Part shown: in pieces, positions 1-64,000 of the stretch
How the letters are laid out: every line of letters starts with the position of its first letter
Position numbering within the stretch: position 1 is the first letter of the stretch
Origin: Cumulibacter manganitolerans
GTDB taxonomy: Bacteria; Actinomycetota; Actinomycetes; Mycobacteriales; Antricoccaceae
NCBI RefSeq assembly: GCF_009602465.1
Contig: NZ_WBKP01000002.1
Coordinates: 62,001-126,000, forward strand
Direction: 5' to 3'
Length of the DNA stretch: 64,000 bases
The notes under the pieces: model-generated
The model's database searches: none
Told to the model about the DNA's origin: nothing
The model's input: the letters and a program-made list of their open reading frames with translations, nothing else
Program-made: the position numbers and the translations under genes

Positions 1-61
1 CCATCGGCGCGGGCGCGAGGCTCGCGATCTCCACAACCTTGATGCCCTTGAGGGGTCCCAT
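1..61 (-). CDS. CaiB/BaiF-type CoA-transferase or 2-methylacyl-CoA racemase, N-terminus only
   Basis: Only the first 20 codons lie in the window; the rest runs off the left edge. The ATG at 61 is preceded by a good ribosome-binding site (GGAAGGAG, about 7 bases away). The peptide begins MGPLKGIKVVEIASLAPAP, the typical opening of class III CoA-transferases and alpha-methylacyl-CoA racemases (GPL.GIKVVE.A...P.P). Those enzymes move CoA between acids or epimerise 2-methyl-branched acyl-CoA. It is divergent from the acyl-CoA synthetase at 301 and shares its upstream region, so the pair may act in the same branched-chain acyl-CoA pathway. Racemase and transferase cannot be separated on 20 residues. 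Confidence 0.7.
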   Translation of the reverse strand, partial: MGPLKGIKVVEIASLAPAPM

Positions 62-300
62 CCGGTGGCTCCTTCCCGGCATACGCCGGATCGATTGGCG
101 GTTGCTAGAAGTTCTATAGGAAATCGGGCGCTTGGTCGACCGTCGACCTGGATAGGGCCGACGTGGTCCCGCGGGTATCGTCTCGATGTGACCTACCCAA
201 CTCTGCTTGCGGTGGGCAGGATGAACGGGTGGGTGGGTTGCACCTGCTGTTGCCGCATGGGCGCCTCGGGCGCCTCGCACGCTATGGAGATGTACAGGCG

Positions 301-1938
301 ATGACTGAGAGCTACCGCAAGGGCGATGACCAGCCGCCCCTGCTGACGGACACCATCGGCGCGATGCTGGAGAAGACGGCCGCCCGGTTCCCCGATCGCG
401 AGTCGATCGTCGACTGCCCGACGGGCCGGCGCTGGACCTGGAAGCAGCTGGACGAGGACGTCAACCGCGTCGCGACGGGGCTGCTGGATCTGGGCGTGCA
501 GAAGGGCGACCGCGTCGGCATCTGGGCGCCCAACTGCCCGGAGTGGACGATCACGCAGTACGCCACGGCGAAGATCGGCGCGATCCTGGTCAACATCAAC
601 CCGGCGTACCGGGCGCACGAGCTCGCCTACGTGCTCAACCAGGCCGAGATCTCGATGGTCGTCGCCATGGTGGCGTTCAAGACCAGCGAGTACCAGCGGA
701 TGCTGCACGACGTCCAGGCCGACACACCCACCGTGAAGCGGCTGGTCTTCTTCGGCGAGGACAGCTGGGACGCGTTGATGGCGACCGAGGCGGACGTCGA
801 CCGGATCCACGCGGTGATGGACGGCCTGGAGCAGACCGACCCGATCAACATCCAGTACACGTCGGGGACGACGGGGTTCCCGAAGGGCGCCACGCTGTCG
901 CACCGGAACATCCTGAACAACGGCTACTTCATGAGCGAGATGCAGGAGTGGACCGAGCAGGACAAGGTGTGCCTGCCGGTGCCCTTCTACCACTGCTTCG
1001 GCATGGTGATGGGGAACCTCGGCGCCCTCACGCACGGGACCTGCACCGTGATCCCGGCGCCGGCATTCGACCCGGTGGTGACCCTCGATGCCGTGGTCGC
1101 CGAGAAGTGCACGGTGCTGTACGGCGTCCCGACGATGTTCATCGCGATGCTCGCCGAACTCGACAAGCATCCCCGCGACCTGTCGTCGCTGCGCACCGGT
1201 GTCATCGCCGGCTCGAACGTGCCGATCGAGGTGGCCAAGCGGATCGCGTCGGACATGCACCTGGAGGGCATCACCAACGCGTACGGCATGACGGAGACCT
1301 CGCCGGTGTCCTGCCAGACGCGGCCGGACGACAACCTGCAACGGCGGACCGAGACCGTCGGCCGGGTGCTGCCGCACATCGAGATCAAGATCGTCGACCC
1401 GGCGACCGGCGAGACCGTGCCGTACGGCGAGACCGGCGAGTACTGCACGAAGGGGTACTCGGTGATGCTCGGCTACTGGAACAACGAGGAGAAGACCCGC
1501 GAGGCGGTGGTCGACGGCTGGATGCACACCGGGGACCTCGCGACGATGGACAAGGACGGCTACTGCAACATCGTGGGCCGGCTGAAGGACATGGTGATCC
1601 GCGGCGGCGAGAACATCTACCCGCGAGAGGTCGAAGAGTTTCTATACACCCACCCGGACATCGAGGACGTCCAGGTCATCGGCGTACCCGACGAGAAGTA
1701 CGGCGAGGAGCTGTGCGCGTGGGTGAAGATGAAGCCGTCGGCCGCGGCGCCGCTGGACGCCGACGCGGTGCGCGAGTTCTGCCACGGCCGCCTCGCGCAC
1801 TTCAAGACCCCGAAGTACGTGATCGTCGCCGACGAGTTCCCGATGACGGTCACCGGCAAGATCCGCAAGGTCGACATGCGCGAGACCTCGATCAAGCAGC
1901 TCGGCCTCGAGGCCGCCGCGTCCACCAAGACCGCCTAG
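301..1938 (+). CDS. Fatty-acyl-CoA synthetase (AMP-binding, ANL superfamily)
   Basis: Cytosolic ATP-dependent ligase of 545 residues, expected to activate a carboxylic acid to acyl-AMP and then acyl-CoA. The phosphate-binding loop YTSGTTGFPKGA is at about residues 185-196, YGMTETSP at about 327, the hinge region HTGDLATMDKDGY at about 404, and the C-terminal catalytic lysine motif TGKIRK near 519. The ATG at 301 is preceded by GGAG; an in-frame start at 163 would add 46 residues that do not resemble the family. It closely resembles medium/long-chain FadD-type enzymes of actinobacteria. Substrate length cannot be read from sequence. It is divergent from the CoA-transferase at the left edge and followed by a hairpin and an intergenic palindrome. 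Confidence 0.93.
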   Translation: MTESYRKGDDQPPLLTDTIGAMLEKTAARFPDRESIVDCPTGRRWTWKQLDEDVNRVATGLLDLGVQKGDRVGIWAPNCPEWTITQYATAKIGAILVNINPAYRAHELAYVLNQAEISMVVAMVAFKTSEYQRMLHDVQADTPTVKRLVFFGEDSWDALMATEADVDRIHAVMDGLEQTDPINIQYTSGTTGFPKGATLSHRNILNNGYFMSEMQEWTEQDKVCLPVPFYHCFGMVMGNLGALTHGTCTVIPAPAFDPVVTLDAVVAEKCTVLYGVPTMFIAMLAELDKHPRDLSSLRTGVIAGSNVPIEVAKRIASDMHLEGITNAYGMTETSPVSCQTRPDDNLQRRTETVGRVLPHIEIKIVDPATGETVPYGETGEYCTKGYSVMLGYWNNEEKTREAVVDGWMHTGDLATMDKDGYCNIVGRLKDMVIRGGENIYPREVEEFLYTHPDIEDVQVIGVPDEKYGEELCAWVKMKPSAAAPLDADAVREFCHGRLAHFKTPKYVIVADEFPMTVTGKIRKVDMRETSIKQLGLEAAASTKTA

Positions 1939-1945
1939 CTCGCGT

Positions 1946-1966
1946 CTCGCCGTCCCAGTCGGCGAG
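1946..1966 (+). terminator. Possible terminator hairpin after the acyl-CoA synthetase
   Basis: CTCGCCG pairs perfectly with CGGCGAG around a 7-base loop, starting 8 bases after the stop codon of the acyl-CoA synthetase. No U-run follows, which is common in high-GC actinobacteria, so termination here is plausible but not certain. Confidence 0.4.
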
Positions 1967-2021
1967 TCGCACCTCGCTGTCGACCACTCGCCGCCCACCG
2001 GCCGGTTACCAGTCGGTAGGT

Positions 2022-2057
2022 TTCCCCTGATGCAGCAATCTTGCTGCACCTCGGGAA
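2022..2057. repeat. Extragenic palindrome, copy 1
   Basis: A 36-bp imperfect inverted repeat: outer arms TTCCC/GGGAA, inner arms TGCAGCAA/TTGCTGCA. Together with the GGTAG just upstream it matches a second copy at 4397-4432. The two copies bracket the exported-protein gene cluster. Confidence 0.6.
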
Positions 2058-2177
2058 TCCACCGCATCCTCCGGCGCAGGGCTCCCTCGAGTGCCATGCG
2101 TGCTGTGGAAAACCTGGTGTCGCTTCACGTGACCTGGTTATTCTGTGGCCACGAGCGAGCGGCAATGAGGTTCGACG

Positions 2178-2735
2178 ATGATCCGACTGACGAGGTTTGC
2201 GGGTGCAGGCGTCGCGGGCGTCCTCGCGCTGAGCCTCGCCGCCTGCACCGACCAGTCGGACAAGCCCTCCACTCTCAGCGACGAGCCGTCCTCCAGCCAG
2301 GCGACGACCTCCGCGGCGGAGTCGAGCTCCGCCGCCTCGTCATCCGAAGAACAAGCCGTCATCGCCCAGTACAAGGGCTACTACAACGCGATCTACACAC
2401 TCGCGACACCGACCGAGGTCGAGGTTCGTGCGGCCTTCGACATCTACGCGACGAAACCTGTGGTCGATAACTGGGTCGAGGTATTCAAGTCATTAGCTGC
2501 AGCGGGGAAGCGGCCGGCCGGCGAAATTCACTTTGGTCCTCTCGAGGTGGTTGTTAAGGGCGCTCAAGCGACGACAAAGGAATGCCGAGACAGTTCCTCG
2601 GAACTCGTTGTCTCCACGACTGATGGAACGACCCTAACCAGGGGCGGGCCGGGCACGCTCATCGACGGACGGCTGACAAAGGAGTCGGGATCTTGGCTCG
2701 TTGTGAAGGCCGTTGCGACGGAGTCGGCGTGTTAG
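2178..2735 (+). CDS. Putative lipoprotein, paralogue of the one at 3603
   Basis: 185 residues with a lipoprotein signal: basic N-terminus, hydrophobic stretch and lipobox LAAC with the lipidated Cys at about residue 23. A Ser/Ala-rich linker of about 35 residues follows, then a globular domain of about 125 residues. That domain has the pattern YKGYYNAIYTL.TP....VRAAF..YA.K.VVDNWVEVF and a conserved ECRD. The same domain occurs in the product at 3603, so the two are paralogues. A GAGG ribosome-binding site precedes the ATG. It probably sits on the outer face of the membrane. I do not recognise the domain family. The 3' half looks less G/C-rich than its neighbours. Confidence 0.8.
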   Translation: MIRLTRFAGAGVAGVLALSLAACTDQSDKPSTLSDEPSSSQATTSAAESSSAASSSEEQAVIAQYKGYYNAIYTLATPTEVEVRAAFDIYATKPVVDNWVEVFKSLAAAGKRPAGEIHFGPLEVVVKGAQATTKECRDSSSELVVSTTDGTTLTRGGPGTLIDGRLTKESGSWLVVKAVATESAC

Positions 2736-3619
2736 TTGGGCAACGGCGATTACCGATCGCTGTGTGCGTGATCGTCGTAGGGCTTCTAATTGTGTCTGGC
2801 CCAGGCTCAAGGGCCGACGATATTCAGATCCAAACCGATGAGCCGACGGTGACGATCATGGGCAATGTCGACGCTACGGGAAGCGGGCCAAGCTCGGCGG
2901 CCGACGGGAAGCCGGCACCGCCGCCCGCTCCGCCCTCGCCGGCGGCTCCGCAGGGCACTCCGGCGCCGGCGGCGGCTACGGCGAGTGAGGCCGGCTCGTG
3001 CGAGACGCGCCAGTCGCTGTACAACTGCCTCCGAGGTCCGGCGGCGCAGCCGCAAGACCCCGCGGCCGGTCTCGCCCCCGGTCCCGCACCGCCGCCTCCG
3101 CCGTCACCGCTGCAGCTCGCGCAGCAAGCGAGGACGTCTGTGCAGGTGGTGACTCCCGCAGTCAGCATGGACCCGTTCTACCTGCTGGCTGACGGCCGGC
3201 GCGCCACGCTCAAGAACGCCGAGACGTGGCTCTGGGCGACGAGCTGGAACAGTCTCACGCCGCGAGTCGAGGCCGGCCCGGTGTGGATTCAGGCGACCAT
3301 CTCGCCGACCACGATCGTCGTTCATCCCAACGACGGCGGTGTCACTCCCGACTACTCCTGCGCGGGGCCGGGAACGCCGATTCCGCCGGGGACGCCGATG
3401 GACAAGGCGTCGCCGACGTGCTCGCTGCAGTTCCGCCAAGAGACCGATGGCTCGTCGTGGCCGGTCACCGTGCAGGCGCGGTACTCGGTCAGCTGGGTCG
3501 GGTTCGACGGAGCGCAGACGGTCAGCGGCACGCTGCCCGACCTGACGAGCGCACCTGCCGGCTATCCGCTCGCGGTGCTCACCGCGAAGCCCGAGCTCAT
3601 CGATGCCGACCACGACTGA
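2729..3619 (+). CDS. Secreted Pro/Ala-rich protein of unknown function
   Basis: The GTG at 2729 overlaps the upstream lipoprotein stop by 7 bases and has GGAG 5 bases upstream; an ATG at 2693 would give a larger overlap and a poorer signal peptide. From 2729 the 296-residue product starts with a classic signal peptide (QRR, then PIAVCVIVVGLLIVSG), then a Pro/Ala-rich linker to about residue 130. A C-terminal domain of about 150 residues follows (SMDPFYLLADGRRATLKNAE ... WLWATSWNSLTP ... PVWIQATISPTTIVVHPNDG ... YSVSW). Similar exported proteins are common in actinobacteria, but I know no function. Overlaps on both sides indicate one transcript with the two lipoproteins. Confidence 0.75.
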   Translation: MLVGQRRLPIAVCVIVVGLLIVSGPGSRADDIQIQTDEPTVTIMGNVDATGSGPSSAADGKPAPPPAPPSPAAPQGTPAPAAATASEAGSCETRQSLYNCLRGPAAQPQDPAAGLAPGPAPPPPPSPLQLAQQARTSVQVVTPAVSMDPFYLLADGRRATLKNAETWLWATSWNSLTPRVEAGPVWIQATISPTTIVVHPNDGGVTPDYSCAGPGTPIPPGTPMDKASPTCSLQFRQETDGSSWPVTVQARYSVSWVGFDGAQTVSGTLPDLTSAPAGYPLAVLTAKPELIDADHD

Positions 3620-4331
3620 TCGCTGCGCGGTATTGCAGCGCAACCAAGCCCCGACGCCCCGCGGCTGGCACGTGCGGTGGCTCGTCGGGTCAATGCTCGC
3701 CTGCGCGGCCGCCGCGACGTCCGCGTGCAGCGGTGGCGACGTCACCCAGCCGAGCGGGCTGTCCGCCGCCGAGTCAGTGGCAGACCCCGCACGTGAGCCG
3801 GCCGAGGATCCGAGCAACCACAGTGCCTCCGGCAGCTCCGGCGCCTCCGGTGCGGGCCCGGCTTCCTCGAGTTCGGCAGCCCCCTCGGCGCCACCGACAA
3901 TCCCGCCGCCCTCCTCGGCGCCACCGACGATCCCGCCGGCCGATCAAGCCGCGCTCGCGGCGTACAAGCACTACTACGAGACGATCTACACCCTCGGCAC
4001 GCCGTCGGCGCAACAGGTGCGGACCGCCTTCGCGCCGTACGCCGAGAAGCACGTCATCGACAACTGGGTCGCGGTCTTCGCGCAGTTCGCCGCTGACGGC
4101 ACCCGGCCATCGGGCCAGGTGACGTTCGGGGCGATCCAGGTGTCCGTCACCGCCGGCACGGCGACGGTCTACGAGTGCCGAGACGCGACCACCGAGACGA
4201 TGAGCAAGGTGTCCACCGGCGAGCTGGTATCCCATGGCTCGCCTGGCATGCGCATCGACTCGCAGCTGAACCTCGGCGGCGACGGACGCTGGAGGATCAC
4301 ATCGTCCGGCGTGCAGCCCAACGGCTGCTAG
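3603..4331 (+). CDS. Putative lipoprotein, paralogue of the one at 2178
   Basis: 242 residues. Lipobox TSAC puts the lipidated Cys at about residue 40; the true start could be a later codon (GTG 3672 or ATG 3693), since no strong ribosome-binding site marks the ATG at 3603. A long Ser/Ala/Pro linker contains the repeat SAPPTIPP. The C-terminal domain matches the upstream paralogue: YKHYYETIYTLGTP, VRTAF.PYAEKHVIDNWVAVF, RPSGQVTFG and ECRD. It overlaps the secreted-protein gene by 17 bases, so the three genes form an operon in which a duplicated lipoprotein flanks a different secreted protein. Function unknown. Confidence 0.78.
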   Translation: MPTTTDRCAVLQRNQAPTPRGWHVRWLVGSMLACAAAATSACSGGDVTQPSGLSAAESVADPAREPAEDPSNHSASGSSGASGAGPASSSSAAPSAPPTIPPPSSAPPTIPPADQAALAAYKHYYETIYTLGTPSAQQVRTAFAPYAEKHVIDNWVAVFAQFAADGTRPSGQVTFGAIQVSVTAGTATVYECRDATTETMSKVSTGELVSHGSPGMRIDSQLNLGGDGRWRITSSGVQPNGC

Positions 4332-4396
4332 TACCGATCACTCGGCAACGGGCGCCGCGAACCGTAGCGTCAGCGCCGCCCGCGATCGGCGGTAGT

Positions 4397-4432
4397 TTCC
4401 CCGAATGCAGCAGGATCGCTGCATCGGGGGAA
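4397..4432. repeat. Extragenic palindrome, copy 2
   Basis: 36-bp inverted repeat with outer arms TTCCCC/GGGGAA and inner arms ATGCAGC/GCTGCAT, preceded by GGTAG as in copy 1 at 2022-2057. It lies 65 bases after the second lipoprotein stop and may serve as a terminator or as a member of a dispersed palindrome family. Confidence 0.6.
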
Positions 4433-4518
4433 TACAAGGAAAGCCGGCAGCCGCACGGTGGCGCGGGGGAGGGATCGAGCGCGCTTCGGCCGGCGCGGTC
4501 ACGAAGACGTCGGCGCGC

Positions 4519-5739
4519 CTAGGTCGGCTGCGCGAACGGGACGGCGTCGCCGAAGGGATCCTCGGCGATGATCATCCGTCGCGCGAGCCAGCCCACCGCT
4601 CCCGCGATCAGCAGCACGCACGCGACCCCGGCCCACGCCGTCGCGAAGCTGTGCGTGTCGACCCAGAGCCCGAAGCAGACCGGACCGGCGACCGCGCCGA
4701 TCGCCGTCCCGCCCTGGGTGAAAGCCGTGGCCGCGGCCGGCCGGGAGGAGTTCAGCCGGACGACCGCGAAGATGAACAGGCCGGGCCAGCCCCAGCCCAC
4801 GCCGTACGCCACGACCGCTCCGACGACGAACGCCGCGGGGACGCCGGTCGCCATCAACGCGGTGCCGATCGCGCCGCCGGCCATCATCAGCGAGACCACC
4901 CGTAGGTGCCGGCCGTCCCGGTGGTCGGCGCGGACGCCGGCCACGAACCGGCCGATCACGCCGAAGATGCTCGCCGTCGCGAGCAGGAGACCGGCACCGC
5001 CCTCGGTCCACCCGTCGGCGACCGCTCCCTGCACGAGGAAGACACCCAGCGAGCTGCCGCAGGCCGCAGCCAGCCCGGACGAGACGCTCAGGACGACGAG
5101 GCTGCGTCGCGTCAGCGTGGTGGGTCGCGCGGCCGGGATGGGTGCGGCGCCCATCGAGCGGCGTCCACCGGGGGAGCGCAGCGCCAGGCAGCCGGCGACG
5201 ACGGCGAACACGACGAAGGTCCACCGCCAGCCGATCGTCAGGCCGAGGGCGGGGACGGCGAGGCCGGCGGCGAGCGACGCGACCGGGATCGCCGACTGCT
5301 TCGCGCCGTACGCCGACCCCTGCCGCCGGAACGGGATGCGTTCGGCGACGAACTGATTGGTCGCCGGCTGGGCGAGGGCGTTGACCGCGCCGGCGACCAT
5401 CAGGCTGATCATCAGCGTGCCGAGGCTCGCCGTGAAGGCGCCGCTGACGGCCAGGTTGAGGGCCACCAGAAGCGACGTGAGCCGCATCGCCGGGCGCGCG
5501 CCGACCGCGTCGACCAGCCGGCCCACGAACGGTGAGCAGACCGCCTGCGAGCCGAAGAACGCGGCCGACGCCGCACCCAGCGCCCCCGCGGTGAAGTGGA
5601 GCTCCGCGGCGATCTGGACGCTCAGCGCCGCCACGAGGTTCAGCGGGACGACGCTGACGGCGCTGACCGCGATGGCGTCCAGCGCGGGAGTGAGCAGCGG
5701 CGAGCGGGCGATTCGGCTCAGCCTCAGCGGGCCTGCCAC
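4519..5739 (-). CDS. MFS transporter (last gene of the catabolic operon)
   Basis: 406-residue integral membrane protein with about 12 hydrophobic segments and the MFS loop motif FVGRLVDAVGARPAMR between helices 2 and 3. A related loop (FGVIGRFVAGVRADHRDGRH) lies in the second half. The GTG at 5739 overlaps the 3' end of the enoyl-CoA hydratase by 16 bases, so translation is probably coupled. The N-terminus VAGPLRLSRIARSPLLTPAL fits a cytoplasmic leader before helix 1. Being the last gene of an operon with an ABC importer, CoA ligase and beta-oxidation enzymes, it may move the substrate or export an end product. Direction and substrate are not deducible. Confidence 0.85.
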   Translation of the reverse strand: MAGPLRLSRIARSPLLTPALDAIAVSAVSVVPLNLVAALSVQIAAELHFTAGALGAASAAFFGSQAVCSPFVGRLVDAVGARPAMRLTSLLVALNLAVSGAFTASLGTLMISLMVAGAVNALAQPATNQFVAERIPFRRQGSAYGAKQSAIPVASLAAGLAVPALGLTIGWRWTFVVFAVVAGCLALRSPGGRRSMGAAPIPAARPTTLTRRSLVVLSVSSGLAAACGSSLGVFLVQGAVADGWTEGGAGLLLATASIFGVIGRFVAGVRADHRDGRHLRVVSLMMAGGAIGTALMATGVPAAFVVGAVVAYGVGWGWPGLFIFAVVRLNSSRPAAATAFTQGGTAIGAVAGPVCFGLWVDTHSFATAWAGVACVLLIAGAVGWLARRMIIAEDPFGDAVPFAQPT

Positions 5740-6500
5740 TTCGGTGTCCGCTTCTCCACGAAGGCCGCGACGCCCTCCTTCCGGTCCTCGCTGAGGTACG
5801 GGTTCGGCCCGACGTTGAGCCGGAGTGCCGCGCTGAGCGGCAGGTCGGCGCCCTTGGTGATGCCCTCCTTGTAGCGGCGCACCGTCAGTGGCGCGTTGCC
5901 GGCGATCGAGTGGGCGAGCGCGCGGGCCCGGCCGGCGAGATCGGCCGCGGGATGCACCTCGTTGACCAGCCCCCACTGCTTCGCCGTGGCGGCATCGATC
6001 AGCTCGCCGGTGTACAGCATCTGGTACGCCAGCCCGCGCGGGATCACCCGCGGGAGCACCTGGGAGCCGAAGTTGGCGCCCATGCCGCGCTTGGCCTCCG
6101 GCAGCCCCAGCCGGGCGTGGTCGGCCGCCAGCCGGATGTCGCAGGCCAGCGCCATCTCCAGGCCGCCGCCGACGGCCACGCCGTTCAGCGCCGCGATCAC
6201 CGGCTTGCGGCACTCGAGGACGGTCTCGAAGGGGTTGCGCGCCGAGCCGGAGTTCGGCATCGTGAACCGGGCCTGGTTCTTGTCGCCGTCCCCTACCTCG
6301 TTCAGGTCGACGCCCGCGCTGAACGCGCGATCACCGGCCCCGGTGAACACGACGCACCACACGTCGTCGTCGAAGTTGAAGCCGTCGAAGACGTCGATGA
6401 GGGTTGCCATGACCTCCTTGCTGAGCGCGTTCAGCCGGTCCGGCCGGTTCAGGGTGACGGTGGCGATGCGCTCGCTGACGTCGACGTCGACGCCGCTCAC
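5724..6500 (-). CDS. Enoyl-CoA hydratase/isomerase family protein
   Basis: 258 residues, the usual crotonase length. Crotonase-fold oxyanion-hole segments are visible: RAFSAGVDL near residue 65 and ALNGVAVGGGLEMALACDIRLAA near 115-135, with the acid region GLPEAKRGMGANFGSQVLPRVI following. The expected reaction is hydration or isomerisation of a 2-enoyl-CoA. The GTG at 6500 overlaps the upstream acyl-CoA dehydrogenase stop in a GTGA arrangement; extending further upstream gives non-family sequence. It is one of two crotonase-fold genes in the operon (other at 15610), so one may act on a different intermediate. Confidence 0.9.
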   Translation of the reverse strand: MSGVDVDVSERIATVTLNRPDRLNALSKEVMATLIDVFDGFNFDDDVWCVVFTGAGDRAFSAGVDLNEVGDGDKNQARFTMPNSGSARNPFETVLECRKPVIAALNGVAVGGGLEMALACDIRLAADHARLGLPEAKRGMGANFGSQVLPRVIPRGLAYQMLYTGELIDAATAKQWGLVNEVHPAADLAGRARALAHSIAGNAPLTVRRYKEGITKGADLPLSAALRLNVGPNPYLSEDRKEGVAAFVEKRTPKWQAR

Positions 6501-7561
6501 GACGTTGCCGCCTCGTGGACGCCGTCGGAGATCCGCGGCCACAGCGCGTCCGCTCCGGCCTCCGCGATCGCCTCGCCGAGCGACTCGCCCCACGCCGTCT
6601 CGCTGCCGCCCTCGTCCCGCCACGACCACAGCCGCCGGCTCAGCTGGCCGAGCTCGTACTCCTTGGTCATGCCGATCGCGCCGTGCGCCTGGTGGGCGTG
6701 CGCCGTGGCCGCCGAAGCCGACTCGCTCGCGATGATCTTCGCGGCCGACACGGCGAACTCGTCGAGCGTGGTGCGGTCGCCGTACGCCGCCGCGTCGACG
6801 GCCATCCGCGCGAGGTGGGTCTGCTCGGCGATCTTCACCAGGTGCCGCTGTACCGCCTGAAAACGAGCGACGGGGCGGCCGAACTGCTCGCGTTCCCCGG
6901 TGTAGCGCACGCTGATCTCCTGGACGCGCTCGAGCGCGCCGGAGATCAGCGCGGCCCGCGCGAACGCCAGCCGCAGCCGCGCCTCGCGCAGCGCGCCGGC
7001 ATCGATCGTCCAGGTCTCGCCCGCGGCACGGTCGAGCCGGATGGTGTCTCGAGCCTCGTCGGCGAGGTTGCGGCCGGGGCGGATCTCCACGCTCGACCGG
7101 TCGACGACCGCGACCTGGGCGCCGTCGCCGGACGGCGCGACGAGCACGATCCGGTCGGCGGCCCGTGCCCACGGGACCCGCGCGACCGTGCCCGAGACGG
7201 CTCCGTTGTCGATCGAGAGCTCGTCGCGGCCGGTCAGCACCGCCGCAGTGCGGACGCCCTCGCCGAGGTCGCGACCGGACTCGGTGAGCAGCCAGCCGGC
7301 GATCAGCGCGTGCTCGGCGTACGGCACAGATGCGCTGGCGCGGCCGAGCTCCTGCAGCACCACGGCTCCGTCGGTCAGCGTCCCGCCCGATCCACCGGCG
7401 TCCTCGGCCACGCCGATCAGCGTGAACCCGGCCTCGTCGAGGGTTTGCCAGACCTGCTCGTTCCAGCCCAGCGGCTCGGCCGCAACGACCGCGTCCTGGC
7501 CGCACACGTCGGCCAGCATGCCGCGCAGCGCCGCGCGGATCTCGGAGGTGTCGGTGCTCAT
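6497..7561 (-). CDS. Acyl-CoA dehydrogenase family protein, short subunit
   Basis: 354 residues; FAD-dependent dehydrogenase fold expected to introduce an alpha,beta double bond in acyl-CoA. The C-terminal helical domain is clear (RYTGEREQFGRPVARFQAVQ, then AHQAHGAIGMTKEYELGQLSRR). The middle beta domain is abbreviated and poorly conserved. The ATG at 7561 overlaps the upstream dehydrogenase stop (ATGA). Two adjacent, dissimilar acyl-CoA dehydrogenases are typical of the alpha2-beta2 FadE enzymes known from steroid side-chain catabolism in mycobacteria; this shorter partner fits that pattern. Heteromer formation is an inference. Confidence 0.87.
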   Translation of the reverse strand: MSTDTSEIRAALRGMLADVCGQDAVVAAEPLGWNEQVWQTLDEAGFTLIGVAEDAGGSGGTLTDGAVVLQELGRASASVPYAEHALIAGWLLTESGRDLGEGVRTAAVLTGRDELSIDNGAVSGTVARVPWARAADRIVLVAPSGDGAQVAVVDRSSVEIRPGRNLADEARDTIRLDRAAGETWTIDAGALREARLRLAFARAALISGALERVQEISVRYTGEREQFGRPVARFQAVQRHLVKIAEQTHLARMAVDAAAYGDRTTLDEFAVSAAKIIASESASAATAHAHQAHGAIGMTKEYELGQLSRRLWSWRDEGGSETAWGESLGEAIAEAGADALWPRISDGVHEAATS

Positions 7562-8691
7562 GCGCGCAGTCCTTTCGAGGCAACGGAGCGGAGGACCTCG
7601 GTGGTCCCGCCGCGGATGGTGAACGCCGGACCCGAGAGCACGGCGCCGGCGAGAAGGTGCTGCAGGGTGGAGGTGCTGTCGGGGTCGATCTCCCGCTGCA
7701 CGGCCTCCCGGATGAGCGCCACGACGGACTGCTCGAACTTCGTTCCGACGTCCTTCACCAGCGCAGCCTCGATCGCCGGAGCGCCGCCCTGGTCGATGAT
7801 GCGCGCGACCGCCAGCGACATCTGCCGGATGGTCCAGAACCGGGCGGTGAGGCCGCCGACGATCTGCCGCTGCCGTGCGGAAAGCTGGTCGCCGTACTCG
7901 CCGATGAAGTGCTTGAGCAGCCCGAAGGAGCTCAGGAACCGGTCCGGCCCGGATCGCTCGTACGCCAGCTCGGAGGTGACCTGCATCCACCCCGAACCGA
8001 CCTCGCCCAGCACCATCTCATCCGGTACGAAGACGTCCGCGAGATGCACCTCGTTGAAGTGGTGGCTGCCGTCGAGGAACGGGATCGGGCGGATCTCGAC
8101 GTTCTCGTCGTGCAGGTCCACGAGCAGCTGGCTGAGGCCCTGATGCCGGTCCTCGCCGCGCGGGGAGGTGCGGCAGAGCACCGCGAAGTAGTGGTTGAGG
8201 TGTGCGCCGCTGGTCCACACCTTCGTCCCGTTGAGCAGCCAGCCGCCCTCGACCTTGGTCGCGGTCGTGCGCACCGACGACAGGTCCGACCCGGAGTCCG
8301 GTTCGCTCATCCCGAGCGAGAACCACAGCTCGCCGGCGACGATGCGCGGGATGAAGCGCTCGCGCTGCTCCTCGGTGCCGAACTTCAGGATGGTCGGGGC
8401 GGACTGGCGATCGGCGACGAAGTGCGCGCCGAGCGGAGCGCCCACGGCGAGCAGCTCCTCGGTGACGATGAACCTGTCCACGGCGGTGCGCTCGTGACCG
8501 CCGTACTTCTTCGGGATCGCCATGCCGAGCCACCCCTTGGCGGCCAGCTTCTTGGAGAACACGGGGTCGTGGCCGGCGGCCATGCCGAGGCCGGGCACGT
8601 GGTCGTCGGGCAGCTCCGCGGCGAGGAACTCCCGCACGTCGTCGCGCAGCTCCAGCTCGGCCGGGCTGAGCGGGGTCGGGGCGAACTGCAT
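7558..8691 (-). CDS. Acyl-CoA dehydrogenase, full-length subunit
   Basis: 377 residues with all three acyl-CoA dehydrogenase domains. Visible motifs are the helical N-terminus, WFSLGMSEPDSGSDLSSVRT (flavin and substrate signature, near residue 125), NGTKVWTSGAHLNHYFAVLCR, and the C-terminal helices ELAYERSGPDRFLSSFGLLK and FTIRGGTTEVLRSVASKGL. The ATG at 8691 follows AAGGAG with 5-base spacing, and the upstream CoA-transferase ends inside this junction. It is paired with the short dehydrogenase downstream. Likely role is the first oxidation of the CoA-activated substrate. Confidence 0.9.
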   Translation of the reverse strand: MQFAPTPLSPAELELRDDVREFLAAELPDDHVPGLGMAAGHDPVFSKKLAAKGWLGMAIPKKYGGHERTAVDRFIVTEELLAVGAPLGAHFVADRQSAPTILKFGTEEQRERFIPRIVAGELWFSLGMSEPDSGSDLSSVRTTATKVEGGWLLNGTKVWTSGAHLNHYFAVLCRTSPRGEDRHQGLSQLLVDLHDENVEIRPIPFLDGSHHFNEVHLADVFVPDEMVLGEVGSGWMQVTSELAYERSGPDRFLSSFGLLKHFIGEYGDQLSARQRQIVGGLTARFWTIRQMSLAVARIIDQGGAPAIEAALVKDVGTKFEQSVVALIREAVQREIDPDSTSTLQHLLAGAVLSGPAFTIRGGTTEVLRSVASKGLRA

Positions 8692-8693
8692 GC

Positions 8694-9955
8694 TCACTCC
8701 TTCTCTGTTGTAGGGGGCGCGAGTACGGCGGCTGCGTCGTACATCGCACGAATCTCGTCGTCGTCGAAACCGAGCTCGGCGAGGATCTGCGGCGCCTGCT
8801 CGGACAGGCCCGGGGCCGCCCTGCTCGGCTCGAGCGGTGTGTCGCTCATCTGGAAGGTCTGCCCGAGCGCCCGGTAGCGCCCGATGACCGGGTGGTCGTA
8901 GTCGCGTACCAGCCCCTCGGCCAGCGCGTGCTCGTCGAACATCAGCTCCTCGAGGTGCCGCACCGGTGCCACCGGCACGGCGTTCGCCCGCAGCACGGCG
9001 ATCCACTCGTCGGTGTCGCGCGCCATCATCGCGGTCGCGACCGACCTGCCGAAGCCGTCCGGGTCGGTGTCCGCCTGCGCCGGGTCGATACCCAGGGTGA
9101 CGGCAAGCCGGTTGCGGGCCGCCGGGCTGCCCGCGCCGACGGCGACGAACCCGTCGCGGCTGCGGAAGGCGCGGTAGTGGGCCGTGTGGTGCGACGGGTC
9201 CGGTCGGCGCGCCGCGCGGAGGTCCTCGATCTCGTCGCGGCCGGCGCCCGCGGTGCGCAGCCGTGGCAGGTCGTCGCGGACGAAGTCCTCGCGCCAGCCG
9301 TCCTTCTCATGCACGTGGGCGATCGAGTTGTTCTGCAGCGCGAGTGCACCGCCGAGCAGGGACGCCGCCACCTGCTGCCCGCGTCCGGTCACGGTGCGCG
9401 CGTACAGCGCCGCGCAGACGGCGCCGAAGAGCAGCAGCGCCGAGGAGTAGTCCGAGGCCTGCACCTCGCTGTGCAGCGGGACGCCGTCCTGCTGGGCCCC
9501 GAGCGAGCTCAGCAGCCCGGACCGGGCCTGCACCACGACATCCATACCGGGCAGGTCGGCGTCCGGCCCGGTGTGCCCGTACGCCGACACGACGCCGTAC
9601 ACGGCCCGCGGGTTGAGGCGGTGTACCGATTCGTAGTCGAGACCGCGGCGACTGGTCGCGGAGGGGCTGAGGTTGACCAGGACGACGTCCGCCTGCTGCA
9701 CGAGACGCTCGATGACCGGGCGCGCCTGCGGATGCGCCAGATCGAGGGCGATGCTCTCCTTGCCGCGGTTCTTGATCACGAACTGCCGGCTGAACTCGCG
9801 CGGCAGGCCGTCCTCGCGTGATCGGTACGCATCGCCGGCCGGCGGCTCCACCTTGATCACGCGGGCGCCCGCGTCGGCCATCAGCATGCTGCAGAACGGC
9901 ACGACGACGAACTGCCCGAACTCGACGACGGTGATGCCCGACAGTGGCCCCGCCA

Positions 9956-9956
<1 letters not shown>
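8694..9956 (-). CDS. CaiB/BaiF CoA-transferase family protein
   Basis: 420 residues, the normal length of class III CoA-transferases, which move CoA between carboxylates through an aspartyl-CoA thioester. The opening GPLSGITVVEFGQFVVVPFC and the segment DAGARVIKVEPPAGD are typical. The predicted catalytic Asp is in PGMDVVVQARSG (about residue 168). ATG at 9956 with TGATG overlap to the ABC ATPase upstream. Within this operon it probably activates or recycles CoA for the imported substrate, alongside the ligase-like gene at 16381. Donor and acceptor acids are unknown. Confidence 0.9.
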
Positions 9957-11040
<1,084 letters not shown>

Positions 11041-11044
<4 letters not shown>

Positions 11045-12075
11045 TTCGCCCCTTCCAGGTCGAGCTCGTCGGTGCGCACGCACCGTGCGGTGCGGCCCTC
11101 GCCGACGCTGCGCAGGTCGATCACGCCCGAGGTGCAGATCTCCTCGGCGTACGGGCACCGCGGGTGGAAGCGGCAGCCGTCCGGCATCGCCCACGGCTCG
11201 GGCGTGCGGCCGGGGATCGAGGCGAGACGCTGTCCGCGGGGGCCGAGCTGCGGCATCGCGGTCAGCAGGCCCTCGGCGTACGGGTGCTTCGGCTGGACGA
11301 AAAGGTCACGTCCCACGGCGGTCTCGACGACCTGCCCTGCATACATCACCACGACCTTGTCGCAGAGCTCCGCGACGACGCCGAGATCGTGGGTGATGAA
11401 CACGATGCTCGTCCCGGTCTCGTCCCGCATCCGCCGGAGGAGCTCCAGGATCTGCGCCTGCACCGTCACGTCCAGTGCCGTGGTGGGCTCGTCGGCGATG
11501 AGCAGCTTGGGCTCGCAGACCAGCGCCATCGCGATCATCGCCCGCTGGCGCATGCCGCCGGAGAACTCGTGCGGGTAGTCGTTCACCCGGCGCGCCGCGT
11601 TGGGGATCCCCACCAGGTCGAGCATCTCGGCCGCCCGCCGGGTTGCGGCCGCCCGCTTGCCGCCACGGTGCACCCGCCACGCCTCACCGATCTGGTCGCC
11701 GATGGTGAACGCCGGGTTCAGGCTCGTCATCGGCTCCTGGAAGATCATCGAGATCTCGTTGCCCCGGATGTCGCGCATCCGCTGCTCGGAGATCGAGGTG
11801 AGGTCCTCGTCGCCGTACCAGATGTGGCCGCCGGAGATCCGGCCCGGCGGAGTGGGGATGAGGCCGAGGATGGAGAGGCTGGTGACCGTCTTGCCGGATC
11901 CCGACTCGCCGACCAGGCCGACGATCTCGCCGGGGGCCACGTCGAAGGAGACCCGGTCGACGACGTTCGCCCAGCCATGATCGGTGGCGAAGTCGATCTG
12001 GAGCTCGTCCATGCGCAGCAACGGCTTGCCGGCAGCTCGCGGGAGGTCGACGGTCTCTGCGGCGGGGTTCGTCAT
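11041..12075 (-). CDS. Dpp/Opp-type ABC transporter ATP-binding protein (first ATPase)
   Basis: 344 residues with Walker [10 protein letters not shown]-loop [12 protein letters not shown], signature [15 protein letters not shown], Walker [13 protein letters not shown] and switch ITHDLGVV. The C-terminal Cys-containing oligopeptide-transporter segment [15 protein letters not shown] follows, as in DppD/OppD. It forms the heterodimeric ATPase with the next gene. The ATG at 12075 directly abuts the permease stop at 12076 without overlap. The canonical order of substrate-binding protein, two permeases and two ATPases is preserved. Confidence 0.93.
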
Positions 12076-13005
12076 CTAGTCGCCCTTCCGGGTCTCGCGG
12101 CCGAAGCTGTCGCGCAGCCCGTCGCCGATCAGGTTGAAGGAGATGGTGGCGAGCGCGATCGCGACGCCGGGGTAGACGACGAGCAGCGGTGCCTTGCGGA
12201 TGTCCTCGAAGCCGCGGCCCAGCATGTTGCCCCAGCTGGGAGTCGGCGGAATGACGCCGAGACCGAGCAGGCTGAGCGCCGCCTCCGCGAGCAGCGCCGC
12301 CGCGAGCAACAGCGAGATCTGCACCAGGAGGGGGGAGAGGATGTTGGGCAGGATCCTGGTGCGGATGATCCGGAAGGCGCTGGAGCCGATGCTGATCGAC
12401 GCCTCGACGTAGGTCTCCGCGCGCACCGCGAGGGCGGAGCTGCGCACCACCCGGAACAGGCGCGGCGAGTACACCACGCCGAGGGCGACCATGGCCGTGC
12501 TGAGCCCCGGGCCGCGGGCGGCGATGATCGCCATCGCCAGCAGGACGGCGGGGAACGTCATCAGGATGTCGGCGATCCGGCTCATCGCCCAGTCGGTCCG
12601 GCCGCCGAAGTAGCCGGCGATCAGCCCGGTCGGGACGCCGACCACGATGGCGATCCCGACCGCGGTAGCGGCGGCCAGCAGCGAGATGCGCCCGGCGAAC
12701 AGCAGCCGGCTGAAGGTGTCGCGACCGAGCGAGTCGGTGCCCAGCCAGTGGTCGGCGGTGGTGCCGGCGAGCCGGTTCGCCACGTCGATCTGCTCCGGCT
12801 TGTACGGCGCGACCAGCGGTGCGAACGCCGACGACAGCACGATGAGCAGCAGCACGACCAGGGCCGCGACGGCGAGCTTGTTGGCGAGGAACCGGCGCAG
12901 GAACCGCCGGGTGCCCGGCGCCCTGGGCAGCTCGACGGCAGCGATCGGGGTCGGATCGGCCGACGTCGCGACCATGGCGTCTGGGGTGTGCTCGGGTGTG
13001 CTCAT
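12076..13005 (-). CDS. Dpp/Opp-type ABC transporter permease (DppC-like)
   Basis: 309 residues: a cytoplasmic N-terminal tail of about 35 residues, the OppC-type N-terminal helix (LAVAALVVLLLIVLSSAFAP), the periplasmic-loop signature HWLGTDSLGRDTFSRLLFAG, and about five further membrane helices. The EAA cytoplasmic loop is ETYVEASISIGSSAFRIIRT. The product should form the channel with the DppB-like permease. The ATG at 13005 overlaps the preceding permease stop (ATGA). Confidence 0.92.
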   Translation of the reverse strand: MSTPEHTPDAMVATSADPTPIAAVELPRAPGTRRFLRRFLANKLAVAALVVLLLIVLSSAFAPLVAPYKPEQIDVANRLAGTTADHWLGTDSLGRDTFSRLLFAGRISLLAAATAVGIAIVVGVPTGLIAGYFGGRTDWAMSRIADILMTFPAVLLAMAIIAARGPGLSTAMVALGVVYSPRLFRVVRSSALAVRAETYVEASISIGSSAFRIIRTRILPNILSPLLVQISLLLAAALLAEAALSLLGLGVIPPTPSWGNMLGRGFEDIRKAPLLVVYPGVAIALATISFNLIGDGLRDSFGRETRKGD

Positions 13006-13943
13006 GACTGCCGAATCCGTGGGTTGAAGTAGCCGTAGGAGATGTCGACCAGCAGGTTGATGAGCAGCACCATGATGGCGGTGAACAGCAGCACCCCTTG
13101 CACCATGGGGAAGTCGCGCTGGAAGACGGACTGGTAGGCCAGCTGGCCCAGACCGGGAAGGACGAACAGGTTCTCGATGACGACGGTGCCGCCGATGAGC
13201 CGGTTGGCTTCGAGGCCGAACACCGTCACGACGGGCACGGCGGCGTTCTTCAGGGCGTGCTTGGCGATCACCCGTGTGCGGGCGAGGCCCTTGGCGTTCG
13301 CGGTGCGGATGTAGTCCTCGTTCATGACCGTCGCCACGCTGGCGCGCGTCTGCCGCGCGATCACCGCCATAGGGGCGATCGAGAGCGACAGTGCGGGAAG
13401 CACGAGATGCAGGAACCATTGGACGGGGTCGTCGGTGAGGTTGACGTAGCCCACGGCGGGAAGGATCTGCGGGTCGATGGCGAACGCGAGGACGAGCATC
13501 ATGCCGACCCAGAAGTACGGGATGGCGACGCCGATGCTCGCGGTCACCGTCGCCGCGCGGTCGATCCAGGTGCCGGGATGCAGACCCGCGACCAGGCCCA
13601 GGGCGACGCCCAGCAGGATCGCGATCAGCAGCGAGACGACGACCAGGGACAGGGTGACCGGCAGCCGGCTCATGATCGAGCTCATGACCGACTCGTGGGT
13701 GAACAGGGACTTCCCGAAATCACCCTGGAACGCCGAGCTCAGCCAATCCCAGTAGCGATGGAAGAACGGATCGTTCAGGCCGAGCTGCTCGCGAACCTGG
13801 TCGATCTTCTCCTGCGTCGGGTTCTGCCCGGCGAGCTGGGTCGCCGGGTCTCCGGTCAGCAGGATCAAGCAGAAGATCAGAAAGCTGACGACGATCAGCA
13901 GCGGGATGGTCGCCGCCAGACGGCGGGTGATGAGCTGGAGCAC
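13002..13943 (-). CDS. Dpp/Opp-type ABC transporter permease (DppB-like)
   Basis: 313 residues with six predicted membrane helices. It begins with the standard MLQLITRRLAATIPLLIVVS helix and carries the EAA loop YIRTANAKGLARTRVIAKHA; GLEANRLIGGTVVIENLF precedes the last helices. It is separated from the substrate-binding protein stop by 51 bases that contain a strong hairpin (13959-13987). Confidence 0.92.
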   Translation of the reverse strand: MLQLITRRLAATIPLLIVVSFLIFCLILLTGDPATQLAGQNPTQEKIDQVREQLGLNDPFFHRYWDWLSSAFQGDFGKSLFTHESVMSSIMSRLPVTLSLVVVSLLIAILLGVALGLVAGLHPGTWIDRAATVTASIGVAIPYFWVGMMLVLAFAIDPQILPAVGYVNLTDDPVQWFLHLVLPALSLSIAPMAVIARQTRASVATVMNEDYIRTANAKGLARTRVIAKHALKNAAVPVVTVFGLEANRLIGGTVVIENLFVLPGLGQLAYQSVFQRDFPMVQGVLLFTAIMVLLINLLVDISYGYFNPRIRQS

Positions 13944-13958
13944 CGATACCTCCGAAAG

Positions 13959-13987
13959 GGTGGGGCCAGGACTGGCCTGGCCCCACC
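13959..13987 (-). promoter_or_regulatory. Strong stem-loop between binding-protein and permease genes
   Basis: Twelve perfectly paired bases (GGTGGGGCCAGG with CCTGGCCCCACC) around a 5-base loop, placed between the substrate-binding protein stop (13995) and the permease start (13943). Hairpins at this spot in ABC importer operons are known to protect the upstream transcript or attenuate downstream expression, giving an excess of binding protein. That role here is inferred from position. Confidence 0.7.
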
Positions 13988-13994
13988 GGTCGGG

Positions 13995-15581
13995 CTACTT
14001 CTTCTTGGCCACGCCGCGGAACTGGCGCGTGGCGTCTGCGTAGATCTCGACGCCCATCGTCTTGTCGTTCATCACGAACGGCGTCGTGAGGTGGCAGAGC
14101 GTGACGAACGGCGCGGCCTCGTCGTGCGCGACCTGGAACAGCTTCGAGTACGACTTGCCGCGCTCCTCGTTGCTCTTGCCCGACAGCGCCTCCTTCGCCA
14201 GATCCGTGATCTTGTCGTTGCTCCAGCCGCCGGGATTGTTGAATCCGTCGGGACTCAGGTACGACTCGACCTGGATGCTCGGATCCTGCTCCGCCTTCTG
14301 CTCGAACAGCGACGCGTCGGAGGTCTTCGCCACGGAGAAGTCGTCGGCGAGCTTGCCGATGTCCACCGGGACGATGTTCATCTTGATGTTGACCGCCTGC
14401 AGGTTCGCCTGGATGACCTCGGCGATCTGCTGGTACAGCGCCAGGTTCACGACTTCGAGGGTGAACTCGAAGCCCTTGTCGAGGCCGGCCTTCTTCAGCA
14501 GGTCGGTCGCCTTCCCTGGGTCGTAGGCGTACTTGTCCGGGCCCAGGTCGGCGTTCGCGGCGAAGTAGAAGTCCGGGTACATCTGGATGCCGGGCTTGCA
14601 GAAGCCGTCGGTGACGGCCGAGATCGACTTGCGGTCGATCGCGTAGTTCAGCGCCTGCCGGACCTCCTTCTTGCCGAACTCGGCCTTCTTGGTGTTCAAG
14701 GCGATGTTGTAGCTCGACAGGCTCGGTGCCTCGCACACGACCTGCTTGGCCTGCTTCGCGGCGTCGTACATGCTGGCGCGCAGGAACGTGCTGTCGGACT
14801 GCCCGGTGATGACCGAGTTGAGCCGGGCGTTGTCGTCACCGGAGATGAGGTAGTTCATCTTCGCCACGTGCAGCGAGTCCGGATCCCAGTACTTGTCGAC
14901 CGCGGTGTACTCCACCTTCGAGCCCGGCTGGTAGGCGGTGACCTTGAACGCTCCGGACCCGCCGGTCGGCGTCAGGGCCTGCTTGGGGTCGTTGAAGACG
15001 GCCGGGCTCATCATCATCCCCGCGGAACCCGCCAGGACCGGGATCAGGGCCGGCGCGCCGCTGTTCGTCGTGATGGTGACGGTGTCCTTGTCGACGACCT
15101 TGATGTCGGCGACGTCGCTCAACGCCTGCTCGTTCCAGCCTCCCGGCGTCTTGTTGCGCTCGAGGTTGGCCTTGACGGACGCCGCGTCGAACGGGGTGCC
15201 GTCGTGGTAGGTCCAGTTGTCGATCAGGTTCATGGTGACCGACTTGCCGTCGTCGCTGATCTTCCAGTCCTTGGCCAGCATCGGCTTCGGTTCACCCGCG
15301 GCGTCCACGTGCACCAGGCTGTCGTAGATGGGGTAGAGGTACATCTGGCTGTTGTTCGTGGTGATCTTGTTCGGGTCGAAGCTGGTGTTGCCGACGCTGT
15401 AGATCCAGGTGAACGTCGCCGTCGGGTCGATCTGCGCCTTGTCGACGGGTGGGCAGTCGCTGGTCTGCGCCTTGCGCTCGGACGCGCCCTGGGAGGACGA
15501 GGACGAGCTGCCGCCTCCGCAGGCGGTGGTCAACGCAAGACAAGCAACGGCGAGCGCTGCAGTGAGTCCCTTGTGCCGCAT
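13995..15581 (-). CDS. ABC transporter substrate-binding lipoprotein (family 5)
   Basis: 528 residues, the usual length of family-5 (peptide/nickel/opine) binding proteins. Lipobox LTTAC places the lipidated Cys at about residue 21, followed by a Gly/Ser linker. The family signature (YPIYDSLVHVDAAGEPKPML, LAKDWKISDDGKSVTMNL, FDAASVKANLERN) and the hinge segment VRQALNYAIDRKSI are present. The ATG at 15581 has an AAGGAG site. It should capture the substrate outside the cell. Its neighbours are CoA-activating and beta-oxidation enzymes, which suggests an acid or acyl compound rather than a peptide; the sequence cannot decide. Confidence 0.93.
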   Translation of the reverse strand: MRHKGLTAALAVACLALTTACGGGSSSSSSQGASERKAQTSDCPPVDKAQIDPTATFTWIYSVGNTSFDPNKITTNNSQMYLYPIYDSLVHVDAAGEPKPMLAKDWKISDDGKSVTMNLIDNWTYHDGTPFDAASVKANLERNKTPGGWNEQALSDVADIKVVDKDTVTITTNSGAPALIPVLAGSAGMMMSPAVFNDPKQALTPTGGSGAFKVTAYQPGSKVEYTAVDKYWDPDSLHVAKMNYLISGDDNARLNSVITGQSDSTFLRASMYDAAKQAKQVVCEAPSLSSYNIALNTKKAEFGKKEVRQALNYAIDRKSISAVTDGFCKPGIQMYPDFYFAANADLGPDKYAYDPGKATDLLKKAGLDKGFEFTLEVVNLALYQQIAEVIQANLQAVNIKMNIVPVDIGKLADDFSVAKTSDASLFEQKAEQDPSIQVESYLSPDGFNNPGGWSNDKITDLAKEALSGKSNEERGKSYSKLFQVAHDEAAPFVTLCHLTTPFVMNDKTMGVEIYADATRQFRGVAKKK

Positions 15582-15609
15582 GGTTTCTCCTTGACTAGAT
15601 CGATGGCTG

Positions 15610-16347
15610 TCAGTGGCTGTTTCGCCGGCGCTGCGACCACATCTGGATGGCGCGCTCGAACTGCAGCGCTGCATCCCAGCCGAGTGCCGAGTTGTCGGTC
15701 TCGCCCCGGAACGACCGGGTCGCTTCCCGGGAGAGCTCCGGGTCCTTGGCCGGTCGTGCGGCGAGCTCCATGGCCCGGTCCTCGACCCGGTCGTCGTCGA
15801 GCGCCTCCCACGCCAGGCCCAGCTCGACCGCGCGGGCGCCGTTGACCTCCTCCTGGAACAGCCCCATGGCCGCCGTCGCCTCGCGGCCGGCGGTCCGGTG
15901 CGAGATCGTGAAGTAGCCGCCACCGGGATGCAGCCCGATCTTCAGGAACCCCGAGATGAGGCGGGCGTCGGTGGCCACGATGCGGATGTCGGTCGCCAGC
16001 AGCAGGTTCATCCCCGCCCCCACCGCTGCGCCGCGGACAGCGGCGATGGTCGGGACCTTGAGGTCGCCGACCCGGCGGAAGCCGCCGTACACCGCGCCGC
16101 TCTCCTTGTAGACCTCGTCGTCGGCCTGGTCGCGTCCCGGCACCCAGCGCCGGCGGTCGGCGCCCGAGCAGAACGTGCCCGCGGCGCCCTTGACGACGGC
16201 AGCACCGATGCTCATGTCCGCGTCGATGTCCTCGCACGCGTCCTGCAGCTGCTGGCCCATCTCGGGCGTCAGCCCGTTCTTGACGTCCGGCGAGTTCACG
16301 GTGATGACGGCGATGCCGTCCTTCTTCTCCAGGTCGATCTGGCCCAT
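15610..16347 (-). CDS. Enoyl-CoA hydratase/isomerase family protein (second copy)
   Basis: 245 residues. Crotonase-fold segments: TFCSGADRRRW near residue 58, AAVRGAAVGAGMNLLLATDIRIVA near 104-127, and FLKIGLHPGGGYFTISHRTAG. The usual first acid position is altered relative to classical hydratases, so an isomerase, hydrolase or lyase role is possible. The ATG at 16347 follows GGAAG. It is the second gene of the long operon, 33 bases after the ligase-like gene and 28 bases before the binding protein. Confidence 0.88.
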   Translation of the reverse strand: MGQIDLEKKDGIAVITVNSPDVKNGLTPEMGQQLQDACEDIDADMSIGAAVVKGAAGTFCSGADRRRWVPGRDQADDEVYKESGAVYGGFRRVGDLKVPTIAAVRGAAVGAGMNLLLATDIRIVATDARLISGFLKIGLHPGGGYFTISHRTAGREATAAMGLFQEEVNGARAVELGLAWEALDDDRVEDRAMELAARPAKDPELSREATRSFRGETDNSALGWDAALQFERAIQMWSQRRRNSH

Positions 16348-16380
16348 GCGGCTTCCTTTCGGGGAGTGGGTTGCGCGAAA

Positions 16381-18579
16381 CTAGTGGCTCTGCGGGTCGG
16401 CGTCCGGCTCGAGGCGGAGCAGCGCGTCGGCGGCAGTCGCGCCGTGGCCTTCCTCGTGCACGATCAACGGGTTGATCTCGAACTCGATCACCCGGTCGCG
16501 CGCCGCGTCGCCCAGTGCGCTGACCGCGCTCACGGCCCGAGCCGCCGCCTCGACGTCCGCCCGACGGCCACCCCGGAACGCGTCGAGCAACGGCCACGCC
16601 TGGAGCCGGCGCAGAAGCATCGACGCCTCGTGCTCGTCGACCGGCGCGGACGCCGACGCGATGTCGTGGAACACCTCGGTCGTGGTTCCGCCGAGCCCGA
16701 CGCTCACGACGGCCGGGAACCCGTCGCCGGCAGCCGTCACGCCGACGATCAGCTCCACCCCGGGACGGGCCATCGGCTCGACGTCGATGCCCGCGAGGTC
16801 CTCGACCCGGTGCCCGCGCGCCGCGGCGACCAGCGCGTCGAATGCCGCCTCGGCACCGTCGGGCGAGACGTTCAGCAGCACACCGCCGATGTCGGACTTG
16901 TGCGGGACGCTGGCCGCGTTGATCTTCATCGCCACCGGGCCGCCCACACGGTCGGCGAGGTCGCGGGCCTGGGCGCCCGACGTCGCGAGGGACGGGGTGG
17001 CGCGTTCGATGCCGAGAGCACGGAAGACGCGCGCCAGGCGGTCGGGACGGTTCTGCAGCACCGCCGGATCGACTGACATCGACGGGGACCCGGGTGCACC
17101 GGAGACCGGCGCGGGCGCGACGTGCGCGACGGTCCGCGCCAGATCGCCGGCGGAGGCGAAGATCGGTAGACCGGCGTCCCGGAAGACGCCGCGGGCGTCG
17201 AGAGTCTGCTCCCGGCTGGCCAGCCAGACGACCCACAGCGGCTTGTCGATGCTGGCCCGCGCCACGTCGACGAGCGTCTCGGCCAGGCCCGCGGCGCGCG
17301 CCCCGGTGACCATCGTCAGCACGACGGCGAGAGCGTCGACGTTCGGGTCCTCCGCGGTCAGCCGGCAGACCTCGGCGAAGTCCGCATTGCCGCTGGGGCC
17401 GCTGAGCACCTGCGCGGTCACGTCGACCGGGTTCCCGACCGCGCCGAAGGCGGGGACCAGCGGGGTCAGCGCGCGCATGGTGTCGTCGGTCAGGGTGGCC
17501 ACCTCGACGCCGTTGAGCTCGGCGTGGTCGGCCAGCAGGATTCCGGCTCCACCGGACGTCGTGACGATGCCCAGTCGGTTGCCGCGCATCTGCTGGTGAC
17601 CGGAGAGCGCGGCACCGACGGCGAGCATCTCGTCGACGTCGTCGACCAGGATGACGCCGTACCTCTCGGCGGCGGCGACCAGCGGACGGTCGTCGCCCAG
17701 CATCGCTCCGGTGTGGGACGCCGCGGCCCGCTTGCCGGCGGCCGAGCGGCCGGAGCGCAGCAGCACGAGACGCTTCCCCGCCTGCCGGGCGTGCTCGGCG
17801 AGGGCGACGAACCGGGCGCCGTCGGTGATGGCCTCGGCGTACATCAGCACCACGCGGACCTCGTCGTCGTCGACGAGGGCGTCCGCCACCTCCACGAGGT
17901 CGACGTCGGCCTGGTTGCCGGTGGAGGCCCACGCGGTCAGGCCGAGCCCCATCTCGGCCGACAGGTCCAGGACCGAGCCACCGATCGCGCCGCTCTGTCC
18001 GACGTACGCCACACCGCTGGTGCCGCGCATCTCCCGATCCGCGGCTGCGGTGAAGGTGCCGAAGAAGCTGCTCGGCACGTGGATGAGTCCTTGGCAGTTC
18101 GGCCCGATGACCCGTACGCCGGTCTCGCGCGCGATGGCGGTGAGCTCGCTCTGCATTCGGGCGCCGGCGTCGCCGACCTCGGCGAACCCGGACGCGAAGA
18201 TCACGACCACGCGCGCCCCGACCGCGGCAGCCTGCCGGACGACGTCCGCCGTGTGCTGCGCCGGCACCAGCGAGAGGACGACGTCCACAGCGCCCTCGAT
18301 CGACGCCAGGTCGGGGTAGCAACGGAGACCGTCGATCCGGTCGTAGCGCGGGTTGACCGGGTAGATGCCGCCCGCGAAGCCGTGCTGACGCAGCAGGTGG
18401 AGCGGTCGGGTCGTGATCCCGGTGCCCTTTCCCGATGCCCCGACGATCGCCACCGAACGCGGAGCGAAAAGGGATTCATACAAGGAGATGGGCTGATCGT
18501 CCGAAGACTTCGGTCCCGACCGCTCTGCGCCGGCGGCTGCCGGCGAACCGGCGTCGAGGTCACGTACTGCTTGCGGCAT
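16381..18579 (-). CDS. ADP-forming acyl-CoA synthetase-like protein (fused CoA-binding and ATP-grasp)
   Basis: 732 residues fusing the two halves of NDP-forming acyl-CoA ligases. A CoA-binding Rossmann domain comes first (SVAIVGASGKG... IYPVNPRYDRIDGLRCYPDL), then succinyl-CoA ligase-like domains with a probable phospho-histidine loop AASHTGAMLGDD (about residue 285). The C-terminal ATP-grasp part contains PVAMKINAASVPHKSDIGGV. Such proteins make acyl-CoA from acid, CoA and ATP while releasing ADP; some family members are protein acetyltransferases, but no GNAT domain is visible here. It is the first gene of the operon, facing the TetR gene across the inverted repeat at 18623-18666. Confidence 0.88.
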   Translation of the reverse strand: MPQAVRDLDAGSPAAAGAERSGPKSSDDQPISLYESLFAPRSVAIVGASGKGTGITTRPLHLLRQHGFAGGIYPVNPRYDRIDGLRCYPDLASIEGAVDVVLSLVPAQHTADVVRQAAAVGARVVVIFASGFAEVGDAGARMQSELTAIARETGVRVIGPNCQGLIHVPSSFFGTFTAAADREMRGTSGVAYVGQSGAIGGSVLDLSAEMGLGLTAWASTGNQADVDLVEVADALVDDDEVRVVLMYAEAITDGARFVALAEHARQAGKRLVLLRSGRSAAGKRAAASHTGAMLGDDRPLVAAAERYGVILVDDVDEMLAVGAALSGHQQMRGNRLGIVTTSGGAGILLADHAELNGVEVATLTDDTMRALTPLVPAFGAVGNPVDVTAQVLSGPSGNADFAEVCRLTAEDPNVDALAVVLTMVTGARAAGLAETLVDVARASIDKPLWVVWLASREQTLDARGVFRDAGLPIFASAGDLARTVAHVAPAPVSGAPGSPSMSVDPAVLQNRPDRLARVFRALGIERATPSLATSGAQARDLADRVGGPVAMKINAASVPHKSDIGGVLLNVSPDGAEAAFDALVAAARGHRVEDLAGIDVEPMARPGVELIVGVTAAGDGFPAVVSVGLGGTTTEVFHDIASASAPVDEHEASMLLRRLQAWPLLDAFRGGRRADVEAAARAVSAVSALGDAARDRVIEFEINPLIVHEEGHGATAADALLRLEPDADPQSH

Positions 18580-18622
18580 GCCATCCCGTTTCGGTCGCGC
18601 CGGTTGTGATCTGCGTCAAAAA

Positions 18623-18666
18623 TTGACACCGACGTCATACTCATCTGAAACTGATGTCGGTGTCAA
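18623..18666. promoter_or_regulatory. Inverted-repeat operator between the catabolic operon and the TetR gene
   Basis: TTGACACCGACGTCA and TGATGTCGGTGTCAA form 15-bp arms with a single mismatch around a 14-base spacer. Each arm starts with TTGACA, a possible -35 element facing outward, so one bound regulator could control both directions. The divergent TetR gene starts at 18807 and the operon at 18579. Binding by that TetR protein is inferred. Confidence 0.75.
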
Positions 18667-18806
18667 TACTGTTCGGCAAACAAAGGCGGCACTGGTCGTG
18701 CCTGCGTCTTCCTGCGCGATGCGTATCACCGCCCGGCGCCGCTCCCGCGCCAGTAATGTCGTGGCAGGTTCGGGGCACTGCGGAGCCGGGACGTGGAAGG
18801 TGATGC

Positions 18807-19595
18807 ATGACCGAGGAATCTGCCGAGGTGGCCAGGGAAAAGCTCGAGGCGATGACGCCGAAGGCGCGGCGCACGAGAGAACGTCTCATCGTCGCGGCGC
18901 GGGTCGTGTTCGAGCGCGATGGCTTCCTCAATGCCCGGGTGGTCGACATCGCCGGCGAGGCGAAGGTGGCGCACGGGACCTTCTACACGTACTTCGACTC
19001 GAAGACCGACATCTTTCGCGCGGTGGTCACCGAGTTCTCGCCCGGGATCTACCGGCCGGATACCGCGGACCGGTCACTGACCAGGATCCAGCGCATCGAG
19101 CGGGGGAACGAGCAGTTCTACCGGGTCTACCTGCAGAACCTGCGGCTGATGGCGCTGATGGAGCAGGCCGCGACATTCGACGAGCAGCTGCACGCGATGC
19201 GCATCCAGCTGCGTCATCGTGCCGAGCGTCAGATCCTCGGGCTGGTCAAGCGGCAGCAGCAGAACGGCACGCTCGGCAGCCACCTCGATCCGGACATGGT
19301 GGCCAGTGCGCTCGTCGCCATGACGACGCATTCCTTCTATACCTGGCATGTGACCGAGAGCCGCGACTACGACTTCGACCGGGCCAACAAGACACTCACC
19401 TATCTCTGGGCGAATGCGCTCGGCCTGCGCGCAGAGCCCGCGGACGAGGAGTTCTACCAGTCCCTGGGCGGCGCAGCCGTCGCGCTGCCTGCGAAGGCCG
19501 CCTCCCGCAAGGCGTCCGCGCGGAAGACGGCCGCGAAGGTGGCAACGAGCGACAAGTCGCCGGTCAAGAAGTCGGCTGCGGCACCTCGGCGGTGA
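18807..19595 (+). CDS. TetR-family regulator with a Lys/Ala-rich C-terminal tail
   Basis: 262 residues. The N-terminal HTH domain is typical (RTRERLIVAARVVFERDGF..ARVVDIAGEAKVAHGTFYTYFDSKTDIF, about residues 21-70), followed by a TetR ligand-binding domain to about residue 222. The last roughly 35 residues are a basic low-complexity tail (AKAASRKASARKTAAK... SPVKKSAAAPRR) like the tails of actinobacterial HU-type histone-like proteins, and unusual for TetR repressors. GGAAGG precedes the ATG. It is divergent from the 14-kb catabolic operon, so it probably represses that operon through the inverted repeat at 18623. The ligand is likely an acyl-CoA intermediate (inference). Confidence 0.88.
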   Translation: MTEESAEVAREKLEAMTPKARRTRERLIVAARVVFERDGFLNARVVDIAGEAKVAHGTFYTYFDSKTDIFRAVVTEFSPGIYRPDTADRSLTRIQRIERGNEQFYRVYLQNLRLMALMEQAATFDEQLHAMRIQLRHRAERQILGLVKRQQQNGTLGSHLDPDMVASALVAMTTHSFYTWHVTESRDYDFDRANKTLTYLWANALGLRAEPADEEFYQSLGGAAVALPAKAASRKASARKTAAKVATSDKSPVKKSAAAPRR

Positions 19596-20601
19596 TCGCC
19601 CGGAGGCGACGGAGCTGCTCGATCCGCTCCTGCCGGCTCTCGCCGGCCAGGGTGGTGTTCAGCATCGTGACGCCGGCTGCGGCGAAGGCCTCGACCCGCT
19701 CCCGCACGTGCTCGGCGCTGCCGATGAGCGAGGTGGCGGCGACGAACTCGTCCGGGACCAGCCGCGCCGCGCGCTCGACGTCCTTGGCGAGGTAGGCCTC
19801 GGTGACCGCATCGGCCTCGGCCTGCAGTCCGTACCGGCACATCAGGTCGTAGTAGAAGTTGTCGCGCGGCGGTCCCATGACCGAGACGTAGTGCGCCGCG
19901 TTCTGACGCATCGCGAGCTCATGGCTGTCGTCGTCCGGGTCGATCGCGACGTACACCGGCGCGGTGATCTGCAGCGGCGCGAGGTCGGCCGAGCGGCGCG
20001 CGGAGCCCTCGGCCAGCTGCTCGCCCCACACCGACTGCGCGCGCTCGGGCCAGAACATCACCGTCAGCCAGCCGTCGGCGTGCGCGGCGAGGCTGCGCAC
20101 GGAGCGCGGCCCCAGGCCGGCGACGAAGATCGGGATGTCCGCGCGCGGCGGGCGCGCCATCATCTTCAGCGGACGCCGGTCGCCGGCGGGGACGCCGAGG
20201 AAGTCGTTCGCGACGCGCTCCCGAGCCCACGCCGCGCGGCATACCTGGATGGTCTCGGCGACCGTGCGGACCGGCGCGGCGTACGCCCGGCCGTGCCACC
20301 CCTCGACGACCGCCGGCCCGGACGTGCCGATCCCGAGCGCGAAGCGGCCACCGCTGAGCGCATCGAGCCCGGCGGCGGTCTGCGCGATGAGCGGCGCCGA
20401 GCGAGTATGCACCGGGATGATGCCGCTGCCGATCTGGATGCGCGACGTCGCGTACGCCAGCGCGCCGAGGCTGCTGATCGCGTCGTACCCGTACGACTCG
20501 CCGAGCCAGACGGCGTCGATCCCGGCCTCTTCGTAGGCCACGACGTCGTCGATGACGGCGGGGAAGTCGGTGCTGGACCCGTAGGTCACTGCGATCCTCA
20601 T
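19564..20601 (-). CDS. LLM-class (luciferase-like) F420-dependent oxidoreductase
   Basis: 345 residues. The luciferase-like TIM-barrel pattern is clear: AYEEAGIDAVWLGESYGYDA, then SRIQIGSGIIPVHTRSAPLIAQTAAGLDALSGGRFALGIGTSGPAVVEGWHG. Most actinobacterial members use coenzyme F420 rather than FMN. The ATG at 20601 (MRIAVTYG) has GGAAGG at good spacing; an ATG 6 bases earlier lies too close to that site. Its 3' end overlaps the 3' end of the TetR gene by 32 bases, tail to tail. Substrate unknown; proximity to the acyl-CoA operon may or may not be functional. Confidence 0.9.
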   Translation of the reverse strand: MRIAVTYGSSTDFPAVIDDVVAYEEAGIDAVWLGESYGYDAISSLGALAYATSRIQIGSGIIPVHTRSAPLIAQTAAGLDALSGGRFALGIGTSGPAVVEGWHGRAYAAPVRTVAETIQVCRAAWARERVANDFLGVPAGDRRPLKMMARPPRADIPIFVAGLGPRSVRSLAAHADGWLTVMFWPERAQSVWGEQLAEGSARRSADLAPLQITAPVYVAIDPDDDSHELAMRQNAAHYVSVMGPPRDNFYYDLMCRYGLQAEADAVTEAYLAKDVERAARLVPDEFVAATSLIGSAEHVRERVEAFAAAGVTMLNTTLAGESRQERIEQLRRLRAITAEVPQPTS

Positions 20602-20665
20602 AGGCATCCTTCCGCTGAGCGTGCGTCGTCGGGGCGCGACGCCCAGGAAGCGCCCGCTGGCGGGG

Positions 20666-21067
20666 CTAGCGCAGGGCGCGCTGGATCTTGCCGATCTCGC
20701 CGCGAATCTTCTCCAGGCGTCCGGACTCGATCCACAGCTCGGCGAACTCGCTGTTCTCGCCGAGGATCCGGGTCAGCATGGTGCGGGCGCCGGGAAGCAG
20801 CGCCCCCACGACGTCCGTCGGGATCTTCGAGACGGCATCGAGGACGTCGGGCGAGGAGATCTCCAGCCGCTCCAGCTTCGCCGCGAGCAGCGCCGCCGCG
20901 GCGTACGCCTCAGTGCCGTCGACCTCGTCGAGGTCGTCCTTCGGGTCGGGGACGCTGAGGATTTCGGACAGCAGCTCGGCTACCGCATCTGGGTCTGAGT
21001 CGTTGATCTCGCCGATTAGGTCAAGGGCGTCGTCGTTCTCGAACGGGCCCGTGCCCCATGCACCCAT
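20666..21067 (-). CDS. DUF4259 domain protein
   Basis: 133 residues beginning MGAWGTGPFENDDALDLIGE, the hallmark of DUF4259 proteins (function unknown). The ATG at 21067 follows GGGAGGGG; the longer in-frame version starting at 21178 has no ribosome-binding site and adds non-family residues. The protein is acidic and helical. It lies between the oxidoreductase gene and tRNA-Lys and looks like a single-gene unit. Confidence 0.85.
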   Translation of the reverse strand: MGAWGTGPFENDDALDLIGEINDSDPDAVAELLSEILSVPDPKDDLDEVDGTEAYAAAALLAAKLERLEISSPDVLDAVSKIPTDVVGALLPGARTMLTRILGENSEFAELWIESGRLEKIRGEIGKIQRALR

Positions 21068-21213
21068 TATCCCCTCCCGGAGTGTCGCGCTCGCATCATC
21101 CTTGCAGGCTCGCCCCGCTTTCGCCACCGGGCCCGCACAAACCCGGTGACCGGCGGAGGCGGGGTTGCCGTCAGGCATACTTGGATGTCGCCGGCGACCT
21201 GACCGCCCGGCGC

Positions 21214-21286
21214 GGGCCTCTAGCTCAATTGGCAGAGCTGCGGACTTTTAATCCGTAGGTTGTGGGTTCGAGTCCCACGGGGCCCA
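21214..21286 (+). tRNA. tRNA-Lys (anticodon TTT)
   Basis: A complete 73-base cloverleaf: acceptor GGGCCTC/GGGGCCC with one G-U pair, D stem GCTC/GAGC, anticodon stem GCGGA/TCCGT with loop CTTTTAA (anticodon TTT at 21247-21249), T arm GTGGG-TTCGAGT-CCCAC and discriminator A. CCA is not encoded. It is the integration target of the ICE; the integrase gene enters the tRNA gene from the right on the opposite strand. Confidence 0.96.
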
Positions 21287-22946
21287 CCCCGCGCACAAGG
21301 CTCGAACCCTTGCCCGACGAATCGTTGGCAGGGGTTCGGGCCTTGTTGCTGTCCTGGGCCCAGTTGAGGGCGTTGCCGCTGACCTCGGGGTCGAGCAGCA
21401 TCTCATAGGGGCGCTGATACTCGACGCGGAGTTCGTCGTCTTCCTCGACGTAGATCTTGGTGAAGAACGCCTGGTTGCACAGGCGGCGGTTGGTGTCGTC
21501 GCAGCGTGCGTAGATGTCGGCGCAGTTAGCGAGCAGGTTGAGGGCGTCTTCGAGGTGGGCTCTGGCGTCGGCGTACTCGCCGTGGTGGGCGTCGATGCGG
21601 CGGTTGACTTGGTGGAGCTCGCCGAGGATGCGGTCTTGCTCGCGTTTGAGCAGGTCCAGTGGGATCGCGTCGGCGTAGTGGGCGTGCAGGAGACGTTCTT
21701 GTTCGTGCTGGAGCCGGTCACGGTTGGTGGTGAGCTGGTTCAGCTCGTCGGTCTCGTCGGCCATGAGCCGGTCGAACTCGTGGTGCAACATCCCGCCGAG
21801 TGCTTCGCGGTGAGCGGGCGTGATCTGCACTCGCTCGTAGTAGCGCTCGATCATGTGCTCGACGTCTTCGATGAGGATCGCGCCACGGGTGCAGTTGGTG
21901 CGTTTGGAGTGCCGGCCGGAGCAGACGAAGTAGGGGTAGACGTTGCCGTGGCGGTTCTTCGCGTTCGAGACCATCAGCCGGGAGCCGCAGGCGCCGCAGA
22001 ACACGGTGCCTTTGAGGTAGTGGTCGTGGAGCTGGGTGGCTTCGGCGGCGCTCTTGTGGGAGGTGAGCACGGACTGCACCTGGTACCAGACCTCGGGCGG
22101 CACGAGGGGTTCGTGGCTGCCCTGGTAGCGGGTGCCGCGGTAGATCACATCGCCCTTGTAATAGGGGTTGATCAGCATCCGGTGCACCGAGGACACCGCG
22201 AGCGGCTTGCCGGGCCGTTTCGGGGTGGGCACGCTGGTCAGCCCGCGGGAGGTGAGCTCGTCGTGGAGCTGGCTGACGGTCCAGTTCCCTGAGGCGTAGG
22301 CCTTGAATGCCCACTGGATCATGGGGGCGCGTTCGGGGTCGAGTTCGACGGTGCGTGCTTCGCGGCCGAGTTCGTCGGTGGTGCGGACGTTGAGGTAGCC
22401 GATCGGGGCCTTGCCGATCGTGCCGCCGCCGGCGGCCTTCTGGGTCATGCCTTTGGTGACCTCGGTGGCGAGATTGCGGGAGTAGAACTCCGCGATGGAG
22501 GACATGATGCCGTGCAGCAGCATCCCCGAGGGGGTCTGGTCGATGTTCTCGGTGGCGGAGACGAGCATGACCCCGGCCTGTTGGAGGGCGAGGTGGATCG
22601 CGACGTCATCGCTGCGGTTGCGGGCGAGCCGGTCGACTTTGTGCACGATGCAGTAGGCGACCTTGTTGGCCTTGACGTATTGGATCATCCGCATCAGCTC
22701 GGGCCGGTCGGCGGACTTCGCAGACGCTCCGGCGTCGACGAACTCCTCAACGACGACCGCACCGAGCTGTTCGGCCTTGCGGTTGTTCGCCTCGCGTTGG
22801 GCAGGGATGGAGAATCCCTCGTCGGCTCCTCCGCGTTCGGCCTGCTCGCGGGTGGAGACGCGCAGGTAGGACACGGCTAGGGCGCCGCTGGCGGGTGGGT
22901 CAACGAGACTGCGCACCGGGTCGATGCGCAGGGATGTGGCGTTCAT
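21225..22946 (-). CDS. Large serine recombinase (ICE integrase)
   Basis: 573 residues. Resolvase domain with the catalytic serine in SYLRVSTREQ (about Ser31) and the conserved ..KVDRLARN.., then the recombinase domain (YASGNWTVSQLHDELTSRGL) and a zinc ribbon (FCGACGSRLM...CSGRHSKRTNC). A coiled-coil segment and C-terminal tail follow. The ATG at 22946 follows AAGGA; a GTG at 22961 is an alternative. The last residues (GPVGLEPTTYGLKVRSSAN) are translated from the antisense strand of tRNA-Lys, and the stop codon lies in the D arm. The end of the protein is therefore supplied by the attachment site. Confidence 0.93.
   Translation of the reverse strand: MNATSLRIDPVRSLVDPPASGALAVSYLRVSTREQAERGGADEGFSIPAQREANNRKAEQLGAVVVEEFVDAGASAKSADRPELMRMIQYVKANKVAYCIVHKVDRLARNRSDDVAIHLALQQAGVMLVSATENIDQTPSGMLLHGIMSSIAEFYSRNLATEVTKGMTQKAAGGGTIGKAPIGYLNVRTTDELGREARTVELDPERAPMIQWAFKAYASGNWTVSQLHDELTSRGLTSVPTPKRPGKPLAVSSVHRMLINPYYKGDVIYRGTRYQGSHEPLVPPEVWYQVQSVLTSHKSAAEATQLHDHYLKGTVFCGACGSRLMVSNAKNRHGNVYPYFVCSGRHSKRTNCTRGAILIEDVEHMIERYYERVQITPAHREALGGMLHHEFDRLMADETDELNQLTTNRDRLQHEQERLLHAHYADAIPLDLLKREQDRILGELHQVNRRIDAHHGEYADARAHLEDALNLLANCADIYARCDDTNRRLCNQAFFTKIYVEEDDELRVEYQRPYEMLLDPEVSGNALNWAQDSNKARTPANDSSGKGSSLVRGVGPVGLEPTTYGLKVRSSAN
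21297..21344. terminator. Hairpin downstream of tRNA-Lys, inside the integrase 3' end
   Basis: 18-base arms (AAGGCTCGAACCCTTGCC against GGCAGGGGTTCGGGCCTT, two mismatches) with a 12-base loop, followed by TTGTTGCT in the tRNA direction. It starts 10 bases after the tRNA and could terminate tRNA transcription; it also lies within integrase codons. Both arms contain GGTTCG/CGAACC boxes resembling a T loop, so a role in attachment-site structure is an alternative. Confidence 0.6.
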
Positions 22947-22981
22947 GGGTCCTTCTCTCACGATGGATCGGACCTCGCGCC

Positions 22982-22999
22982 CAGACGGATGACCGTCTG
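22982..22999. promoter_or_regulatory. Inverted repeat upstream of the integrase gene
   Basis: CAGACGG and CCGTCTG are perfect 7-base arms around a 4-base loop, 36 bases upstream of the integrase ATG. It could be an operator or an mRNA hairpin controlling integrase. A smaller hairpin (ACCCC/GGGGT) follows at 23022-23036. No clear -35/-10 pair was found in 22962-23142. Confidence 0.45.
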
Positions 23000-23142
23000 A
23001 TGGGTGCTGATCGTGAGAGGAACCCCGCTGTGGGGTCCGTAGGACTAGGCCGACAGGTCGACCACGTATCGCTTGCCCGCCCCGATCCCGGGGTGGGGTT
23101 TAGGACCACAACACGCCACGCTCGACGCGAGGCTTGTCGGCT

Positions 23143-23397
23143 TCATTCTACCGTTGCGCCCTCGACCGGGCGAGGAACGTCGTCGCCTGCGGGCGTGGCC
23201 ACGGTTGCCGGGCGGTAGGTGTCCGGGGGTTCGGCGGCGCGACGGTCGATGCGGGACTGTCCGCTCTCCTGCAAGGTCAGGCGGATCAGCACTTCGCAGA
23301 GCTTGTGCAGGTCGGGGGCATCGCGATGCACCGGCCGGACCGAGAACTTGCGGTCCTCGTAGCGGCGCCGGTTCGTCCTTTTCACATACGTGCCCAT
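23143..23397 (-). CDS. Small basic ICE protein of unknown function
   Basis: 84 residues starting MGTYVKRTNRRRYEDRKFSV, basic at the N-terminus with a short helical middle (LHKLCEVLIRLTLQESGQ). The ATG at 23397 shares bases with the stop of the upstream gene (TGATG) and has GGAGG before it, so the two are co-translated. The basic, helical character is compatible with a DNA-binding excision or regulatory factor next to the integrase, but no family is recognised. Confidence 0.7.
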   Translation of the reverse strand: MGTYVKRTNRRRYEDRKFSVRPVHRDAPDLHKLCEVLIRLTLQESGQSRIDRRAAEPPDTYRPATVATPAGDDVPRPVEGATVE

Positions 23398-24011
23398 CAG
23401 CCCAACACCTCCCCGGTGTCGGGATCTACGTCGGCGCCGGCGTAGAAGGCGTCCTCGGCGGCGCGGCGCTCGGCGACCTGTGCAGCGACGTAGTCCACGA
23501 AGTCGCGGTCGCGGTCGGCGACGAACACGTCCTCGACCGGCTCGGGCGGTTCCTCGCCGGGCCAGGCGGTCTGCCGAGTGGGCCGGTCGCGGTCCAGGCG
23601 GGTGCCGGAGGCAGCGACCCATTCGCGCAGCCGGGCGCGGGCGTCGGCGAAGTCGCGGTGCCACCCGAACGGGGCGGACCCGTCTTGTTCGGGGTGGTAG
23701 GCGCACAGCCAGTGCAGATGGAGAGCTGACAGTTCCCAAACGAGTTCGTCGTGGCGGTGCCAGAACGGCGGGATCACGCTGGCGGGCAGCCCGTAGGTGC
23801 GGCGCAGCCTCTCCACCCACCGGTTCAGGGCGTACCACTCCTTTTCGAGCACGTCGGCGCGCAGCAGGTACCAGTTCACCGGTCCAGGCGGGCCGGCATC
23901 CTCCTCACCCTCGTCCTCGGTGTCGTAGTCGTCGTCCAGGTCGATGTCGTCGGGAAAGTCCTCCGGCTCAGACTCGCTGGGACCGGGAACCATAGGGGTC
24001 TGATCAGTCAT
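23397..24011 (-). CDS. ICE hypothetical protein with acidic N-terminus
   Basis: 204 residues. After MTDQ comes a very acidic segment (SEPEDFPDDIDLDDDYDTED), then a helical domain rich in Trp and Tyr (PVNWYLLRADVLEKEWYALN, SVIPPFWHRHDELVWELSAL, HWLCAYHPEQDG). GGGAG precedes the ATG at 24011. It resembles conserved proteins of actinobacterial ICEs, often near single-strand binding and coupling genes; the role is unknown. It is probably the last but one gene of the leftward conjugation transcript. Confidence 0.75.
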   Translation of the reverse strand: MTDQTPMVPGPSESEPEDFPDDIDLDDDYDTEDEGEEDAGPPGPVNWYLLRADVLEKEWYALNRWVERLRRTYGLPASVIPPFWHRHDELVWELSALHLHWLCAYHPEQDGSAPFGWHRDFADARARLREWVAASGTRLDRDRPTRQTAWPGEEPPEPVEDVFVADRDRDFVDYVAAQVAERRAAEDAFYAGADVDPDTGEVLG

Positions 24012-24027
24012 GATGCTGGCTCCCGTC

Positions 24028-24489
24028 TCACATGCCCATGGCCGGCGCGGAACGGGCCTGCTGACGTTCGGGCGGCTCGAAGGCAGGCGCTTGACGCTCG
24101 ACGGCCTGACGTTCTGCGGCGTTACGGCGCGGGGTGCGGTCGACCTCGTAGCGGGTGCGTGCCGCGTCGTGGCCGATCCGCTTGGCGATGAACTCTTCTT
24201 CCCCGGCGACCATCTCCCCGTCGCGCTCGTACTCGGGAGTGCGGGTGTAGCCCTCGGCGATGAACTTGTCGCCCTTGGCAAACCGCTCGTGCGCGTGCTG
24301 CGCCGACCGGCCGAACATCACCATGTTGTGGTAGGTCGTCTCCAGCTGGGTGTACGACCCATCGGCCTCGCGACGGTAGTGCTCCTGCCCGAACCGGGCG
24401 TAAAACCGAGCATCACCCTTGGAGGTGTGGCTCAGCTGCGGGTCGGAGGCGATGAACCCCGATGCCGAGGTCTGAGTGTGCATGGACAT
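24028..24489 (-). CDS. Single-stranded DNA-binding-like (OB-fold) protein
   Basis: 153 residues. The first roughly 105 residues have the SSB-like pattern: T.ASGFIASDPQLSHTSKGDARFYARFGQEH..., TTYHNMVMFGRSAQHAHERF, KGDKFIAEGYTRTPEYERDG. The tail is Arg/Gln/Ala-rich and ends MGM, without the usual acidic tip of housekeeping SSB. Conjugative elements often carry such a protein to coat transferred single strands. Just upstream (24541-24549) is one copy of the ICE-wide GTGCACCTG motif. Confidence 0.82.
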   Translation of the reverse strand: MSMHTQTSASGFIASDPQLSHTSKGDARFYARFGQEHYRREADGSYTQLETTYHNMVMFGRSAQHAHERFAKGDKFIAEGYTRTPEYERDGEMVAGEEEFIAKRIGHDAARTRYEVDRTPRRNAAERQAVERQAPAFEPPERQQARSAPAMGM

Positions 24490-24540
24490 GGCTGGCTCCT
24501 GCGCTCGGGCAGCCCCTCGTCACGGGGCCGCTGTGCCAGG

Positions 24541-24549
24541 CAGGTGCAC
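24541..24549 (-). promoter_or_regulatory. ICE-wide motif, copy a
   Basis: GTGCACCTG read on the minus strand, 52 bases upstream of the SSB-like gene start, in the gap after the VirD4 gene. Confidence 0.5.
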
Positions 24550-24566
24550 GCCCGCCGTCCTGCGCA

Positions 24567-26357
24567 TTACGCCGAGTGGTTGGGGCGGCGCAGCAGTTCC
24601 TCGATCTCGCCGCGGTTCGTTTTCAGCTGGGCGGCGTCGGGCCGGGCTGGCCACGGGGTCAGGTCGGTGACGATGGGTGGTGCGGCGCGCAGCAGGGTGA
24701 CGGCGGTGCCAAAGGGCAGGGTCCGTAGTCGGTCGGGCGGGAAGATCGACACCCGCCGCACGGAGCGTTGGTTCTGCCGGGTGCCGTGATCGCCGAGGGT
24801 CACGCTGTCGGTGTACTCGTCGCGCTCGCCGATCAGCGAGGAGAGGTCTTGGAGGTCTTTGCTGTTGGAGGCGCCGCCGAGGATGATCTTCACGATCGAG
24901 GCGTCCCAGATCGCGTTCGCCTGGTTCTCGTTCCACTTGTCGCGGGCTTGGGCGAGGGATTGCAAGACGGGCACGCAGGTGATGCCGGTGCCGCCGCCTT
25001 CGGCCATCAGCACCGGCAGGGACGGCAGCGGTGCGAGGTTGGCTATCTCGTCCAACGCGAGCAGCACGGGCGGGTCGAGCCGGGCTCCCGGTGAGCGGGC
25101 CGCGATCCGGCGGGCGGTCTCCACGAGGTCTTCGACCAGGGCGGCGACCAGTGCGGCGGATGCGCCGGCACCGGCGCCGGTGGCGAGGAGGAAGAGGGTG
25201 CCTTTGTCGCGGATGAACCGTTCGGGGTCGAAGTCCTTGCCGGGGCCGGGGCTGACGGCATCGAGCACCCGCGGGTCGGCTAGTGCGCCCAGGGCGAGGG
25301 ACACGCCCTGCCAGATCGAGTCCCGTGTGCGGGGGTCGGCGTCGATCATGGATTCCAGCGAGTCCGCCCATCCGGTCGCCGCGTCGGGGTGGTTGGTGAG
25401 GATCGCGACCGCTTCGGCCGCCGCCGAGGGGTCGAGAGTCCACCGGAACAGCTCTTCCGGGCTTCGGTGGTCGAGGGCGGCGGCGTGCAGCAGGGCTTGG
25501 AGGGCGGTGCGGGTCTTCCCTTCCCAGAACCCGCCGGACTCCACCCCGCCCGCTGACAAACCGGTGGCGGAGGCGAGGCCGGTGGCGCGGATCATCGCCG
25601 TGAGCGGGTCGGCGCAGCCGCGGATGGGTGACCAGCGCATCCCTGCCGGCACGCCCTCGGCCAAGTGCTGAGGATCGAACACGGCCACCGGGCCGATCCG
25701 TTTGCGGGCGCGCAGGGTCGCGGTGAGGTTGTCGGGTCGGGTGCTGGTGGTGATCACCGCGCCGGGCGCGTCGAGGATCGCCGGGATCACCACGTGCAGG
25801 CCTTTGCCGGAGCGGGGCGGCCCGATCAGCAGGATCGAGTCTTCGACTGATGCCCATACCTCTTTGCCTTTGCTGGTGCCGAGCCGGTACCCCACGTCCG
25901 CCGGTGTCGGGCTGTCCAGGGAGGGGCGCAGGTTCGCGGCGCGTTTGAGCAGCGCCCGCGCTGACGCGGTGGTGGTGATCTCATGCGAGGTGGCGATCCC
26001 GGCGGTGGTGTGCGGGTCGGTCTCGACCTTGCGGGCGTGACGGCGCAGCCGCACCCACACCCAGCCGCCCGCGGCGGCGAGAGCGGCGAGCAGAACGACG
26101 GCGACCGTCCAGTAGGCGAACGGATGCAGCCCGTCCGCGTCGAGCGCGGCGGCGGGGTCGCCGGGCCGGAACAGCACACCGACCCCCGCCGCCGGCCCTG
26201 CCGCCGGCTGGTCGGTGCCGGTGAGGAACGCGGCAATGCTGCCGGCGGCGCGCAGGATGAGCGCGAGGCCGAACAGGGCGACCAGTCCGATCATGGCTGC
26301 GTTGGTCAGCTCGTCGCCGAAGCTGCCGGTCTGCCGTCCCTGCGACGCCATGTTCAT
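24567..26357 (-). CDS. Type IV secretion coupling ATPase (VirD4/TraG-like)
   Basis: 596 residues. Two N-terminal membrane helices (about 22-46 and 82-102), Walker A GPPRSGKG at about 179-186, Walker B VLLALDEIANL near 430, and the TraG/TraD C-terminal pattern (GGGTGITCVPVLQSLAQARD, NAIWDASIVKIILGGASNSK, ERDEYTDSVTLGDHG). This protein links the relaxase-DNA complex to the secretion channel at the inner membrane. Its start overlaps the upstream gene stop (ATGA). Confidence 0.93.
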   Translation of the reverse strand: MNMASQGRQTGSFGDELTNAAMIGLVALFGLALILRAAGSIAAFLTGTDQPAAGPAAGVGVLFRPGDPAAALDADGLHPFAYWTVAVVLLAALAAAGGWVWVRLRRHARKVETDPHTTAGIATSHEITTTASARALLKRAANLRPSLDSPTPADVGYRLGTSKGKEVWASVEDSILLIGPPRSGKGLHVVIPAILDAPGAVITTSTRPDNLTATLRARKRIGPVAVFDPQHLAEGVPAGMRWSPIRGCADPLTAMIRATGLASATGLSAGGVESGGFWEGKTRTALQALLHAAALDHRSPEELFRWTLDPSAAAEAVAILTNHPDAATGWADSLESMIDADPRTRDSIWQGVSLALGALADPRVLDAVSPGPGKDFDPERFIRDKGTLFLLATGAGAGASAALVAALVEDLVETARRIAARSPGARLDPPVLLALDEIANLAPLPSLPVLMAEGGGTGITCVPVLQSLAQARDKWNENQANAIWDASIVKIILGGASNSKDLQDLSSLIGERDEYTDSVTLGDHGTRQNQRSVRRVSIFPPDRLRTLPFGTAVTLLRAAPPIVTDLTPWPARPDAAQLKTNRGEIEELLRRPNHSA

Positions 26358-26875
26358 CGCAGGGTCTCCACGACGATGGTGCCGGAGATGCGCCCGACCA
26401 ACACCACCCCACCCGAGATGGTGGTCTGGGCCGGGTCGAGGAGGGCGCGGGCGGTGCCGTCGCCGGTGGCGTCGGTGTGGGAGACGATCACCGCGACCGC
26501 CACGTCCTCGCCGGGCACGAACCCGTCCCCGGTGACCTCGACCAGCACCGGCCGGCCCGGCTTGCGTTTCTCCTTCTTCTGCGGCGTCGGTTCGGCTACG
26601 GGCTTGCGGGGCGCGGCCGGGATGAGGTCGGTGAAGCTGGTGCCGTCGGCCTCATGCACCTCGAACCGCACCGGCACCGCCCGCTCATCACTGGCCTGGT
26701 CGATGATCTGCGGGAACATCTTCCGCGACCACACCCCGGTGTTCTCAGGTCGCGGGTGCGGGGTGCCGTCGATCGTGACGGTCATCGACCCGTCCGGCTG
26801 GACGTCCAGGACGACGGTTCGCAACGACACCGGTGCGGACTCGGACGGAGTGGGGCTGGTGGGGTTCTTTCTCAT
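26354..26875 (-). CDS. ICE hypothetical protein upstream of the coupling ATPase
   Basis: 173 residues from ATG 26875 (MRKNPTSPTPSE); a start at 26923 would add 16 residues but would place the shared GTGCACCTG-type motif inside the gene. Two segments look like beta-rich repeats (RTVVLDVQPDGSMTVTIDG; RPVLVEVTGDGFVPGEDVAV), joined by a Lys/Pro-rich linker (PTPQKKEKRKPGRP). It is translationally coupled to VirD4. No known family; a cytosolic accessory factor is likely. Confidence 0.7.
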   Translation of the reverse strand: MRKNPTSPTPSESAPVSLRTVVLDVQPDGSMTVTIDGTPHPRPENTGVWSRKMFPQIIDQASDERAVPVRFEVHEADGTSFTDLIPAAPRKPVAEPTPQKKEKRKPGRPVLVEVTGDGFVPGEDVAVAVIVSHTDATGDGTARALLDPAQTTISGGVVLVGRISGTIVVETLR

Positions 26876-26881
26876 GCCCGC

Positions 26882-26890
26882 CAGGTGCGC
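26882..26890 (-). promoter_or_regulatory. ICE-wide motif, copy b
   Basis: GCGCACCTG on the minus strand, 6 bases upstream of the ATG at 26875. Confidence 0.5.
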
Positions 26891-26923
26891 CCCGCCCGTC
26901 TCGCGCTGGACACGCATGTTCAC

Positions 26924-26997
26924 GCGCGAATCGTCAGGGCTTCCGATAGACCTTCAGGAATACTGACGAACCGTCAGCCACAGTGACGAATAGTCAG
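26924..26997. repeat. Four iteron-like repeats with exact 20-bp period
   Basis: Units start at 26924, 26944, 26964 and 26984. The two best are TGACGAACCGTCAG and TGACGAATAGTCAG, each an imperfect inverted repeat; 26924 reads GCGCGAATCGTCAG and 26944 reads CGATAGACCTTCAG. The array lies in the non-coding gap between the VirB4 stop (27022) and the next gene start. Iterons at helical spacing suggest a cooperative binding site: operator, ParB centromere, or part of a replication or transfer origin. Confidence 0.7.
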
Positions 26998-27021
26998 AAA
27001 TCCGGGGAACTTGCGGAGATT

Positions 27022-28491
27022 TCAGCTCATGCGGGCGGTCGTGTCGAACAGGTCGTACTCGTCGGGATGGAGCTGGTGCTGCACGACGAAGGAGCGGTCC
27101 TTGATCCGCCACAGTCCTTGCCCGGTGCCGAGGGTCGGCAGGAGGGAGCGTTCGGTGCCGGTCAGGCCGAGGGTCTTCGCGGTGGTGCCGAGCTGGTCGG
27201 ATTCTTGCCGGTAGATGATCCGCGACTCGGCGTTCGCCAACAAAGAGTTGGCCAGCGACCGCATCGCCGATCCCTGGTCGCCGACGTTCTCCAAGTCGGT
27301 GAGCTTGTGGAAGATGAGCATGTTGCTGATCCCGTAGGCGCGGGCCAGCCGCCAGTGCGCGTCCATGCGCTTCAGCAGCGCGGGCTCGCTCATCAGCCGC
27401 CAGGCCTCGTCATAGATCACCCACCGCTGACCGCCGTTCGGGTCCAGCAGCGCCGATTCCATCCACGCGCTGGAGCAGGTCATCAGCACCGAGATGAGCG
27501 TGGCATTCTCCGTCACCCGCGACAGGTCCAGCGACACCATCGGCAACGTCGGATCGAACTGCTCGGTGCTGGGGCCGTCGAACAGGCCGGACAGGTCGCC
27601 GGCGACCAGACGCCGCAGCGCGTGCCCGACCATCCGGCCGTCCTCCGCCAGCCGCCCGTCGGGGTCGTCCGACGGGGTGAGGAGGTGGTCGACGATCATC
27701 GGCAGGATCGGCACCTCGTTCTCACGAACCGTCGCGGTCAGGGCGGTGTCGATCGCGGTGTGCTCCAGCGGGGTCATCGGCCGGGTCAGCACTGTCTCGG
27801 TCAGCGCGCCGATCAGGTCACGACGGCGGGAGGCGACCGTCGTCGCCCACTGCGCATCACTGAGCCCGGTCGGCCGGTAGCCCTCATCGAGCGGGTTGAG
27901 GCGGGTGGGCAGGCCGTGGCCGAGCTGGATCGCCCGGCCCCCGACCGCGCGGGCGATGGCGGTGTGCTCGCCTTTCGGGTCGCCCGGCACGTACACCCGC
28001 CGCCCGAACGGCAGCGACCGGGTGTAGAGGCTCTTGGCCAGCGAGGACTTCCCCGACCCCACGATCCCGGCGAGCACCACGTTCGGGGCGGTGATGATCC
28101 CAGCCTGGTAGAGCACCCACGGGTCATACACGAAGCTGGCGCCGGAGTAGAGGTTCTGGCCGACGAAGACGCCTTCGCTGCCCAGTCCTCCCTCGGCCAG
28201 GAACGGATACTGCGCCGCCAGCGTCGCGGAGGTGTCCTGGTGGCGAGGCAGCCGGAACCGGCCCGGGGTCCGCAACGCCACCGGCCCCGCCTCTCCGGCA
28301 GCCGGCAGATACTGCGTGGCCTTGCGTTCGGCGCGCTCGGCGTCGGCCTTGGCTTTCGCGGCGGCCATCTTCTGCCGGCGCTGCTCGGCCTGCAACTGTG
28401 CGGCGGCCTGGCGGCGCTGTTTGCGCAGACGCCTCCGTTCCTCGGCAGGGGCGACCAGAACGGCGGTGTGCAGGCGCTCCTTCTCGCTCAC
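27022..28491 (-). CDS. VirB4-like type IV secretion ATPase
   Basis: 489 residues. A basic coiled-coil N-terminus (EERRRLRKQRRQAAAQLQAE..) precedes the ATPase domain with Walker A AGIVGSGKSSL (about 141-151) and Walker B QRWVIYDEAWRLM (about 355-367). GISNMLIFHKLTDLENVGDQ and TGQGLWRIKDRSFVVQH are typical of the C-terminal VirB4 half. The GTG at 28491 overlaps the upstream stop as GTGA and fits better than a GTG at 28500. The N-terminal VirB4 half is missing; the PrgI/SCO6880-type protein at 30702 probably supplies it, as in many actinobacterial conjugation systems. Confidence 0.9.
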   Translation of the reverse strand: MSEKERLHTAVLVAPAEERRRLRKQRRQAAAQLQAEQRRQKMAAAKAKADAERAERKATQYLPAAGEAGPVALRTPGRFRLPRHQDTSATLAAQYPFLAEGGLGSEGVFVGQNLYSGASFVYDPWVLYQAGIITAPNVVLAGIVGSGKSSLAKSLYTRSLPFGRRVYVPGDPKGEHTAIARAVGGRAIQLGHGLPTRLNPLDEGYRPTGLSDAQWATTVASRRRDLIGALTETVLTRPMTPLEHTAIDTALTATVRENEVPILPMIVDHLLTPSDDPDGRLAEDGRMVGHALRRLVAGDLSGLFDGPSTEQFDPTLPMVSLDLSRVTENATLISVLMTCSSAWMESALLDPNGGQRWVIYDEAWRLMSEPALLKRMDAHWRLARAYGISNMLIFHKLTDLENVGDQGSAMRSLANSLLANAESRIIYRQESDQLGTTAKTLGLTGTERSLLPTLGTGQGLWRIKDRSFVVQHQLHPDEYDLFDTTARMS

Positions 28492-28853
28492 AGCCCCCAC
28501 CCCCGCGTGGCGCCACCGGCGGCAGGCGCCCCGGCGGGATCGATGCGGGTCATCTCATCGGCGGCGCGAGCCGCTCCGGCCAGCCGGCCTCTGGCTTCGT
28601 CCAGGGTGGTGCCAGCCTGATGGAGCTCATCGCCAGCCTGCAGCGCGGCGGCCCGTAACGCGGTCGGGTGACTGGGGATGGTGTGAGCGGCGGCGAGCCG
28701 GTCGAGCACCAGCCGCATCGCCGCGGTCGCATCGCGCAGGTCCGCGATGATCGCATGCGCCCCCGCTTCGGTGAGCTGGCCGGCGCTCGCGAGGGCGCGG
28801 AGATTCCGGGCCGCTTCGGTGGCGTAGGCGGCGGGATAGGAGAACGTGGGCAC
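28488..28853 (-). CDS. Small helical ICE protein, related in its N-terminus to the 28973 product
   Basis: 121 residues, GTG start at 28853 after GGGAGG. It starts MPTFSYPAAYATEAARNLRALASAG, similar to MPTFYDPVADAEEASQALRG of the next gene upstream, and both end in a short RGWGL/RGLGL tail. It is almost entirely alpha-helical and Ala/Leu-rich. The two look like diverged duplicates, possibly with the same partner in the secretion machine. Function unknown. Confidence 0.68.
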   Translation of the reverse strand: MPTFSYPAAYATEAARNLRALASAGQLTEAGAHAIIADLRDATAAMRLVLDRLAAAHTIPSHPTALRAAALQAGDELHQAGTTLDEARGRLAGAARAADEMTRIDPAGAPAAGGATRGWGL

Positions 28854-28893
28854 CAGGGACCTCCCGAGATGCAGGGCGGACAGGGATGCCGGT

Positions 28894-28902
28894 CAGGTGC
28901 GC
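28894..28902 (-). promoter_or_regulatory. ICE-wide motif, copy c
   Basis: GCGCACCTG on the minus strand, 41 bases upstream of the GTG at 28853. Confidence 0.45.
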
Positions 28903-28972
28903 CCCGGCCCGCACACGGCGGCGCCGCCACCCCGTGACCGGGGCGACGGCACCGTGCACGGCGGGGCGCCGC

Positions 28973-29938
28973 TTACAGGCCGAGGCCGCGGTCGCGTTTG
29001 ACGGCCGCGACGCCGGGATGGGTGAACCACGACCCGTCGGTCTTCGCCGGACGGCCTTTCCCGGCCGCAGCCGGGGCCGTGCGCCCGCCACTCGCCGCAT
29101 CGGATGCCCCGAGCGCTCTGGTCGACCGGGACGCCCCGGCCCCGGTGGCACCTCCCGCTCCTGCCACAGGCCCGCCGACCGCTCCCGCCACGCTCACAGC
29201 GCCGCCGACGTTCGGGCCGATGGGCCCAGCCATGCGGGATTCGGGGTCAAGGCGGTCTTCGGGCGGGATCGGGTGGCGGCGGTAGAGGCCGACGTGCCCC
29301 ATGTCGGGGTTGTAGGTCAGCGTGTACTCGCCGCCGACAGCCTCCTGGTCCAACGGCCCGGCGGGGAGGGTGTCGTAGACATAGCCGTTTTCCATCGCCG
29401 CATCGGTGGTCTCGGTGCCGTAGTCGAAGCCGGACAAGTGTTCGATCGCCGCGTCCGGGCCGTGTCGGTCGATCATCGACAGCACCGCATCGGCTTCCTC
29501 GCCCTGGAGGAACACGATGTTCACCCACCGTGAGACCGCCTCGGACCCCCGCTCCAGGCTCGCGGCGGCTGACGGCGCGGGCGGCCCGGGTGCGGGGTGC
29601 CAGGCGATCCGCCCAGCGGCCTGCATGGCGAGGTTCAGCCGTTCCTCCACCGCATCGAGTCCGGTGGCCGCGTCGAAGAGCTGCCCGGCGGCCTGGTGGG
29701 CGTCCCGGATGCCCGCGGCCTGGTCGCCGTGGTCATCGAAGGCGCGGCCCTCGTGCCGGTTGTGCTGCTGCGCGATCTGTGCGAGGGACTGCTGCAAGGA
29801 ACGCACCCCGGACAGCAGGTTCCCCATCACTGTGTAGGCGTCCTCGGGATGGGCGATGTCACGGCTGGCGTGCGCCAGACCGCGCAACGCCTGCGACGCC
29901 TCCTCAGCGTCGGCGACGGGATCATAGAATGTAGGCAC
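28973..29938 (-). CDS. ICE helical protein with Ala/Gly-rich C-terminus
   Basis: 321 residues, GTG start at 29938 behind GGGAGG. A helical N-terminal domain (residues 1-110, with QQHNRHEGRAFDDHGDQAAG), a middle domain (RWVNIVFLQGEEADAVLSMI, GGEYTLTYNPDMGHVGLYRR), then a low-complexity Gly/Ala/Pro stretch and a short basic end. The first 25 residues resemble those of the 28488 product. I do not recognise the family; it is co-oriented with the conjugation genes. Confidence 0.72.
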   Translation of the reverse strand: MPTFYDPVADAEEASQALRGLAHASRDIAHPEDAYTVMGNLLSGVRSLQQSLAQIAQQHNRHEGRAFDDHGDQAAGIRDAHQAAGQLFDAATGLDAVEERLNLAMQAAGRIAWHPAPGPPAPSAAASLERGSEAVSRWVNIVFLQGEEADAVLSMIDRHGPDAAIEHLSGFDYGTETTDAAMENGYVYDTLPAGPLDQEAVGGEYTLTYNPDMGHVGLYRRHPIPPEDRLDPESRMAGPIGPNVGGAVSVAGAVGGPVAGAGGATGAGASRSTRALGASDAASGGRTAPAAAGKGRPAKTDGSWFTHPGVAAVKRDRGLGL

Positions 29939-29966
29939 GGTTCCTCCCTCAGCTTCTGGTCACTGA

Positions 29967-29975
29967 GAGGTGCGC
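29967..29975 (-). promoter_or_regulatory. ICE-wide motif, copy d
   Basis: GCGCACCTC on the minus strand (last base differs from the consensus), 28 bases upstream of the GTG at 29938. It lies between that start and the opposed gene at 30012. Confidence 0.4.
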
Positions 29976-30011
29976 ACCGAGCATCCGACCAACACCGAGG
30001 AGAGCGACCGC

Positions 30012-30695
30012 GTGGCCGATGAGAACAGCGATCCGCTGGTGAGCAAGCATCTCCAGACTCTGCGGCTGTTCAAGCGTCGTGCGGACGAACTGTTCTCATG
30101 CGGACTTGCTCAGCGCGATGACGCACTCAAGCTCGGGCAACAGCTCCATATGAACCTCGTGCTCGATAAGACCACCGGCGAAACCTCTGTGCGAGATTTG
30201 CGCCAGGTGATCCCTCCCAGAGAGCAAGTCGCCTACGCTCTCACGTTGATACGCCCCCTGACGCTGTCCAAGAAGGGCGACAGGTTGGCGTGGAGAACCG
30301 TCATGACGGCCCTCGACTTCTTCTGCCCTCCGGCAGACGCCGTCAACAAGGAGCGGATAGGTGAGCTGCGTGAGGGGTGGAGCAAGTACCCGGTTCGTCG
30401 GATGCGGATCATGCAAGCGCCCATTGATCCGGATGCACCGGGGCCGCGCATCGATGCGTGGGATAACGAGATCGCGCGAAAGTTCCTCTACGGCGATCTG
30501 GTGCACGGAGACGACAACGCAGAACTCCTGGAAGCCCTTGGAGACGATCAGGTGGTCTTTTCTGCCGGAGCGATGGCGTCGGACGGCTTCATCTTGATGA
30601 ACAACACTTACGAGGTCATGCATTGCCTCCGGCCCGATATTGCCCCCGAACACGCTCACTTCTCGCGAACGACGGTGACTCAGCAGAACGGCTGA
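30012..30695 (+). CDS. Unknown protein on the opposite strand inside the conjugation cluster
   Basis: 227 residues from GTG 30012, which follows GAGGAGAG at 7-base spacing; an in-frame GTG at 29970 has no such site. It is the only rightward gene between 21 and 43 kb, and its codons are visibly less G/C-biased than its neighbours (Ile, Asn and Lys codons, 'ttgatgaacaacacttacgag'). The product is soluble and mostly helical with no recognised motif (VSKHLQTLRLFKRRADELFS, TVMTALDFFCPPADAVNKER, EVMHCLRPDIAPEHAHF). It is probably a later insertion; accessory genes in such positions are often defence or exclusion genes, but that is a guess. Confidence 0.75.
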   Translation: MADENSDPLVSKHLQTLRLFKRRADELFSCGLAQRDDALKLGQQLHMNLVLDKTTGETSVRDLRQVIPPREQVAYALTLIRPLTLSKKGDRLAWRTVMTALDFFCPPADAVNKERIGELREGWSKYPVRRMRIMQAPIDPDAPGPRIDAWDNEIARKFLYGDLVHGDDNAELLEALGDDQVVFSAGAMASDGFILMNNTYEVMHCLRPDIAPEHAHFSRTTVTQQNG

Positions 30696-30701
30696 ACGCC
30701 G

Positions 30702-32189
30702 TCACACCTGGCGGGCCAGCGGCAGAGCGGCGGCGGTGAACGCGGCGGCCTGCTGGCCGACCAGGCGGCGGGTTTCGCAGGAGGCTTGGATGGCGGCTTG
30801 CTCGATCGCCGAGACCGCCGCATCCAGTTCCTCGACCGTGGGCGCGGAGACCGCGATCAGGCCGGTGACGCGCAGCACCCCGTGCCCGGCGGTCAGATCG
30901 GCCTCCTGCTGGAGCACGTCCTCGTATTCGGCCGTCTGCGCAGCGTCCTCGATCTGCCCGATCTTGCGGCGTTGGGCGGCGTCCGAGATGTGTTCGACCT
31001 TCTTCTTGCGGATGTCGCGGGTGGCCTGGTCGGTGCGCATCGGCGTGTAGATCAGCGACAGTGCCCGCCCGATCCCGGAGGAGAGCACGATCGGGGCGAG
31101 GAACCCCGGATACACCATCGACCGCGGCCACTCGCTGATCCACAGCACCGCGTGGTACGCCGAGTCGGTGTGCAGCCTGGTCCAGGTCTCGGTGACCGCG
31201 ACCGGCCCCGCCGTGGCGAGGGACTGGCCCAGCTCCCCGTGCCGCTCCAGCGTCGCGGCCACGGCAGGGTCGTAGGCAGAACGCAGGATTACCGCGACCT
31301 GGCCGGGGGTGAGCCACCCGGCCGGGGTCAGGTCGGCCGAGCGCAGCGCCGCGGTGAGGGTGGACATCTCTTGGCGGAGCACGGCGGCGGCCCCGCGTAG
31401 TCCGCCGCCGGCGGTCCTGATCTGCCGGGCGGCGGCCTGCATGTCCAGCGACAGGGACAGGGTGGTGGCGTGGCGTTCCCCGGCGGGACCGGCCCGCTCG
31501 ATCAGCTCTTGGTAGGTCGTCGCGGCCCAGGAGCCGTCGCGGGTGCCGTGCGCTGCCCACCATTCCGCCAGCCCGGTGCCCGAATCCGGCAGCGTGCGCT
31601 CCAGCACCTGCAAGGTCGCGATCCGCCCGGACCGGCACACGGTCGCCAGCACCCTGCCCCAGGCGGTGACGCGGCGGTGCTGTTCGGCCGGGTCGAGCAG
31701 CACGAACGCGGGATGCCGCACTTCGCAGACGACGGTGAGGGTGTGCTGGTGCGGGTCGTGAATCATCCCGGCCCCGGTCTCCGGGTCGACGTGCTCGCGC
31801 AACCGCGCCTGGTCGCCGGGCAGGGCGAGCGTGCCCGCCGGTCGCGGGGCGACGATCCGGCGCCGGTAGGCGAGCTGCCCGCCGGTGCTGCGCCACAGCC
31901 ACCAGCCGGCCGCGGGTATCCATTCCACGACCGGGCGGCCGGCGACCGGCATCCAGGTCAGCACGACCGACAGCACCCACACCGGGGCGGTAGCGGCGAT
32001 GAGGATGCCGCCGCCGGCGTAGAACGCGCCCACCAGCGTCAGCACTCCGATCCCGAGGGTCACCAGCTGCGACGCGGACAGGCCCAGCAGCACGCCCCGG
32101 CGGGTGAGGCGGCTGAACTTCACCGGCACCAGCTCCGCCCCCGACCCGGCCTGGGCGCTGGTGTCCTCCGTGCTGTGTTTCGTGGCCAT
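30702..32189 (-). CDS. PrgI/SCO6880-type conjugation protein
   Basis: 495 residues. Two membrane helices near the N-terminus (LGLSASQLVTLGIGVLTLVG and GGGILIAATAPVWVLSVVLT) in a VirB3/PrgI-like arrangement, followed by a long cytoplasmic part resembling the N-terminal half of VirB4 (GMIHDPHQHTLTVVCEVRHP, YHAVLWISEWPRSMVYPGFL). AAGGAG precedes the ATG at 32189. In actinobacteria this protein and the separate VirB4 ATPase together form the channel motor. Its 3' end faces the 3' end of the opposed 30012 gene. Confidence 0.85.
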   Translation of the reverse strand: MATKHSTEDTSAQAGSGAELVPVKFSRLTRRGVLLGLSASQLVTLGIGVLTLVGAFYAGGGILIAATAPVWVLSVVLTWMPVAGRPVVEWIPAAGWWLWRSTGGQLAYRRRIVAPRPAGTLALPGDQARLREHVDPETGAGMIHDPHQHTLTVVCEVRHPAFVLLDPAEQHRRVTAWGRVLATVCRSGRIATLQVLERTLPDSGTGLAEWWAAHGTRDGSWAATTYQELIERAGPAGERHATTLSLSLDMQAAARQIRTAGGGLRGAAAVLRQEMSTLTAALRSADLTPAGWLTPGQVAVILRSAYDPAVAATLERHGELGQSLATAGPVAVTETWTRLHTDSAYHAVLWISEWPRSMVYPGFLAPIVLSSGIGRALSLIYTPMRTDQATRDIRKKKVEHISDAAQRRKIGQIEDAAQTAEYEDVLQQEADLTAGHGVLRVTGLIAVSAPTVEELDAAVSAIEQAAIQASCETRRLVGQQAAAFTAAALPLARQV

Positions 32190-32195
32190 CGCGGT

Positions 32196-33617
32196 TCACT
32201 CCTTCCTGCTCGGCGGGCGGCCGTCGCTGTCGGGCGGCTTCAGCCCGTCGGGGGCGTTCGGCGGCGGGGTCTGATGTGGCGGCACCCGCGAGTCCGTGCC
32301 GGCGCCGGTGTCGTAGGTGTTCTGGTTCGCGCCATCGGCGGCGGCCTCGGCCTGTCCGCCGATCTGCGCGCCGGCCTCGGGGCCGGCGGTCGCGGCCTTC
32401 TTCGCGACCTGCGCGCCGATCACCACCGCCGCGGCCGGCCCGGCAGCCGCTCCCGCACCGGCAGCGGAACCACCCGCACCACCGGCACCCGCGCCTGCTC
32501 CGGCGCCTGCTCCGGCGCCGCCTCCGGGTGGGGGCGGCGGAGTTCCGCCCCCACCACCGCCGGGCGGGGGTGGGGGCGGGTTCCCCCCGCCGCCACCGCC
32601 TCCGGGTGGAGGCGGATCATCCCCACCGCCACCACCGCGGCCGCCTCCGTCGTCGAGGATCTTCTTCGGGCCGTCGCCGGAGGGCGTGGCCGGGACGGGG
32701 ACGGGCCGGTTCATGGCGTTCTTGGCCTCTTGTTCGGCGCCCATGGTGTTGTAGAGGTCGAAGCCGAGGAAGGAGATCACGCGATAGACCATGTACGGCG
32801 CGAACGCGGCGATTGCGAGCATGACGATGCCGGTGATCGGTTCGGTGATCGCCGTCAGATCGGCCTCGATGGGGGTGGCCATCTGGGTGATCGCGATCAG
32901 GAGCACGACCACCAGCACCAGCTTGCTGATGATCAGGGCGATCACGAACGCCGCCCATTTCCCGATCCACGACCGGCTCGCATCCCACGCCGCCCCGGCG
33001 AACGCGAGCGGGGCGAGGACGATCGCGATCAGCAGCAGCGCTTTGCGGATCAACAGGGAGAACCACACGATCGCGGTGGCGGCGACCATGAGCCCGGCGA
33101 GGAAGATCGTCACGATCGCCCCGACGCCCGGTGCGGAGATGTTGATCGCGGTGAGGCCGGCGGCGAGCAGGATGATCTTGTCGCCCATCGTGCCGGTCGT
33201 CTCCCCGGCGGCCTGGATGATCCCGATGGTCAGCTGGTCGGTGATCTCCAATGCCAGCGCGGCCAGGGTGATGACCACGAAACTGCCGAGCACTGCTTTG
33301 CCGGCGCCGAGGGCGGCGCGGGACAGGGCGGTCGGGTCGCGGCGGATGAGGCCGAGGATGAGCTGGAAGCAGAAGAAGACCAGGACGATAAAGATGCCGA
33401 TGCCGAACAGCAGGTTGTAGACGGACACGTACCCGTCCTGGGTGACGTCGACCATCGTGGTGGTGTCGAACACCGCCCACATCGCTTCCAGCAGCCAGCC
33501 CGCGGCGCCGCCGACGGCCTGGGCGAACCAGTCGAACGGGGCCGAGATCAGCGATGCGGCCGCCTCACCGGCCGAGTCGCACACGTTGGAGATGACGGGG
33601 ATATCGCACAGCGCCAT
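32196..33617 (-). CDS. TrbL/VirB6-like polytopic membrane protein with Gly/Pro-rich tail
   Basis: 473 residues. About eight hydrophobic segments lie in the first 290 residues (e.g. SVYNLLFGIGIFIVLVFFCF, INISAPGVGAIVTIFLAGLM, ALLLIAIVLAPLAFAGAAWD). A long C-terminal tail rich in Gly and Pro (runs such as PPPPGGGG) then Ala follows. This is the pattern of VirB6/TrbL channel proteins of Gram-positive conjugation systems. ATG at 33617 fits the GGGAGG site better than the GTG three bases earlier. It ends 6 bases before the start of the PrgI-type gene. Confidence 0.85.
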   Translation of the reverse strand: MALCDIPVISNVCDSAGEAAASLISAPFDWFAQAVGGAAGWLLEAMWAVFDTTTMVDVTQDGYVSVYNLLFGIGIFIVLVFFCFQLILGLIRRDPTALSRAALGAGKAVLGSFVVITLAALALEITDQLTIGIIQAAGETTGTMGDKIILLAAGLTAINISAPGVGAIVTIFLAGLMVAATAIVWFSLLIRKALLLIAIVLAPLAFAGAAWDASRSWIGKWAAFVIALIISKLVLVVVLLIAITQMATPIEADLTAITEPITGIVMLAIAAFAPYMVYRVISFLGFDLYNTMGAEQEAKNAMNRPVPVPATPSGDGPKKILDDGGGRGGGGGDDPPPPGGGGGGGNPPPPPPGGGGGGTPPPPPGGGAGAGAGAGAGAGGAGGSAAGAGAAAGPAAAVVIGAQVAKKAATAGPEAGAQIGGQAEAAADGANQNTYDTGAGTDSRVPPHQTPPPNAPDGLKPPDSDGRPPSRKE

Positions 33618-33663
33618 CACGAACCTCCCTTACAGGACAGGGGTGTGAGAGGAGGGCGGGTGC

Positions 33664-33933
33664 TCACACCGCTTGGCCCACGTCCCAGAAGAAGTTGATG
33701 AGCGTCACCGACGCGCCGCAGATCACGGCCGCGCCGCAGGAGATGAGGACGCCGATCTTTCCCCGGCCCGCCAGGTGCGGGTTCGAGGAGTTGGAGCCGA
33801 AACCCCACACGATCGCCGAGACGATCAGCGCGAGCACGGACAGGATGAGGCCGACGGTCATCACGGCGCCGACGATGTCGCGCAGCTGGTCGATGCCCGG
33901 CAGGCCCGAGCTGTTGGGGTCGATGTCGATCAC
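33664..33933 (-). CDS. Small two-helix membrane protein, VirB2/pilin-like (copy 1)
   Basis: 89 residues, GTG start at 33933 after GAGGAG. Two membrane helices (IVGAVMTVGLILSVLALIVS and IGVLISCGAAVICGASVTLI) are separated by a polar loop with SNPHLAGRGKIG. Same length and layout as the product at 34066 (shared GxGKxGVL..GAAI..G), so the two are paralogues. The topology matches VirB2/TrbC-type pilins, and conserved proteins of this kind (I believe DUF6112) accompany actinobacterial T4SS genes. Confidence 0.78.
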   Translation of the reverse strand: MIDIDPNSSGLPGIDQLRDIVGAVMTVGLILSVLALIVSAIVWGFGSNSSNPHLAGRGKIGVLISCGAAVICGASVTLINFFWDVGQAV

Positions 33934-33976
33934 GGCAGAACTCCTCTGGACGAAGACGGAAAAATGGTTCTGCCAC

Positions 33977-33985
33977 CAGGTGCAC
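33977..33985 (-). promoter_or_regulatory. ICE-wide motif, copy e
   Basis: GTGCACCTG on the minus strand, 44 bases upstream of the GTG at 33933, between the two pilin-like genes. Confidence 0.5.
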
Positions 33986-34007
33986 CCCGGCCCGCCAGCA
34001 CGAGAAA

Positions 34008-34046
34008 GCGCCCACCGCCGGGGACGAGTCCGCTGAGGGTGGGCGC
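34008..34046 (-). terminator. Hairpin between the two pilin-like genes
   Basis: GCGCCCACC and GGTGGGCGC are perfect 9-base arms with a 21-base loop, 20 bases after the 34066 stop on the minus strand. It probably ends or attenuates the upstream transcript before a fresh unit begins at motif copy e. Confidence 0.6.
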
Positions 34047-34065
34047 AGCGTGCGTGGTGTGCGGG

Positions 34066-34332
34066 TTAGAGCTGTTCGCCGACCGAGACGAGCCAGTTGA
34101 TCCAGGCGATGCCGCTGCCGGCGAGGATCGCCGCGCCGAGCGCTACGAGCACACCGGCACGTCCCTTGGAGGCGACCTGGTAGTTCCCGGTCGACGCACC
34201 GATCGCCCAGGCGATGCCGGAGACGATAAGCATGAGCACGGCGATGACGAGCACGAACATCAGCAGCGCCCCGATGACCTCTTCCATCTCGCCGATCCCG
34301 GCCAGCCCGTCGAAATCGGGGAACACGTCCAT
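34066..34332 (-). CDS. Small two-helix membrane protein, VirB2/pilin-like (copy 2)
   Basis: 88 residues from ATG 34332 (a GTG three bases earlier is possible). Acidic N-terminus, then helices VIGALLMFVLVIAVLMLIVS and AGVLVALGAAILAGSGIAWI around the loop NYQVASKGRAG. It is a paralogue of the 33664 product. The start overlaps the upstream peptidase stop. Two non-identical pilin-like subunits could form a mixed or alternative pilus or channel component. Confidence 0.78.
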   Translation of the reverse strand: MDVFPDFDGLAGIGEMEEVIGALLMFVLVIAVLMLIVSGIAWAIGASTGNYQVASKGRAGVLVALGAAILAGSGIAWINWLVSVGEQL

Positions 34333-35999
34333 CACGCACCCCCGCCCGAATCGGCGATGGTCACATGCAGGTGGTCGCGGTGCCCACCGGTGATGGAGTC
34401 GGCATCGTGCATGCCGCCGCCGTCGTAATCGCGCCAGCCCTCACTGTCGCGGGCCAGGGACCAGATCTTCTGATCCCAGATCAGGTACTCCACCCCGAGG
34501 GTCTCGGCGTGGGTCTGCAGCCAGTTCGTGACCTCCCAGCCGAGCTCGTGCTGCGCCGGGGTGGGCAGCTGCCCGATCGCGTTCCCGAAAGCGATGTCGC
34601 ACGCCCGTCCGAGCGGATGCTCGGAGACGCTGCCGGGGCGGGGCGAGTAGCAAGCCCAGGTGGCCTCGGGGAACGCCCCCGAGGTCTGCTGATACAGGTG
34701 CAGAGTGCGGCGGGTGATCTGCCCGCCGGTGGTCGGACCGTCCACCAGCTCGTCGGGGTGGTCGCCGGTGAACGGCTCCGGCTCCCCGCCCGGCCCGCTG
34801 CCGGTGGTGGGGTCGCAGTCGCCTCCGGGCGGGCCGGTCTCGGCTTCGGGCAGGTCGGCGGCGTCGTGGCCGTTGAGCCAGGCGGCGGGGTCGGTGTGCT
34901 CGCCGGCGGTGCCGCCGTCGTAGACCTCCAGGTGCAGGTGGGGGCCGGTGGACATCCCGCTGCTGCCGACATCGGCGATGTGCTGTCCCGCGGTCACGGT
35001 GTCGCCGGCGGACACGTGGATGCCGTCGGCCCAGGAATGGAAGTACCCGGTCGCCACCGCCTCGCCGTCGATGCTGTGCTCGATGACGACCGTCCCGCCC
35101 CACTGGTCGCTGTACTCCGCGACGGTGACCGTGCCGTCCGCGGCGGCGAGGATCGGGGTGCCGTCGGCGGCAGAGAAATCGCTGCCGGTATGGAAGGACT
35201 GCTCCCCGGTGATCGGATGGATGCGCGGCCCGAACGGGCTGGTCGGCGTCCAGGTGCCTTCCGGCAGGGGGAACACCACCCGCGACGACTCCGTCACCCC
35301 GGCCACGGCGGGCACCGCCTCAGAGTCATCGCCAGCGGCGGGGCCGGTATCGGTGCCGAGCAGGGCGTCGAGGACCGTCACGGCCACAGGGCTGTAGTTC
35401 TCGTACCGGTCCGGGTACGCGCTCACTTCGACGGCTTGGGCGGCCTCGCCCTTGCCCATGTCTTCCCAGCCGGGAATGTCCAACAGGCCCCGCGGCGAGC
35501 CGGCGTTGGGGCCGTCGGGGCCGCCGAAGAACGCCTCGGCCTGATAGGTGGGGTCCATCAGCTCTTCGACCGTGCCCCAGCCGGCCTGCGGGCGCATCTG
35601 GAACAGCCCCAACGAGTCGTGGTCGCTGCCGGTGCCGTCGTTGGGATACTCCGTCGACTCCGGGTAGGCGCTCGGGTTGGCGAGCTGGCGCAGCGTGGAT
35701 TCGGTCAGGGCCGCCATGATCGCGATCTGCAGCCCGTCCCGATTCACCCCGTCGATGCCGGAGCCGGTCTCGATGATCGTGGCCGCATGCGTCAGCTGGG
35801 TCTTGTTGAGCGTGAACTCCTCACCGTCGCGGGTGCGCACGGTCAGCTCGTCGGGCACCTCCCCGACGGTGAAGCCGCCGCCGTCGATGGTGCAGGTCGA
35901 GGTGAGGGCGGGATTCATCAGCAGCCCGATCCCGACCATCGACAACAACGGTGCCGCCAGCACCAGCGCCAGCAGCACGATCGCGAGCTTCTTCACCAC
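34332..35999 (-). CDS. Cell-wall-degrading conjugation protein with M23 peptidase domain
   Basis: 555 residues. N-terminal signal/anchor (KKLAIVLLALVLAAPLLSMV), a lytic-transglycosylase-like segment (IAIMAALTESTLRQLANPSA, HDSLGLFQMRPQAGWGTVEE), then an M23 (LytM) domain with metal-binding residues in FHTGSDFSAADGTPI and GPHLHLEVYDGG. The C-terminal domain includes SEHPLGRACDIAFGNAIG. It should cut peptidoglycan locally so the conjugation apparatus can cross the wall, the VirB1 role. GTG at 35999 follows AAGGAGG. The C-terminal domain may be a separate peptidase-like unit (HPLGRACD, HRDHLHV resembles D-Ala-D-Ala carboxypeptidases). Confidence 0.88.
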   Translation of the reverse strand: MVKKLAIVLLALVLAAPLLSMVGIGLLMNPALTSTCTIDGGGFTVGEVPDELTVRTRDGEEFTLNKTQLTHAATIIETGSGIDGVNRDGLQIAIMAALTESTLRQLANPSAYPESTEYPNDGTGSDHDSLGLFQMRPQAGWGTVEELMDPTYQAEAFFGGPDGPNAGSPRGLLDIPGWEDMGKGEAAQAVEVSAYPDRYENYSPVAVTVLDALLGTDTGPAAGDDSEAVPAVAGVTESSRVVFPLPEGTWTPTSPFGPRIHPITGEQSFHTGSDFSAADGTPILAAADGTVTVAEYSDQWGGTVVIEHSIDGEAVATGYFHSWADGIHVSAGDTVTAGQHIADVGSSGMSTGPHLHLEVYDGGTAGEHTDPAAWLNGHDAADLPEAETGPPGGDCDPTTGSGPGGEPEPFTGDHPDELVDGPTTGGQITRRTLHLYQQTSGAFPEATWACYSPRPGSVSEHPLGRACDIAFGNAIGQLPTPAQHELGWEVTNWLQTHAETLGVEYLIWDQKIWSLARDSEGWRDYDGGGMHDADSITGGHRDHLHVTIADSGGGA

Positions 36000-36020
36000 A
36001 ACAGCCCTCCTTCGTCCGGG

Positions 36021-36707
36021 TCAGCGCAGGGGGTTGTCGAGCTCGGACAGCCGCAGCAGATGACAGGTGTCGTAGGCGGGCTCGCAGATCACGAACACGG
36101 TGAACGCCACCTCGTGCTCGGACGCGACCGGTTTCTCGTTCCACACCCCGGCGCGGTAGCGGACGCCCTCGATCGTGATCGCTGTCGTGCCCTCGGTGAT
36201 CTGCCCGGGCTGGGCCTGCGCTTGCGCGGTCGCCCACGCCTCGGGCACGAACGCATCGGTGATTTCCAGGTGCTGGGTGGTGGCGTACTGGCGCAGATCG
36301 ACCCACGCCTCGCGGACGGGCAGGTAGGCGGCGAGGTCATTGGCGAGGCCGGCCTGCTCGGTGCCGGTGGGGTCGGCGACCTCCATCACCACCGCCGTGT
36401 AGTCCAGCGGCATGAACCCGGCGCCGGTATCCCATGCGAACACCGCCGTCGCGACATTCCGGGCGAACGTCTCCGGGTCACTGCTGCGCTCCACCGGGAC
36501 GATCCGGCCCGGAGTCTGCGTGCCGTCTTCGGGTGCGGCGGTCGCCGCGGGCCCGTCGGCCTCGGAGTTGTCGGGCGGTGGGCCGGTGCGCGGGCCTTGG
36601 ATGAGTCCGTAGACGCCGATCCCGGCCAGGAGCAGAACGGACAGGCCTGCGGCGATCAGTACGATCACGCGCTTGCGGGGCGGAGTGTCAGCAGCAGAAG
36701 TCTTCAT
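36021..36707 (-). CDS. TcpC/VirB8-like bitopic conjugation protein
   Basis: 228 residues: short basic cytoplasmic N-terminus (MKTSAADTPPRKR), one membrane helix (VIVLIAAGLSVLLLAGIGVY), Pro-rich linker, then an extracytoplasmic domain with an NTF2-like pattern (RNVATAVFAWDTGAGFMP, LANDLAAYLPVREAWVDLRQ, YRAGVWNEKPVASEHEVAFT). This is the layout of TcpC/VirB8-like assembly factors. ATG at 36707; the ICE motif ends 7 bases upstream. An extension of the frame to 37043 is unlikely to be coding. Confidence 0.78.
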   Translation of the reverse strand: MKTSAADTPPRKRVIVLIAAGLSVLLLAGIGVYGLIQGPRTGPPPDNSEADGPAATAAPEDGTQTPGRIVPVERSSDPETFARNVATAVFAWDTGAGFMPLDYTAVVMEVADPTGTEQAGLANDLAAYLPVREAWVDLRQYATTQHLEITDAFVPEAWATAQAQAQPGQITEGTTAITIEGVRYRAGVWNEKPVASEHEVAFTVFVICEPAYDTCHLLRLSELDNPLR

Positions 36708-36713
36708 GCCGTC

Positions 36714-36722
36714 CAGGTGCAC
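36714..36722 (-). promoter_or_regulatory. ICE-wide motif, copy f
   Basis: GTGCACCTG on the minus strand, 6 bases upstream of the ATG at 36707. Confidence 0.5.
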
Positions 36723-36760
36723 GGCCTCCACCCCGTACCGGGCGCTGTCGGGCGGCGAGG

Positions 36761-37810
36761 CTAGAGGGCGCGCAGGTGCCGGCGCGGCACCGCGCCCTCG
36801 TCGGCGGCTCCCTGCTGCATGGGCTCCTCGCCGACGGCATCGTCGCCGGCCTCGCGGGTTTCGGTGGGGTCGATGGTGAGCAGGGGGCGCAGGCGGTCGG
36901 CGAAGGCGACCGTGCCGTCGACCACGGTCAGGAACACGCGCGCTTGGTCGTCGGTGAGTTCGGCGGCGAGCTCGTCCGGGTCGTAGTGGGTCCACCAGTC
37001 GGCCAGCGACGTCCAGGTCTGCACGAACGCCGCCACCGGCCACCGGCCCGGCGCCCGCACCGTCTCGGTGGCGGGCGTCTTGCGTTTCGTACCGCGACCC
37101 GGGCCGGTGACGCGGGCGACGGCTTCTGCGGCCAGGGCGTGCAGCTCGGACTGGCGTGCCTGCTCGACCTCGGCGGCCACGGCGCGGATGCGTTGGTAGG
37201 CCGGGTCGACCGGCCCGCCCGCCTCGATCCGGGCCAGCTCGGTCGCGGCCAGTTCACGCAACGCCTCCGGGGCGTCGGGGTCATCGGCGACGTACTGGAC
37301 GTGGCCGATCTTCTCCATCGTCTTGTAGGACGTGCCGCCGGGGATCATCGCGGCTGCCTGCTCGCGGGCCTTCCCGACCGGCCCCGACGGTGGTGGAAAA
37401 TTTCCACCACCGTCGCTATTCGGCTGATGGTCGGCGCTGAACCGGGAGGCCACCTGCCGGCGTTCGGCGTCTTCGGCCATGAGCTGCTTCAGCTCCCGAT
37501 ACAAGGCGGCGGCTTCGAGCTGGGTGAGCGGCTTGCGGTGCACGTTCTCGTCCTGCTCGGCCAGCAGAAGCCCCAGCCGGTCGGAGATGCCGCTGCGCAC
37601 CCAGACGCTGACGGTGCGCCAGCCGAGCTGCCGGATCGCGGCCAGACGCCGCCTGCCGCACACCAGCACCCCGTCGATGGCGACGGTGATCGGCTGCAAC
37701 AGGCCGTGCTCGCGGATCGACGCGGCCAGCGCGTCGATGTCGCCCAGGTCGGTGCGGTGGCGCGTGCCGACCTGGATCGAGTCGACCGTGCGTTCCAGCT
37801 CGATCCCCAT
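36761..37810 (-). CDS. ParB-like DNA-binding protein
   Basis: 349 residues. ParB/Srx-type N-terminal domain (ALAASIREHGLLQPITVAID, then VLVCGRRRLAAIRQLGW, where classical ParB has GERR), an HTH region (AAMIPGGTSYKTMEKIG) and a helical C-terminus. ATG 37810 has GAGGGGG at 9-base spacing; GTG 37816 is too close. No ParA gene is seen in the window. It could bind the iteron array at 26924 or the recurrent GTGCACCTG motif; both are guesses. Confidence 0.85.
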   Translation of the reverse strand: MGIELERTVDSIQVGTRHRTDLGDIDALAASIREHGLLQPITVAIDGVLVCGRRRLAAIRQLGWRTVSVWVRSGISDRLGLLLAEQDENVHRKPLTQLEAAALYRELKQLMAEDAERRQVASRFSADHQPNSDGGGNFPPPSGPVGKAREQAAAMIPGGTSYKTMEKIGHVQYVADDPDAPEALRELAATELARIEAGGPVDPAYQRIRAVAAEVEQARQSELHALAAEAVARVTGPGRGTKRKTPATETVRAPGRWPVAAFVQTWTSLADWWTHYDPDELAAELTDDQARVFLTVVDGTVAFADRLRPLLTIDPTETREAGDDAVGEEPMQQGAADEGAVPRRHLRAL

Positions 37811-37861
37811 CACCACTCACCCCCTCTTCCCGGCCTGTCGGTTCTCTGTGTGCGGTCTCAG

Positions 37862-38734
37862 TTATCGGCGGCGCTGGGTCGGGACGGCCAGGCACAGGGT
37901 GAGCACGAGATCGTCATCGCGCAGCAGCACCGGCAGCGTCTCGCCGATCAGCAGCCGCAGCAGCACGCCTCGCCCGGCCGGGGTCGCCGCCAGCGCCGGG
38001 TGCGGGGTACCCAGCAGCGCCTTGAGCAGCACCGTCCAGGACCGGCCCGGGAGGTCCAGCAGCGCCCGGGCGTGCTGGTCGCGGCGCAACGTCTCATACG
38101 CGGTGTGCCGTGCCCCGGCCTTGGCCAGCGCCCCGCAGATGTGCTCCACCGACGCCCGCGCCGTCGCCGGTTCCCAGCCGAGCATCGTCACCAGCGCGAT
38201 CGCGTCCTCCATCGCCGACGACGCCGACATTCCCGCCCGCACCCCTCCGCCGCCGTCGCCGTTGTCAGCGCTGCCGCCGGCGGGATCGGTGTCGGGTTCG
38301 GGGTCGGTGACCTGGAACGCCGGGTGGTACGCCCACAGCGGCGTCTCCCGGTCGGAGATGCGCTCGGCGTCGTGGAACGCCGAGATGTGCGGGCGGCGGG
38401 CCTGGTGGGTCGAGCAGAGCAGGCCCTGGGCGCGTTCCTCAGCAATGCATGTGATCCGCACCGCGTGCGTGACCACGCCCCACGGGTCATGCGCCTCCCT
38501 GGCCGACCGGGTGCGCATCACATCGAACGCCGCGCTGGCGGCCTCCCACGGGTCCAGCCCGTGTTTACGCGCCAACGCGCCGTACTTCTCCGCGCAGAAC
38601 CGCATCAGCTCCGCGGCGACCGGATCGTCGACCCAGGCTCGCTCCCCGGCCGCGTGCAGTCGCCGCAGCAGAGCGCGCAGCCCGGCACCGGACACGTACT
38701 CCGGGCCGGCAGTATTCGTAGTGTTCGTCGTCAT
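37862..38734 (-). CDS. Conserved ICE protein of unknown function
   Basis: 290 residues from ATG 38734 (AGGAGG site). A helical N-terminal region (LRALLRRLHAAGERAW..., FDVMRTRSAREAHDPWGVVT, ITCIAEERAQGLLCSTHQAR) and a Gly/Asp-rich linker precede a C-terminal domain with WEPATARASVEHICGALAKA. The first part weakly recalls sigma-factor-like helical folds, not enough to assign. It belongs to the maintenance block with ParB, DUF2637 and prim-pol genes. Confidence 0.72.
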   Translation of the reverse strand: MTTNTTNTAGPEYVSGAGLRALLRRLHAAGERAWVDDPVAAELMRFCAEKYGALARKHGLDPWEAASAAFDVMRTRSAREAHDPWGVVTHAVRITCIAEERAQGLLCSTHQARRPHISAFHDAERISDRETPLWAYHPAFQVTDPEPDTDPAGGSADNGDGGGGVRAGMSASSAMEDAIALVTMLGWEPATARASVEHICGALAKAGARHTAYETLRRDQHARALLDLPGRSWTVLLKALLGTPHPALAATPAGRGVLLRLLIGETLPVLLRDDDLVLTLCLAVPTQRRR

Positions 38735-38756
38735 GGTCTCGGCACCTCCTGGCAAG

Positions 38757-38765
38757 CAGGTGCAC
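38757..38765 (-). promoter_or_regulatory. ICE-wide motif, copy g
   Basis: GTGCACCTG on the minus strand, 22 bases upstream of the ATG at 38734. Confidence 0.5.
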
Positions 38766-38817
38766 GCACCCGCCCCGGCATCCGGTGCATCGGTGATCGT
38801 GGTCATGGCCGGTCACC

Positions 38818-39222
38818 TCAGCTCATCCCGACCGGGCCACGCCCAGCGCCCTCGTGGCCTGTGCTGCGGCCGAACGCCGAGACCGGCGGCAGCTCCCGCA
38901 TCCGCTGGCCCAGCTGCTTGGCCCCGCGGGCCAGCGGGTCATGGGCCTTGTGCGCCAGGTTCGCCTCGAAGTCGATCGCCAGGCGCGAGGCAACCCCGCT
39001 GCCACGGGCCAGCAGGTCCGAGGAACGCACCCAGTCCACGCCGCGCGCCTTCCGCAACGACGGATCGGGATCGGCGCCCTCCGCGTCCGGGGTGGTCGTG
39101 CGGTCGACATCGGCGGCGGCGATCGCATCCGGCGCCATCGCCCGTTCAACAAGCTCGGGGCGTGTCGCCTGCGGCGTCTCACGCCGGGCCGCGTGCTCGT
39201 GGTCATGCTCGTGGGGGTTCAT
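38818..39222 (-). CDS. Small hydrophilic ICE protein
   Basis: 134 residues, His/Glu-rich start (MNPHEHDHEHAARRETP), acidic and probably disordered up to about residue 55. A short helical part follows (WVRSSDLLARGSGVASRLAI, FEANLAHKAHDPLARGAKQL). It overlaps the DUF2637 gene 3' end by 20 bases. No family recognised; codon bias supports translation. Confidence 0.6.
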   Translation of the reverse strand: MNPHEHDHEHAARRETPQATRPELVERAMAPDAIAAADVDRTTTPDAEGADPDPSLRKARGVDWVRSSDLLARGSGVASRLAIDFEANLAHKAHDPLARGAKQLGQRMRELPPVSAFGRSTGHEGAGRGPVGMS

Positions 39223-40102
39223 GATCCTTCTCCTTGTCTTCCTTCATCGGGGTTTCTGACTCACTGCTGCCGGTGGGACGCGGAAACCAGCGGCTCACGG
39301 TCGAGGCGTGCACTCCGAGCTCGCGGGCGATCTGCTTGTTCGACCAGCCCGCCTCCCGCAGCGCCGCGGCTCGCGCACGCCGATCCGGGACCGAACCGGC
39401 CGCCCTCGAGACGGGTGCGGGGCGTGCATCCTGTGCAGGTGCGGGGCGGGTGCTGACTTCATCCGAGGTATCCGGTTCCGGTGAGATCTCGTGCGCCGGC
39501 TCCGGTTCGGGGCCGGTCGGCACCGCGGGGATCAGAGCGGTGGCAGGCCTGGGCGGCCGGGCTGTCGGCGTCTCGGGCTCAGCGTCGACCGCTGGCGCAG
39601 AACGCTCCGGCAGCGCCAGCCGCTGAGCGTCGCCGGTCTGCTCGCGCGGCTCGGCGCTCAGCACAGCGGCTTCCTGCACCGGGGGCTGCTCGGCGGGTGG
39701 GGCCGGGCGGGTGAGGACGACGGTCAGGTGGGTGCTGGCCAGCAGCACCAGCGGCGGGACGGCCGCGACCGTCGCCGCGAGCACCCCCGGTACGGACGCC
39801 TCGGCGGTCACCAGTGCGTGGGCGGCGTTCGCGGTCACCGACATGCCCGCGCCGGCGATCAGCAGCGTCCACGGGTACCAGGCCGCCCGATGCCCATCCA
39901 GGGCGACGACGGCGACGGTAGCGACCACGATCAGCCCGTCCACCAGCAGTGGCCATATCCACGCCTGCCTGGCGACGATGCCCGAGCGCACCGCCAGATC
40001 GGCCAACGCGACAAAGCTGAGCCAGAACGCGCCGCCGCCGATCAGCACCGTGCCCGACGCCGCGGCGACCACCGCCCACCGACGCCCCACCCGCGTGCTC
40101 AT
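39203..40102 (-). CDS. DUF2637 membrane protein fused to a C-terminal HTH
   Basis: 299 residues. Four membrane helices in the first 130 residues form a DUF2637/SpdB-like domain (FWLSFVALADLAVRSGIVAR, AWIWPLLVDGLIVVATVAVV, AAVPPLVLLASTHLTVVLTR), followed by a Pro/Glu-rich linker. A resolvase-type helix-turn-helix ends the protein (RRARAAALREAGWSNKQIAR, ELGVHASTVSRWFPRP). The layout suggests a membrane-tethered DNA-binding protein. Its start overlaps the prim-pol stop, so it belongs to the same transcript. Confidence 0.82.
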   Translation of the reverse strand: MSTRVGRRWAVVAAASGTVLIGGGAFWLSFVALADLAVRSGIVARQAWIWPLLVDGLIVVATVAVVALDGHRAAWYPWTLLIAGAGMSVTANAAHALVTAEASVPGVLAATVAAVPPLVLLASTHLTVVLTRPAPPAEQPPVQEAAVLSAEPREQTGDAQRLALPERSAPAVDAEPETPTARPPRPATALIPAVPTGPEPEPAHEISPEPDTSDEVSTRPAPAQDARPAPVSRAAGSVPDRRARAAALREAGWSNKQIARELGVHASTVSRWFPRPTGSSESETPMKEDKEKDHEPPRA

Positions 40103-41019
40103 GCCAGCCCCCTGGCCGGCGCCGCCCGCACGACGGGACGCGAGGCCTCGAACCGCGACCCGGCACCCGTGGTCGCGGGTGGTGCGGTGCCGACGGCGCG
40201 GTAGGCGGAGCGGACGGTCGTAGTGATCTCTCGCTCGCCCAGCCCAGCGTGCGCGGCGGCGGCCTGCAGCACGTCGAGAGCGTCATCTCGGGGCAGGCCG
40301 TTCTCGGCGAGCTTGCACGCAGCCCAGAACAAACCGGCGTTGCGCTCGCCCTCCGGCCGGCGCGCCACCCACGCCGCCAACCGGCCCGCCATCGCCTCCG
40401 GCGCCGCCGTCGGCCCCGTCCGGCGCGGGCGGGTCGGCGGCTTCGGATCGAGGAACTCTCGCAGCCGGCCTGCCTCCAGCGCCCGGCTGTCGGTCGGGGC
40501 GAAGGACGCGGGCCGGTAGAGCACGTGCTGGCCGTCGATGCGGCGACGCGAGGGCGGGACGATGATGTAGCCGCGATCGCCGCGGAAGTCGATCCCCGCT
40601 TTCCCAGCCTGCCACGACGACTGCTCCACGCCTTCGGCGGCTGGGTAGTAGACGTGCAGGCCGCCGGTCGGTGAGCGCACCAGCGTCTCCCATCCCTCCA
40701 CCAGCCCGGCCCGGCGCGCGCGGGCGAAGGAGTCGTAACCATTGACGTCGTGCACATCGACGTCCACGACGACCACGCCGGAGGCGGCGCCGGTGGGCAT
40801 CCCGATGTTCGCCGACGGGAACCGCGCCCACCACGCCTCCACCTGCGCCACATCCGTGGTCGCATCATGAAACCCCCGGCCAGTGATCGGCTGCTTCCCG
40901 CCCGGCGCGCACGGGAACACCGGCACCCGAGCGCGGGCGAACAGCACCGCCGCCTCCGGCAGCGGCCAGGAGGCATCCATCTGCCGCAGCGCGGCGGTGA
41001 ACCGGCTCCGGCCGCTCAT
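40099..41019 (-). CDS. Bifunctional DNA primase/polymerase (prim-pol)
   Basis: 306 residues with the AEP prim-pol pattern: VFPCAPGGKQPITGRGFHDA, TDVAQVEAWWARFPSANIGM, the catalytic acidic motif VVVDVDVHD (about residue 87) and the histidine-containing GGLHVYYPA. GIDFRGDRGYIIVPPS follows. Such enzymes prime or copy the element's DNA during autonomous replication or after transfer. No helicase domain is attached. ATG 41019 shares bases with the ArdC gene stop. Confidence 0.88.
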   Translation of the reverse strand: MSGRSRFTAALRQMDASWPLPEAAVLFARARVPVFPCAPGGKQPITGRGFHDATTDVAQVEAWWARFPSANIGMPTGAASGVVVVDVDVHDVNGYDSFARARRAGLVEGWETLVRSPTGGLHVYYPAAEGVEQSSWQAGKAGIDFRGDRGYIIVPPSRRRIDGQHVLYRPASFAPTDSRALEAGRLREFLDPKPPTRPRRTGPTAAPEAMAGRLAAWVARRPEGERNAGLFWAACKLAENGLPRDDALDVLQAAAAHAGLGEREITTTVRSAYRAVGTAPPATTGAGSRFEASRPVVRAAPARGLA

Positions 41020-42125
41020 CACAGCCCCCGCCCCTCGATCCCGCGCCGCCCACGGTCAGGCTCCGGTGCCGCCCGTCGTGCCGGCGACGGCTCGGCAGCG
41101 CGGGCCGGGGCATCCTGCGCCGGGCTCTGCCGGGTCGTAGCGTCGCGGCTCAGGCCCGGCGGGGTGCCATCGGGCACCTGGGTCGTGTCGAGCTGATCGA
41201 GGATGCCGGCGGCGGTCTTGCGTACCCGCTCCCCGGTGGCCTGCACCACCTCGACCAGCTCCTTGCCGTCGACGTTCGCGGCCCATCCGGCGACGTACGG
41301 GATCGTGTACTCGGTGGTGTCCATTCCGTGGGCAGCACCGATCATCAACGCCACGGACTCGGCCTCGACCTCAGCGATCCCGCGATGCTGACGGGCATCC
41401 TCGGAATCCGGGTCGTGCATCAGCACATGGGCGAGCTCGTGCGCGAGGGTCTTCACCTGCGCGGCGGGGTCCATGTTCTCCCGCACCGCGACCGTCTTCG
41501 CCTCGAAGTCGGTCCTGCCGTTCGCGCCGTCGATCATGCCCTCGTGCGGCACTCGCATCAGCGTCAGCCCCGCCGCCTCGACCTGCCCGGCCAGCCCCTC
41601 CCACAACCCCTCCGGCGCCTCACCCACGAGCAGCACCGGTGACGGCGTCTCAGGGATCGGATTGCCCGTGGTCTGCGAGACATCCCACACGTAGGCCGGT
41701 TTCGCCCCGACCATCCGCGAGCGCACCACCTCGCCCGGCTTCGGCTTCTCACCCCGGCCCAGCCGGTACCAGGAGGCCGGGTCCGCGGGGTTCGCCGACG
41801 CGAACCGGCCCGTGACGGGGGCGAGGATCTGGTAGCCGGGCTGGCCTTTCTCCACCTGCCGGCCGAGCTGCTGCCACTGCCGGTACCCGGCAACGTAGGT
41901 CGGGAACGGCTCTGGCACCCGGCCGGCCTCAAAGTTCGCCGCGTGCTGTGCCCACAGCAGGGCCACATTGTTGAAGCTCCGCGACCGGAACTTCGCGGCG
42001 AACCGGAGCATCTCGGCCCAGTCCTCACCCGTAACGAGCTGTTCGACCGCACTGGTCAGTCGCTCGTGGAGCTCGTCGAGCTTCGCTTCCCGCTTCTGGC
42101 GGGCCTCCTCTTGCCTCGTCGCCAT
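41019..42125 (-). CDS. ArdC-like antirestriction protein with zinc metallopeptidase motif
   Basis: 368 residues. The N-terminal ssDNA-binding ArdC-type domain (ERLTSAVEQLVTGEDWAEML, SFNNVALLWAQHAANF, QLGRQVEKGQPGYQILAPVT) is followed by a metallopeptidase-like domain with TLAHELAHVLMH (HExxH) and a downstream Glu in EVEAESVALMIG. The tail is disordered and basic. ArdC-type proteins protect incoming single-stranded DNA from host restriction. GGGAGGAGG precedes the ATG at 42125. It heads the leftward maintenance transcript. Confidence 0.88.
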   Translation of the reverse strand: MATRQEEARQKREAKLDELHERLTSAVEQLVTGEDWAEMLRFAAKFRSRSFNNVALLWAQHAANFEAGRVPEPFPTYVAGYRQWQQLGRQVEKGQPGYQILAPVTGRFASANPADPASWYRLGRGEKPKPGEVVRSRMVGAKPAYVWDVSQTTGNPIPETPSPVLLVGEAPEGLWEGLAGQVEAAGLTLMRVPHEGMIDGANGRTDFEAKTVAVRENMDPAAQVKTLAHELAHVLMHDPDSEDARQHRGIAEVEAESVALMIGAAHGMDTTEYTIPYVAGWAANVDGKELVEVVQATGERVRKTAAGILDQLDTTQVPDGTPPGLSRDATTRQSPAQDAPARAAEPSPARRAAPEPDRGRRGIEGRGL

Positions 42126-42342
42126 CGTTCGGCCTCCTCCCGGTAGACCCAGCCACCCGGGGTGTGGGTGGCGGGCCTGCTACCTGCGAGGTGAGCCAGG
42201 TGTCTCCGGTGAGTTCGAGACGGTCAGCGAACAAACGAATCGGTAAGTTGGCCGCCAGGAACACGAAAGGCACCTGACGTAGGACATACCGGCCTATCAG
42301 CGAACTCCCGGCCACGGACGCCACGGCCGGCGATGGTGGCCT

Positions 42343-42561
42343 TTACGCGGGCAATGAAGGCTCAAAGGCGGGCAACCGGCCACCGGCAGAGCATCCGGCC
42401 CGATACCGGCTCGGCGTGATCCCGACGTACTCGCCGAACGCCTCCGTGGCCCGGTTACGCGAGCGCCACCCGACCCGCCGTGCCGCCTGCGCGATCGTCA
42501 GATCGGTCTCCCGCAGCAGGCGCGCCATCTCCTCGACCCGCAGCATCTTCAGATACGCCAA
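42343..42561 (-). pseudogene. AraC-type HTH fragment fused to the broken methyltransferase end
   Basis: 72 codons whose first 55 residues are the C-terminal DNA-binding half of an AraC-family regulator (YLKMLRVEEMARLLRETDLT, IAQAARRVGWRSRNRATEAF, GEYVGITPSRYRA). The first HTH half and ligand domain are missing. It directly follows the methyltransferase reading frame on the same strand, so this looks like a deletion or recombination join rather than a functional gene. Confidence 0.65.
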
Positions 42562-43493
42562 CGGCGTTCAGGATCGCGGGCGCAGGGGCGGGGCGTCCGG
42601 TGATGTGTTCCCATCGGGCGATCGCGGCGGCGTATCGCCCCAGCGACGAAGATGCTCTCCACGAGCGCGAACAGCGTCTCCGATTCGCCTCCTCTGTCCG
42701 GTGAGCCAGCCGGGCCGTGCAAGGCCAGGTCGATGACCTGATGGCTCAGCACGATCGTTCCCCGACGCCCGCCCGCACCTGATCCAGCGTCTCGCCACCG
42801 CGCGAGGAGTCCGAGGCCAGAGGCGTCCGGAACAGGGTCTTGGCGATAGGCGGTGTTGAAGATGCGGAACCGGTGATGCGGTGCACCGGCCAGTGACGCC
42901 GGTAGGCCGATCCAGCGCGCATCCATCCCGAGGTCGGCCAAATCGCCCAGTACCGCTCCGAGCGCGCGAAGAGGTCGAGCTGCGTCGTCTCCCAGCATCC
43001 ACGGTTCGGATTCCAGGTCGCGAATGGCGCTCGCGGGGCCGGGGGTTGCGTCGTCGGGGTTGCGGTCGTCATGGCGTTGACCTTTCGTCTCGGGACGGGT
43101 GGCGGTTGCAGACAGCAACCCGCCGGCGTTCTCGATCACCACGAGCCGGGGTTGCAACACTTCGATCGCGGTCGCCATGTACGACCAGAGTCCCGAGCGG
43201 GTACCCGGTGCGAGGCCGGCGCCTTTGCCGACGGTCGAGATGTCCTGGCACGGGAAGCCGCCGCAGAGGACGTCTACCGGCGGCACTGTGGCCCAGTCGA
43301 TTGTGGAGATGTCGCCGAGGTTCGGGGCATCCGGCCAGTGGTGGGCGAAGACGCCCGCGACGGCGGTGTTGAGCTCAGAGAACCAGACCGTCTGCCCGCC
43401 GGTAGCGTGCTCGACGGCCAGATCAAGACCACCGTATCCGGAGAACAGCGAACCAATCCGAGGGTGGGCCGGCGACGCGGCGGTGTCGTGCAT
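42549..43493 (-). pseudogene. DNA cytosine (C5) methyltransferase, frameshifted or truncated at its 3' end
   Basis: The N-terminal part is intact: SAM-binding SLFSGYGGLDLAVE, catalytic VLCGGFPCQDIS (Cys about 82), ENAGGL and the motif-VIII-like APHHRFRIF. Near 42640 the family sequence continues in another frame (YAAAIARWEHITGRPAPAPA), then stops resembling the family where the AraC fragment begins. Motifs IX-X are therefore lost or out of frame. Such solitary methyltransferases protect ICEs from restriction. Whether the truncated product is active is doubtful. Confidence 0.75.
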
Positions 43494-43566
43494 GAGGGCT
43501 CCGGCAGGTCAGAAGAGACCCCGGCGCCAGACCCCGAAGGAGCCCGGCACCAGGTCGAACACCTGC

Positions 43567-43575
43567 CAGGTGCAC
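43567..43575 (-). promoter_or_regulatory. ICE-wide motif, copy h
   Basis: GTGCACCTG on the minus strand, 74 bases upstream of the methyltransferase start. Confidence 0.45.
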
Positions 43576-43757
43576 GACCCTCACAAACAGCCGATCCGCT
43601 GCCTGACGAGATCACCGCGAGCAGGCCGCCGCCGACGAATCTCGATCTGAGACTCCGCGACCCCGCCCTCCCGATACCGCTCGACCCGACCCGCCTTCTG
43701 AGCAGTATCACTGCAGTTACGACGGGAGAGGAAGCCGCCCGGGTTCATCAGCGGACA

Positions 43758-44957
43758 TTGACTGTGGTCATCCTCAGCCAGATCCTCGGCGGCGCCGGTC
43801 TTGCCGCGGGTATTTCGGTGGGTGCGCTGCTGGCCCAGGACATGCTCGGCTCCGACGCCCTCTCCGGAGTGCCGACGGGCCTGTTCACCCTCGGGTCCGC
43901 GCTGGCCGCGTTCCTGGTGGGCCGATCCACGCAGCGGTTTGGCCGACGAGTGGGCCTGGCCTACGGCTTCATCGCCGGCGGGCTCGGGGCCGCTGGCGTC
44001 GTCGCGGCCGCGGTTCTCGACAATGTGCCGCTGCTGTTCCTCGCCCTGTTCATCTACGGCTCGGGCACCGCCACCAACCTCCAGGCCCGCTACGCCGGCA
44101 CCGACCTCGCTCCCGCGAACAAGCGCGGCTTCGGCACCAGCATGGCCATGGTCGCGACCACCATCGGTGCCGTCGCTGGCCCGAACCTGATCGATCCCAT
44201 GGGTGCCTTCGCTGACTCGGTGGGTGTGCCGACATTGGCCGGGCCGTTCATCCTCGCTGCCGTCGCCTATGGCGCCGCGGGCCTCGTGCTGTTCATGCTC
44301 CTGCGCCCGGACCCGTATCTATTAGCTCGACGCATCGCCACGGAGACTGCGGCGAAGGAACCCAACGGCTCGGCAAACAGGGCGGTGCCGAAGGTCGGAA
44401 TCGGCGCATACGTGGGTGCCACGGTGATGGTCCTGACCCAGATCGTGATGATCGCCATCATGACGATGACCCCGATCCACATGCGCGCCCATCACCACGA
44501 GATGGCCGCCGTCGGCCTGGTCATCGGCATGCACATCGGCGCGATGTGGCTGCCGTCCCTGTTCACCGGCATCCTGGTGGACAAGCTCGGCCGCACCCCC
44601 ATGGTCATCGCGTCCGGGGTGACGCTGCTGCTCGCCGGGGTGCTCGCCGCGACCGCGCCGGGCGACTCGCTCGGCCTGCTGATCCTCGCGCTCGTACTGC
44701 TCGGCCTCGGCTGGAACTTCGGTCTCGTATCCGGCACCGCGCTCGTGGTGGACGCCACCGTGCCGCAGAACCGGCCGCGCACGCAGGGCACCATCGACGT
44801 GCTCATCGCCCTGGCCGGCGCCGGAGGCGGAGCAATGTCCGGAATGGTCATGTCCGCGACCAGCTACCAGGCACTCTCTCTCGGCGGTGGCATCCTCGCC
44901 CTCCTGCTCATACCGGTGCTGCTGTGGGCCCGTGCCCGCCGCGCTGTTACCGCATGA
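43758..44957 (+). CDS. MFS transporter with unclear start (first gene of the cargo cassette)
   Basis: About 399 residues from a TTG at 43758. Twelve hydrophobic segments, first ILSQILGGAGLAAGISVGAL; loop motif FLVGRSTQRFGRRVGLA after helix 2. Family similarity seems to begin about 10 residues earlier (EEAARVHQRTLTVV), where no ATG or GTG exists, so the 5' end may have been lost or altered at the cassette border. Substrate unknown; the His-rich loop MRAHHHEM is noticeable. The next genes are trxB-trxA, 275 bases on. Confidence 0.75.
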   Translation: MTVVILSQILGGAGLAAGISVGALLAQDMLGSDALSGVPTGLFTLGSALAAFLVGRSTQRFGRRVGLAYGFIAGGLGAAGVVAAAVLDNVPLLFLALFIYGSGTATNLQARYAGTDLAPANKRGFGTSMAMVATTIGAVAGPNLIDPMGAFADSVGVPTLAGPFILAAVAYGAAGLVLFMLLRPDPYLLARRIATETAAKEPNGSANRAVPKVGIGAYVGATVMVLTQIVMIAIMTMTPIHMRAHHHEMAAVGLVIGMHIGAMWLPSLFTGILVDKLGRTPMVIASGVTLLLAGVLAATAPGDSLGLLILALVLLGLGWNFGLVSGTALVVDATVPQNRPRTQGTIDVLIALAGAGGGAMSGMVMSATSYQALSLGGGILALLLIPVLLWARARRAVTA

Positions 44958-45169
44958 CCACCCACGCCCTACGAACGGATGATCCCAAGGTGCGCTCAAC
45001 GTCTTGATCGCGCGGGCTGGAGCGGGGTGGTGGAGCGATGTCCGGGAGGTCGTCACCCTCTCCGTTTTTCACGGGCTTGCTCTCGGCGGGGGCGTACTCG
45101 CTCCGCCACTGCCCCGCATCCGACCCAGTCACGCCACGGCCGCCTCCCGGCAGCTGCCCGGCGGCCGGG

Positions 45170-45210
45170 CCACCTAATCGCGTTCCCGAATACCACCTAA
45201 TGACGTTCCC
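45170..45210. promoter_or_regulatory. Tandem direct repeat upstream of trxB
   Basis: CCACCTAATCGCGTTCCC (45170-45187) and CCACCTAATGACGTTCCC (45193-45210) are near-identical 18-bp units starting 23 bases apart, just upstream of the trxB ribosome-binding site (GAAGAGG). They probably form a regulator or sigma-factor site. They do not match the ArsR-rhodanese operator. Confidence 0.6.
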
Positions 45211-45231
45211 AAGAAGAGGTTCTGCTTCACC

Positions 45232-46212
45232 ATGCTTGATGTCATCATCATCGGCTCTGGTCCCGCCGGGTTCACTGCCGCCATCTACGCCGCGCGCGCG
45301 AATCTGCGGCCACTGATCATCGCCAGTTCCGTCGAGGTCGGCGGCGAACTGATGAACACCACCGAGGTCGAGAACTTCCCGGGCTTCCCCGAGGCGATCA
45401 TGGGTCCCGATCTGATGGCGAAGATGCAGCAACAGGCCGAGCGCTTCGGCGCCGAAGTCGTCTACGACGACGCGGCCGAGCTCGACCTCCACGGGGCAGT
45501 CAAGCGCGTTACGCTCGGGTCAGGACGAGTCGAGGAGACACGCTCGTTGATCTTCGCGACCGGTTCGGCCTACCGGAAGCTGAACATCCCACGCGAGGAT
45601 GAGCTGTCCGGGCACGGCCTCTCGTGGTGCGCGACGTGCGACGGATTCTTCTTCCGAGAAAAGGAGATCGCGGTCGTCGGCGGCGGCGACTCCGCGATGG
45701 AGGAGGCTACATTCCTCACCAAGTTCGCGTCGAAGGTGTATTTGATTCACCGCCGTGACGAGTTTCGCGCCTCGAAGATCATGCAGAGGCGCGCCTTCGA
45801 CAACGCCAAGATCGAGGTCATCTGGAACAGCGAGGTCGCCGAGCTGAAGGGCCAGGGCCAGCTGAGCGGCGTCGTCCTGCGTGACCTCGTCACGCGTGAT
45901 ACGCGCGAACTTGCGCTCGACGGGCTGTTCATCGCCATCGGCAACGACCCCCGGACACACCTCATCCACGGGAAGCTCGACCTGACCTCTCAGGGCACGA
46001 TCGCGGTCGATGGACGATCCTCTCGCACCTCGGTCCCGGGCATCTTCGCCGCGGGCGATGTCATCGACCCCACATACCGCCAGGCCGTGACAGCCGCCGC
46101 CAGCGGTACCGTCGCCGCGCTCGATGCCGAGCACTACCTCGCCACTCTCGACGATGTCTTCCCAACGCTCGTCGACGCCGCCACGACCGCATCACCTGAG
46201 GAGAAACCATGA
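45232..46212 (+). CDS. trxB: Thioredoxin reductase
   Basis: 326 residues, full length. FAD-binding IIIGSGPAGFTAAIYAARAN at the start, redox-active WCATCDG (Cys133 and Cys136), NADPH motif VVGGGDSAMEEATFL and C-terminal FAD motif GIFAAGDV. It passes electrons from NADPH to thioredoxin in the cytosol. ATG at 45232, GAAGAGG 12 bases upstream. Its stop overlaps the thioredoxin start (ATGA). This is a cargo-encoded pair, presumably in addition to the chromosomal system, and likely serves the rhodanese, OsmC and CcdA proteins of the cassette. Confidence 0.94.
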   Translation: MLDVIIIGSGPAGFTAAIYAARANLRPLIIASSVEVGGELMNTTEVENFPGFPEAIMGPDLMAKMQQQAERFGAEVVYDDAAELDLHGAVKRVTLGSGRVEETRSLIFATGSAYRKLNIPREDELSGHGLSWCATCDGFFFREKEIAVVGGGDSAMEEATFLTKFASKVYLIHRRDEFRASKIMQRRAFDNAKIEVIWNSEVAELKGQGQLSGVVLRDLVTRDTRELALDGLFIAIGNDPRTHLIHGKLDLTSQGTIAVDGRSSRTSVPGIFAAGDVIDPTYRQAVTAAASGTVAALDAEHYLATLDDVFPTLVDAATTASPEEKP

Positions 46213-46532
46213 CAACGCGGACGACCACCTCCGCCACCTTCGAAACGGACGTACTACAGGCCGACGGCCCTGTGCTCGTTGATTTCTGGGCCGAATGGTG
46301 CGGTCCATGCCGCATGGTGGCCCCCGTCCTCGACGCTATCCAATCTGCTCACGCCGACAAGATCCGCATCTTCAAGCTCAACGTCGACGAGAACCCTGAC
46401 CTTGCAACGAAATACCAGATCACTTCGATCCCGGCGATGAAGGTCTTCGTCGGCGGTGAACCCGTCAAGACGATCGTGGGCGCCAAGCCTCGCCACGCTC
46501 TTGAGGCCGACCTCGCCGAGTGGATCGCCTGA
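46209..46532 (+). CDS. trxA: Thioredoxin
   Basis: 107 residues, canonical thioredoxin: VLVDFWAEWCGPCRMVAPVL with Cys31/Cys34, the buried Asp in VDENPD, cis-proline in TSIPAMKVF and C-terminal helix. GGAG precedes the ATG, which overlaps trxB. It reduces cytosolic disulfides and persulfides and can feed electrons to CcdA, whose gene lies at 55051 in the same cassette. Confidence 0.94.
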   Translation: MTTRTTTSATFETDVLQADGPVLVDFWAEWCGPCRMVAPVLDAIQSAHADKIRIFKLNVDENPDLATKYQITSIPAMKVFVGGEPVKTIVGAKPRHALEADLAEWIA

Positions 46533-46634
46533 CCGGACCCACGCGTCCTCGGAATACCGGATCATGACGAGCGAGTCACGGTCACAGCGGACGCTACGGA
46601 GCAGTAAAGAAGGCTGTAGTGAGGGGCCGATCCG

Positions 46635-47321
46635 TCACGCCGCCTGACCGTTTTCGACTGGTAGGCCGCTCAGGTGCCATTCGAGCATGCCGTCCTGGAG
46701 CCGGCGAGCGGGCACTCCTTGATCGTGGAGAAGATTGACGGCCTCGTAAGCCAGGACGCAGTATGCGCCGCGACAGTAGGCGACGACTTCCTGGTCCTCG
46801 GGAAGATCACCGAGCCGTTCCGCGAGCTCGTCGAGCGGGAGTGAGCGCGCGCCGGGTACGTGGGCGAACTCGTACTCTTCCCGGGGGCGGACATCGATCA
46901 CCGTCACCCGGCCGTCGGCGGCCTTGGCCAGTAGTTCCTCACGGCTGGTCTCGGCGGTCTGATCGACCGGAGCCGTCGGGTCGAGGCCGAGGTAGTCGTC
47001 GCGGGCGCGGCGAACGTCGGCGACTCGGTCCGTCGCGACGGCGCGTAACTGCTCGTAGAGGCGGATGACGTCGAGGCCGGCCACGTTGTAGTAGATCTTC
47101 GTCCCCTCGCGGCGGGTGGTGACAAGACCTGCCTGCCTGAGCACCTGCAGATGCGCGGACGCCGTGGTCAGGCCGAGGTCGGCTGCTGCGGCAAGCTTCT
47201 CGACACTGCGTTCGCCCTGGACGAGCAGGTCGAGCAGCTCCAGTCGTTTTCCGTTGCCAACGGCCTTGCCGACGCGTGCGATCTGATCGAACAGCTCGGT
47301 CTTCTTCTGACGATCCCCCAT
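46635..47321 (-). CDS. ArsR-family regulator fused to a rhodanese domain (unit 1)
   Basis: 228 residues from ATG 47321, with GGAGG 6 bases upstream; a start at 47348 lacks such a site. Residues 10-95 form an ArsR winged HTH (GNGKRLELLDLLVQGERSVE, LTTASAHLQVLRQAGLV) without the CxC metal motif of ArsR/SmtB. Residues 130-222 form a rhodanese domain with loop YCRGAYC (Cys183, Cys188). The paired cysteines at the ends of the loop suggest sensing of sulfane sulfur or persulfide. It is divergent from the MBL-rhodanese gene; two operator-like sites lie in the intergenic region, one adjoining its start, so autoregulation is likely. Confidence 0.9.
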   Translation of the reverse strand: MGDRQKKTELFDQIARVGKAVGNGKRLELLDLLVQGERSVEKLAAAADLGLTTASAHLQVLRQAGLVTTRREGTKIYYNVAGLDVIRLYEQLRAVATDRVADVRRARDDYLGLDPTAPVDQTAETSREELLAKAADGRVTVIDVRPREEYEFAHVPGARSLPLDELAERLGDLPEDQEVVAYCRGAYCVLAYEAVNLLHDQGVPARRLQDGMLEWHLSGLPVENGQAA

Positions 47322-47325
47322 CACA

Positions 47326-47382
47326 TCCTCCAAAATTTTGTGGAACACTGGATGTGAGCCTATTCCAGGTTCTTGTGGAACA
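47326..47382. promoter_or_regulatory. Two operator-like sites between the ArsR-rhodanese and MBL-rhodanese genes
   Basis: Main site 47361-47382: TATTCCA-N8-TGGAACA, an inverted repeat. Second, degenerate site 47326-47347: TCCTCCA-N8-TGGAACA, 35 bp away. The main site recurs exactly, with the same spacer length, at 57443-57464 beside the second ArsR-rhodanese gene. These are the probable binding sites of the two regulators. Confidence 0.8.
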
Positions 47383-47386
47383 TCAG

Positions 47387-47410
47387 CGTACTCGCTTGGC
47401 GGCGAGTACG
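47387..47410 (+). promoter_or_regulatory. Hairpin in the 5' leader of the MBL-rhodanese gene
   Basis: CGTACTCGC pairs perfectly with GCGAGTACG around the 6-base loop TTGGCG, ending just before the ribosome-binding site GGACAGGAG. It may stabilise the mRNA or affect translation. Confidence 0.5.
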
Positions 47411-47428
47411 GGGACAGGAGTGAATACC

Positions 47429-48790
47429 GTGGGACAGTTCGATCTCATCCCGGTCGTCGACGAAGGTCTGGGTAACTCGACGTATCTGCTGGATGTCGGG
47501 GGCGGTCGCGCCCTGGTGATGGACCCGGAGCGCGACTTGCGGCAGGTGCGTGCCGAGGCGCAGCGGCGCGGGCTGCGCATCGCCTGGGCGATCGAGACAC
47601 ACATGCACGCCGACTTCATCTCGGGAGTGCGTGAGCTCGCCGCAGTGGAGGGAGCCGGTGTGCTGGCACCCGAGGTGGGCCCGCGTGGTTTCGAAGTGCA
47701 CGGTCTCAGCGACGGCGATACCGTGCCGGTCGGCTCGTTCGCGTTGCAGGCGCTGCACACCCCAGGGCATTCTCCGGAGCACCTGTCGTATTTGCTGTGG
47801 GATGGGGACCGAATCGCCGGAGTGTTCACCGGAGGTTCGTTGATGGTCGGCACGGCCGGGCGTACGGACTTGGTGAGCCCAGATCAGACGGTGCCGTTGG
47901 CGCGGGCACAGTTTCACTCGTTGCAGCGGCTGATGGAGTTGCCCGACGAGACGCCGGTGTGGCCGACACACGGAGCGGGCTCGTTCTGCTCGGCGTCCTC
48001 GGGTGATCAGCGGGTGAGCACCATCGGCCGCGAGCGTGCGACGAACCCGCTGCTGCAGGTCGCTGGGGAGGAGGAGTTCGTTGACGCGTTAGTGGGCTCG
48101 ATGGGGACGTTCCCGGATTACTTCCTGCGGCTGGGTGAGGTCAACGAGGCCGGGCCGGTCATCTTGGGCGAGACACCAGCGCTGACGGCCTTGGGCGCGG
48201 AAGAGGTGCGCACGGCGATCGCGGAGGGCGCGCAGGTCGTTGACGTGCGTGCAGCGGCCGATTACGCCGCCGGTCATGTGCCGGGTTCGCTGTCGATCAC
48301 GCTGCGATCGGTGTTCTCCACGTGGCTCGGGTGGCTGGCAGATCCCACCCGCCCGGTCATCGTCGTGCGCAACCACGACCAGCGTGTCGAGGACATTGTC
48401 TGGGGTGCGGCCAACGTCGGTTTCGACGCTCTTGCCGGCGAGCTCGCCGGCGGTCTGCCGGCCTGGCAGGCCGCCGGACAACCGGCCGCGACCGGACGGA
48501 TGGCTCGCGGTGACGAGCTCGTCGCCGACGATACTGTGCTGGATGTGCGTCAGGCGCCGGAGTTCGCCGCCGCGCACGTGCCGGGAGCGGTCAACATCGA
48601 ACTCGGGGCGTTGACCGAGAGACTCGAGGAGGTCCCTGGCGGGCCGGTGCTGGTCATGTGCGGGCATGGCGAGCGTGCCATGGGGGCGGCCAGCATCCTC
48701 GAACGCGCAGGACGCACCGACGTCCGCGTCCTGGACGGCGGCCCCGAGGACTGGGTCGCCGCGACAGGCCGCCAACTGCAGGTCCCGTGA
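47429..48790 (+). CDS. MBL-fold protein with two rhodanese domains (persulfide dioxygenase-like)
   Basis: 453 residues from GTG 47429 (GGAG, 8 bases). Residues 1-200 are a metallo-beta-lactamase domain of the ETHE1/CstB type: THMHADFISG (His58, His60, Asp62), HTPGHSPEH (His110, His114), THGAGS (His181). ETHE1 has an iron-binding Asp in the FTGD motif; here the motif is FTGGSL, with Gly136. Rhodanese 1 (about 255-350) has no active-site Cys (VRNHDQR); rhodanese 2 (about 360-450) has MCGHGER with Cys411. Relatives oxidise persulfide to sulfite and transfer sulfur. The missing ligand makes dioxygenase activity uncertain. It is co-transcribed with the MFS gene (TGATG overlap). Confidence 0.88.
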   Translation: MGQFDLIPVVDEGLGNSTYLLDVGGGRALVMDPERDLRQVRAEAQRRGLRIAWAIETHMHADFISGVRELAAVEGAGVLAPEVGPRGFEVHGLSDGDTVPVGSFALQALHTPGHSPEHLSYLLWDGDRIAGVFTGGSLMVGTAGRTDLVSPDQTVPLARAQFHSLQRLMELPDETPVWPTHGAGSFCSASSGDQRVSTIGRERATNPLLQVAGEEEFVDALVGSMGTFPDYFLRLGEVNEAGPVILGETPALTALGAEEVRTAIAEGAQVVDVRAAADYAAGHVPGSLSITLRSVFSTWLGWLADPTRPVIVVRNHDQRVEDIVWGAANVGFDALAGELAGGLPAWQAAGQPAATGRMARGDELVADDTVLDVRQAPEFAAAHVPGAVNIELGALTERLEEVPGGPVLVMCGHGERAMGAASILERAGRTDVRVLDGGPEDWVAATGRQLQVP

Positions 48791-50064
48791 TGCCGGAGAA
48801 GATGCCGCTCAGGCTCGGGCTGCGGGCCAACGCCGCACAGTTCACGCTGCTGGTCGCGATCAACGCTCTCGTGGGCGGCATGGTGGGCCAGCAGCAGACT
48901 GTGCTGCCCCTGCTGGCCGAGGATGTCTTCGGGCTGAGCGGGTACACGTTCATCTTCACCTACGTGGCTGCGTTCGGAATCACCAAAGCAATCGCGAACT
49001 ACTTTGCGGGCACCTTCTCTGACCGGTACGGACGTAAGCCCGTCCTGATGGTCGGCTGGCTCTTCGCCATCCCGGTGCCGCTAATGCTGATCTGGGCGCC
49101 GGACTGGGGCTGGGTTGTGGCCGCGAACGTGCTCCTGGGCATCAACCAGGGACTGACCTGGTCAACGACCGTCGTGATGAAGATCGACCTCGTCGGCCCC
49201 AACCAGCGCGGCCTGGCGATGGGCCTTAACGAGGCCGCCGGCTACGGCGCCGTGGCCATCACCTCGCTGGCAGCCGGATACCTCGCCGAGCAGTACGGGC
49301 TACGCCCGGCGCCGTTCCTGCTCGGCCTGTCCTACACCGCACTGGCACTACTGCTCTCGGGCGTCTTCGTCCGGGAGACCCGCGGCCACGCCCTCCTCGA
49401 CGCAGGCCAACATGTGGCGCGCTCCGACGGGCTGCACGACCACCTCCATGCAGACCTGACGAACCGGGAAATCCTCGCCCAGACCACTTTCAAGGAACCG
49501 GCACTGTCGTCGGCGAGCCAGGCCGGCCTGGTCAATAACCTCAACTTCGGACTGTCCTGGGGACTCTTCCCGCTCCTGTTCGCCACGGCGGATCTTCCCG
49601 TGGACCAGATCGGGCTCCTGTTCGCCATCTACCCGGCCGTATGGGGAGCCGGGCAGCTCTTCACCGGTGGCCTGTCGGATCGAATCGGACGAAAACATCT
49701 CATCACCGGCGGTATGTTCGTTCAGGCCGTCGCGCTCGCGCTCATCGCCCTCGGCGACAGCTTCGCAATGTGGGCGGCCGGCACCGCGATCCTCGGCGCG
49801 GGAACAGCCATGGTGTACCCCACCCTCCTGGCTGTCATCGGTGACGTCGCCCACCCCGCGTGGCGCGGCCGCGCCGTCGGTGTGTACCGAGTCTGGCGGG
49901 ACCTCGGCTATGCCGTCGGGGCGATCGCCGGCGGCATCGTCGCTGACCTGATGGGACTGAACGCTGCGGTGTGGGCTGCTGCCGCCGTCAGCGTTGTCTC
50001 AGCCACCGGTGTTGCGGTGCGGATGTACGAAACTCATCCCCGTGTCCCTACACCACCACGGTGA
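48790..50064 (+). CDS. MFS transporter co-transcribed with the MBL-rhodanese gene
   Basis: 424 residues, about 12 membrane helices. MFS loop motif NYFAGTFSDRYGRKPVLMVG after helix 2 and a second one LFTGGLSDRIGRKHLITGG in the other half. A long cytoplasmic central loop is rich in His (HVARSDGLHDHLHADLTN). Start ATG 48790 overlaps the upstream stop by one base. Given the neighbours, it may export a sulfur oxyanion or a small thiol; the sequence does not show which. Its C-terminus (VAVRMYETHPR) is echoed by a remnant at 52225. Confidence 0.87.
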   Translation: MPEKMPLRLGLRANAAQFTLLVAINALVGGMVGQQQTVLPLLAEDVFGLSGYTFIFTYVAAFGITKAIANYFAGTFSDRYGRKPVLMVGWLFAIPVPLMLIWAPDWGWVVAANVLLGINQGLTWSTTVVMKIDLVGPNQRGLAMGLNEAAGYGAVAITSLAAGYLAEQYGLRPAPFLLGLSYTALALLLSGVFVRETRGHALLDAGQHVARSDGLHDHLHADLTNREILAQTTFKEPALSSASQAGLVNNLNFGLSWGLFPLLFATADLPVDQIGLLFAIYPAVWGAGQLFTGGLSDRIGRKHLITGGMFVQAVALALIALGDSFAMWAAGTAILGAGTAMVYPTLLAVIGDVAHPAWRGRAVGVYRVWRDLGYAVGAIAGGIVADLMGLNAAVWAAAAVSVVSATGVAVRMYETHPRVPTPPR

Positions 50065-50078
50065 GAGGCTGAAAACGC

Positions 50079-50759
50079 ATGCACACCCCGCCAGCCCTTC
50101 CCGGCCCCATTACGGCTTTCGATGACCGAGCCGACGACTACGACCGCTGGTTCGACGAGCACCCGGACGTCTTCCAGGCCGAGCTGGGCGCCATCTCCGC
50201 CCTCCTCGACCCCGCCCGCCCCGCCGCGTCCGCGCCAGACAGGCTGGAGATCGGGGTCGGGACAGGACGCTTCGCTGCCGCCCTAGGTATCGGCTCCGGC
50301 GTAGAGCCCGCACCCCGCATGGCCGCCCTCGCCCGCCAACGCGGCATCCACGTCACGGACGCTGTCGCCGAGGCACTGCCCTTCCCCGACGACCGGTTCG
50401 CACTCACCGCGTTCATCACCTCCCTGTGCTTCGTCACCGACCCCCCTCGCGCCCTGGCCGAAGCCAGCCGGGTCACCCGGCCGGGCGGGTCGGTATTGAT
50501 CGCCTATCTCAACCTGGCCAGTGCTGCCGGAGCACACTTGGCCGCCACGCAGCACGAGGACCCCTACTTCGCCCACGCCCGGCTCCGCACCACCACAGAA
50601 CTGCGCGCCCTGCTCGCCGATGCCGACCTCGCCGCCGACGGCGCCCAACAGGTCATCGCCGAAGCCGGTCAGCCGCCCCGAGTATCTTCCGGCGCCGACC
50701 AGGGCTTGTTCTGCGTCCTTCGCGCCCGGGTCGCCTCAACTACGAAACCGCCTCGTTGA
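50079..50759 (+). CDS. Class I SAM-dependent methyltransferase
   Basis: 226 residues. SAM-binding LEIGVGTGRFAAALG (about residues 56-70), acidic motif GSGVEPAPRMAALARQRG, EALPFPDDRFAL, and the post-motif TRPGGSVLIAYLN: the UbiE/methyltransferase-11 pattern. ATG 50079 follows GAGAGG, 14 bases after the MFS stop, so it ends that operon. In a sulfur cassette, S-methylation of a toxic thiol is a reasonable guess; nothing in the sequence fixes the acceptor. Confidence 0.85.
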   Translation: MHTPPALPGPITAFDDRADDYDRWFDEHPDVFQAELGAISALLDPARPAASAPDRLEIGVGTGRFAAALGIGSGVEPAPRMAALARQRGIHVTDAVAEALPFPDDRFALTAFITSLCFVTDPPRALAEASRVTRPGGSVLIAYLNLASAAGAHLAATQHEDPYFAHARLRTTTELRALLADADLAADGAQQVIAEAGQPPRVSSGADQGLFCVLRARVASTTKPPR

Positions 50760-50816
50760 CCCAGTCCGCCGCGACATCCTCTCGCATCTGACCGCCGCAC
50801 TCAGCAGTCCTCAGCG

Positions 50817-51103
50817 CGACTGGTTCGTTCATCGGGAGCGCGGAGGCCATTACGGAGTTTGACACCGCGGTGGCTGAGGTGCCGCAGATCGTCGAGGGCC
50901 AGCGCCTCTTCGGTGAGCCCGACTACCTCCTTCGGGTAGTGAGCCGCGACCTCGCCGCCTACAAGCTCCTGTACGACTCCGTCCTGTCCAAGCTGCCGGG
51001 GCTCCGGGTCCCCAACTCGACCGTCGTGATGAAGGAGACCCTTCCCCGGCGTCCACTGCCCGTCCCGCCGCACAAGGCGGCGACCCCGCGCCGGGGCAGC
51101 TAG
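50817..51103 (+). pseudogene. Lrp/AsnC-type regulator, C-terminal fragment
   Basis: The frame encodes the ligand-binding RAM domain of Lrp/AsnC regulators: FDTAVAEVPQIVEGQRLFGE, PDYLLRVVSRDLAAYKLLYD, KLPGLRVPNSTVVMKETLP. The N-terminal HTH domain is absent; upstream codons run into the methyltransferase end without a plausible start. It is a remnant left at the junction between the two parts of the cassette. Confidence 0.7.
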
Positions 51104-51640
51104 TGACCTGTCTTTGACAGAGTCTTGTTGGTTGGCCTTCGTAATAACGCGCACGGTGGCCTTCGTCCCAATCGATGGCGGGCGCGGTACGCCCAGGTCT
51201 TCTGGGACGCCGGCGGTCAGGCCTGCGGCGATCGTCGTGCCTCTGGTCCATCGCGGCGCGCGACCTTGCCGAGCCACCGAGGCTCGACTTCGGGGCTCTG
51301 TTCGCGACCGTCCAGCCAACGTCTGCGCCGATCTGCGTGCGCACCACGTCCCGAGCCGCATGATGGATCTCCACGACACGCTCCCAGATCTCAGTATCGA
51401 GCGCCGACAGGAGTAGGCGGGCGCGGGCGGTCGTCGGCTCGGCCACCCGGGCGCTCCCTCGGCGGCGTACCAGCGTGGTCATCATGCGCGAGCATATTCA
51501 GCTCGTTGCTCGTTACTCGTCGCGATCCAACACGATCCCACCGCTATGCCGCATGGCGACACCTAGCCCGGTGATTGTCCCTCCACGTCATGACTCGGTG
51601 AGTCTCGGCGCGGTCTGATCATGACTCTTGGTTCGCGAGG
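51104..51640. other. Stretch without a convincing gene
   Basis: Open frames exist on both strands, including a minus-strand one from 51485 (MTTLVRRRGSARVAEPTTAR...), but none shows family patterns and their codon use looks like that of overlapping shadows. It separates the Lrp fragment from the TusA-like gene and is probably scar DNA between two former elements. Confidence 0.5.
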
Positions 51641-51931
51641 TCACCGTGTGACGTGCCAGGGACGCGCGGGATCAGTTGCCATCGGCGTGCCGCTGGTGCG
51701 TACCGCGTAGGTGGGGGTTCCCGGGCCGTCGATAGGGCCGAGGTAGGTGTGTCCGGTCATGCGGCACCACGCGGGTAGGTCGATCGGTGCGACAGGGTCG
51801 GTCGTGGTCAGGTGGATGACGGTGCCTGGTGGGACCTGGGCGGCTTGGTTGCGCAGAAGGATTAGCAGGCGGGCGCAGCTGAGATCGCTGCCGTCGAGGT
51901 GGTCGATGCGCGGTCCTTGGGTGGCGCTCAT
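51641..51931 (-). CDS. TusA-family sulfur carrier, divergent active site
   Basis: 96 residues. The TusA/SirA fold is recognisable: HLDGSDLSCARLLILLRNQ with the conserved Cys19, and LPAWCRMTGHTYLG with Cys56. Classical TusA has CPxP after the active Cys; here it is CARL, so both prolines are missing. TusA proteins relay persulfide sulfur between desulfurases, rhodaneses and acceptors. The start overlaps the small upstream ORF (ATGA). It is the last gene of the leftward unit that begins with the second ArsR-rhodanese regulator. Confidence 0.82.
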   Translation of the reverse strand: MSATQGPRIDHLDGSDLSCARLLILLRNQAAQVPPGTVIHLTTTDPVAPIDLPAWCRMTGHTYLGPIDGPGTPTYAVRTSGTPMATDPARPWHVTR

Positions 51932-52071
51932 GCTGCGTCTTCGGTGGTGACGGGGAGCTGTGCGGTGTCCCGTTCTGCCAGGCTATCGGCGAGTCGTCGC
52001 GCACCGTCTTGTCCGTCTCGGTGTGCGATCGTCCGGTTGGTTGCTCGGCGACGAAACTCATCCATCGGCAT
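51928..52071 (-). CDS. Small 47-residue protein coupled to the TusA-like gene
   Basis: MPMDEFRRRATNRTIAHRDG then QDGARRLADSLAERDT...; charged and helical, without Cys. ATG 52071 has GGAG at 4-base spacing and its stop overlaps the TusA-like start, so translation is likely coupled. A longer version from 52149 lacks a site. No family recognised. Confidence 0.5.
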   Translation of the reverse strand: MPMDEFRRRATNRTIAHRDGQDGARRLADSLAERDTAQLPVTTEDAA

Positions 52072-52224
52072 GGTGCTCCGATCACTTCCCATCGATGGGG
52101 ACAACAGACGCCGGTTCCGTTCCACTGGCTGCGGTAGGTCGTCGGTCACGGGCCTGGTTCTTCCCCCATGTCACGGCCTGGATGTCAGTCGGTTGGTTGC
52201 GAGGGGGCTGGTTGGTGGGGCGCC

Positions 52225-52325
52225 TGGGGTAAGTCTCGTACATCCGCACAGCGACGGTGGTGCCGGAGATGAGTGGTGGCGCCCCTGCGGCCGAGGCGGC
52301 TGCGGACATGCCCAGAGCTAGAACG
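52225..52325 (-). pseudogene. Remnant of an MFS gene 3' end
   Basis: The minus-strand frame reads VAVRMYETYPRRPTNQ, nearly the same as the C-terminus of the 48790 MFS product (VAVRMYETHPRVP). Upstream codons give a hydrophobic Ala-rich stretch and then lose similarity. This suggests that a second MFS copy once stood between the CPVC membrane protein and the TusA-like gene. Confidence 0.5.
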
Positions 52326-52340
52326 GCGTCTGGAAGGAGT

Positions 52341-52841
52341 TCACTGGGCCGCGGGGGGCTGTGGCAGTGGGCAGCTTTGTTCGCGGCGTATGCGGAGCAC
52401 GAGCGCGATGAGCAGCAACGCTATTGACCCGGTGGCGAGGAAGGGCTGGATGGGTTCGAACATCTGTAGGGCGCCGGTGTAGCCGAGCGCGAGGAGCACT
52501 AGCTTGTTGCATACCGGGCAGCCCACGGCGAAGAAGGCTGTGATCGCGCCGATCGTGCCGAGGGAGCCGCTGCGAGTGCGGGCTTGGCCGTCTTTGCGGG
52601 CGACGTAGGTTGCAGCGACCAATCCAGCGAGCAAGCTGGTGACGACCAAGACCGGCCACGCCCAGGGCGTGGGAGGGATCTCACGGGTGAACCAGGGGGT
52701 GGAAATGAGCGCGGTGGGGATCGCGACCACGATGATGGTGGCCGCTGCGGTGAGCACGGCGAACCACCAGCGCCGCGGGGGCCAGGTGCGCAGTTCGCTG
52801 AAGGTGCTGCGGCGGGTGGAGCGGTCGGTTGTCTGGGTCAT
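52341..52841 (-). CDS. Membrane protein with intramembrane CPVC motif
   Basis: 166 residues, about four hydrophobic segments (WFAVLTAAATIIVVAIPTAL, PVLVVTSLLAGLVAATYVAR, IGAITAFFAVGCPVCNKLVL, PFLATGSIALLLIALVLRIR). The third helix carries GCPVCNK with Cys108 and Cys111, a CxxC placed as in membrane electron carriers. It sits in an operon with CcdA, DsbA-like and OsmC genes. A role in moving electrons or sulfur across the membrane is inferred; no family with a known function is recognised. Confidence 0.75.
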   Translation of the reverse strand: MTQTTDRSTRRSTFSELRTWPPRRWWFAVLTAAATIIVVAIPTALISTPWFTREIPPTPWAWPVLVVTSLLAGLVAATYVARKDGQARTRSGSLGTIGAITAFFAVGCPVCNKLVLLALGYTGALQMFEPIQPFLATGSIALLLIALVLRIRREQSCPLPQPPAAQ

Positions 52842-52870
52842 CTGTCACATCCCCGGGCGTGTAGGGCGGG

Positions 52871-53311
52871 TCAGAGGTGTTCGGGCAGGTCGGGGTCGTG
52901 GCGGAGGGTGACGGGGTGTTCGGCGCCGTGGTCGAGGGTGTGTCCGATCGTGCAGAGTCTGTCGATGGCTCGTTCGGCTCGCTCGGTGAGCACGGTGATC
53001 TTTTCCTCGTCGAGTGCGCTCATGTTGGTGCGGATGGTCGCGGCGATCAGGTCGTAGCGCTGGCCGTCGTCGGTCTTTCGCGGGGTGACGTCGACGATCG
53101 CGGCGAAGTCCTCGCCGAGGCGGCCGGCGAGGGTGTGGTCGGTGGAGAGGAGACCGCAGGCGGCCAGCGCGAGGGCGAGTAGCTCCCCGGGAGCGAGCGC
53201 GTCGTCGGCGTCGGTGCCGCCGATGCAGACTTCTCCGCCGCGGGCGTTGCGTCCGATGTAGGTCTTGGGTCCGGTGCGTTCGATGTGCAGGGGCGTGGGC
53301 GGGGTGTTCAT
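52871..53311 (-). CDS. OsmC-family peroxiredoxin-like protein
   Basis: 146 residues. OsmC/Ohr fold with the two redox cysteines: LALAACGLLST (Cys52) and RAIDRLCTIGHTL (Cys120), plus a conserved Glu in APGELLALA. OsmC/Ohr proteins reduce organic hydroperoxides, and some act on persulfides or polysulfides. GGAG lies before the ATG. It is 29 bases upstream of the CPVC membrane protein gene in the same transcript. Confidence 0.87.
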   Translation of the reverse strand: MNTPPTPLHIERTGPKTYIGRNARGGEVCIGGTDADDALAPGELLALALAACGLLSTDHTLAGRLGEDFAAIVDVTPRKTDDGQRYDLIAATIRTNMSALDEEKITVLTERAERAIDRLCTIGHTLDHGAEHPVTLRHDPDLPEHL

Positions 53312-53342
53312 GGGGGGGCCGTCTCCGTTCTGATTGCGGGGG

Positions 53343-53861
53343 TCAGTTCATGGTGGTGAGCAGCGGCGGGTGACCGGTGGTGTCCGCGAAGGTGCGGAAG
53401 CCCTTCCAGGTCAGCCCGATGCTCTCGGTGTGGGTCATGGGGTGGAAGTTGACCTGGGCGGCGCCTTCGAGGCGCTCGTCGACGACGAGGGCGATCTGTG
53501 GTGCGGTGTCGTGTCGCAGCGCCAGCGGGGTCGCGGTGCCGGGGGTGACGTGCAGCAGCTCGGCCATCACGTGCGCGGCGGCGAATCCGAGCCGGCCGCG
53601 CGCATCGATGCGGGTGTGCAGGGTCTTCAGGTCGATCTCGGTGTCTTCGTGTGCGGTGACGAAGAACAGGTTGCCCTTCTTGTCTTTGAGGAGGAGGTTC
53701 TTGGTGAACACCCCTGGCAGGTCCCCACGCAGCCGCTTGCCCTCGTCGATGCTCGTGTGCGCCGGATACGGCACGATGGGGGCGACGATCCCGATGCCCG
53801 CCAGGTAGGTCAGCAGTGCTTCGCGTTCGGCGGTCTCGTCGATGGTGGCGGTGTCGGTCAT
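53343..53861 (-). CDS. YbaK/ProX-type aminoacyl-tRNA deacylase
   Basis: 172 residues with the YbaK/ProRS-associated fold: GDLPGVFTKNLLLKDKKGNL, FFVTAHEDTEIDLKTLHTRI, RLGFAAAHVMAELLHVTPGT, ATPLAL, VNFHPMTHTESIGL. Family members free tRNA-Pro from wrongly attached Ala or Cys. In a cassette that raises cysteine turnover, clearing Cys-tRNA-Pro would make sense, though the ProX (Ala) type is more similar. The start overlaps the upstream PLP enzyme stop (TGATG). Confidence 0.85.
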   Translation of the reverse strand: MTDTATIDETAEREALLTYLAGIGIVAPIVPYPAHTSIDEGKRLRGDLPGVFTKNLLLKDKKGNLFFVTAHEDTEIDLKTLHTRIDARGRLGFAAAHVMAELLHVTPGTATPLALRHDTAPQIALVVDERLEGAAQVNFHPMTHTESIGLTWKGFRTFADTTGHPPLLTTMN

Positions 53862-55054
53862 CAGCGGGTCACCTCGTCGAGGGCCTGGGTCAGGTCGGCG
53901 ATGAGGTCGACGGTGTCTTCCAGGCCGACCGAGAGACGGATCATCGAGTCAGTGATGCCGCGGCGCTCACGTTCGGCAGGGCTCAGGCCGTGATGGGTCG
54001 TGGTCACCGGTTGCGTTGCGAGGGATTCGGCGCCGCCGAGGCTGGGCGCGAGCGCGAAGAGGTTCAACCGGTCCGCGACGCGGCTGCTGGTCTTGCCATC
54101 GGCGTCGACCTCGATCGTGATGATGCCGCCGAATCCATGCATCTGCGACACGGCCAGCTCGTGCCCCGGAAAAGAGGGAAGGCCTGGGTAGAGAACGCGG
54201 TTCACGCGGGCGTCTGCTTCCATCGCCTCAGCGATCGCCTGCGCGGACGCATTCTGTGCGTTCACCCTGATGGTGAGAGTGCGCAGGCTCCGGGCCAGCA
54301 GTGCGGCAGGTTCCGGGGCGATCGTGGTGCCGAGGTTCTTGCGCCACGCCCACACCGGGGTGATGAGCTCCGCTGCTCCAAGGAGGAACCCGGCAGTGAC
54401 GTCGGAGTGCCCGCCCAGATACTTGGTCGCGGAGTAGACCACAATGTCGGCGCCGAGGTCGAGGGGGCGCTGGTTGACCGGTGAGGCGAAGGTGTTGTCG
54501 ATCGCGACGAGCGCACCGTAACGGTGGGCCAGGTCACTGATCGCGGCGATGTCGAAGATCTCCAGGCCCGGGTTGGTGGGGGTTTCGAAGAACACCAGTC
54601 GGGCACCGGCCTCCAGGAGCGACTCAAGCTGGTCGAGCTCGCTGCCCAGTAGGAATGTGGTCTCGATGCCCAGCAGCGGGAGCTGATCGGCCAGCAGCTC
54701 AAGGGTGCCGCCGTAGGCGTCGCCCAGACACACGATCCCGTCGCGCCCGTACTGGGCGAACACCGCCATCTCGGCGGCCATCCCGGAGCAGAACGCCAAG
54801 GCGGCTGGGGCACCCTCGATGGCGGCCATGGTTTCTTCCAGCGCGAACGTTGTCGGGTTCATCCCGTACCGGGTGTACAGAGCCCCGGGAGTGTGGCCGT
54901 CGACTACGTCCAGCAGCGCCGCGGTGTTCTCGAACGCGAACGTGGTCGTGTTGTAGGTGGGCAGGTGCGGCGCACCATGGGCATCCTTCAAGGTGGTGCC
55001 GTGGATGGACCGGGTCGACTGGCCCGGGGCGTGTGGCGTGGGGGTGTTGCTCAT
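53861..55054 (-). CDS. Cystathionine gamma-synthase/lyase-type PLP enzyme
   Basis: 397 residues, full-length Cys/Met-metabolism PLP enzyme. PLP lysine in YSATKYLGGHSDVTAG (Lys211), YTRYGMNPTTFALEETMAAI, GDAYGGTLELL and IDNTFASP. It could make cystathionine, cleave it, or release hydrogen sulfide or persulfide from cysteine or homocysteine; the family cannot be split by eye. The ATG at 55054 overlaps the CcdA stop. Located with a desulfurase, TusA and rhodanese proteins, a sulfur-mobilising lyase role is favoured. Confidence 0.9.
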   Translation of the reverse strand: MSNTPTPHAPGQSTRSIHGTTLKDAHGAPHLPTYNTTTFAFENTAALLDVVDGHTPGALYTRYGMNPTTFALEETMAAIEGAPAALAFCSGMAAEMAVFAQYGRDGIVCLGDAYGGTLELLADQLPLLGIETTFLLGSELDQLESLLEAGARLVFFETPTNPGLEIFDIAAISDLAHRYGALVAIDNTFASPVNQRPLDLGADIVVYSATKYLGGHSDVTAGFLLGAAELITPVWAWRKNLGTTIAPEPAALLARSLRTLTIRVNAQNASAQAIAEAMEADARVNRVLYPGLPSFPGHELAVSQMHGFGGIITIEVDADGKTSSRVADRLNLFALAPSLGGAESLATQPVTTTHHGLSPAERERRGITDSMIRLSVGLEDTVDLIADLTQALDEVTR

Positions 55055-55965
55055 GACGGGGAGTGGCCTTCCTCATGTGATGTTGACGCCGTTGATGACG
55101 TCAGCGCCGTGGTGGTTGGTTTCGTACGGGGTTCGGCGGGGTCGGATGTCCGAGTGCGGTGGCTTCGCCACCACCACAGGAGGGCGCCGATCACGGTGAT
55201 CAGGACCGCGACGGCGAGGATGACGAGGTTGGAGGTGCTCTGCCCGAGCCGGGCGACCCCGGTTTCGAGCTCATATTGCACGGCGATCGGCAAGATCCCG
55301 CCGCCTTCGGGGTCGCGAGCGACCACGAACAGCAGCGCACCGAGGATGATGGAGAGCAGGCCGGAGATGAGTGCATGCCAGCTATTGCGCCACCGCCTGA
55401 TCGTCAGTGTGCGAGGCGTCAGCGCGGCGCGGAGCGTGCCGGACCATCGTTTCCAGGCCAGAGCGAGCAGCAGCAGAGGCAATGCCATCCCCGCGGCGTA
55501 TACGGCCAGCAGCACGCCTCCGTAGACCGGGTTCGCTCCCACAGCGGCGATCATCAGCACCGACCCAAGGATTGGGCCGGTGCACACCCCGGCCACACCG
55601 TAGGCGGTGCCCAGTACATAGACCGTCCATGCCCGGCCGGTGTCCGCGCCCTGGCCGGTGCGAGAGAGCCCCGGCAGAGGGACTCCGGCGACCTGTATGA
55701 GGCCGAACACGACCACAACTGTCGCGACCACGCTCAGCAGCACGCCGCGGTTCTGGTTCAAAAACGCGCCCGCGGTACCGGCGAACACCCCCAATGGAAC
55801 CAGCGTGGTGATCAGCCCGAGGTAGAACACCCCGGTGCGTGCCACCAGGGTCGCCGGATGGGAGAAGGCGTACGCGAAAAACGCCGGCAGCAGCATCACC
55901 GAGCACGGCGACAGTAGGCTGAGCAGCCCGCCGAGGAACGATCCGAGGTAGCCGATGTCCATCAC
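55051..55965 (-). CDS. CcdA-type membrane thiol-disulfide electron carrier
   Basis: 304 residues, seven or so membrane helices. The two redox cysteines sit in helix motifs LLSPCSVMLLPAFF (Cys21) and GVAGVCTGPILGSV (Cys128), as in CcdA/DsbD-beta. It takes electrons from cytosolic thioredoxin and delivers them to exported thioredoxin-fold proteins. The tail is polar. GTG 55965 overlaps the DsbA-like stop as GTGA; ATG 55962 is the alternative. The neighbouring genes supply both partners (trxA at 46209, DsbA-like at 55962). Confidence 0.88.
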   Translation of the reverse strand: MMDIGYLGSFLGGLLSLLSPCSVMLLPAFFAYAFSHPATLVARTGVFYLGLITTLVPLGVFAGTAGAFLNQNRGVLLSVVATVVVVFGLIQVAGVPLPGLSRTGQGADTGRAWTVYVLGTAYGVAGVCTGPILGSVLMIAAVGANPVYGGVLLAVYAAGMALPLLLLALAWKRWSGTLRAALTPRTLTIRRWRNSWHALISGLLSIILGALLFVVARDPEGGGILPIAVQYELETGVARLGQSTSNLVILAVAVLITVIGALLWWWRSHRTRTSDPAEPRTKPTTTALTSSTASTSHEEGHSPS

Positions 55966-56642
55966 TGACTGGTTTCCTCTTCGAGTTGGGCATCGATGAT
56001 CTGTCGGAACACCTCGATGGGTTGTGCCCCCTGGATCACCTGCTCACCGACCACGAACGTCGGCGTGGAGGTCACACCGAGCGCCCGGGACTGGCTGCCC
56101 TCCTGCTCGACGGCTGCGGCAAGCTCGGGGTCGTCCAGCCCGGTTTCGAACGCGGCGAGATCGAGGCCGTCGACCTCGCCTGCGAGGGCGAGAAGCCGGT
56201 CGCGGCTAAAGTCACCGTCCCCGGTGTAGGTGTGGGCGTAGAGCACTTCGTAGAACTGCCAGAACAGGTCCTGCTGTGCTGCGGCGCGTCCGGCGATAGC
56301 GGTACTCACGGAGCTCTCGCTGAGGATCGGAGTGTCCCGCCACTCCATGCGTACGTGCCCGGCGTCGATGTACTCCTCGATCAGGGTCGGGAGCGTCTCC
56401 TCGGCGAACGCACCGCAGTACTTACACGTGAAATCGGCGTACTCGATGATCACCACAGGCGCATCCACAGCCCCCATGGCGAACGGGTCGGCGTCATCTC
56501 GACGCGCCAGATCAGCCAGAGCGTTGGACTCCGCGGACGGTGACGCCGTTGTCGCGGGGTCTTCGTTGGCGGCGGTGGTGTTCTGCGTGTTCGATCCGAT
56601 CACGGTTCCAATGCCCAACGCGAGCACGACTGCGGCGATCAC
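55962..56642 (-). CDS. Membrane-anchored DsbA-like thioredoxin-fold protein
   Basis: 226 residues counted from GTG 56642. One membrane anchor (IAAVVLALGIGTVIGS), a polar linker, then DsbA/DSBA-like domain: VVIIEYADFTCKYCGAFAEE (Cys73, Cys76), cis-proline loop TSTPTFVVGEQVIQGAQP. Upstream in frame, codons for TSTTPRRAFPWKIAAV look like a genuine cytoplasmic start of the anchor, with AAGGAG before them but no ATG, GTG or TTG; a rare ATC start is possible. It probably acts outside the membrane as a CcdA-reduced thiol protein. Confidence 0.87.
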   Translation of the reverse strand: MIAAVVLALGIGTVIGSNTQNTTAANEDPATTASPSAESNALADLARRDDADPFAMGAVDAPVVIIEYADFTCKYCGAFAEETLPTLIEEYIDAGHVRMEWRDTPILSESSVSTAIAGRAAAQQDLFWQFYEVLYAHTYTGDGDFSRDRLLALAGEVDGLDLAAFETGLDDPELAAAVEQEGSQSRALGVTSTPTFVVGEQVIQGAQPIEVFRQIIDAQLEEETSQ

Positions 56643-56792
56643 TGCGGCAATCTTCCAGGGGAAGGCCCGGCGGGGTGTGGTAGACGTAGCGATACTGATA
56701 CTCCTTGTTCAACAGACGGCGCACGCACTGCGCCCGGGTGCCCATGGGGCGATATTCCGCGTAGTTTCGGGGGTCGATGCAGGCTGCGGGGT

Positions 56793-57458
56793 TCACGCGA
56801 TGCTGAGCGTGACCCCCTTGGTCGCACGCCACTCCACGACACCCTCATCCATGGCTCTCGCGTCCACCCCGCGCTCCCGCAGCCAAGCGGCGGCCTCACG
56901 GGCCATACGACACAGCTCCCCGCGGCAGTACACGACCACCTCAGCCCCGTCTGGCAGCTCGCGATACCTCTCCTCAAGCTCGTCCTGCGGCATCGAGATC
57001 GCCGCCGGGAAGTGCGCCGCCTCGTACTCCTGGCGAGGTCGCACATCGATGACCACCATCGCCGAGGTCACCGCCGACGGGTCGATTCCCGGGGCCTGCG
57101 CCTCCGAGTACCCCATGTAGTCGTCCAGCGCCTGACGCAGCTGCGGGTAGCGCGTCAAGGCGACACGCTTGGCCGCCGTGTACAGCTCGGCAACATCGTC
57201 ACCGGCTAACTGGTACAAGACGCTCGTGCGCTCCCGGCGAGCCCGAACCAGACCGGCACGCTTCAGCGTCTGTAAATGCGCCGACGTGCTCGTCAAGCCC
57301 ATCCCCGCCATCCGGGCGAGGGTCTCGACACTGTGCTCGCCCTGGGCCATCAGCTCCATGAGCTCCAGGCGGCGACCATTGCCGAGGGCCTTCACCACCG
57401 CGGCAAAAGAGTCGAAAACGGACTCCTTGCCACCAGACTCGCTATTCCATGCATCCAT
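56793..57458 (-). CDS. ArsR-family regulator fused to a rhodanese domain (unit 2)
   Basis: 221 residues from ATG 57458. Residues 15-85 form a winged HTH (GNGRRLELMELMAQGEHSVE, LTSTSAHLQTLKRAGLVRAR), with no CxC metal site. Residues 130-215 form a rhodanese with loop YCRGELC (Cys178, Cys183), the same C-x4-C spacing as the unit-1 regulator. No ribosome-binding site is evident; the start codon itself lies in the operator and a TAGCAT -10-like element lies just upstream, so the mRNA may be leaderless. It is divergent from the cysteine desulfurase and first in the leftward unit ending with the TusA-like gene. Confidence 0.9.
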   Translation of the reverse strand: MDAWNSESGGKESVFDSFAAVVKALGNGRRLELMELMAQGEHSVETLARMAGMGLTSTSAHLQTLKRAGLVRARRERTSVLYQLAGDDVAELYTAAKRVALTRYPQLRQALDDYMGYSEAQAPGIDPSAVTSAMVVIDVRPRQEYEAAHFPAAISMPQDELEERYRELPDGAEVVVYCRGELCRMAREAAAWLRERGVDARAMDEGVVEWRATKGVTLSIA

Positions 57459-57478
57459 GGAACACAATGCTAGCATTG
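57443..57478. promoter_or_regulatory. Operator-like inverted repeat plus 14-bp palindrome at the unit-2 divergon
   Basis: TATTCCA-N8-TGGAACA (57443-57464) is identical in both half-sites and spacing to the unit-1 site at 47361. It overlaps the start codon of the regulator. Immediately beside it, CAATGCTAGCATTG (57465-57478) is a perfect palindrome containing TAGCAT, a possible -10 element in either direction. Confidence 0.8.
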
Positions 57479-57497
57479 CGGAGGAGAGGGCTTCGCT

Positions 57498-57524
57498 GTG
57501 AGCGCGACGCATCGCATGGCCTGA
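57498..57524 (+). other. Possible 8-codon leader ORF before the cysteine desulfurase
   Basis: GTG-initiated VSATHRMA-stop, preceded by the excellent ribosome-binding site GGAGGAGAGG at 7-8 base spacing, better than many genes here. It lies 82 bases upstream of the desulfurase ATG. It could be a regulatory leader peptide or simply chance. Confidence 0.35.
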
Positions 57525-57606
57525 GCGGAACAGCACTTGCCCACTGGCCTGTCGGTCACTGCCGGTGTTGACCGCAGGCGGGCCGGGTGCATTTGGAGAG
57601 GCCAGG

Positions 57607-58743
57607 ATGAGCGAACAGAAACCGATCTACCTTGACCACAACGGGACCACCCCGGTGGACCGCGAGGTGGCAGAAGCAATGTGGCCATATCTGACAGAGG
57701 TGTATGGCAACCCGTCCAGCACTACGCCCCAGGGACTGCAGGCGCGGCGTGCGGTAGAAGATGCGCGCGAGCAGGTCGCCGCGCTCCTCGCGGCCCATCC
57801 TGATGAGATCGTCTTCACCTCCGGTGGCACCGAGGCGAACAACCTCGCCATCCGCGGCGCCGCGGCTCAGGCCGCGACCCCGGTAATGGTCACCTCGGCG
57901 ATGGAACACCCCGCCACGATCGCTCCAGTGGCACACCTACGTCGACAACACGGATGGCGCGTGCATGAGCTGCCCGTGGATCACGTCACGCGGATCGTTC
58001 TAGACCAATGGCCGGCCGGGCCGATCGGACTGGGCACACTGATTCTGGCCCACAACGAGACCGGCACGATTCAGCCGATGCAAGATTTCGCCGAGACCGT
58101 CCATGCACACGGTGGTCTCGTGCACGCCGATGCTGCGCAGGCGGTCGGGAAGATTCCCGTGCAGGTCGACGACTTACATGTGGACCTGCTCAGCGTGGCC
58201 GGGCACAAGCTCTACGCCCCCAAAGGCATCGGTGCTCTCTACGTGCGCCGCGGAACATCCCTCTCGCCGGTGCTGCTCGGCGCTGGACAAGAACGAGGAA
58301 TCCGGCCGGGCACGGAGAACGTCGCCGGAATCGTCGGCCTGGGTGCCGCCGCCGAGGCTGCCGGGCGACTGCTGGCCACCGAACCGGGCCGGCAGTCAGA
58401 ACTTCGGGAACACCTGTGGCGCCGGCTGAGCGCGCGTATCCCTCACCTGGTCCGGATCACGCCAACCGAGAATGCGCTGCCGAACACGCTGATGGTCGCC
58501 GTCCCCGGACGGCTCGGCGCCGACATCCTTGACGCGGCCCCTGCCGTGGCCGCATCAACCGGCAGCGCTTGCCACGCCGGAACACACACCCCATCCGCGT
58601 CGCTGATGGCAGCAGGCCTCAGCGAGAACGTAGCGCTCGGCGCACTACGCCTAACTCTCGGGCGATCCACCTCCACAGCAGACATCGAGACCGCGGCCGA
58701 CACCTTGATTCGAGCCATAGCCGCCGAACGCCAGACGGCATGA
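57607..58743 (+). CDS. Cysteine desulfurase (NifS/IscS-like)
   Basis: 378 residues. YLDHNGTTPVDREV start, SGGTEANNLAI, PLP lysine in SVAGHKLYAPKG (Lys201), and the active-site Cys322 in TGSACHAGTHTPS. It removes sulfur from cysteine as an enzyme persulfide and passes it to carriers such as TusA. ATG 57607 has GGAGAGG upstream; an in-frame start at 57565 adds 14 residues without family similarity. It is divergent from the second ArsR-rhodanese regulator and shares its operator region. No IscU/SufU scaffold gene is adjacent, which favours a sulfur-relay role over Fe-S assembly. Confidence 0.92.
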   Translation: MSEQKPIYLDHNGTTPVDREVAEAMWPYLTEVYGNPSSTTPQGLQARRAVEDAREQVAALLAAHPDEIVFTSGGTEANNLAIRGAAAQAATPVMVTSAMEHPATIAPVAHLRRQHGWRVHELPVDHVTRIVLDQWPAGPIGLGTLILAHNETGTIQPMQDFAETVHAHGGLVHADAAQAVGKIPVQVDDLHVDLLSVAGHKLYAPKGIGALYVRRGTSLSPVLLGAGQERGIRPGTENVAGIVGLGAAAEAAGRLLATEPGRQSELREHLWRRLSARIPHLVRITPTENALPNTLMVAVPGRLGADILDAAPAVAASTGSACHAGTHTPSASLMAAGLSENVALGALRLTLGRSTSTADIETAADTLIRAIAAERQTA

Positions 58744-58833
58744 CCACTTGATGTTCTAGGCGGCCGCACCTTGCCTCGCGCAAATCATGGATTGCAACTG
58801 AGACCCCATTCGTCAACCGGATAAGCCACGAAG

Positions 58834-58960
58834 GTGTCGATGCGCATGATGAGCGCCAGCGACGGCTACGAGTACCTACCGCGCACGATCGCCGCGGGTG
58901 ATGGTGACCGGTCGCTCTCGACCGCGCGGCCTGGCATTACACGGAAGAGGGTACCCCGCC
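58834..58960 (+). pseudogene. Fragment of a MobF relaxase 5' end
   Basis: Codons VSMRMMSASDGYEYLPRTIA then DGDRSLSTA match the start of the intact relaxase at 59799 (TVSMRVMSAGDGYKYLLRTI, DGDRSLSTP). After a frameshift near 58925 the match resumes as YTEEGTPP. Similarity then stops. The fragment differs at several positions, so it came from a related element, not from a recent copy. It marks the right border of the cargo cassette. Confidence 0.78.
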
Positions 58961-59051
58961 AAGACGCAGGGAACGTCCTCTTCGATGACGGCTGGGTTCA
59001 CCTGGGTGTCGAGAGCTCGTGCCGGCGACGGCTCGGGTGGGCGGAGAGGGG

Positions 59052-59872
59052 ATGGTGGTGGCGGAGCGGATGGTGCTTGTGCTGGACGAGGGCGAGCGTG
59101 CCGCGATCGCTCGTGATTTGCTCCGCTACGGGGCCTACCGGCAGCGGGTCGCTGACGATCTCGTGGACGCGCATGTCCTCCCGGAGCCCGGCGAGCCGGA
59201 CCCGCCGGGGATCACGCCGCAGGTCGTGGCGATGACCGAGTCGCATGTGGCTGCGGCTAAGGACTGCGAGGATTTGGCTGCCGCATTCGAGAGCGACGAC
59301 CTGGTACCGCTCACGCCCCTGACATCCGTCTCATCGAGGATGCCTTGGATGAGGCGTACCCTGATGATCTTCCGCCGGAGGTGGCGCGCACTGCGATGTT
59401 CTGCCGCGTCGTGTACCGTCGCCTGGACGATGCCGACAGCCCTGGTGATGTGGTTGCGGTCAGCATGGAGCCGCAACCTGCTGCGACGGAACGGTATGTG
59501 CTCGGCATGATGCACCGGCTGAGCGAGGCGAACGCGGCACTCAGCACGCAACTCGCAGAGTTGCGCCAGAACCTGGAGTCGCTGAACGTACGCCTTCAAG
59601 CGCAACAGCGCGAGATCGTGCAACTGCGTGGTCAGGGCGGGAAACGCCGGCGGCTCCCGAACCCGTTCACCTCGGCGTTCGAGCCCACCAGCCCGGCCCG
59701 GCGACGGCCCGAGACCGAGCGAGGACGCTCACTGCAACCGGCCCGCGGAGGGTCGGGTGCGCCCCGGCATCAGTGGTCGGGCGGTTCACCTGGTCTGCAT
59801 GACGGTCTCGATGCGGGTGATGAGCGCGGGCGATGGGTACAAGTACCTGCTGCGCACGATCGCTGCCGCTGA
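59052..59872 (+). pseudogene. ICE gene upstream of the relaxase, apparently frameshifted
   Basis: A good start (ATG 59052, GGAG at 5-base spacing) opens MVVAERMVLVLDEGERAAIA, RDLLRYGAYRQRVADDLVDA, AKDCEDLAAAFESDD. At about 59300 the protein-like sequence moves to another frame: IRLIEDALDEAYPDDLPPEV, AMFCRVVYRRL and a coiled coil (LSEANAALSTQLAELRQNLE). The first frame past that point is Arg/Trp-rich nonsense up to 59510. One base-level error, a true mutation, or two overlapping genes could explain this. The end overlaps the relaxase start. Family unknown. Confidence 0.6.
59784..59792 (+). promoter_or_regulatory. ICE-wide motif, copy i
   Basis: GTTCACCTG (one base from GTGCACCTG) on the plus strand, 6 bases upstream of the relaxase ATG at 59799. 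Confidence 0.4.
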
Positions 59873-62800
59873 CGGCGACCGTTCCCTCTCGACCCCGCTG
59901 ACGAGGTATTACGCGGAGGAGGGAACACCACCCGGCTTTTGGATGGGGTCGGCCCTGCGCGGCCTCGGTGACGGGCGGATCGGGGCTGGGGATGTGGTGT
60001 CGGAGGCGCAGTTGCAGTTGCTGATCGGGATGGGCCGCGACCCCATCAGCGGCGAGCCGCTGGGCCGTGCGTTCCCGAAGTACGTGTCGGTCGCGGATCG
60101 GATCGACAAGCGCGTCGCCGGCCTCGACCCGGCGTTGGGGATGGGCGAGCGTGCCGAGCAGGTCGCCCGGATCGAGGCGGAGGAGACCGAGCGTGGGGGC
60201 CGGAGGGCGGTCGCAGGGTTCGATTACACGTTCTCGGTGCCGAAGTCAGTGTCGGTGCTGTGGGGTGTGGCGGATGCGGGCACGCAGGCGCTGATCGCCC
60301 AGGCCCATCATGAGGCGGTGGCGCAGGTGCTGGCGTTCATGGAGCGGGAGGTCGCCGCGACCCGCTCCGGGTACACCGCTGTCGACGGCGCGGTCGCGCA
60401 GGTCGATGTCACCGGGCTGGTGGCGACGGCGTTCGATCACTACGACAGCCGCTCCACCGACCCGCAACTCCACACCCATGTGATCGTCTCGAACAAGGTG
60501 CAGACTGTGCTGGACGGCAAGTGGCGGTCGCTGGACGGGCGGCCGATGCACGCCGCGGTGGTCGCGATCTCGGAGCATTACAACGCGGTTCTGGCCGACC
60601 GCCTCACCGCCATGCTCGGTCTGGGCTGGGAGAGGCGGGACCGGGGCCGGGACCGGAACCCGGCGTGGGAGATCACCGGGGTGGGTGAGGAGTTGATCGC
60701 GGAGTTCTCAACCCGCTCGCACGACATCGACGCCGAGACCGACCGGCTGATCGACGCCTATGTGACCGAGCACGGGCGCCGGCCGTCGGCGCGGACGATC
60801 CTCCGGCTGCGCGCCCAGGCGACGCTGGTGACGCGGCCGGACAAGCAGGTGCACTCGCTGGCCGATCTCACGACCGAGTGGCGCGAACGCGCCACCACAG
60901 TGTTGGGCGAGGACGCCACCGCCTGGGCGCGCGGCATCGCCCAAGCCCAGGCGGCCCACGCTTTGCGGGCCGATGACGTGCCCTTGGAGACGATCACCGA
61001 ACTCGGGCAGCAGGTGGTGGCGATGGTGGGTGAGAAGCGGTCGACGTGGCGACGCTGGAACCTGCACGCCGAAGCTTCCCGGCAGTCGATGGGCTGGCGG
61101 TTCGCGACCGTCGCCGACCGGGAAGCGGTCGTGGGGATGATCGCCGACGCCGCCGAACAGGCTTCGCTACGCCTCACCCCGCCACAGCTCGCCTCCAGTC
61201 CGGCCGCGTTTCGCCGCCCGGACGGCACGAGCGTGTTCCGCCCGAAGCACTCGACCGTGTTCTCCTCAACGCTCCTGTTGGAGGCCGAAGACCGCCTCCT
61301 GAATCTCGCCGCCACGACCACCGGCCCGACAGTAAACGTAGCCGTGGTCGAGAGGATCACCGGCAGGCCGGATCAGCAGGGCCGGATGCTCGGCCCGGAC
61401 CAGGTCGACGCGCTGACGAAGGTCGCCGTCTCCGGGCGGGTGCTCGATGTGCTGGTCGGGCCCGCCGGGGCCGGGAAGACCACAGCTATGTCGGCGTTGC
61501 GGCGGGCGTGGGAGAAACAGCACGGCACCGGCAGCGTGGTCGGGATGGCGCCCTCGGCAGTCGCCGCCGAAGTGCTCGGTGACGACCTCGGGATCGCGAC
61601 GGAAAACACGGCGAAGTGGTGGCAGAACCACCTCATGTACGGCGAGACGTTCCAGGCAGGCCAACTGGTCATCATCGACGAGGCCTCCCTGTCCGGCACC
61701 CTGTCGCTGGACCGGATCACCGCCCTCGCCAGTGATGCGGGGGCGAAGGTGCTGCTGGTCGGCGACTACGGCCAGCTCCAATCGGTCGATGCCGGCGGCG
61801 CGTTCGGGATGCTCGTGGCCGACCGCCGTGGCGACACCCCGGAGCTGGCCGAGGTGCATCGTTTCGTGCAGGAGTGGGAGAAGACCGCCTCCCTCAATCT
61901 GCGACACGGCCGCACTCGCGTCATCGACACCTACCTCGCCCAGGGCCGCATCAGTGACGGCGACGCGGAGGCGATGATCGATGCCGCCTATGCCGCGTGG
62001 CGGGCCGACCGCGATGCGGGGCGGGCGTCGGTGCTGATCGCCGAGACACGGGAGGATGTGACCGCGCTCAACGCCCGCGCCCGCGCCGACCTGATCCTCG
62101 AAGGCCGCATCACCCCGTCCCGCGAGGTCGCTCTGGCCGAAGGCACCCGAGCGGGCGTCGGAGACACGATCATCACCCGCCGCAACGACCGCCGCCTGCG
62201 CACCGGCACCGGGCGGGACTGGGTGCGCAACGGGGCCACCTGGCAGGTCACCGATGTGCGAGAGGACGGGTCGATCACGATCCGCAAACCCGGCCGCCAG
62301 TTCGGGGCGATCGTGCTCCCGGCCGACTACGTGGCCGAGCAGGTCGACCTCGGCTACGCCGTCACCGCCCACCGCGCCCAGGGCGTCACCACCGATACCG
62401 CGCACGTGCTGGTCGCACCGACGACGACGCGGGAGAACTTCTACGTCGGCATGACCCGTGGCCGGGAGGCGAATCGTGCCTACGTGATCCTCGACCGGCC
62501 CGACGACCACGCCGCCCCGCACCCCTCGGACAACGAGGAGGCCACGGGCCGCTCGGTGCTGTTCGGGGTGGTGCAGCACTCCGGGGCGGAGGAATCCGCG
62601 CATGAGGCCATCACCTCCGAGCAGGAGCAGTGGGGGTCGATCGCGCAGCTCGTCGCCGAGTACGAGACCATCGCCGCAGCCGCCCAGCACGACCGCTGGG
62701 CCACCCTCATCCGCGCCAGCGGGCTCACCACCGAACAAGCCAACGCCACCCTCGCCTCCGAAGCTTTCGGAGCCCTGATCGCGGAGCTGCGGCGGGCCGA

Positions 62801-63353
62801 GGCCAACCACCACGACCTCGACACCCTCTTCCCGCGGCTGGTCGCCGCCCGCGGGTTCGAGGATGCTGACGACATCGCGAAAGTGATGCACTATCGCGTG
62901 GCTCGCGCCACCACCGGGCCGGCGGGGTCGGGGCGGACGAGGAAGGTGCCGGCGTTGATCGTCGGGCTCATCCCGCACGCCCGCGGCCGGCTCGCCCCCG
63001 ACATGCGCCAAGCCCTCACCGAGCGCCGCGAGTTGATCGAGGCCCGCGCCGATGCGATCCTCGACACCGCCCGCCAGGCGGCCGAGCCCTGGACGACCCT
63101 GCTCGGCAATCCGTCGGCGGATGAGCGCGGCGCGGCCCGGTGGCGGCGTGACGCCCGGACCGTGGCCGCCTACCGCGACCGGTACGGCATCACCGACGAC
63201 GCCCCGCTCGGCCCGGGCCCGGTGGGCACATCGCAGAAGATCGACCACGCCCACGCCGCCACGGCCCTACGACGCCTCACCCCACGCCCCTCGGGACGGG
63301 ACGAGGCGCGGCGGCCTCCGGTCGGCGTGGATCGGCACGGGCCGTCGCTCTAG
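59799..63353 (+). CDS. MobF-family relaxase-helicase (TrwC/TraA-like)
   Basis: 1184 residues. The N-terminal TrwC relaxase domain has catalytic tyrosines in TRYYAEEGTPPG (Tyr37/Tyr38) and the metal-binding HxH in DPQLHTHVIVSNK (about His225 and His227). The helicase part has Walker A VGPAGAGKTTAM (about 554), Walker B LVIIDEASLSG and GDYGQLQSVDAGG, and ends the motor with YAVTAHRAQGVT and YVGMTRGR. It nicks the transfer origin, stays bound to the 5' end and unwinds the strand for transfer. The ATG at 59799 is chosen by comparison with the fragment at 58834; no strong ribosome-binding site is seen. It lies about 33 kb from the coupling ATPase gene, split from it by the cargo. Confidence 0.92.
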   Translation: MTVSMRVMSAGDGYKYLLRTIAAADGDRSLSTPLTRYYAEEGTPPGFWMGSALRGLGDGRIGAGDVVSEAQLQLLIGMGRDPISGEPLGRAFPKYVSVADRIDKRVAGLDPALGMGERAEQVARIEAEETERGGRRAVAGFDYTFSVPKSVSVLWGVADAGTQALIAQAHHEAVAQVLAFMEREVAATRSGYTAVDGAVAQVDVTGLVATAFDHYDSRSTDPQLHTHVIVSNKVQTVLDGKWRSLDGRPMHAAVVAISEHYNAVLADRLTAMLGLGWERRDRGRDRNPAWEITGVGEELIAEFSTRSHDIDAETDRLIDAYVTEHGRRPSARTILRLRAQATLVTRPDKQVHSLADLTTEWRERATTVLGEDATAWARGIAQAQAAHALRADDVPLETITELGQQVVAMVGEKRSTWRRWNLHAEASRQSMGWRFATVADREAVVGMIADAAEQASLRLTPPQLASSPAAFRRPDGTSVFRPKHSTVFSSTLLLEAEDRLLNLAATTTGPTVNVAVVERITGRPDQQGRMLGPDQVDALTKVAVSGRVLDVLVGPAGAGKTTAMSALRRAWEKQHGTGSVVGMAPSAVAAEVLGDDLGIATENTAKWWQNHLMYGETFQAGQLVIIDEASLSGTLSLDRITALASDAGAKVLLVGDYGQLQSVDAGGAFGMLVADRRGDTPELAEVHRFVQEWEKTASLNLRHGRTRVIDTYLAQGRISDGDAEAMIDAAYAAWRADRDAGRASVLIAETREDVTALNARARADLILEGRITPSREVALAEGTRAGVGDTIITRRNDRRLRTGTGRDWVRNGATWQVTDVREDGSITIRKPGRQFGAIVLPADYVAEQVDLGYAVTAHRAQGVTTDTAHVLVAPTTTRENFYVGMTRGREANRAYVILDRPDDHAAPHPSDNEEATGRSVLFGVVQHSGAEESAHEAITSEQEQWGSIAQLVAEYETIAAAAQHDRWATLIRASGLTTEQANATLASEAFGALIAELRRAEANHHDLDTLFPRLVAARGFEDADDIAKVMHYRVARATTGPAGSGRTRKVPALIVGLIPHARGRLAPDMRQALTERRELIEARADAILDTARQAAEPWTTLLGNPSADERGAARWRRDARTVAAYRDRYGITDDAPLGPGPVGTSQKIDHAHAATALRRLTPRPSGRDEARRPPVGVDRHGPSL

Positions 63354-64000
63354 TCTTCGACTTCTGGTAGCGGGTTGATGACGTGGAGATGGGTGAGGCC
63401 TCCCTGGTTCACGCAGTCCTCAGCCAGCTCGTACACCTGTCGATGGAAATCGGCCGCGGAGGCCGATGCTCTGACAGTCGATCGTATCGATGTAAAGGCC
63501 CGGAGCGGGGTGGAGACCCCGTCGTAGGTGAAGCCGGAACCGTCGACTGTCAGGATGCTCAATGGCTGCTCGCCGGCCCACTCGACGCCGACCCGCACGT
63601 CATATTCGTCGTGATGCAGCGCTTGGGCATTCGCGTGCACGAGGGCCATGAAGTCCGCCACGGCAGATTCGATTCCACGCCCCTCGACCTGCCAGCCCTC
63701 GAAGTATCCATCAGCGCTCATGCGGTGGCCGCCGACGGCTGCGGCCAGAGAGACCGACCCGTCATGATGCACGCTGGCCCATGCTTCCCTCCAGATCGAC
63801 CGGTCACCTGTGGCGGTGTTCGGTGCGACCCAGCGACGCAGTCCAGGGCGAGGATTCACGTGCTCGACGTTCTCCAGCGGATGGACGCCGGTGTTCTTCG
63901 AGAACGAGAGCGTGGTCGTCCGAGCCGCTTTGAAAGCCTCTCGTGCCTCGTCCCGGGTCAGTCGCGTCAGGGCTCCGGGGATACGCGGATGAGCCACCGC
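63350..64000 (-). CDS. Unknown protein, probably cut by the window edge
   Basis: The frame is open to the right edge; a GTG at 63997 could be a start, but nothing upstream can be inspected. At least 215 residues: RTTTLSFSKNTGVHPLENVE, DRSIWREAWASVHHDGSVSL, ILTVDGSGFTYDGVSTPLRA, DFHRQVYELAEDCVNQGGLT. It reads like the C-terminal part of a larger soluble protein, possibly a DNA-binding AlbA_2-type protein, but this is weak. The stop overlaps the relaxase 3' end by four bases on the other strand. Confidence 0.65.
   Translation of the reverse strand, partial: AVAHPRIPGALTRLTRDEAREAFKAARTTTLSFSKNTGVHPLENVEHVNPRPGLRRWVAPNTATGDRSIWREAWASVHHDGSVSLAAAVGGHRMSADGYFEGWQVEGRGIESAVADFMALVHANAQALHHDEYDVRVGVEWAGEQPLSILTVDGSGFTYDGVSTPLRAFTSIRSTVRASASAADFHRQVYELAEDCVNQGGLTHLHVINPLPEVED

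What the first reader, a model, noticed from the sequence alone, without database searches (positions are those of the whole stretch)
43758..58743. Mobile thiol/sulfane-sulfur cassette built from two ArsR-rhodanese divergons
Seen: an ICE carries, in one 15-kb block, two ArsR-rhodanese fusions, an MBL/double-rhodanese protein, TusA-like carrier, cysteine desulfurase, gamma-synthase/lyase-type PLP enzyme, OsmC, YbaK/ProX deacylase, CcdA, DsbA-like protein, thioredoxin and its reductase, a CPVC membrane protein, two MFS transporters and a methyltransferase. Known: the Staphylococcus aureus cst operon pairs a persulfide-sensing regulator with rhodanese-TusA and MBL-rhodanese enzymes to resist sulfide stress. 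Inference: this is an actinobacterial, self-transmissible counterpart with its own class of sensor, extended by an envelope thiol-redox arm and cysteine quality control. Inducer could be sulfide/polysulfide, cysteine overload, or an electrophile such as hypochlorite.
Basis: partly seen in the sequence, partly recalled or inferred. Interest (0 to 1): 0.9.

Follow-up and report, generated by a model that had tools for sequence, protein, structure and literature searches.

The report
Mobile sulfur-stress cassette with rhodanese sensors
A transferable DNA element in an actinobacterium carries a block of genes that probably senses and removes toxic reactive sulfur, switched by a little-studied type of sensor protein in which a sulfur-handling part is fused to the DNA-binding part.

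Summary
The block is cargo of a roughly 50-kb element; about 29.7 kb of it occurs in five blocks at 100% reported DNA identity in Intrasporangium chromatireducens Q5-1, whose recA is only 84% identical. Its core is a CstB-like MBL-double-rhodanese plus an MFS gene opposite an ArsR-rhodanese gene. In 40 further ArsR-rhodanese loci of the phylum, 32 have such an MFS gene and 22 an MBL gene; 20 ordinary ArsR loci have neither. Both divergons carry the operator TATTCCA-N8-TGGAACA, exact nowhere else in the 3.9-Mb genome; a relaxed form lies upstream of 31 of 41 newly fetched ArsR-rhodanese genes (shuffled mean 2.0). The invariant cysteines are in the rhodanese loop, not in the HTH as in SqrR/BigR. 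Two Streptomyces plasmids carry ArsR-rhodanese, MBL-rhodanese, desulfurase, PLP enzyme, TusA and both MFS genes. The DsbA-CcdA-CPVC arm recurs on plasmids, with MBL-rhodanese in 6 of 11 loci read but ArsR-rhodanese in none. Corrections: the 'YbaK' is ProXp-ala-like; TusA lacks CPxP; MFS1-trxB-trx has no operator. The inducer is inferred. It works like cst but is not a cst operon: a new variant of a known kind.

The parts
21214..21288 (+). tRNA-Lys(TTT), likely left attachment site of the element
   Evidence: ARAGORN; its 3' end GGGGCCCACC shares 8 bases with the right junction GGAGGCCCACC at L007:7276-7286 (by eye)
21225..22961 (-). large serine recombinase (integrase)
   Evidence: Pfam Resolvase/Recombinase/Zn_ribbon
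24567..26357 (-). TraG/VirD4 coupling protein
   Evidence: Pfam
59628..63353 (+). TrwC relaxase-helicase
   Evidence: Pfam
43758..44957 (+). MFS transporter 1 (family found beside ArsR-rhodanese or TusA in relatives)
   Evidence: Pfam; Rhodococcus L005, Leucobacter L010, Streptomyces L001/L002
45232..46212 (+). thioredoxin reductase
   Evidence: Pfam; no operator upstream
46209..46532 (+). thioredoxin (WCGPC)
   Evidence: Pfam; motif
46635..47348 (-). ArsR-rhodanese A (start probably ATG at 47321); Cys pair CRGAYC
   Evidence: Pfam; alignment A1
47361..47382 (.). operator TATTCCA-N8-TGGAACA between ArsR-rhodanese A and MBL-rhodanese (a 2-mismatch copy at 47326-47347)
47429..48790 (+). CstB-like MBL + degenerate rhodanese + active-type rhodanese (C411); predicted persulfide dioxygenase
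   Evidence: Pfam; alignment to 3r2u and 3tp9; Cys positions
48787..50064 (+). MFS transporter 2 (linked to ArsR-rhodanese and MBL genes)
   Evidence: Pfam; 32 of 40 relatives' loci
50079..50759 (+). class I methyltransferase
   Evidence: Pfam
51641..51931 (-). TusA-like carrier, CPxP replaced by CARL, both Cys kept
   Evidence: Pfam; alignment; Cys
52341..52841 (-). CPVC membrane protein of the DsbA-CcdA-CPVC triad
52871..53311 (-). OsmC-like protein
   Evidence: Pfam
53343..53861 (-). ProXp-ala-like tRNA-editing protein
   Evidence: Pfam; best PDB match 5vxb
53861..55054 (-). Cys/Met-metabolism PLP enzyme of an unassigned subfamily
   Evidence: Pfam; below the cut-offs of the 25 NCBIfam matches shown; 70 relatives' loci
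55051..55965 (-). CcdA-like membrane protein (C21, C128)
   Evidence: Pfam; Cys
55962..56642 (-). DsbA-like envelope protein (CKYC)
   Evidence: Pfam; PDB; motif
56793..57536 (-). ArsR-rhodanese B (start uncertain, near 57461); Cys pair CRGELC
   Evidence: Pfam; alignment A1
57443..57464 (.). operator TATTCCA-N8-TGGAACA of divergon B
57565..58743 (+). cysteine desulfurase family protein
   Evidence: Pfam; below the NCBIfam cut-offs

Best explanation
A horizontally transferred reactive-sulfur (persulfide/polysulfide) defence cassette. Two ArsR-rhodanese repressors bind the same dyad operator in two divergent promoters. When sulfane sulfur rises, the rhodanese-loop cysteines (CRGxxC) accept it, probably forming a persulfide or a di/polysulfide between the two Cys, and the repressor lets go. 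Divergon A then makes the MBL-rhodanese, which oxidises low-molecular-weight persulfide (probably mycothiol persulfide) to sulfite or thiosulfate, and MFS2, which exports a product. Divergon B makes the desulfurase, the PLP lyase/sulfhydrylase, OsmC and an Ala-tRNAPro-type deacylase, which handle cysteine-derived sulfur, plus the DsbA-CcdA-CPVC arm, which restores envelope thiols. Shown here: gene content, shared operator-like sites, conserved Cys placement, recurrent co-mobility, recent transfer. Inferred: binding, inducer, chemistry of sensing, dioxygenase activity, transporter substrates, role of each divergon-B enzyme.
For: MBL-rhodanese aligns over 434 and 426 residues with 3tp9 and 3r2u, keeping ETHMHADF, the GAGSxC loop and the C-terminal rhodanese Cys; the first rhodanese lacks a Cys in all three (query Cys only at 187 and 411). 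ArsR-rhodanese: C183 and C188 invariant in 13 of 13; in a second set C183 in 15 of 15, C188 nearly invariant; no conserved Cys in the HTH of either set. Operator: 6 matches at <=3 mismatches, all at the two divergons, versus 0.69 expected in the window; only these two exact sites in the genome; relaxed dyad at <=1 mismatch in 50 of 74 upstream regions (shuffled mean 3.4-3.5), in 31 of 41 regions fetched after the motif was framed (mean 2.0, maximum 6 of 100 shuffles), and in 16 of 23 of these after removing similar regions (mean 1.2, maximum 4). Neighbours: MFS2 32 of 40 and MBL 22 of 40 ArsR-rhodanese loci versus 0 of 20 ArsR loci without rhodanese. PLP family: cysteine desulfurase 23, ArsR-rhodanese 17+2, DsrE 16, SQR-like 11, TauE 10 of 70 loci (L009 is the element's own copy) versus 0 of 20 other Cys/Met PLP loci. 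Streptomyces plasmids with the same gene set. DsbA-CcdA with MBL-rhodanese in 6 of 11 plasmid loci read.
Against: No experiment and no inducer. Sensor A passes NCBIfam's 'metalloregulator ArsR/SmtB' subfamily cut-off (72 versus 55 bits). ArsR-rhodanese and the DsbA-CcdA-CPVC triad were seen together only in this element and its copy: 0 of 40 phylum loci had CcdA, DsbA, OsmC, ProXp or TusA, 0 of 11 plasmid CcdA loci had ArsR-rhodanese. 24 of 74 upstream regions lack the relaxed dyad at <=1 mismatch, and the window has 12 such relaxed matches, most of them not at promoters. MFS1-trxB-trx and tusA have no operator of their own. No SQR and no TauE gene among the block's Pfam hits. The envelope arm sits near copper- or mercury-type genes on some plasmids. 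The AsnC fragment and the MFS remnant suggest decay or assembly from pieces.
Confidence: 0.66

Rival explanations
1. A metal or metalloid (copper, mercury, arsenic, chromate) stress cassette: thiol and rhodanese enzymes repair metal damage, and ArsR-rhodanese senses a metal.
For: DsbA-CcdA-CPVC lies beside a P-type ATPase and CopY/M56 genes in Pseudonocardia; CPVC lies near a heavy-metal P-type ATPase in S. mirabilis; merA is near in R. qingshengii VT6. The Q5-1 species name points to chromate reduction. NCBIfam and the records call the regulators 'metalloregulator'.
Against: No conserved HTH Cys in alignments A1/A2; no metal transporter, reductase or metallochaperone recognised in the block (the MFS substrates are unknown); neighbours of ArsR-rhodanese are MFS2, MBL, DsrE and SQR-like genes.
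Confidence: 0.12
2. A composite of two or three independently mobile modules that happen to lie together: divergon A, the PLP/desulfurase module and the DsbA-CcdA-CPVC module, not one physiological system.
For: Modules are found without the others: divergon A, the triad or DsbA-CcdA, PLP with desulfurase; MFS1-trxB-trx lacks the operator; gene remnants inside the block.
Against: The two divergons share one exact operator; Streptomyces plasmids join the MBL and PLP parts under a single ArsR-rhodanese; the envelope arm lies with MBL-rhodanese in 6 of 11 plasmid loci.
Confidence: 0.3
3. A sulfur-acquisition or cysteine-catabolism cassette: the PLP lyase and desulfurase release sulfur from organosulfur compounds, and the rest handles the resulting persulfide.
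For: PLP relatives cluster with desulfurase, DsrE, SQR-like and TauE genes, in several genera named for sulfur metabolism; the deacylase may guard against alanine made by the desulfurase (inference).
Against: The commonest partners of the regulator are an MFS and an MBL gene, which suggests removal; no uptake system is evident (the MFS substrates are unknown).
Confidence: 0.15
4. An electrophile or hypochlorite response, with thioredoxin, OsmC and the DsbA/CcdA arm as the main effectors.
For: OsmC, Trx/TrxR and envelope thiol proteins are all present.
Against: None of the block's Pfam hits is a known hypochlorite-specific effector (not searched further); trx/trxB have no operator; the OsmC hit is weak.
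Confidence: 0.06

Closest known systems
Staphylococcus aureus cst operon (CstR, CstA, CstB, SQR, TauE; gene set recalled)
   Same: CstB-like MBL + degenerate rhodanese + active-type rhodanese (3r2u; that 3r2u is S. aureus CstB is recalled); a TusA-like carrier; persulfide removal under a repressor
   Different: ArsR-rhodanese instead of CsoR-type CstR; TusA not fused to rhodanese; no SQR or TauE recognised; added desulfurase, PLP enzyme, OsmC, deacylase and envelope arm; carried on a mobile element
Streptomyces coelicolor CsoR-PDO-rhodanese-sulfite transporter circuit (PMC7533328, passages read)
   Same: persulfide dioxygenase with rhodanese under a sulfane-sulfur repressor, in an actinobacterium
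   Different: CsoR-like repressor and ATACC-N6-GGTAT site there; ArsR-rhodanese and TATTCCA-N8-TGGAACA here; MFS instead of TauE
SqrR/BigR/YgaV/sHdrR sulfane-sulfur ArsR repressors (PMC12423496, PMC9774250, passages read)
   Same: ArsR fold, dyad site with ATTC...GAAT-type arms, expected persulfide sensing
   Different: their two shared Cys are in the single ArsR domain (Cys50/Cys116 in sHdrR); here in a fused rhodanese; arms 12 apart instead of 8
Mb0332 of Mycobacterium bovis (3gw2, 2kko; HTH fragment 1-100)
   Same: closest solved HTH, 60 and 55% identity to the model
   Different: only the HTH was solved; that the full protein carries a rhodanese and is the counterpart of Rv0324 is recalled. 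Rv0324 deletion is reported to give bedaquiline hypersensitivity (PMC9480834, passages); no chemical signal is named in the passages seen
Arthrobacter plasmid SUL modules (PMC6305408, passages)
   Same: plasmid-borne putative sulfur dioxygenase with rhodaneses and an MFS transporter
   Different: CsoR regulator, TauE, DUF302; no ArsR-rhodanese, PLP enzyme or desulfurase named in the passages seen

Membership tests
cst operon | CstB-like MBL-rhodanese dioxygenase | tested here: met
   nearly full-length alignment with 3r2u and 3tp9
cst operon | CsoR-type CstR repressor | tested here: not met
   regulators are ArsR-rhodanese; no CsoR among the Pfam hits of the block
cst operon | CstA (rhodanese-TusA fusion) | tested here: not met
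   TusA-like protein is a single 96-aa domain
cst operon | SQR and TauE/SafE genes | tested here: not met
   not among the Pfam hits of the block
type III persulfide dioxygenase | MBL fold with HxHxD ligands plus rhodanese with Cys | tested here: met
   C411
type III persulfide dioxygenase | O2-dependent oxidation of RSSH to sulfite | not testable with these tools
   needs enzyme assay
SqrR/BigR-type sulfane-sulfur ArsR | two conserved Cys in the ArsR domain | tested here: not met
   A1: invariant Cys only C183 and C188 in the rhodanese loop
SqrR/BigR-type sulfane-sulfur ArsR | ATTC-N8-GAAT operator | tested here: not met
   arms are ATTC-N12-GAA(C/T) here; literature motif
ArsR-rhodanese family | HTH + C-terminal rhodanese with CRGxxC loop | tested here: met
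metal-sensing ArsR/SmtB | NCBIfam metalloregulator subfamily NF033788 | tested here: met
   sensor A 72 bits, cut-off 55, (a sequence subfamily; sensor B was not scanned)
metal-sensing ArsR/SmtB | Cys or His/Asp metal ligands in the HTH domain | tested here: inconclusive
   no conserved Cys in A1; the alpha-5 His/Asp pattern is recalled and was only judged by eye
integrative and conjugative element | integrase, relaxase, coupling protein, tRNA-linked attachment | tested here: met
integrative and conjugative element | VirB4-type transfer ATPase / complete mating apparatus | tested here: inconclusive
   none among the ORFs scanned; several large ORFs match nothing; not every ORF was scanned
integrative and conjugative element | found in unrelated chromosomes | tested here: met
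   100% identical blocks in Q5-1 with recA at 84%, and a junction to other sequence
YbaK (Cys-tRNAPro deacylase) | closest relatives are YbaK | tested here: not met
   best PDB match ProXp-ala 5vxb; no YbaK entry among the 4 matches at E <= 0.001

The most novel reading that the evidence does not exclude
ArsR-rhodanese proteins are a separate, widespread class of one-component reactive-sulfur sensors in which a rhodanese is the ligand-reading domain: the enzyme loop (CRGxxC) itself takes sulfane sulfur and the resulting Cys-Cys link drives DNA release from an ATTCnA-N8-TnGAAT dyad. The class governs mobile persulfide-defence islands in several phyla. Here two such sensors with one operator join persulfide oxidation to an envelope thiol-repair arm.
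Probability: 0.5. Interest if true: 0.78.

Novelty: new variant of a known kind. Interest (0 to 1): 0.62.

Why it matters
It gives a specific, testable operator and a specific pair of cysteines for a regulator family that records file as metalloregulators and for which my listings showed no paper on the fusion (searches; open-access library only, most listed papers not read). If right, a sensor present in 46 of 296 sampled genomes of the window's phylum and in some hundreds of plasmid records with a similar protein (364 matches, 195 covering at least 80%) has the wrong label, and reactive-sulfur tolerance is an exchanged trait like metal resistance. It also ties the persulfide arm to an envelope DsbA-CcdA-CPVC arm that recurs on plasmids.

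Tried and rejected
Considered and dropped: (1) Metal sensing through HTH cysteines: no conserved Cys there, although sensor A passes NCBIfam's metalloregulator cut-off. (2) Methionine gamma-lyase or another named subfamily for the PLP enzyme: 50 NCBIfam families match, and none of the 25 shown reaches its curated cut-off; PDB relatives are spread over synthases and lyases; left unassigned. (3) Thiol S-methyltransferase (MddM-type) for the methyltransferase: the paper found (listing, passages) gave no sequence to compare; left open. (4) Arsenite link via Thioalkalivibrio transcriptomics (passages): only a rhodanese-related gene beside ars genes. (5) Contamination as the source of identity with Q5-1: unlikely, because the identical stretch ends at L007:7285 and the Q5-1 contig then has no further match to the window or its two flanking stretches; draft contigs do not exclude it fully. 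(6) A single regulon for all 15 kb: no operator before MFS1, trxB or tusA. (7) cst or SqrR membership: failed the tests listed.

Weak points of the controls: shuffles keep composition, not relatedness; several upstream regions are near-copies (L009 equals window B; L102, L106 and L107 share one site; L110-L119 hold several alike). The relaxed motif was framed on the first 34 regions (strict motif at <=1 mismatch in 7 of 34, 0.1 expected, two of the 34 being copies of the window's own). The 41 regions fetched later are the fairer test: 31 of 41; with regions sharing two or more 12-mers removed, 16 of 23. The 40 phylum loci cover 41 of 49 places listed; 2 were the window's own and the 6 weakest were not fetched. 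Some loci are cut by contig ends, so absences are lower bounds. PLP loci reach up to 10 kb each side, their control 8 kb, the ArsR sets 7 kb. PLP loci (41 of 70 titled as Pseudomonadota groups, my count) and their control (the window's class) differ in taxa. The ArsR control did show TlpA in 2 and TrxB in 1 of 20. The 11 plasmid CcdA loci are 11 of 30 records and the 12 plasmid ArsR-rhodanese loci tallied are 12 of 364; both were chosen among good hits, not at random. In the genome search DNA searches only 40 candidates were scored.

Full report
What is there. Two divergons stand out. Divergon A: ArsR-rhodanese A (-) against MBL-double rhodanese, MFS2 and a methyltransferase (+). Divergon B: ArsR-rhodanese B, then DsbA, CcdA, PLP enzyme, deacylase, OsmC and CPVC membrane protein in one run (-), followed after a gap of about 400 bases by TusA, against a cysteine desulfurase (+). 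MFS1, trxB and trx lie to the left. The Pfam match of the C5 DNA methylase at 42549-43493 covers model positions 3-118 of 324, so it looks truncated; it marks the left edge.

The element. A tRNA-Lys gene abuts a large serine recombinase; a coupling protein and a TrwC relaxase are present. No VirB4-type ATPase was recognised among the ORFs scanned, so a complete mating apparatus is not shown. In the Q5-1 record (Intrasporangium chromatireducens) the DNA is identical over window 50283-64000 (13,718 bases, no mismatch), 43707-45379, 45646-48900 and 27285-31024 and over the next 7,285 bases (reported as 100%). A chromosomal stretch about 30 kb left of the element found only short matches there (at most 465 bases; those over 200 bases 67-72% identical), and recA is 84% identical. 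The best scored match to the left part (window 24.6-26.7 kb) is 76% identical, so the two elements look mosaic. At L007:7285 the Q5-1 contig leaves the shared sequence and has no further match to the window or its flanks; I read its genes by eye as ordinary chromosome genes such as galU, moaC and moeA. The element therefore spans about 21.29 kb to 71.29 kb in window coordinates, some 50 kb; that length is inferred from the tRNA and this junction.

The persulfide core. The MBL-rhodanese aligns with 3tp9 (E 5e-72) and 3r2u (E 1e-45) over nearly its full length; all three share the ETHxHADF motif, the GAGSxC loop, a first rhodanese without Cys and a second with Cys. That 3r2u is S. aureus CstB is recalled. 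In S. coelicolor a dioxygenase with a rhodanese domain removes sulfane sulfur under a CsoR-like repressor (PMC7533328, passages). The window's genome has a second such set, a YgaP-like rhodanese, an MBL-rhodanese and an MFS2-like gene, on contig 80.

The sensors. In 13 ArsR-rhodanese proteins the only invariant cysteines are C183 and C188 in YCRGxxC; in a second set of 15, C183 is invariant and C188 nearly so. A few members have a single, unconserved Cys in the HTH part. The known sulfane-sulfur ArsR repressors share two cysteines within their single ArsR domain (PMC12423496, passages). Against this, sensor A passes NCBIfam's metalloregulator ArsR/SmtB subfamily cut-off. No solved structure among the sequence matches shown covers both domains, nor does a fold match shown; the closest HTH is a fragment of Mb0332. 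An AlphaFold model of A has pLDDT 88 and pTM 0.78; I did not measure distances on it. My searches listed no paper on an ArsR-rhodanese fusion (listings; open-access library only; most listed papers not read).

The operator. TATTCCA-N8-TGGAACA occurs exactly at 47361 and 57443, the two divergon promoters, and a 2-mismatch copy lies beside the first; the window gives 6 matches at <=3 mismatches (the two-strand readings of these three sites) against 0.69 expected. In the whole genome only those two sites are exact; at 2 mismatches there are 4 further scattered sites, and the reversed control pattern gives 3 and 3. A relaxed dyad TTCnA-N8-TnGAA is within 150 bases upstream of 50 of 74 ArsR-rhodanese genes at <=1 mismatch (shuffled mean 3.5, maximum 9 in 30 shuffles). 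In the 41 regions fetched after the motif was framed the count is 31 (mean 2.0, maximum 6 in 100 shuffles), and 16 of 23 once similar regions are removed (mean 1.2, maximum 4). The same relaxed pattern has 12 matches in the whole window at <=1 mismatch, of which 3 are at the promoters, so single relaxed hits mean little by themselves. SqrR uses ATTC-N8-GAAT (PMC9774250, passages); here similar arms are 12 apart. Site B overlaps the presumed start of ArsR-rhodanese B.

Neighbourhoods. Of 40 loci fetched, 32 have MFS2-like, 22 MBL-type, 5 DsrE and 3 SQR-like genes; none has CcdA, DsbA, OsmC, the deacylase or TusA, and PLP and desulfurase are in 1 each. Twenty ArsR loci without rhodanese have no MFS2, MBL, desulfurase or PLP gene; they show TlpA in 2 and TrxB in 1. 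On plasmids, 12 chosen ArsR-rhodanese loci have MBL in 8 and MFS2 in 7; the MBL ones are in Rhodococcus, Streptomyces, Paracoccus, Azotobacter and Deinococcus. S. mirabilis pI and Streptomyces F2 pFRL4 carry MFS2 - MBL-rhodanese against ArsR-rhodanese - desulfurase - PLP - MFS1 - TusA, the closest match to the window's set. S. mirabilis also has a methyltransferase there, which the scan did not link to the window's.

The PLP enzyme. Seventy loci from GTDB genomes, 41 of them titled as Pseudomonadota groups by my count, have a desulfurase in 23, ArsR-rhodanese in 17+2, DsrE in 16, TlpA in 13, SQR-like in 11 and TauE in 10. Twenty other members of the Cys/Met PLP family have none of these (Fisher p 0.0025 for the desulfurase, uncorrected for taxon). 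The deacylase lies beside the PLP gene also in Paracoccus pBEN and Leucobacter. Since a desulfurase makes alanine from cysteine, an Ala-tRNAPro deacylase beside it makes chemical sense; that is inference.

The envelope arm. CcdA finds 30 plasmid records. In 11 read (tally) DsbA adjoins CcdA in 11, CPVC is near in 8, MBL-rhodanese in 6, TauE in 6 and MFS2 in 2; ArsR-rhodanese in none. A 'metal-sensitive transcriptional regulator' (the CsoR type, by recall of that name) is annotated in 4 of the 11 stretches. Arthrobacter pAD51 and pLDW-10, both typed conjugative, hold DsbA-CcdA-CPVC with MBL-rhodanese, MFS2, rhodanese genes, TauE and that regulator. Pseudonocardia has the triad beside a P-type ATPase and CopY/M56 genes, M. 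kansasii has no sulfur genes nearby, and R. qingshengii VT6 has merA downstream. So the pairing of the two arms recurs, but outside this element not under ArsR-rhodanese as far as seen, and a metal link for the envelope arm remains open.

Verdict. The system works like cst and like the S. coelicolor circuit but fails the defining regulator test of each; it is a new variant of a known kind. The most interesting part is the sensor class and its operator, which make a clear prediction.

Noticed in passing
L007:2895-6749 (window frame about 66895-70749, outside the window): A CBASS-type defence set (patatin phospholipase, CD-NTase, E1-E2 fusion) at the right end of the same element.
   Followed up: partly
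L007:6758-8944 and L007:9897-12199: A second large serine recombinase, an SSB and a second TraG/VirD4 directly downstream: a tandem or accreted second element; part of it (L007:12836-18772) is 99% identical in Q5-1.
   Followed up: partly
L006 (contig 80) 2143-5968: A second persulfide-type locus in the same genome: YgaP-like membrane rhodanese, MBL-rhodanese and MFS2, without ArsR-rhodanese in the stretch read.
   Followed up: partly
window 50870-51103 and 52082-52309: Fragments inside the cassette: an Lrp/AsnC ligand domain without its HTH and a short minus-strand ORF that looks like the C-terminal end of MFS2 beside tusA (by eye).
   Followed up: no
window 42549-43493: C5 DNA methylase matching only about a third of the model, overlapping the long open frame upstream of MFS1: possible insertion point of the cassette.
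   Followed up: no
window 33664-33933 and 34066-34335: Two DUF6112 proteins close together within the transfer region.
   Followed up: no
L161, L165, L188, L189: BlaI/CopY plus M56 metallopeptidase pairs recur beside the CPVC or CcdA genes on actinobacterial plasmids; the link is unexplained.
   Followed up: no
window 21264-21506: A 243-base stretch over the tRNA-Lys 3' end and the recombinase 3' end is 97% identical on a small Q5-1 contig, although the neighbouring transfer region is only about 76% identical there.
   Followed up: no
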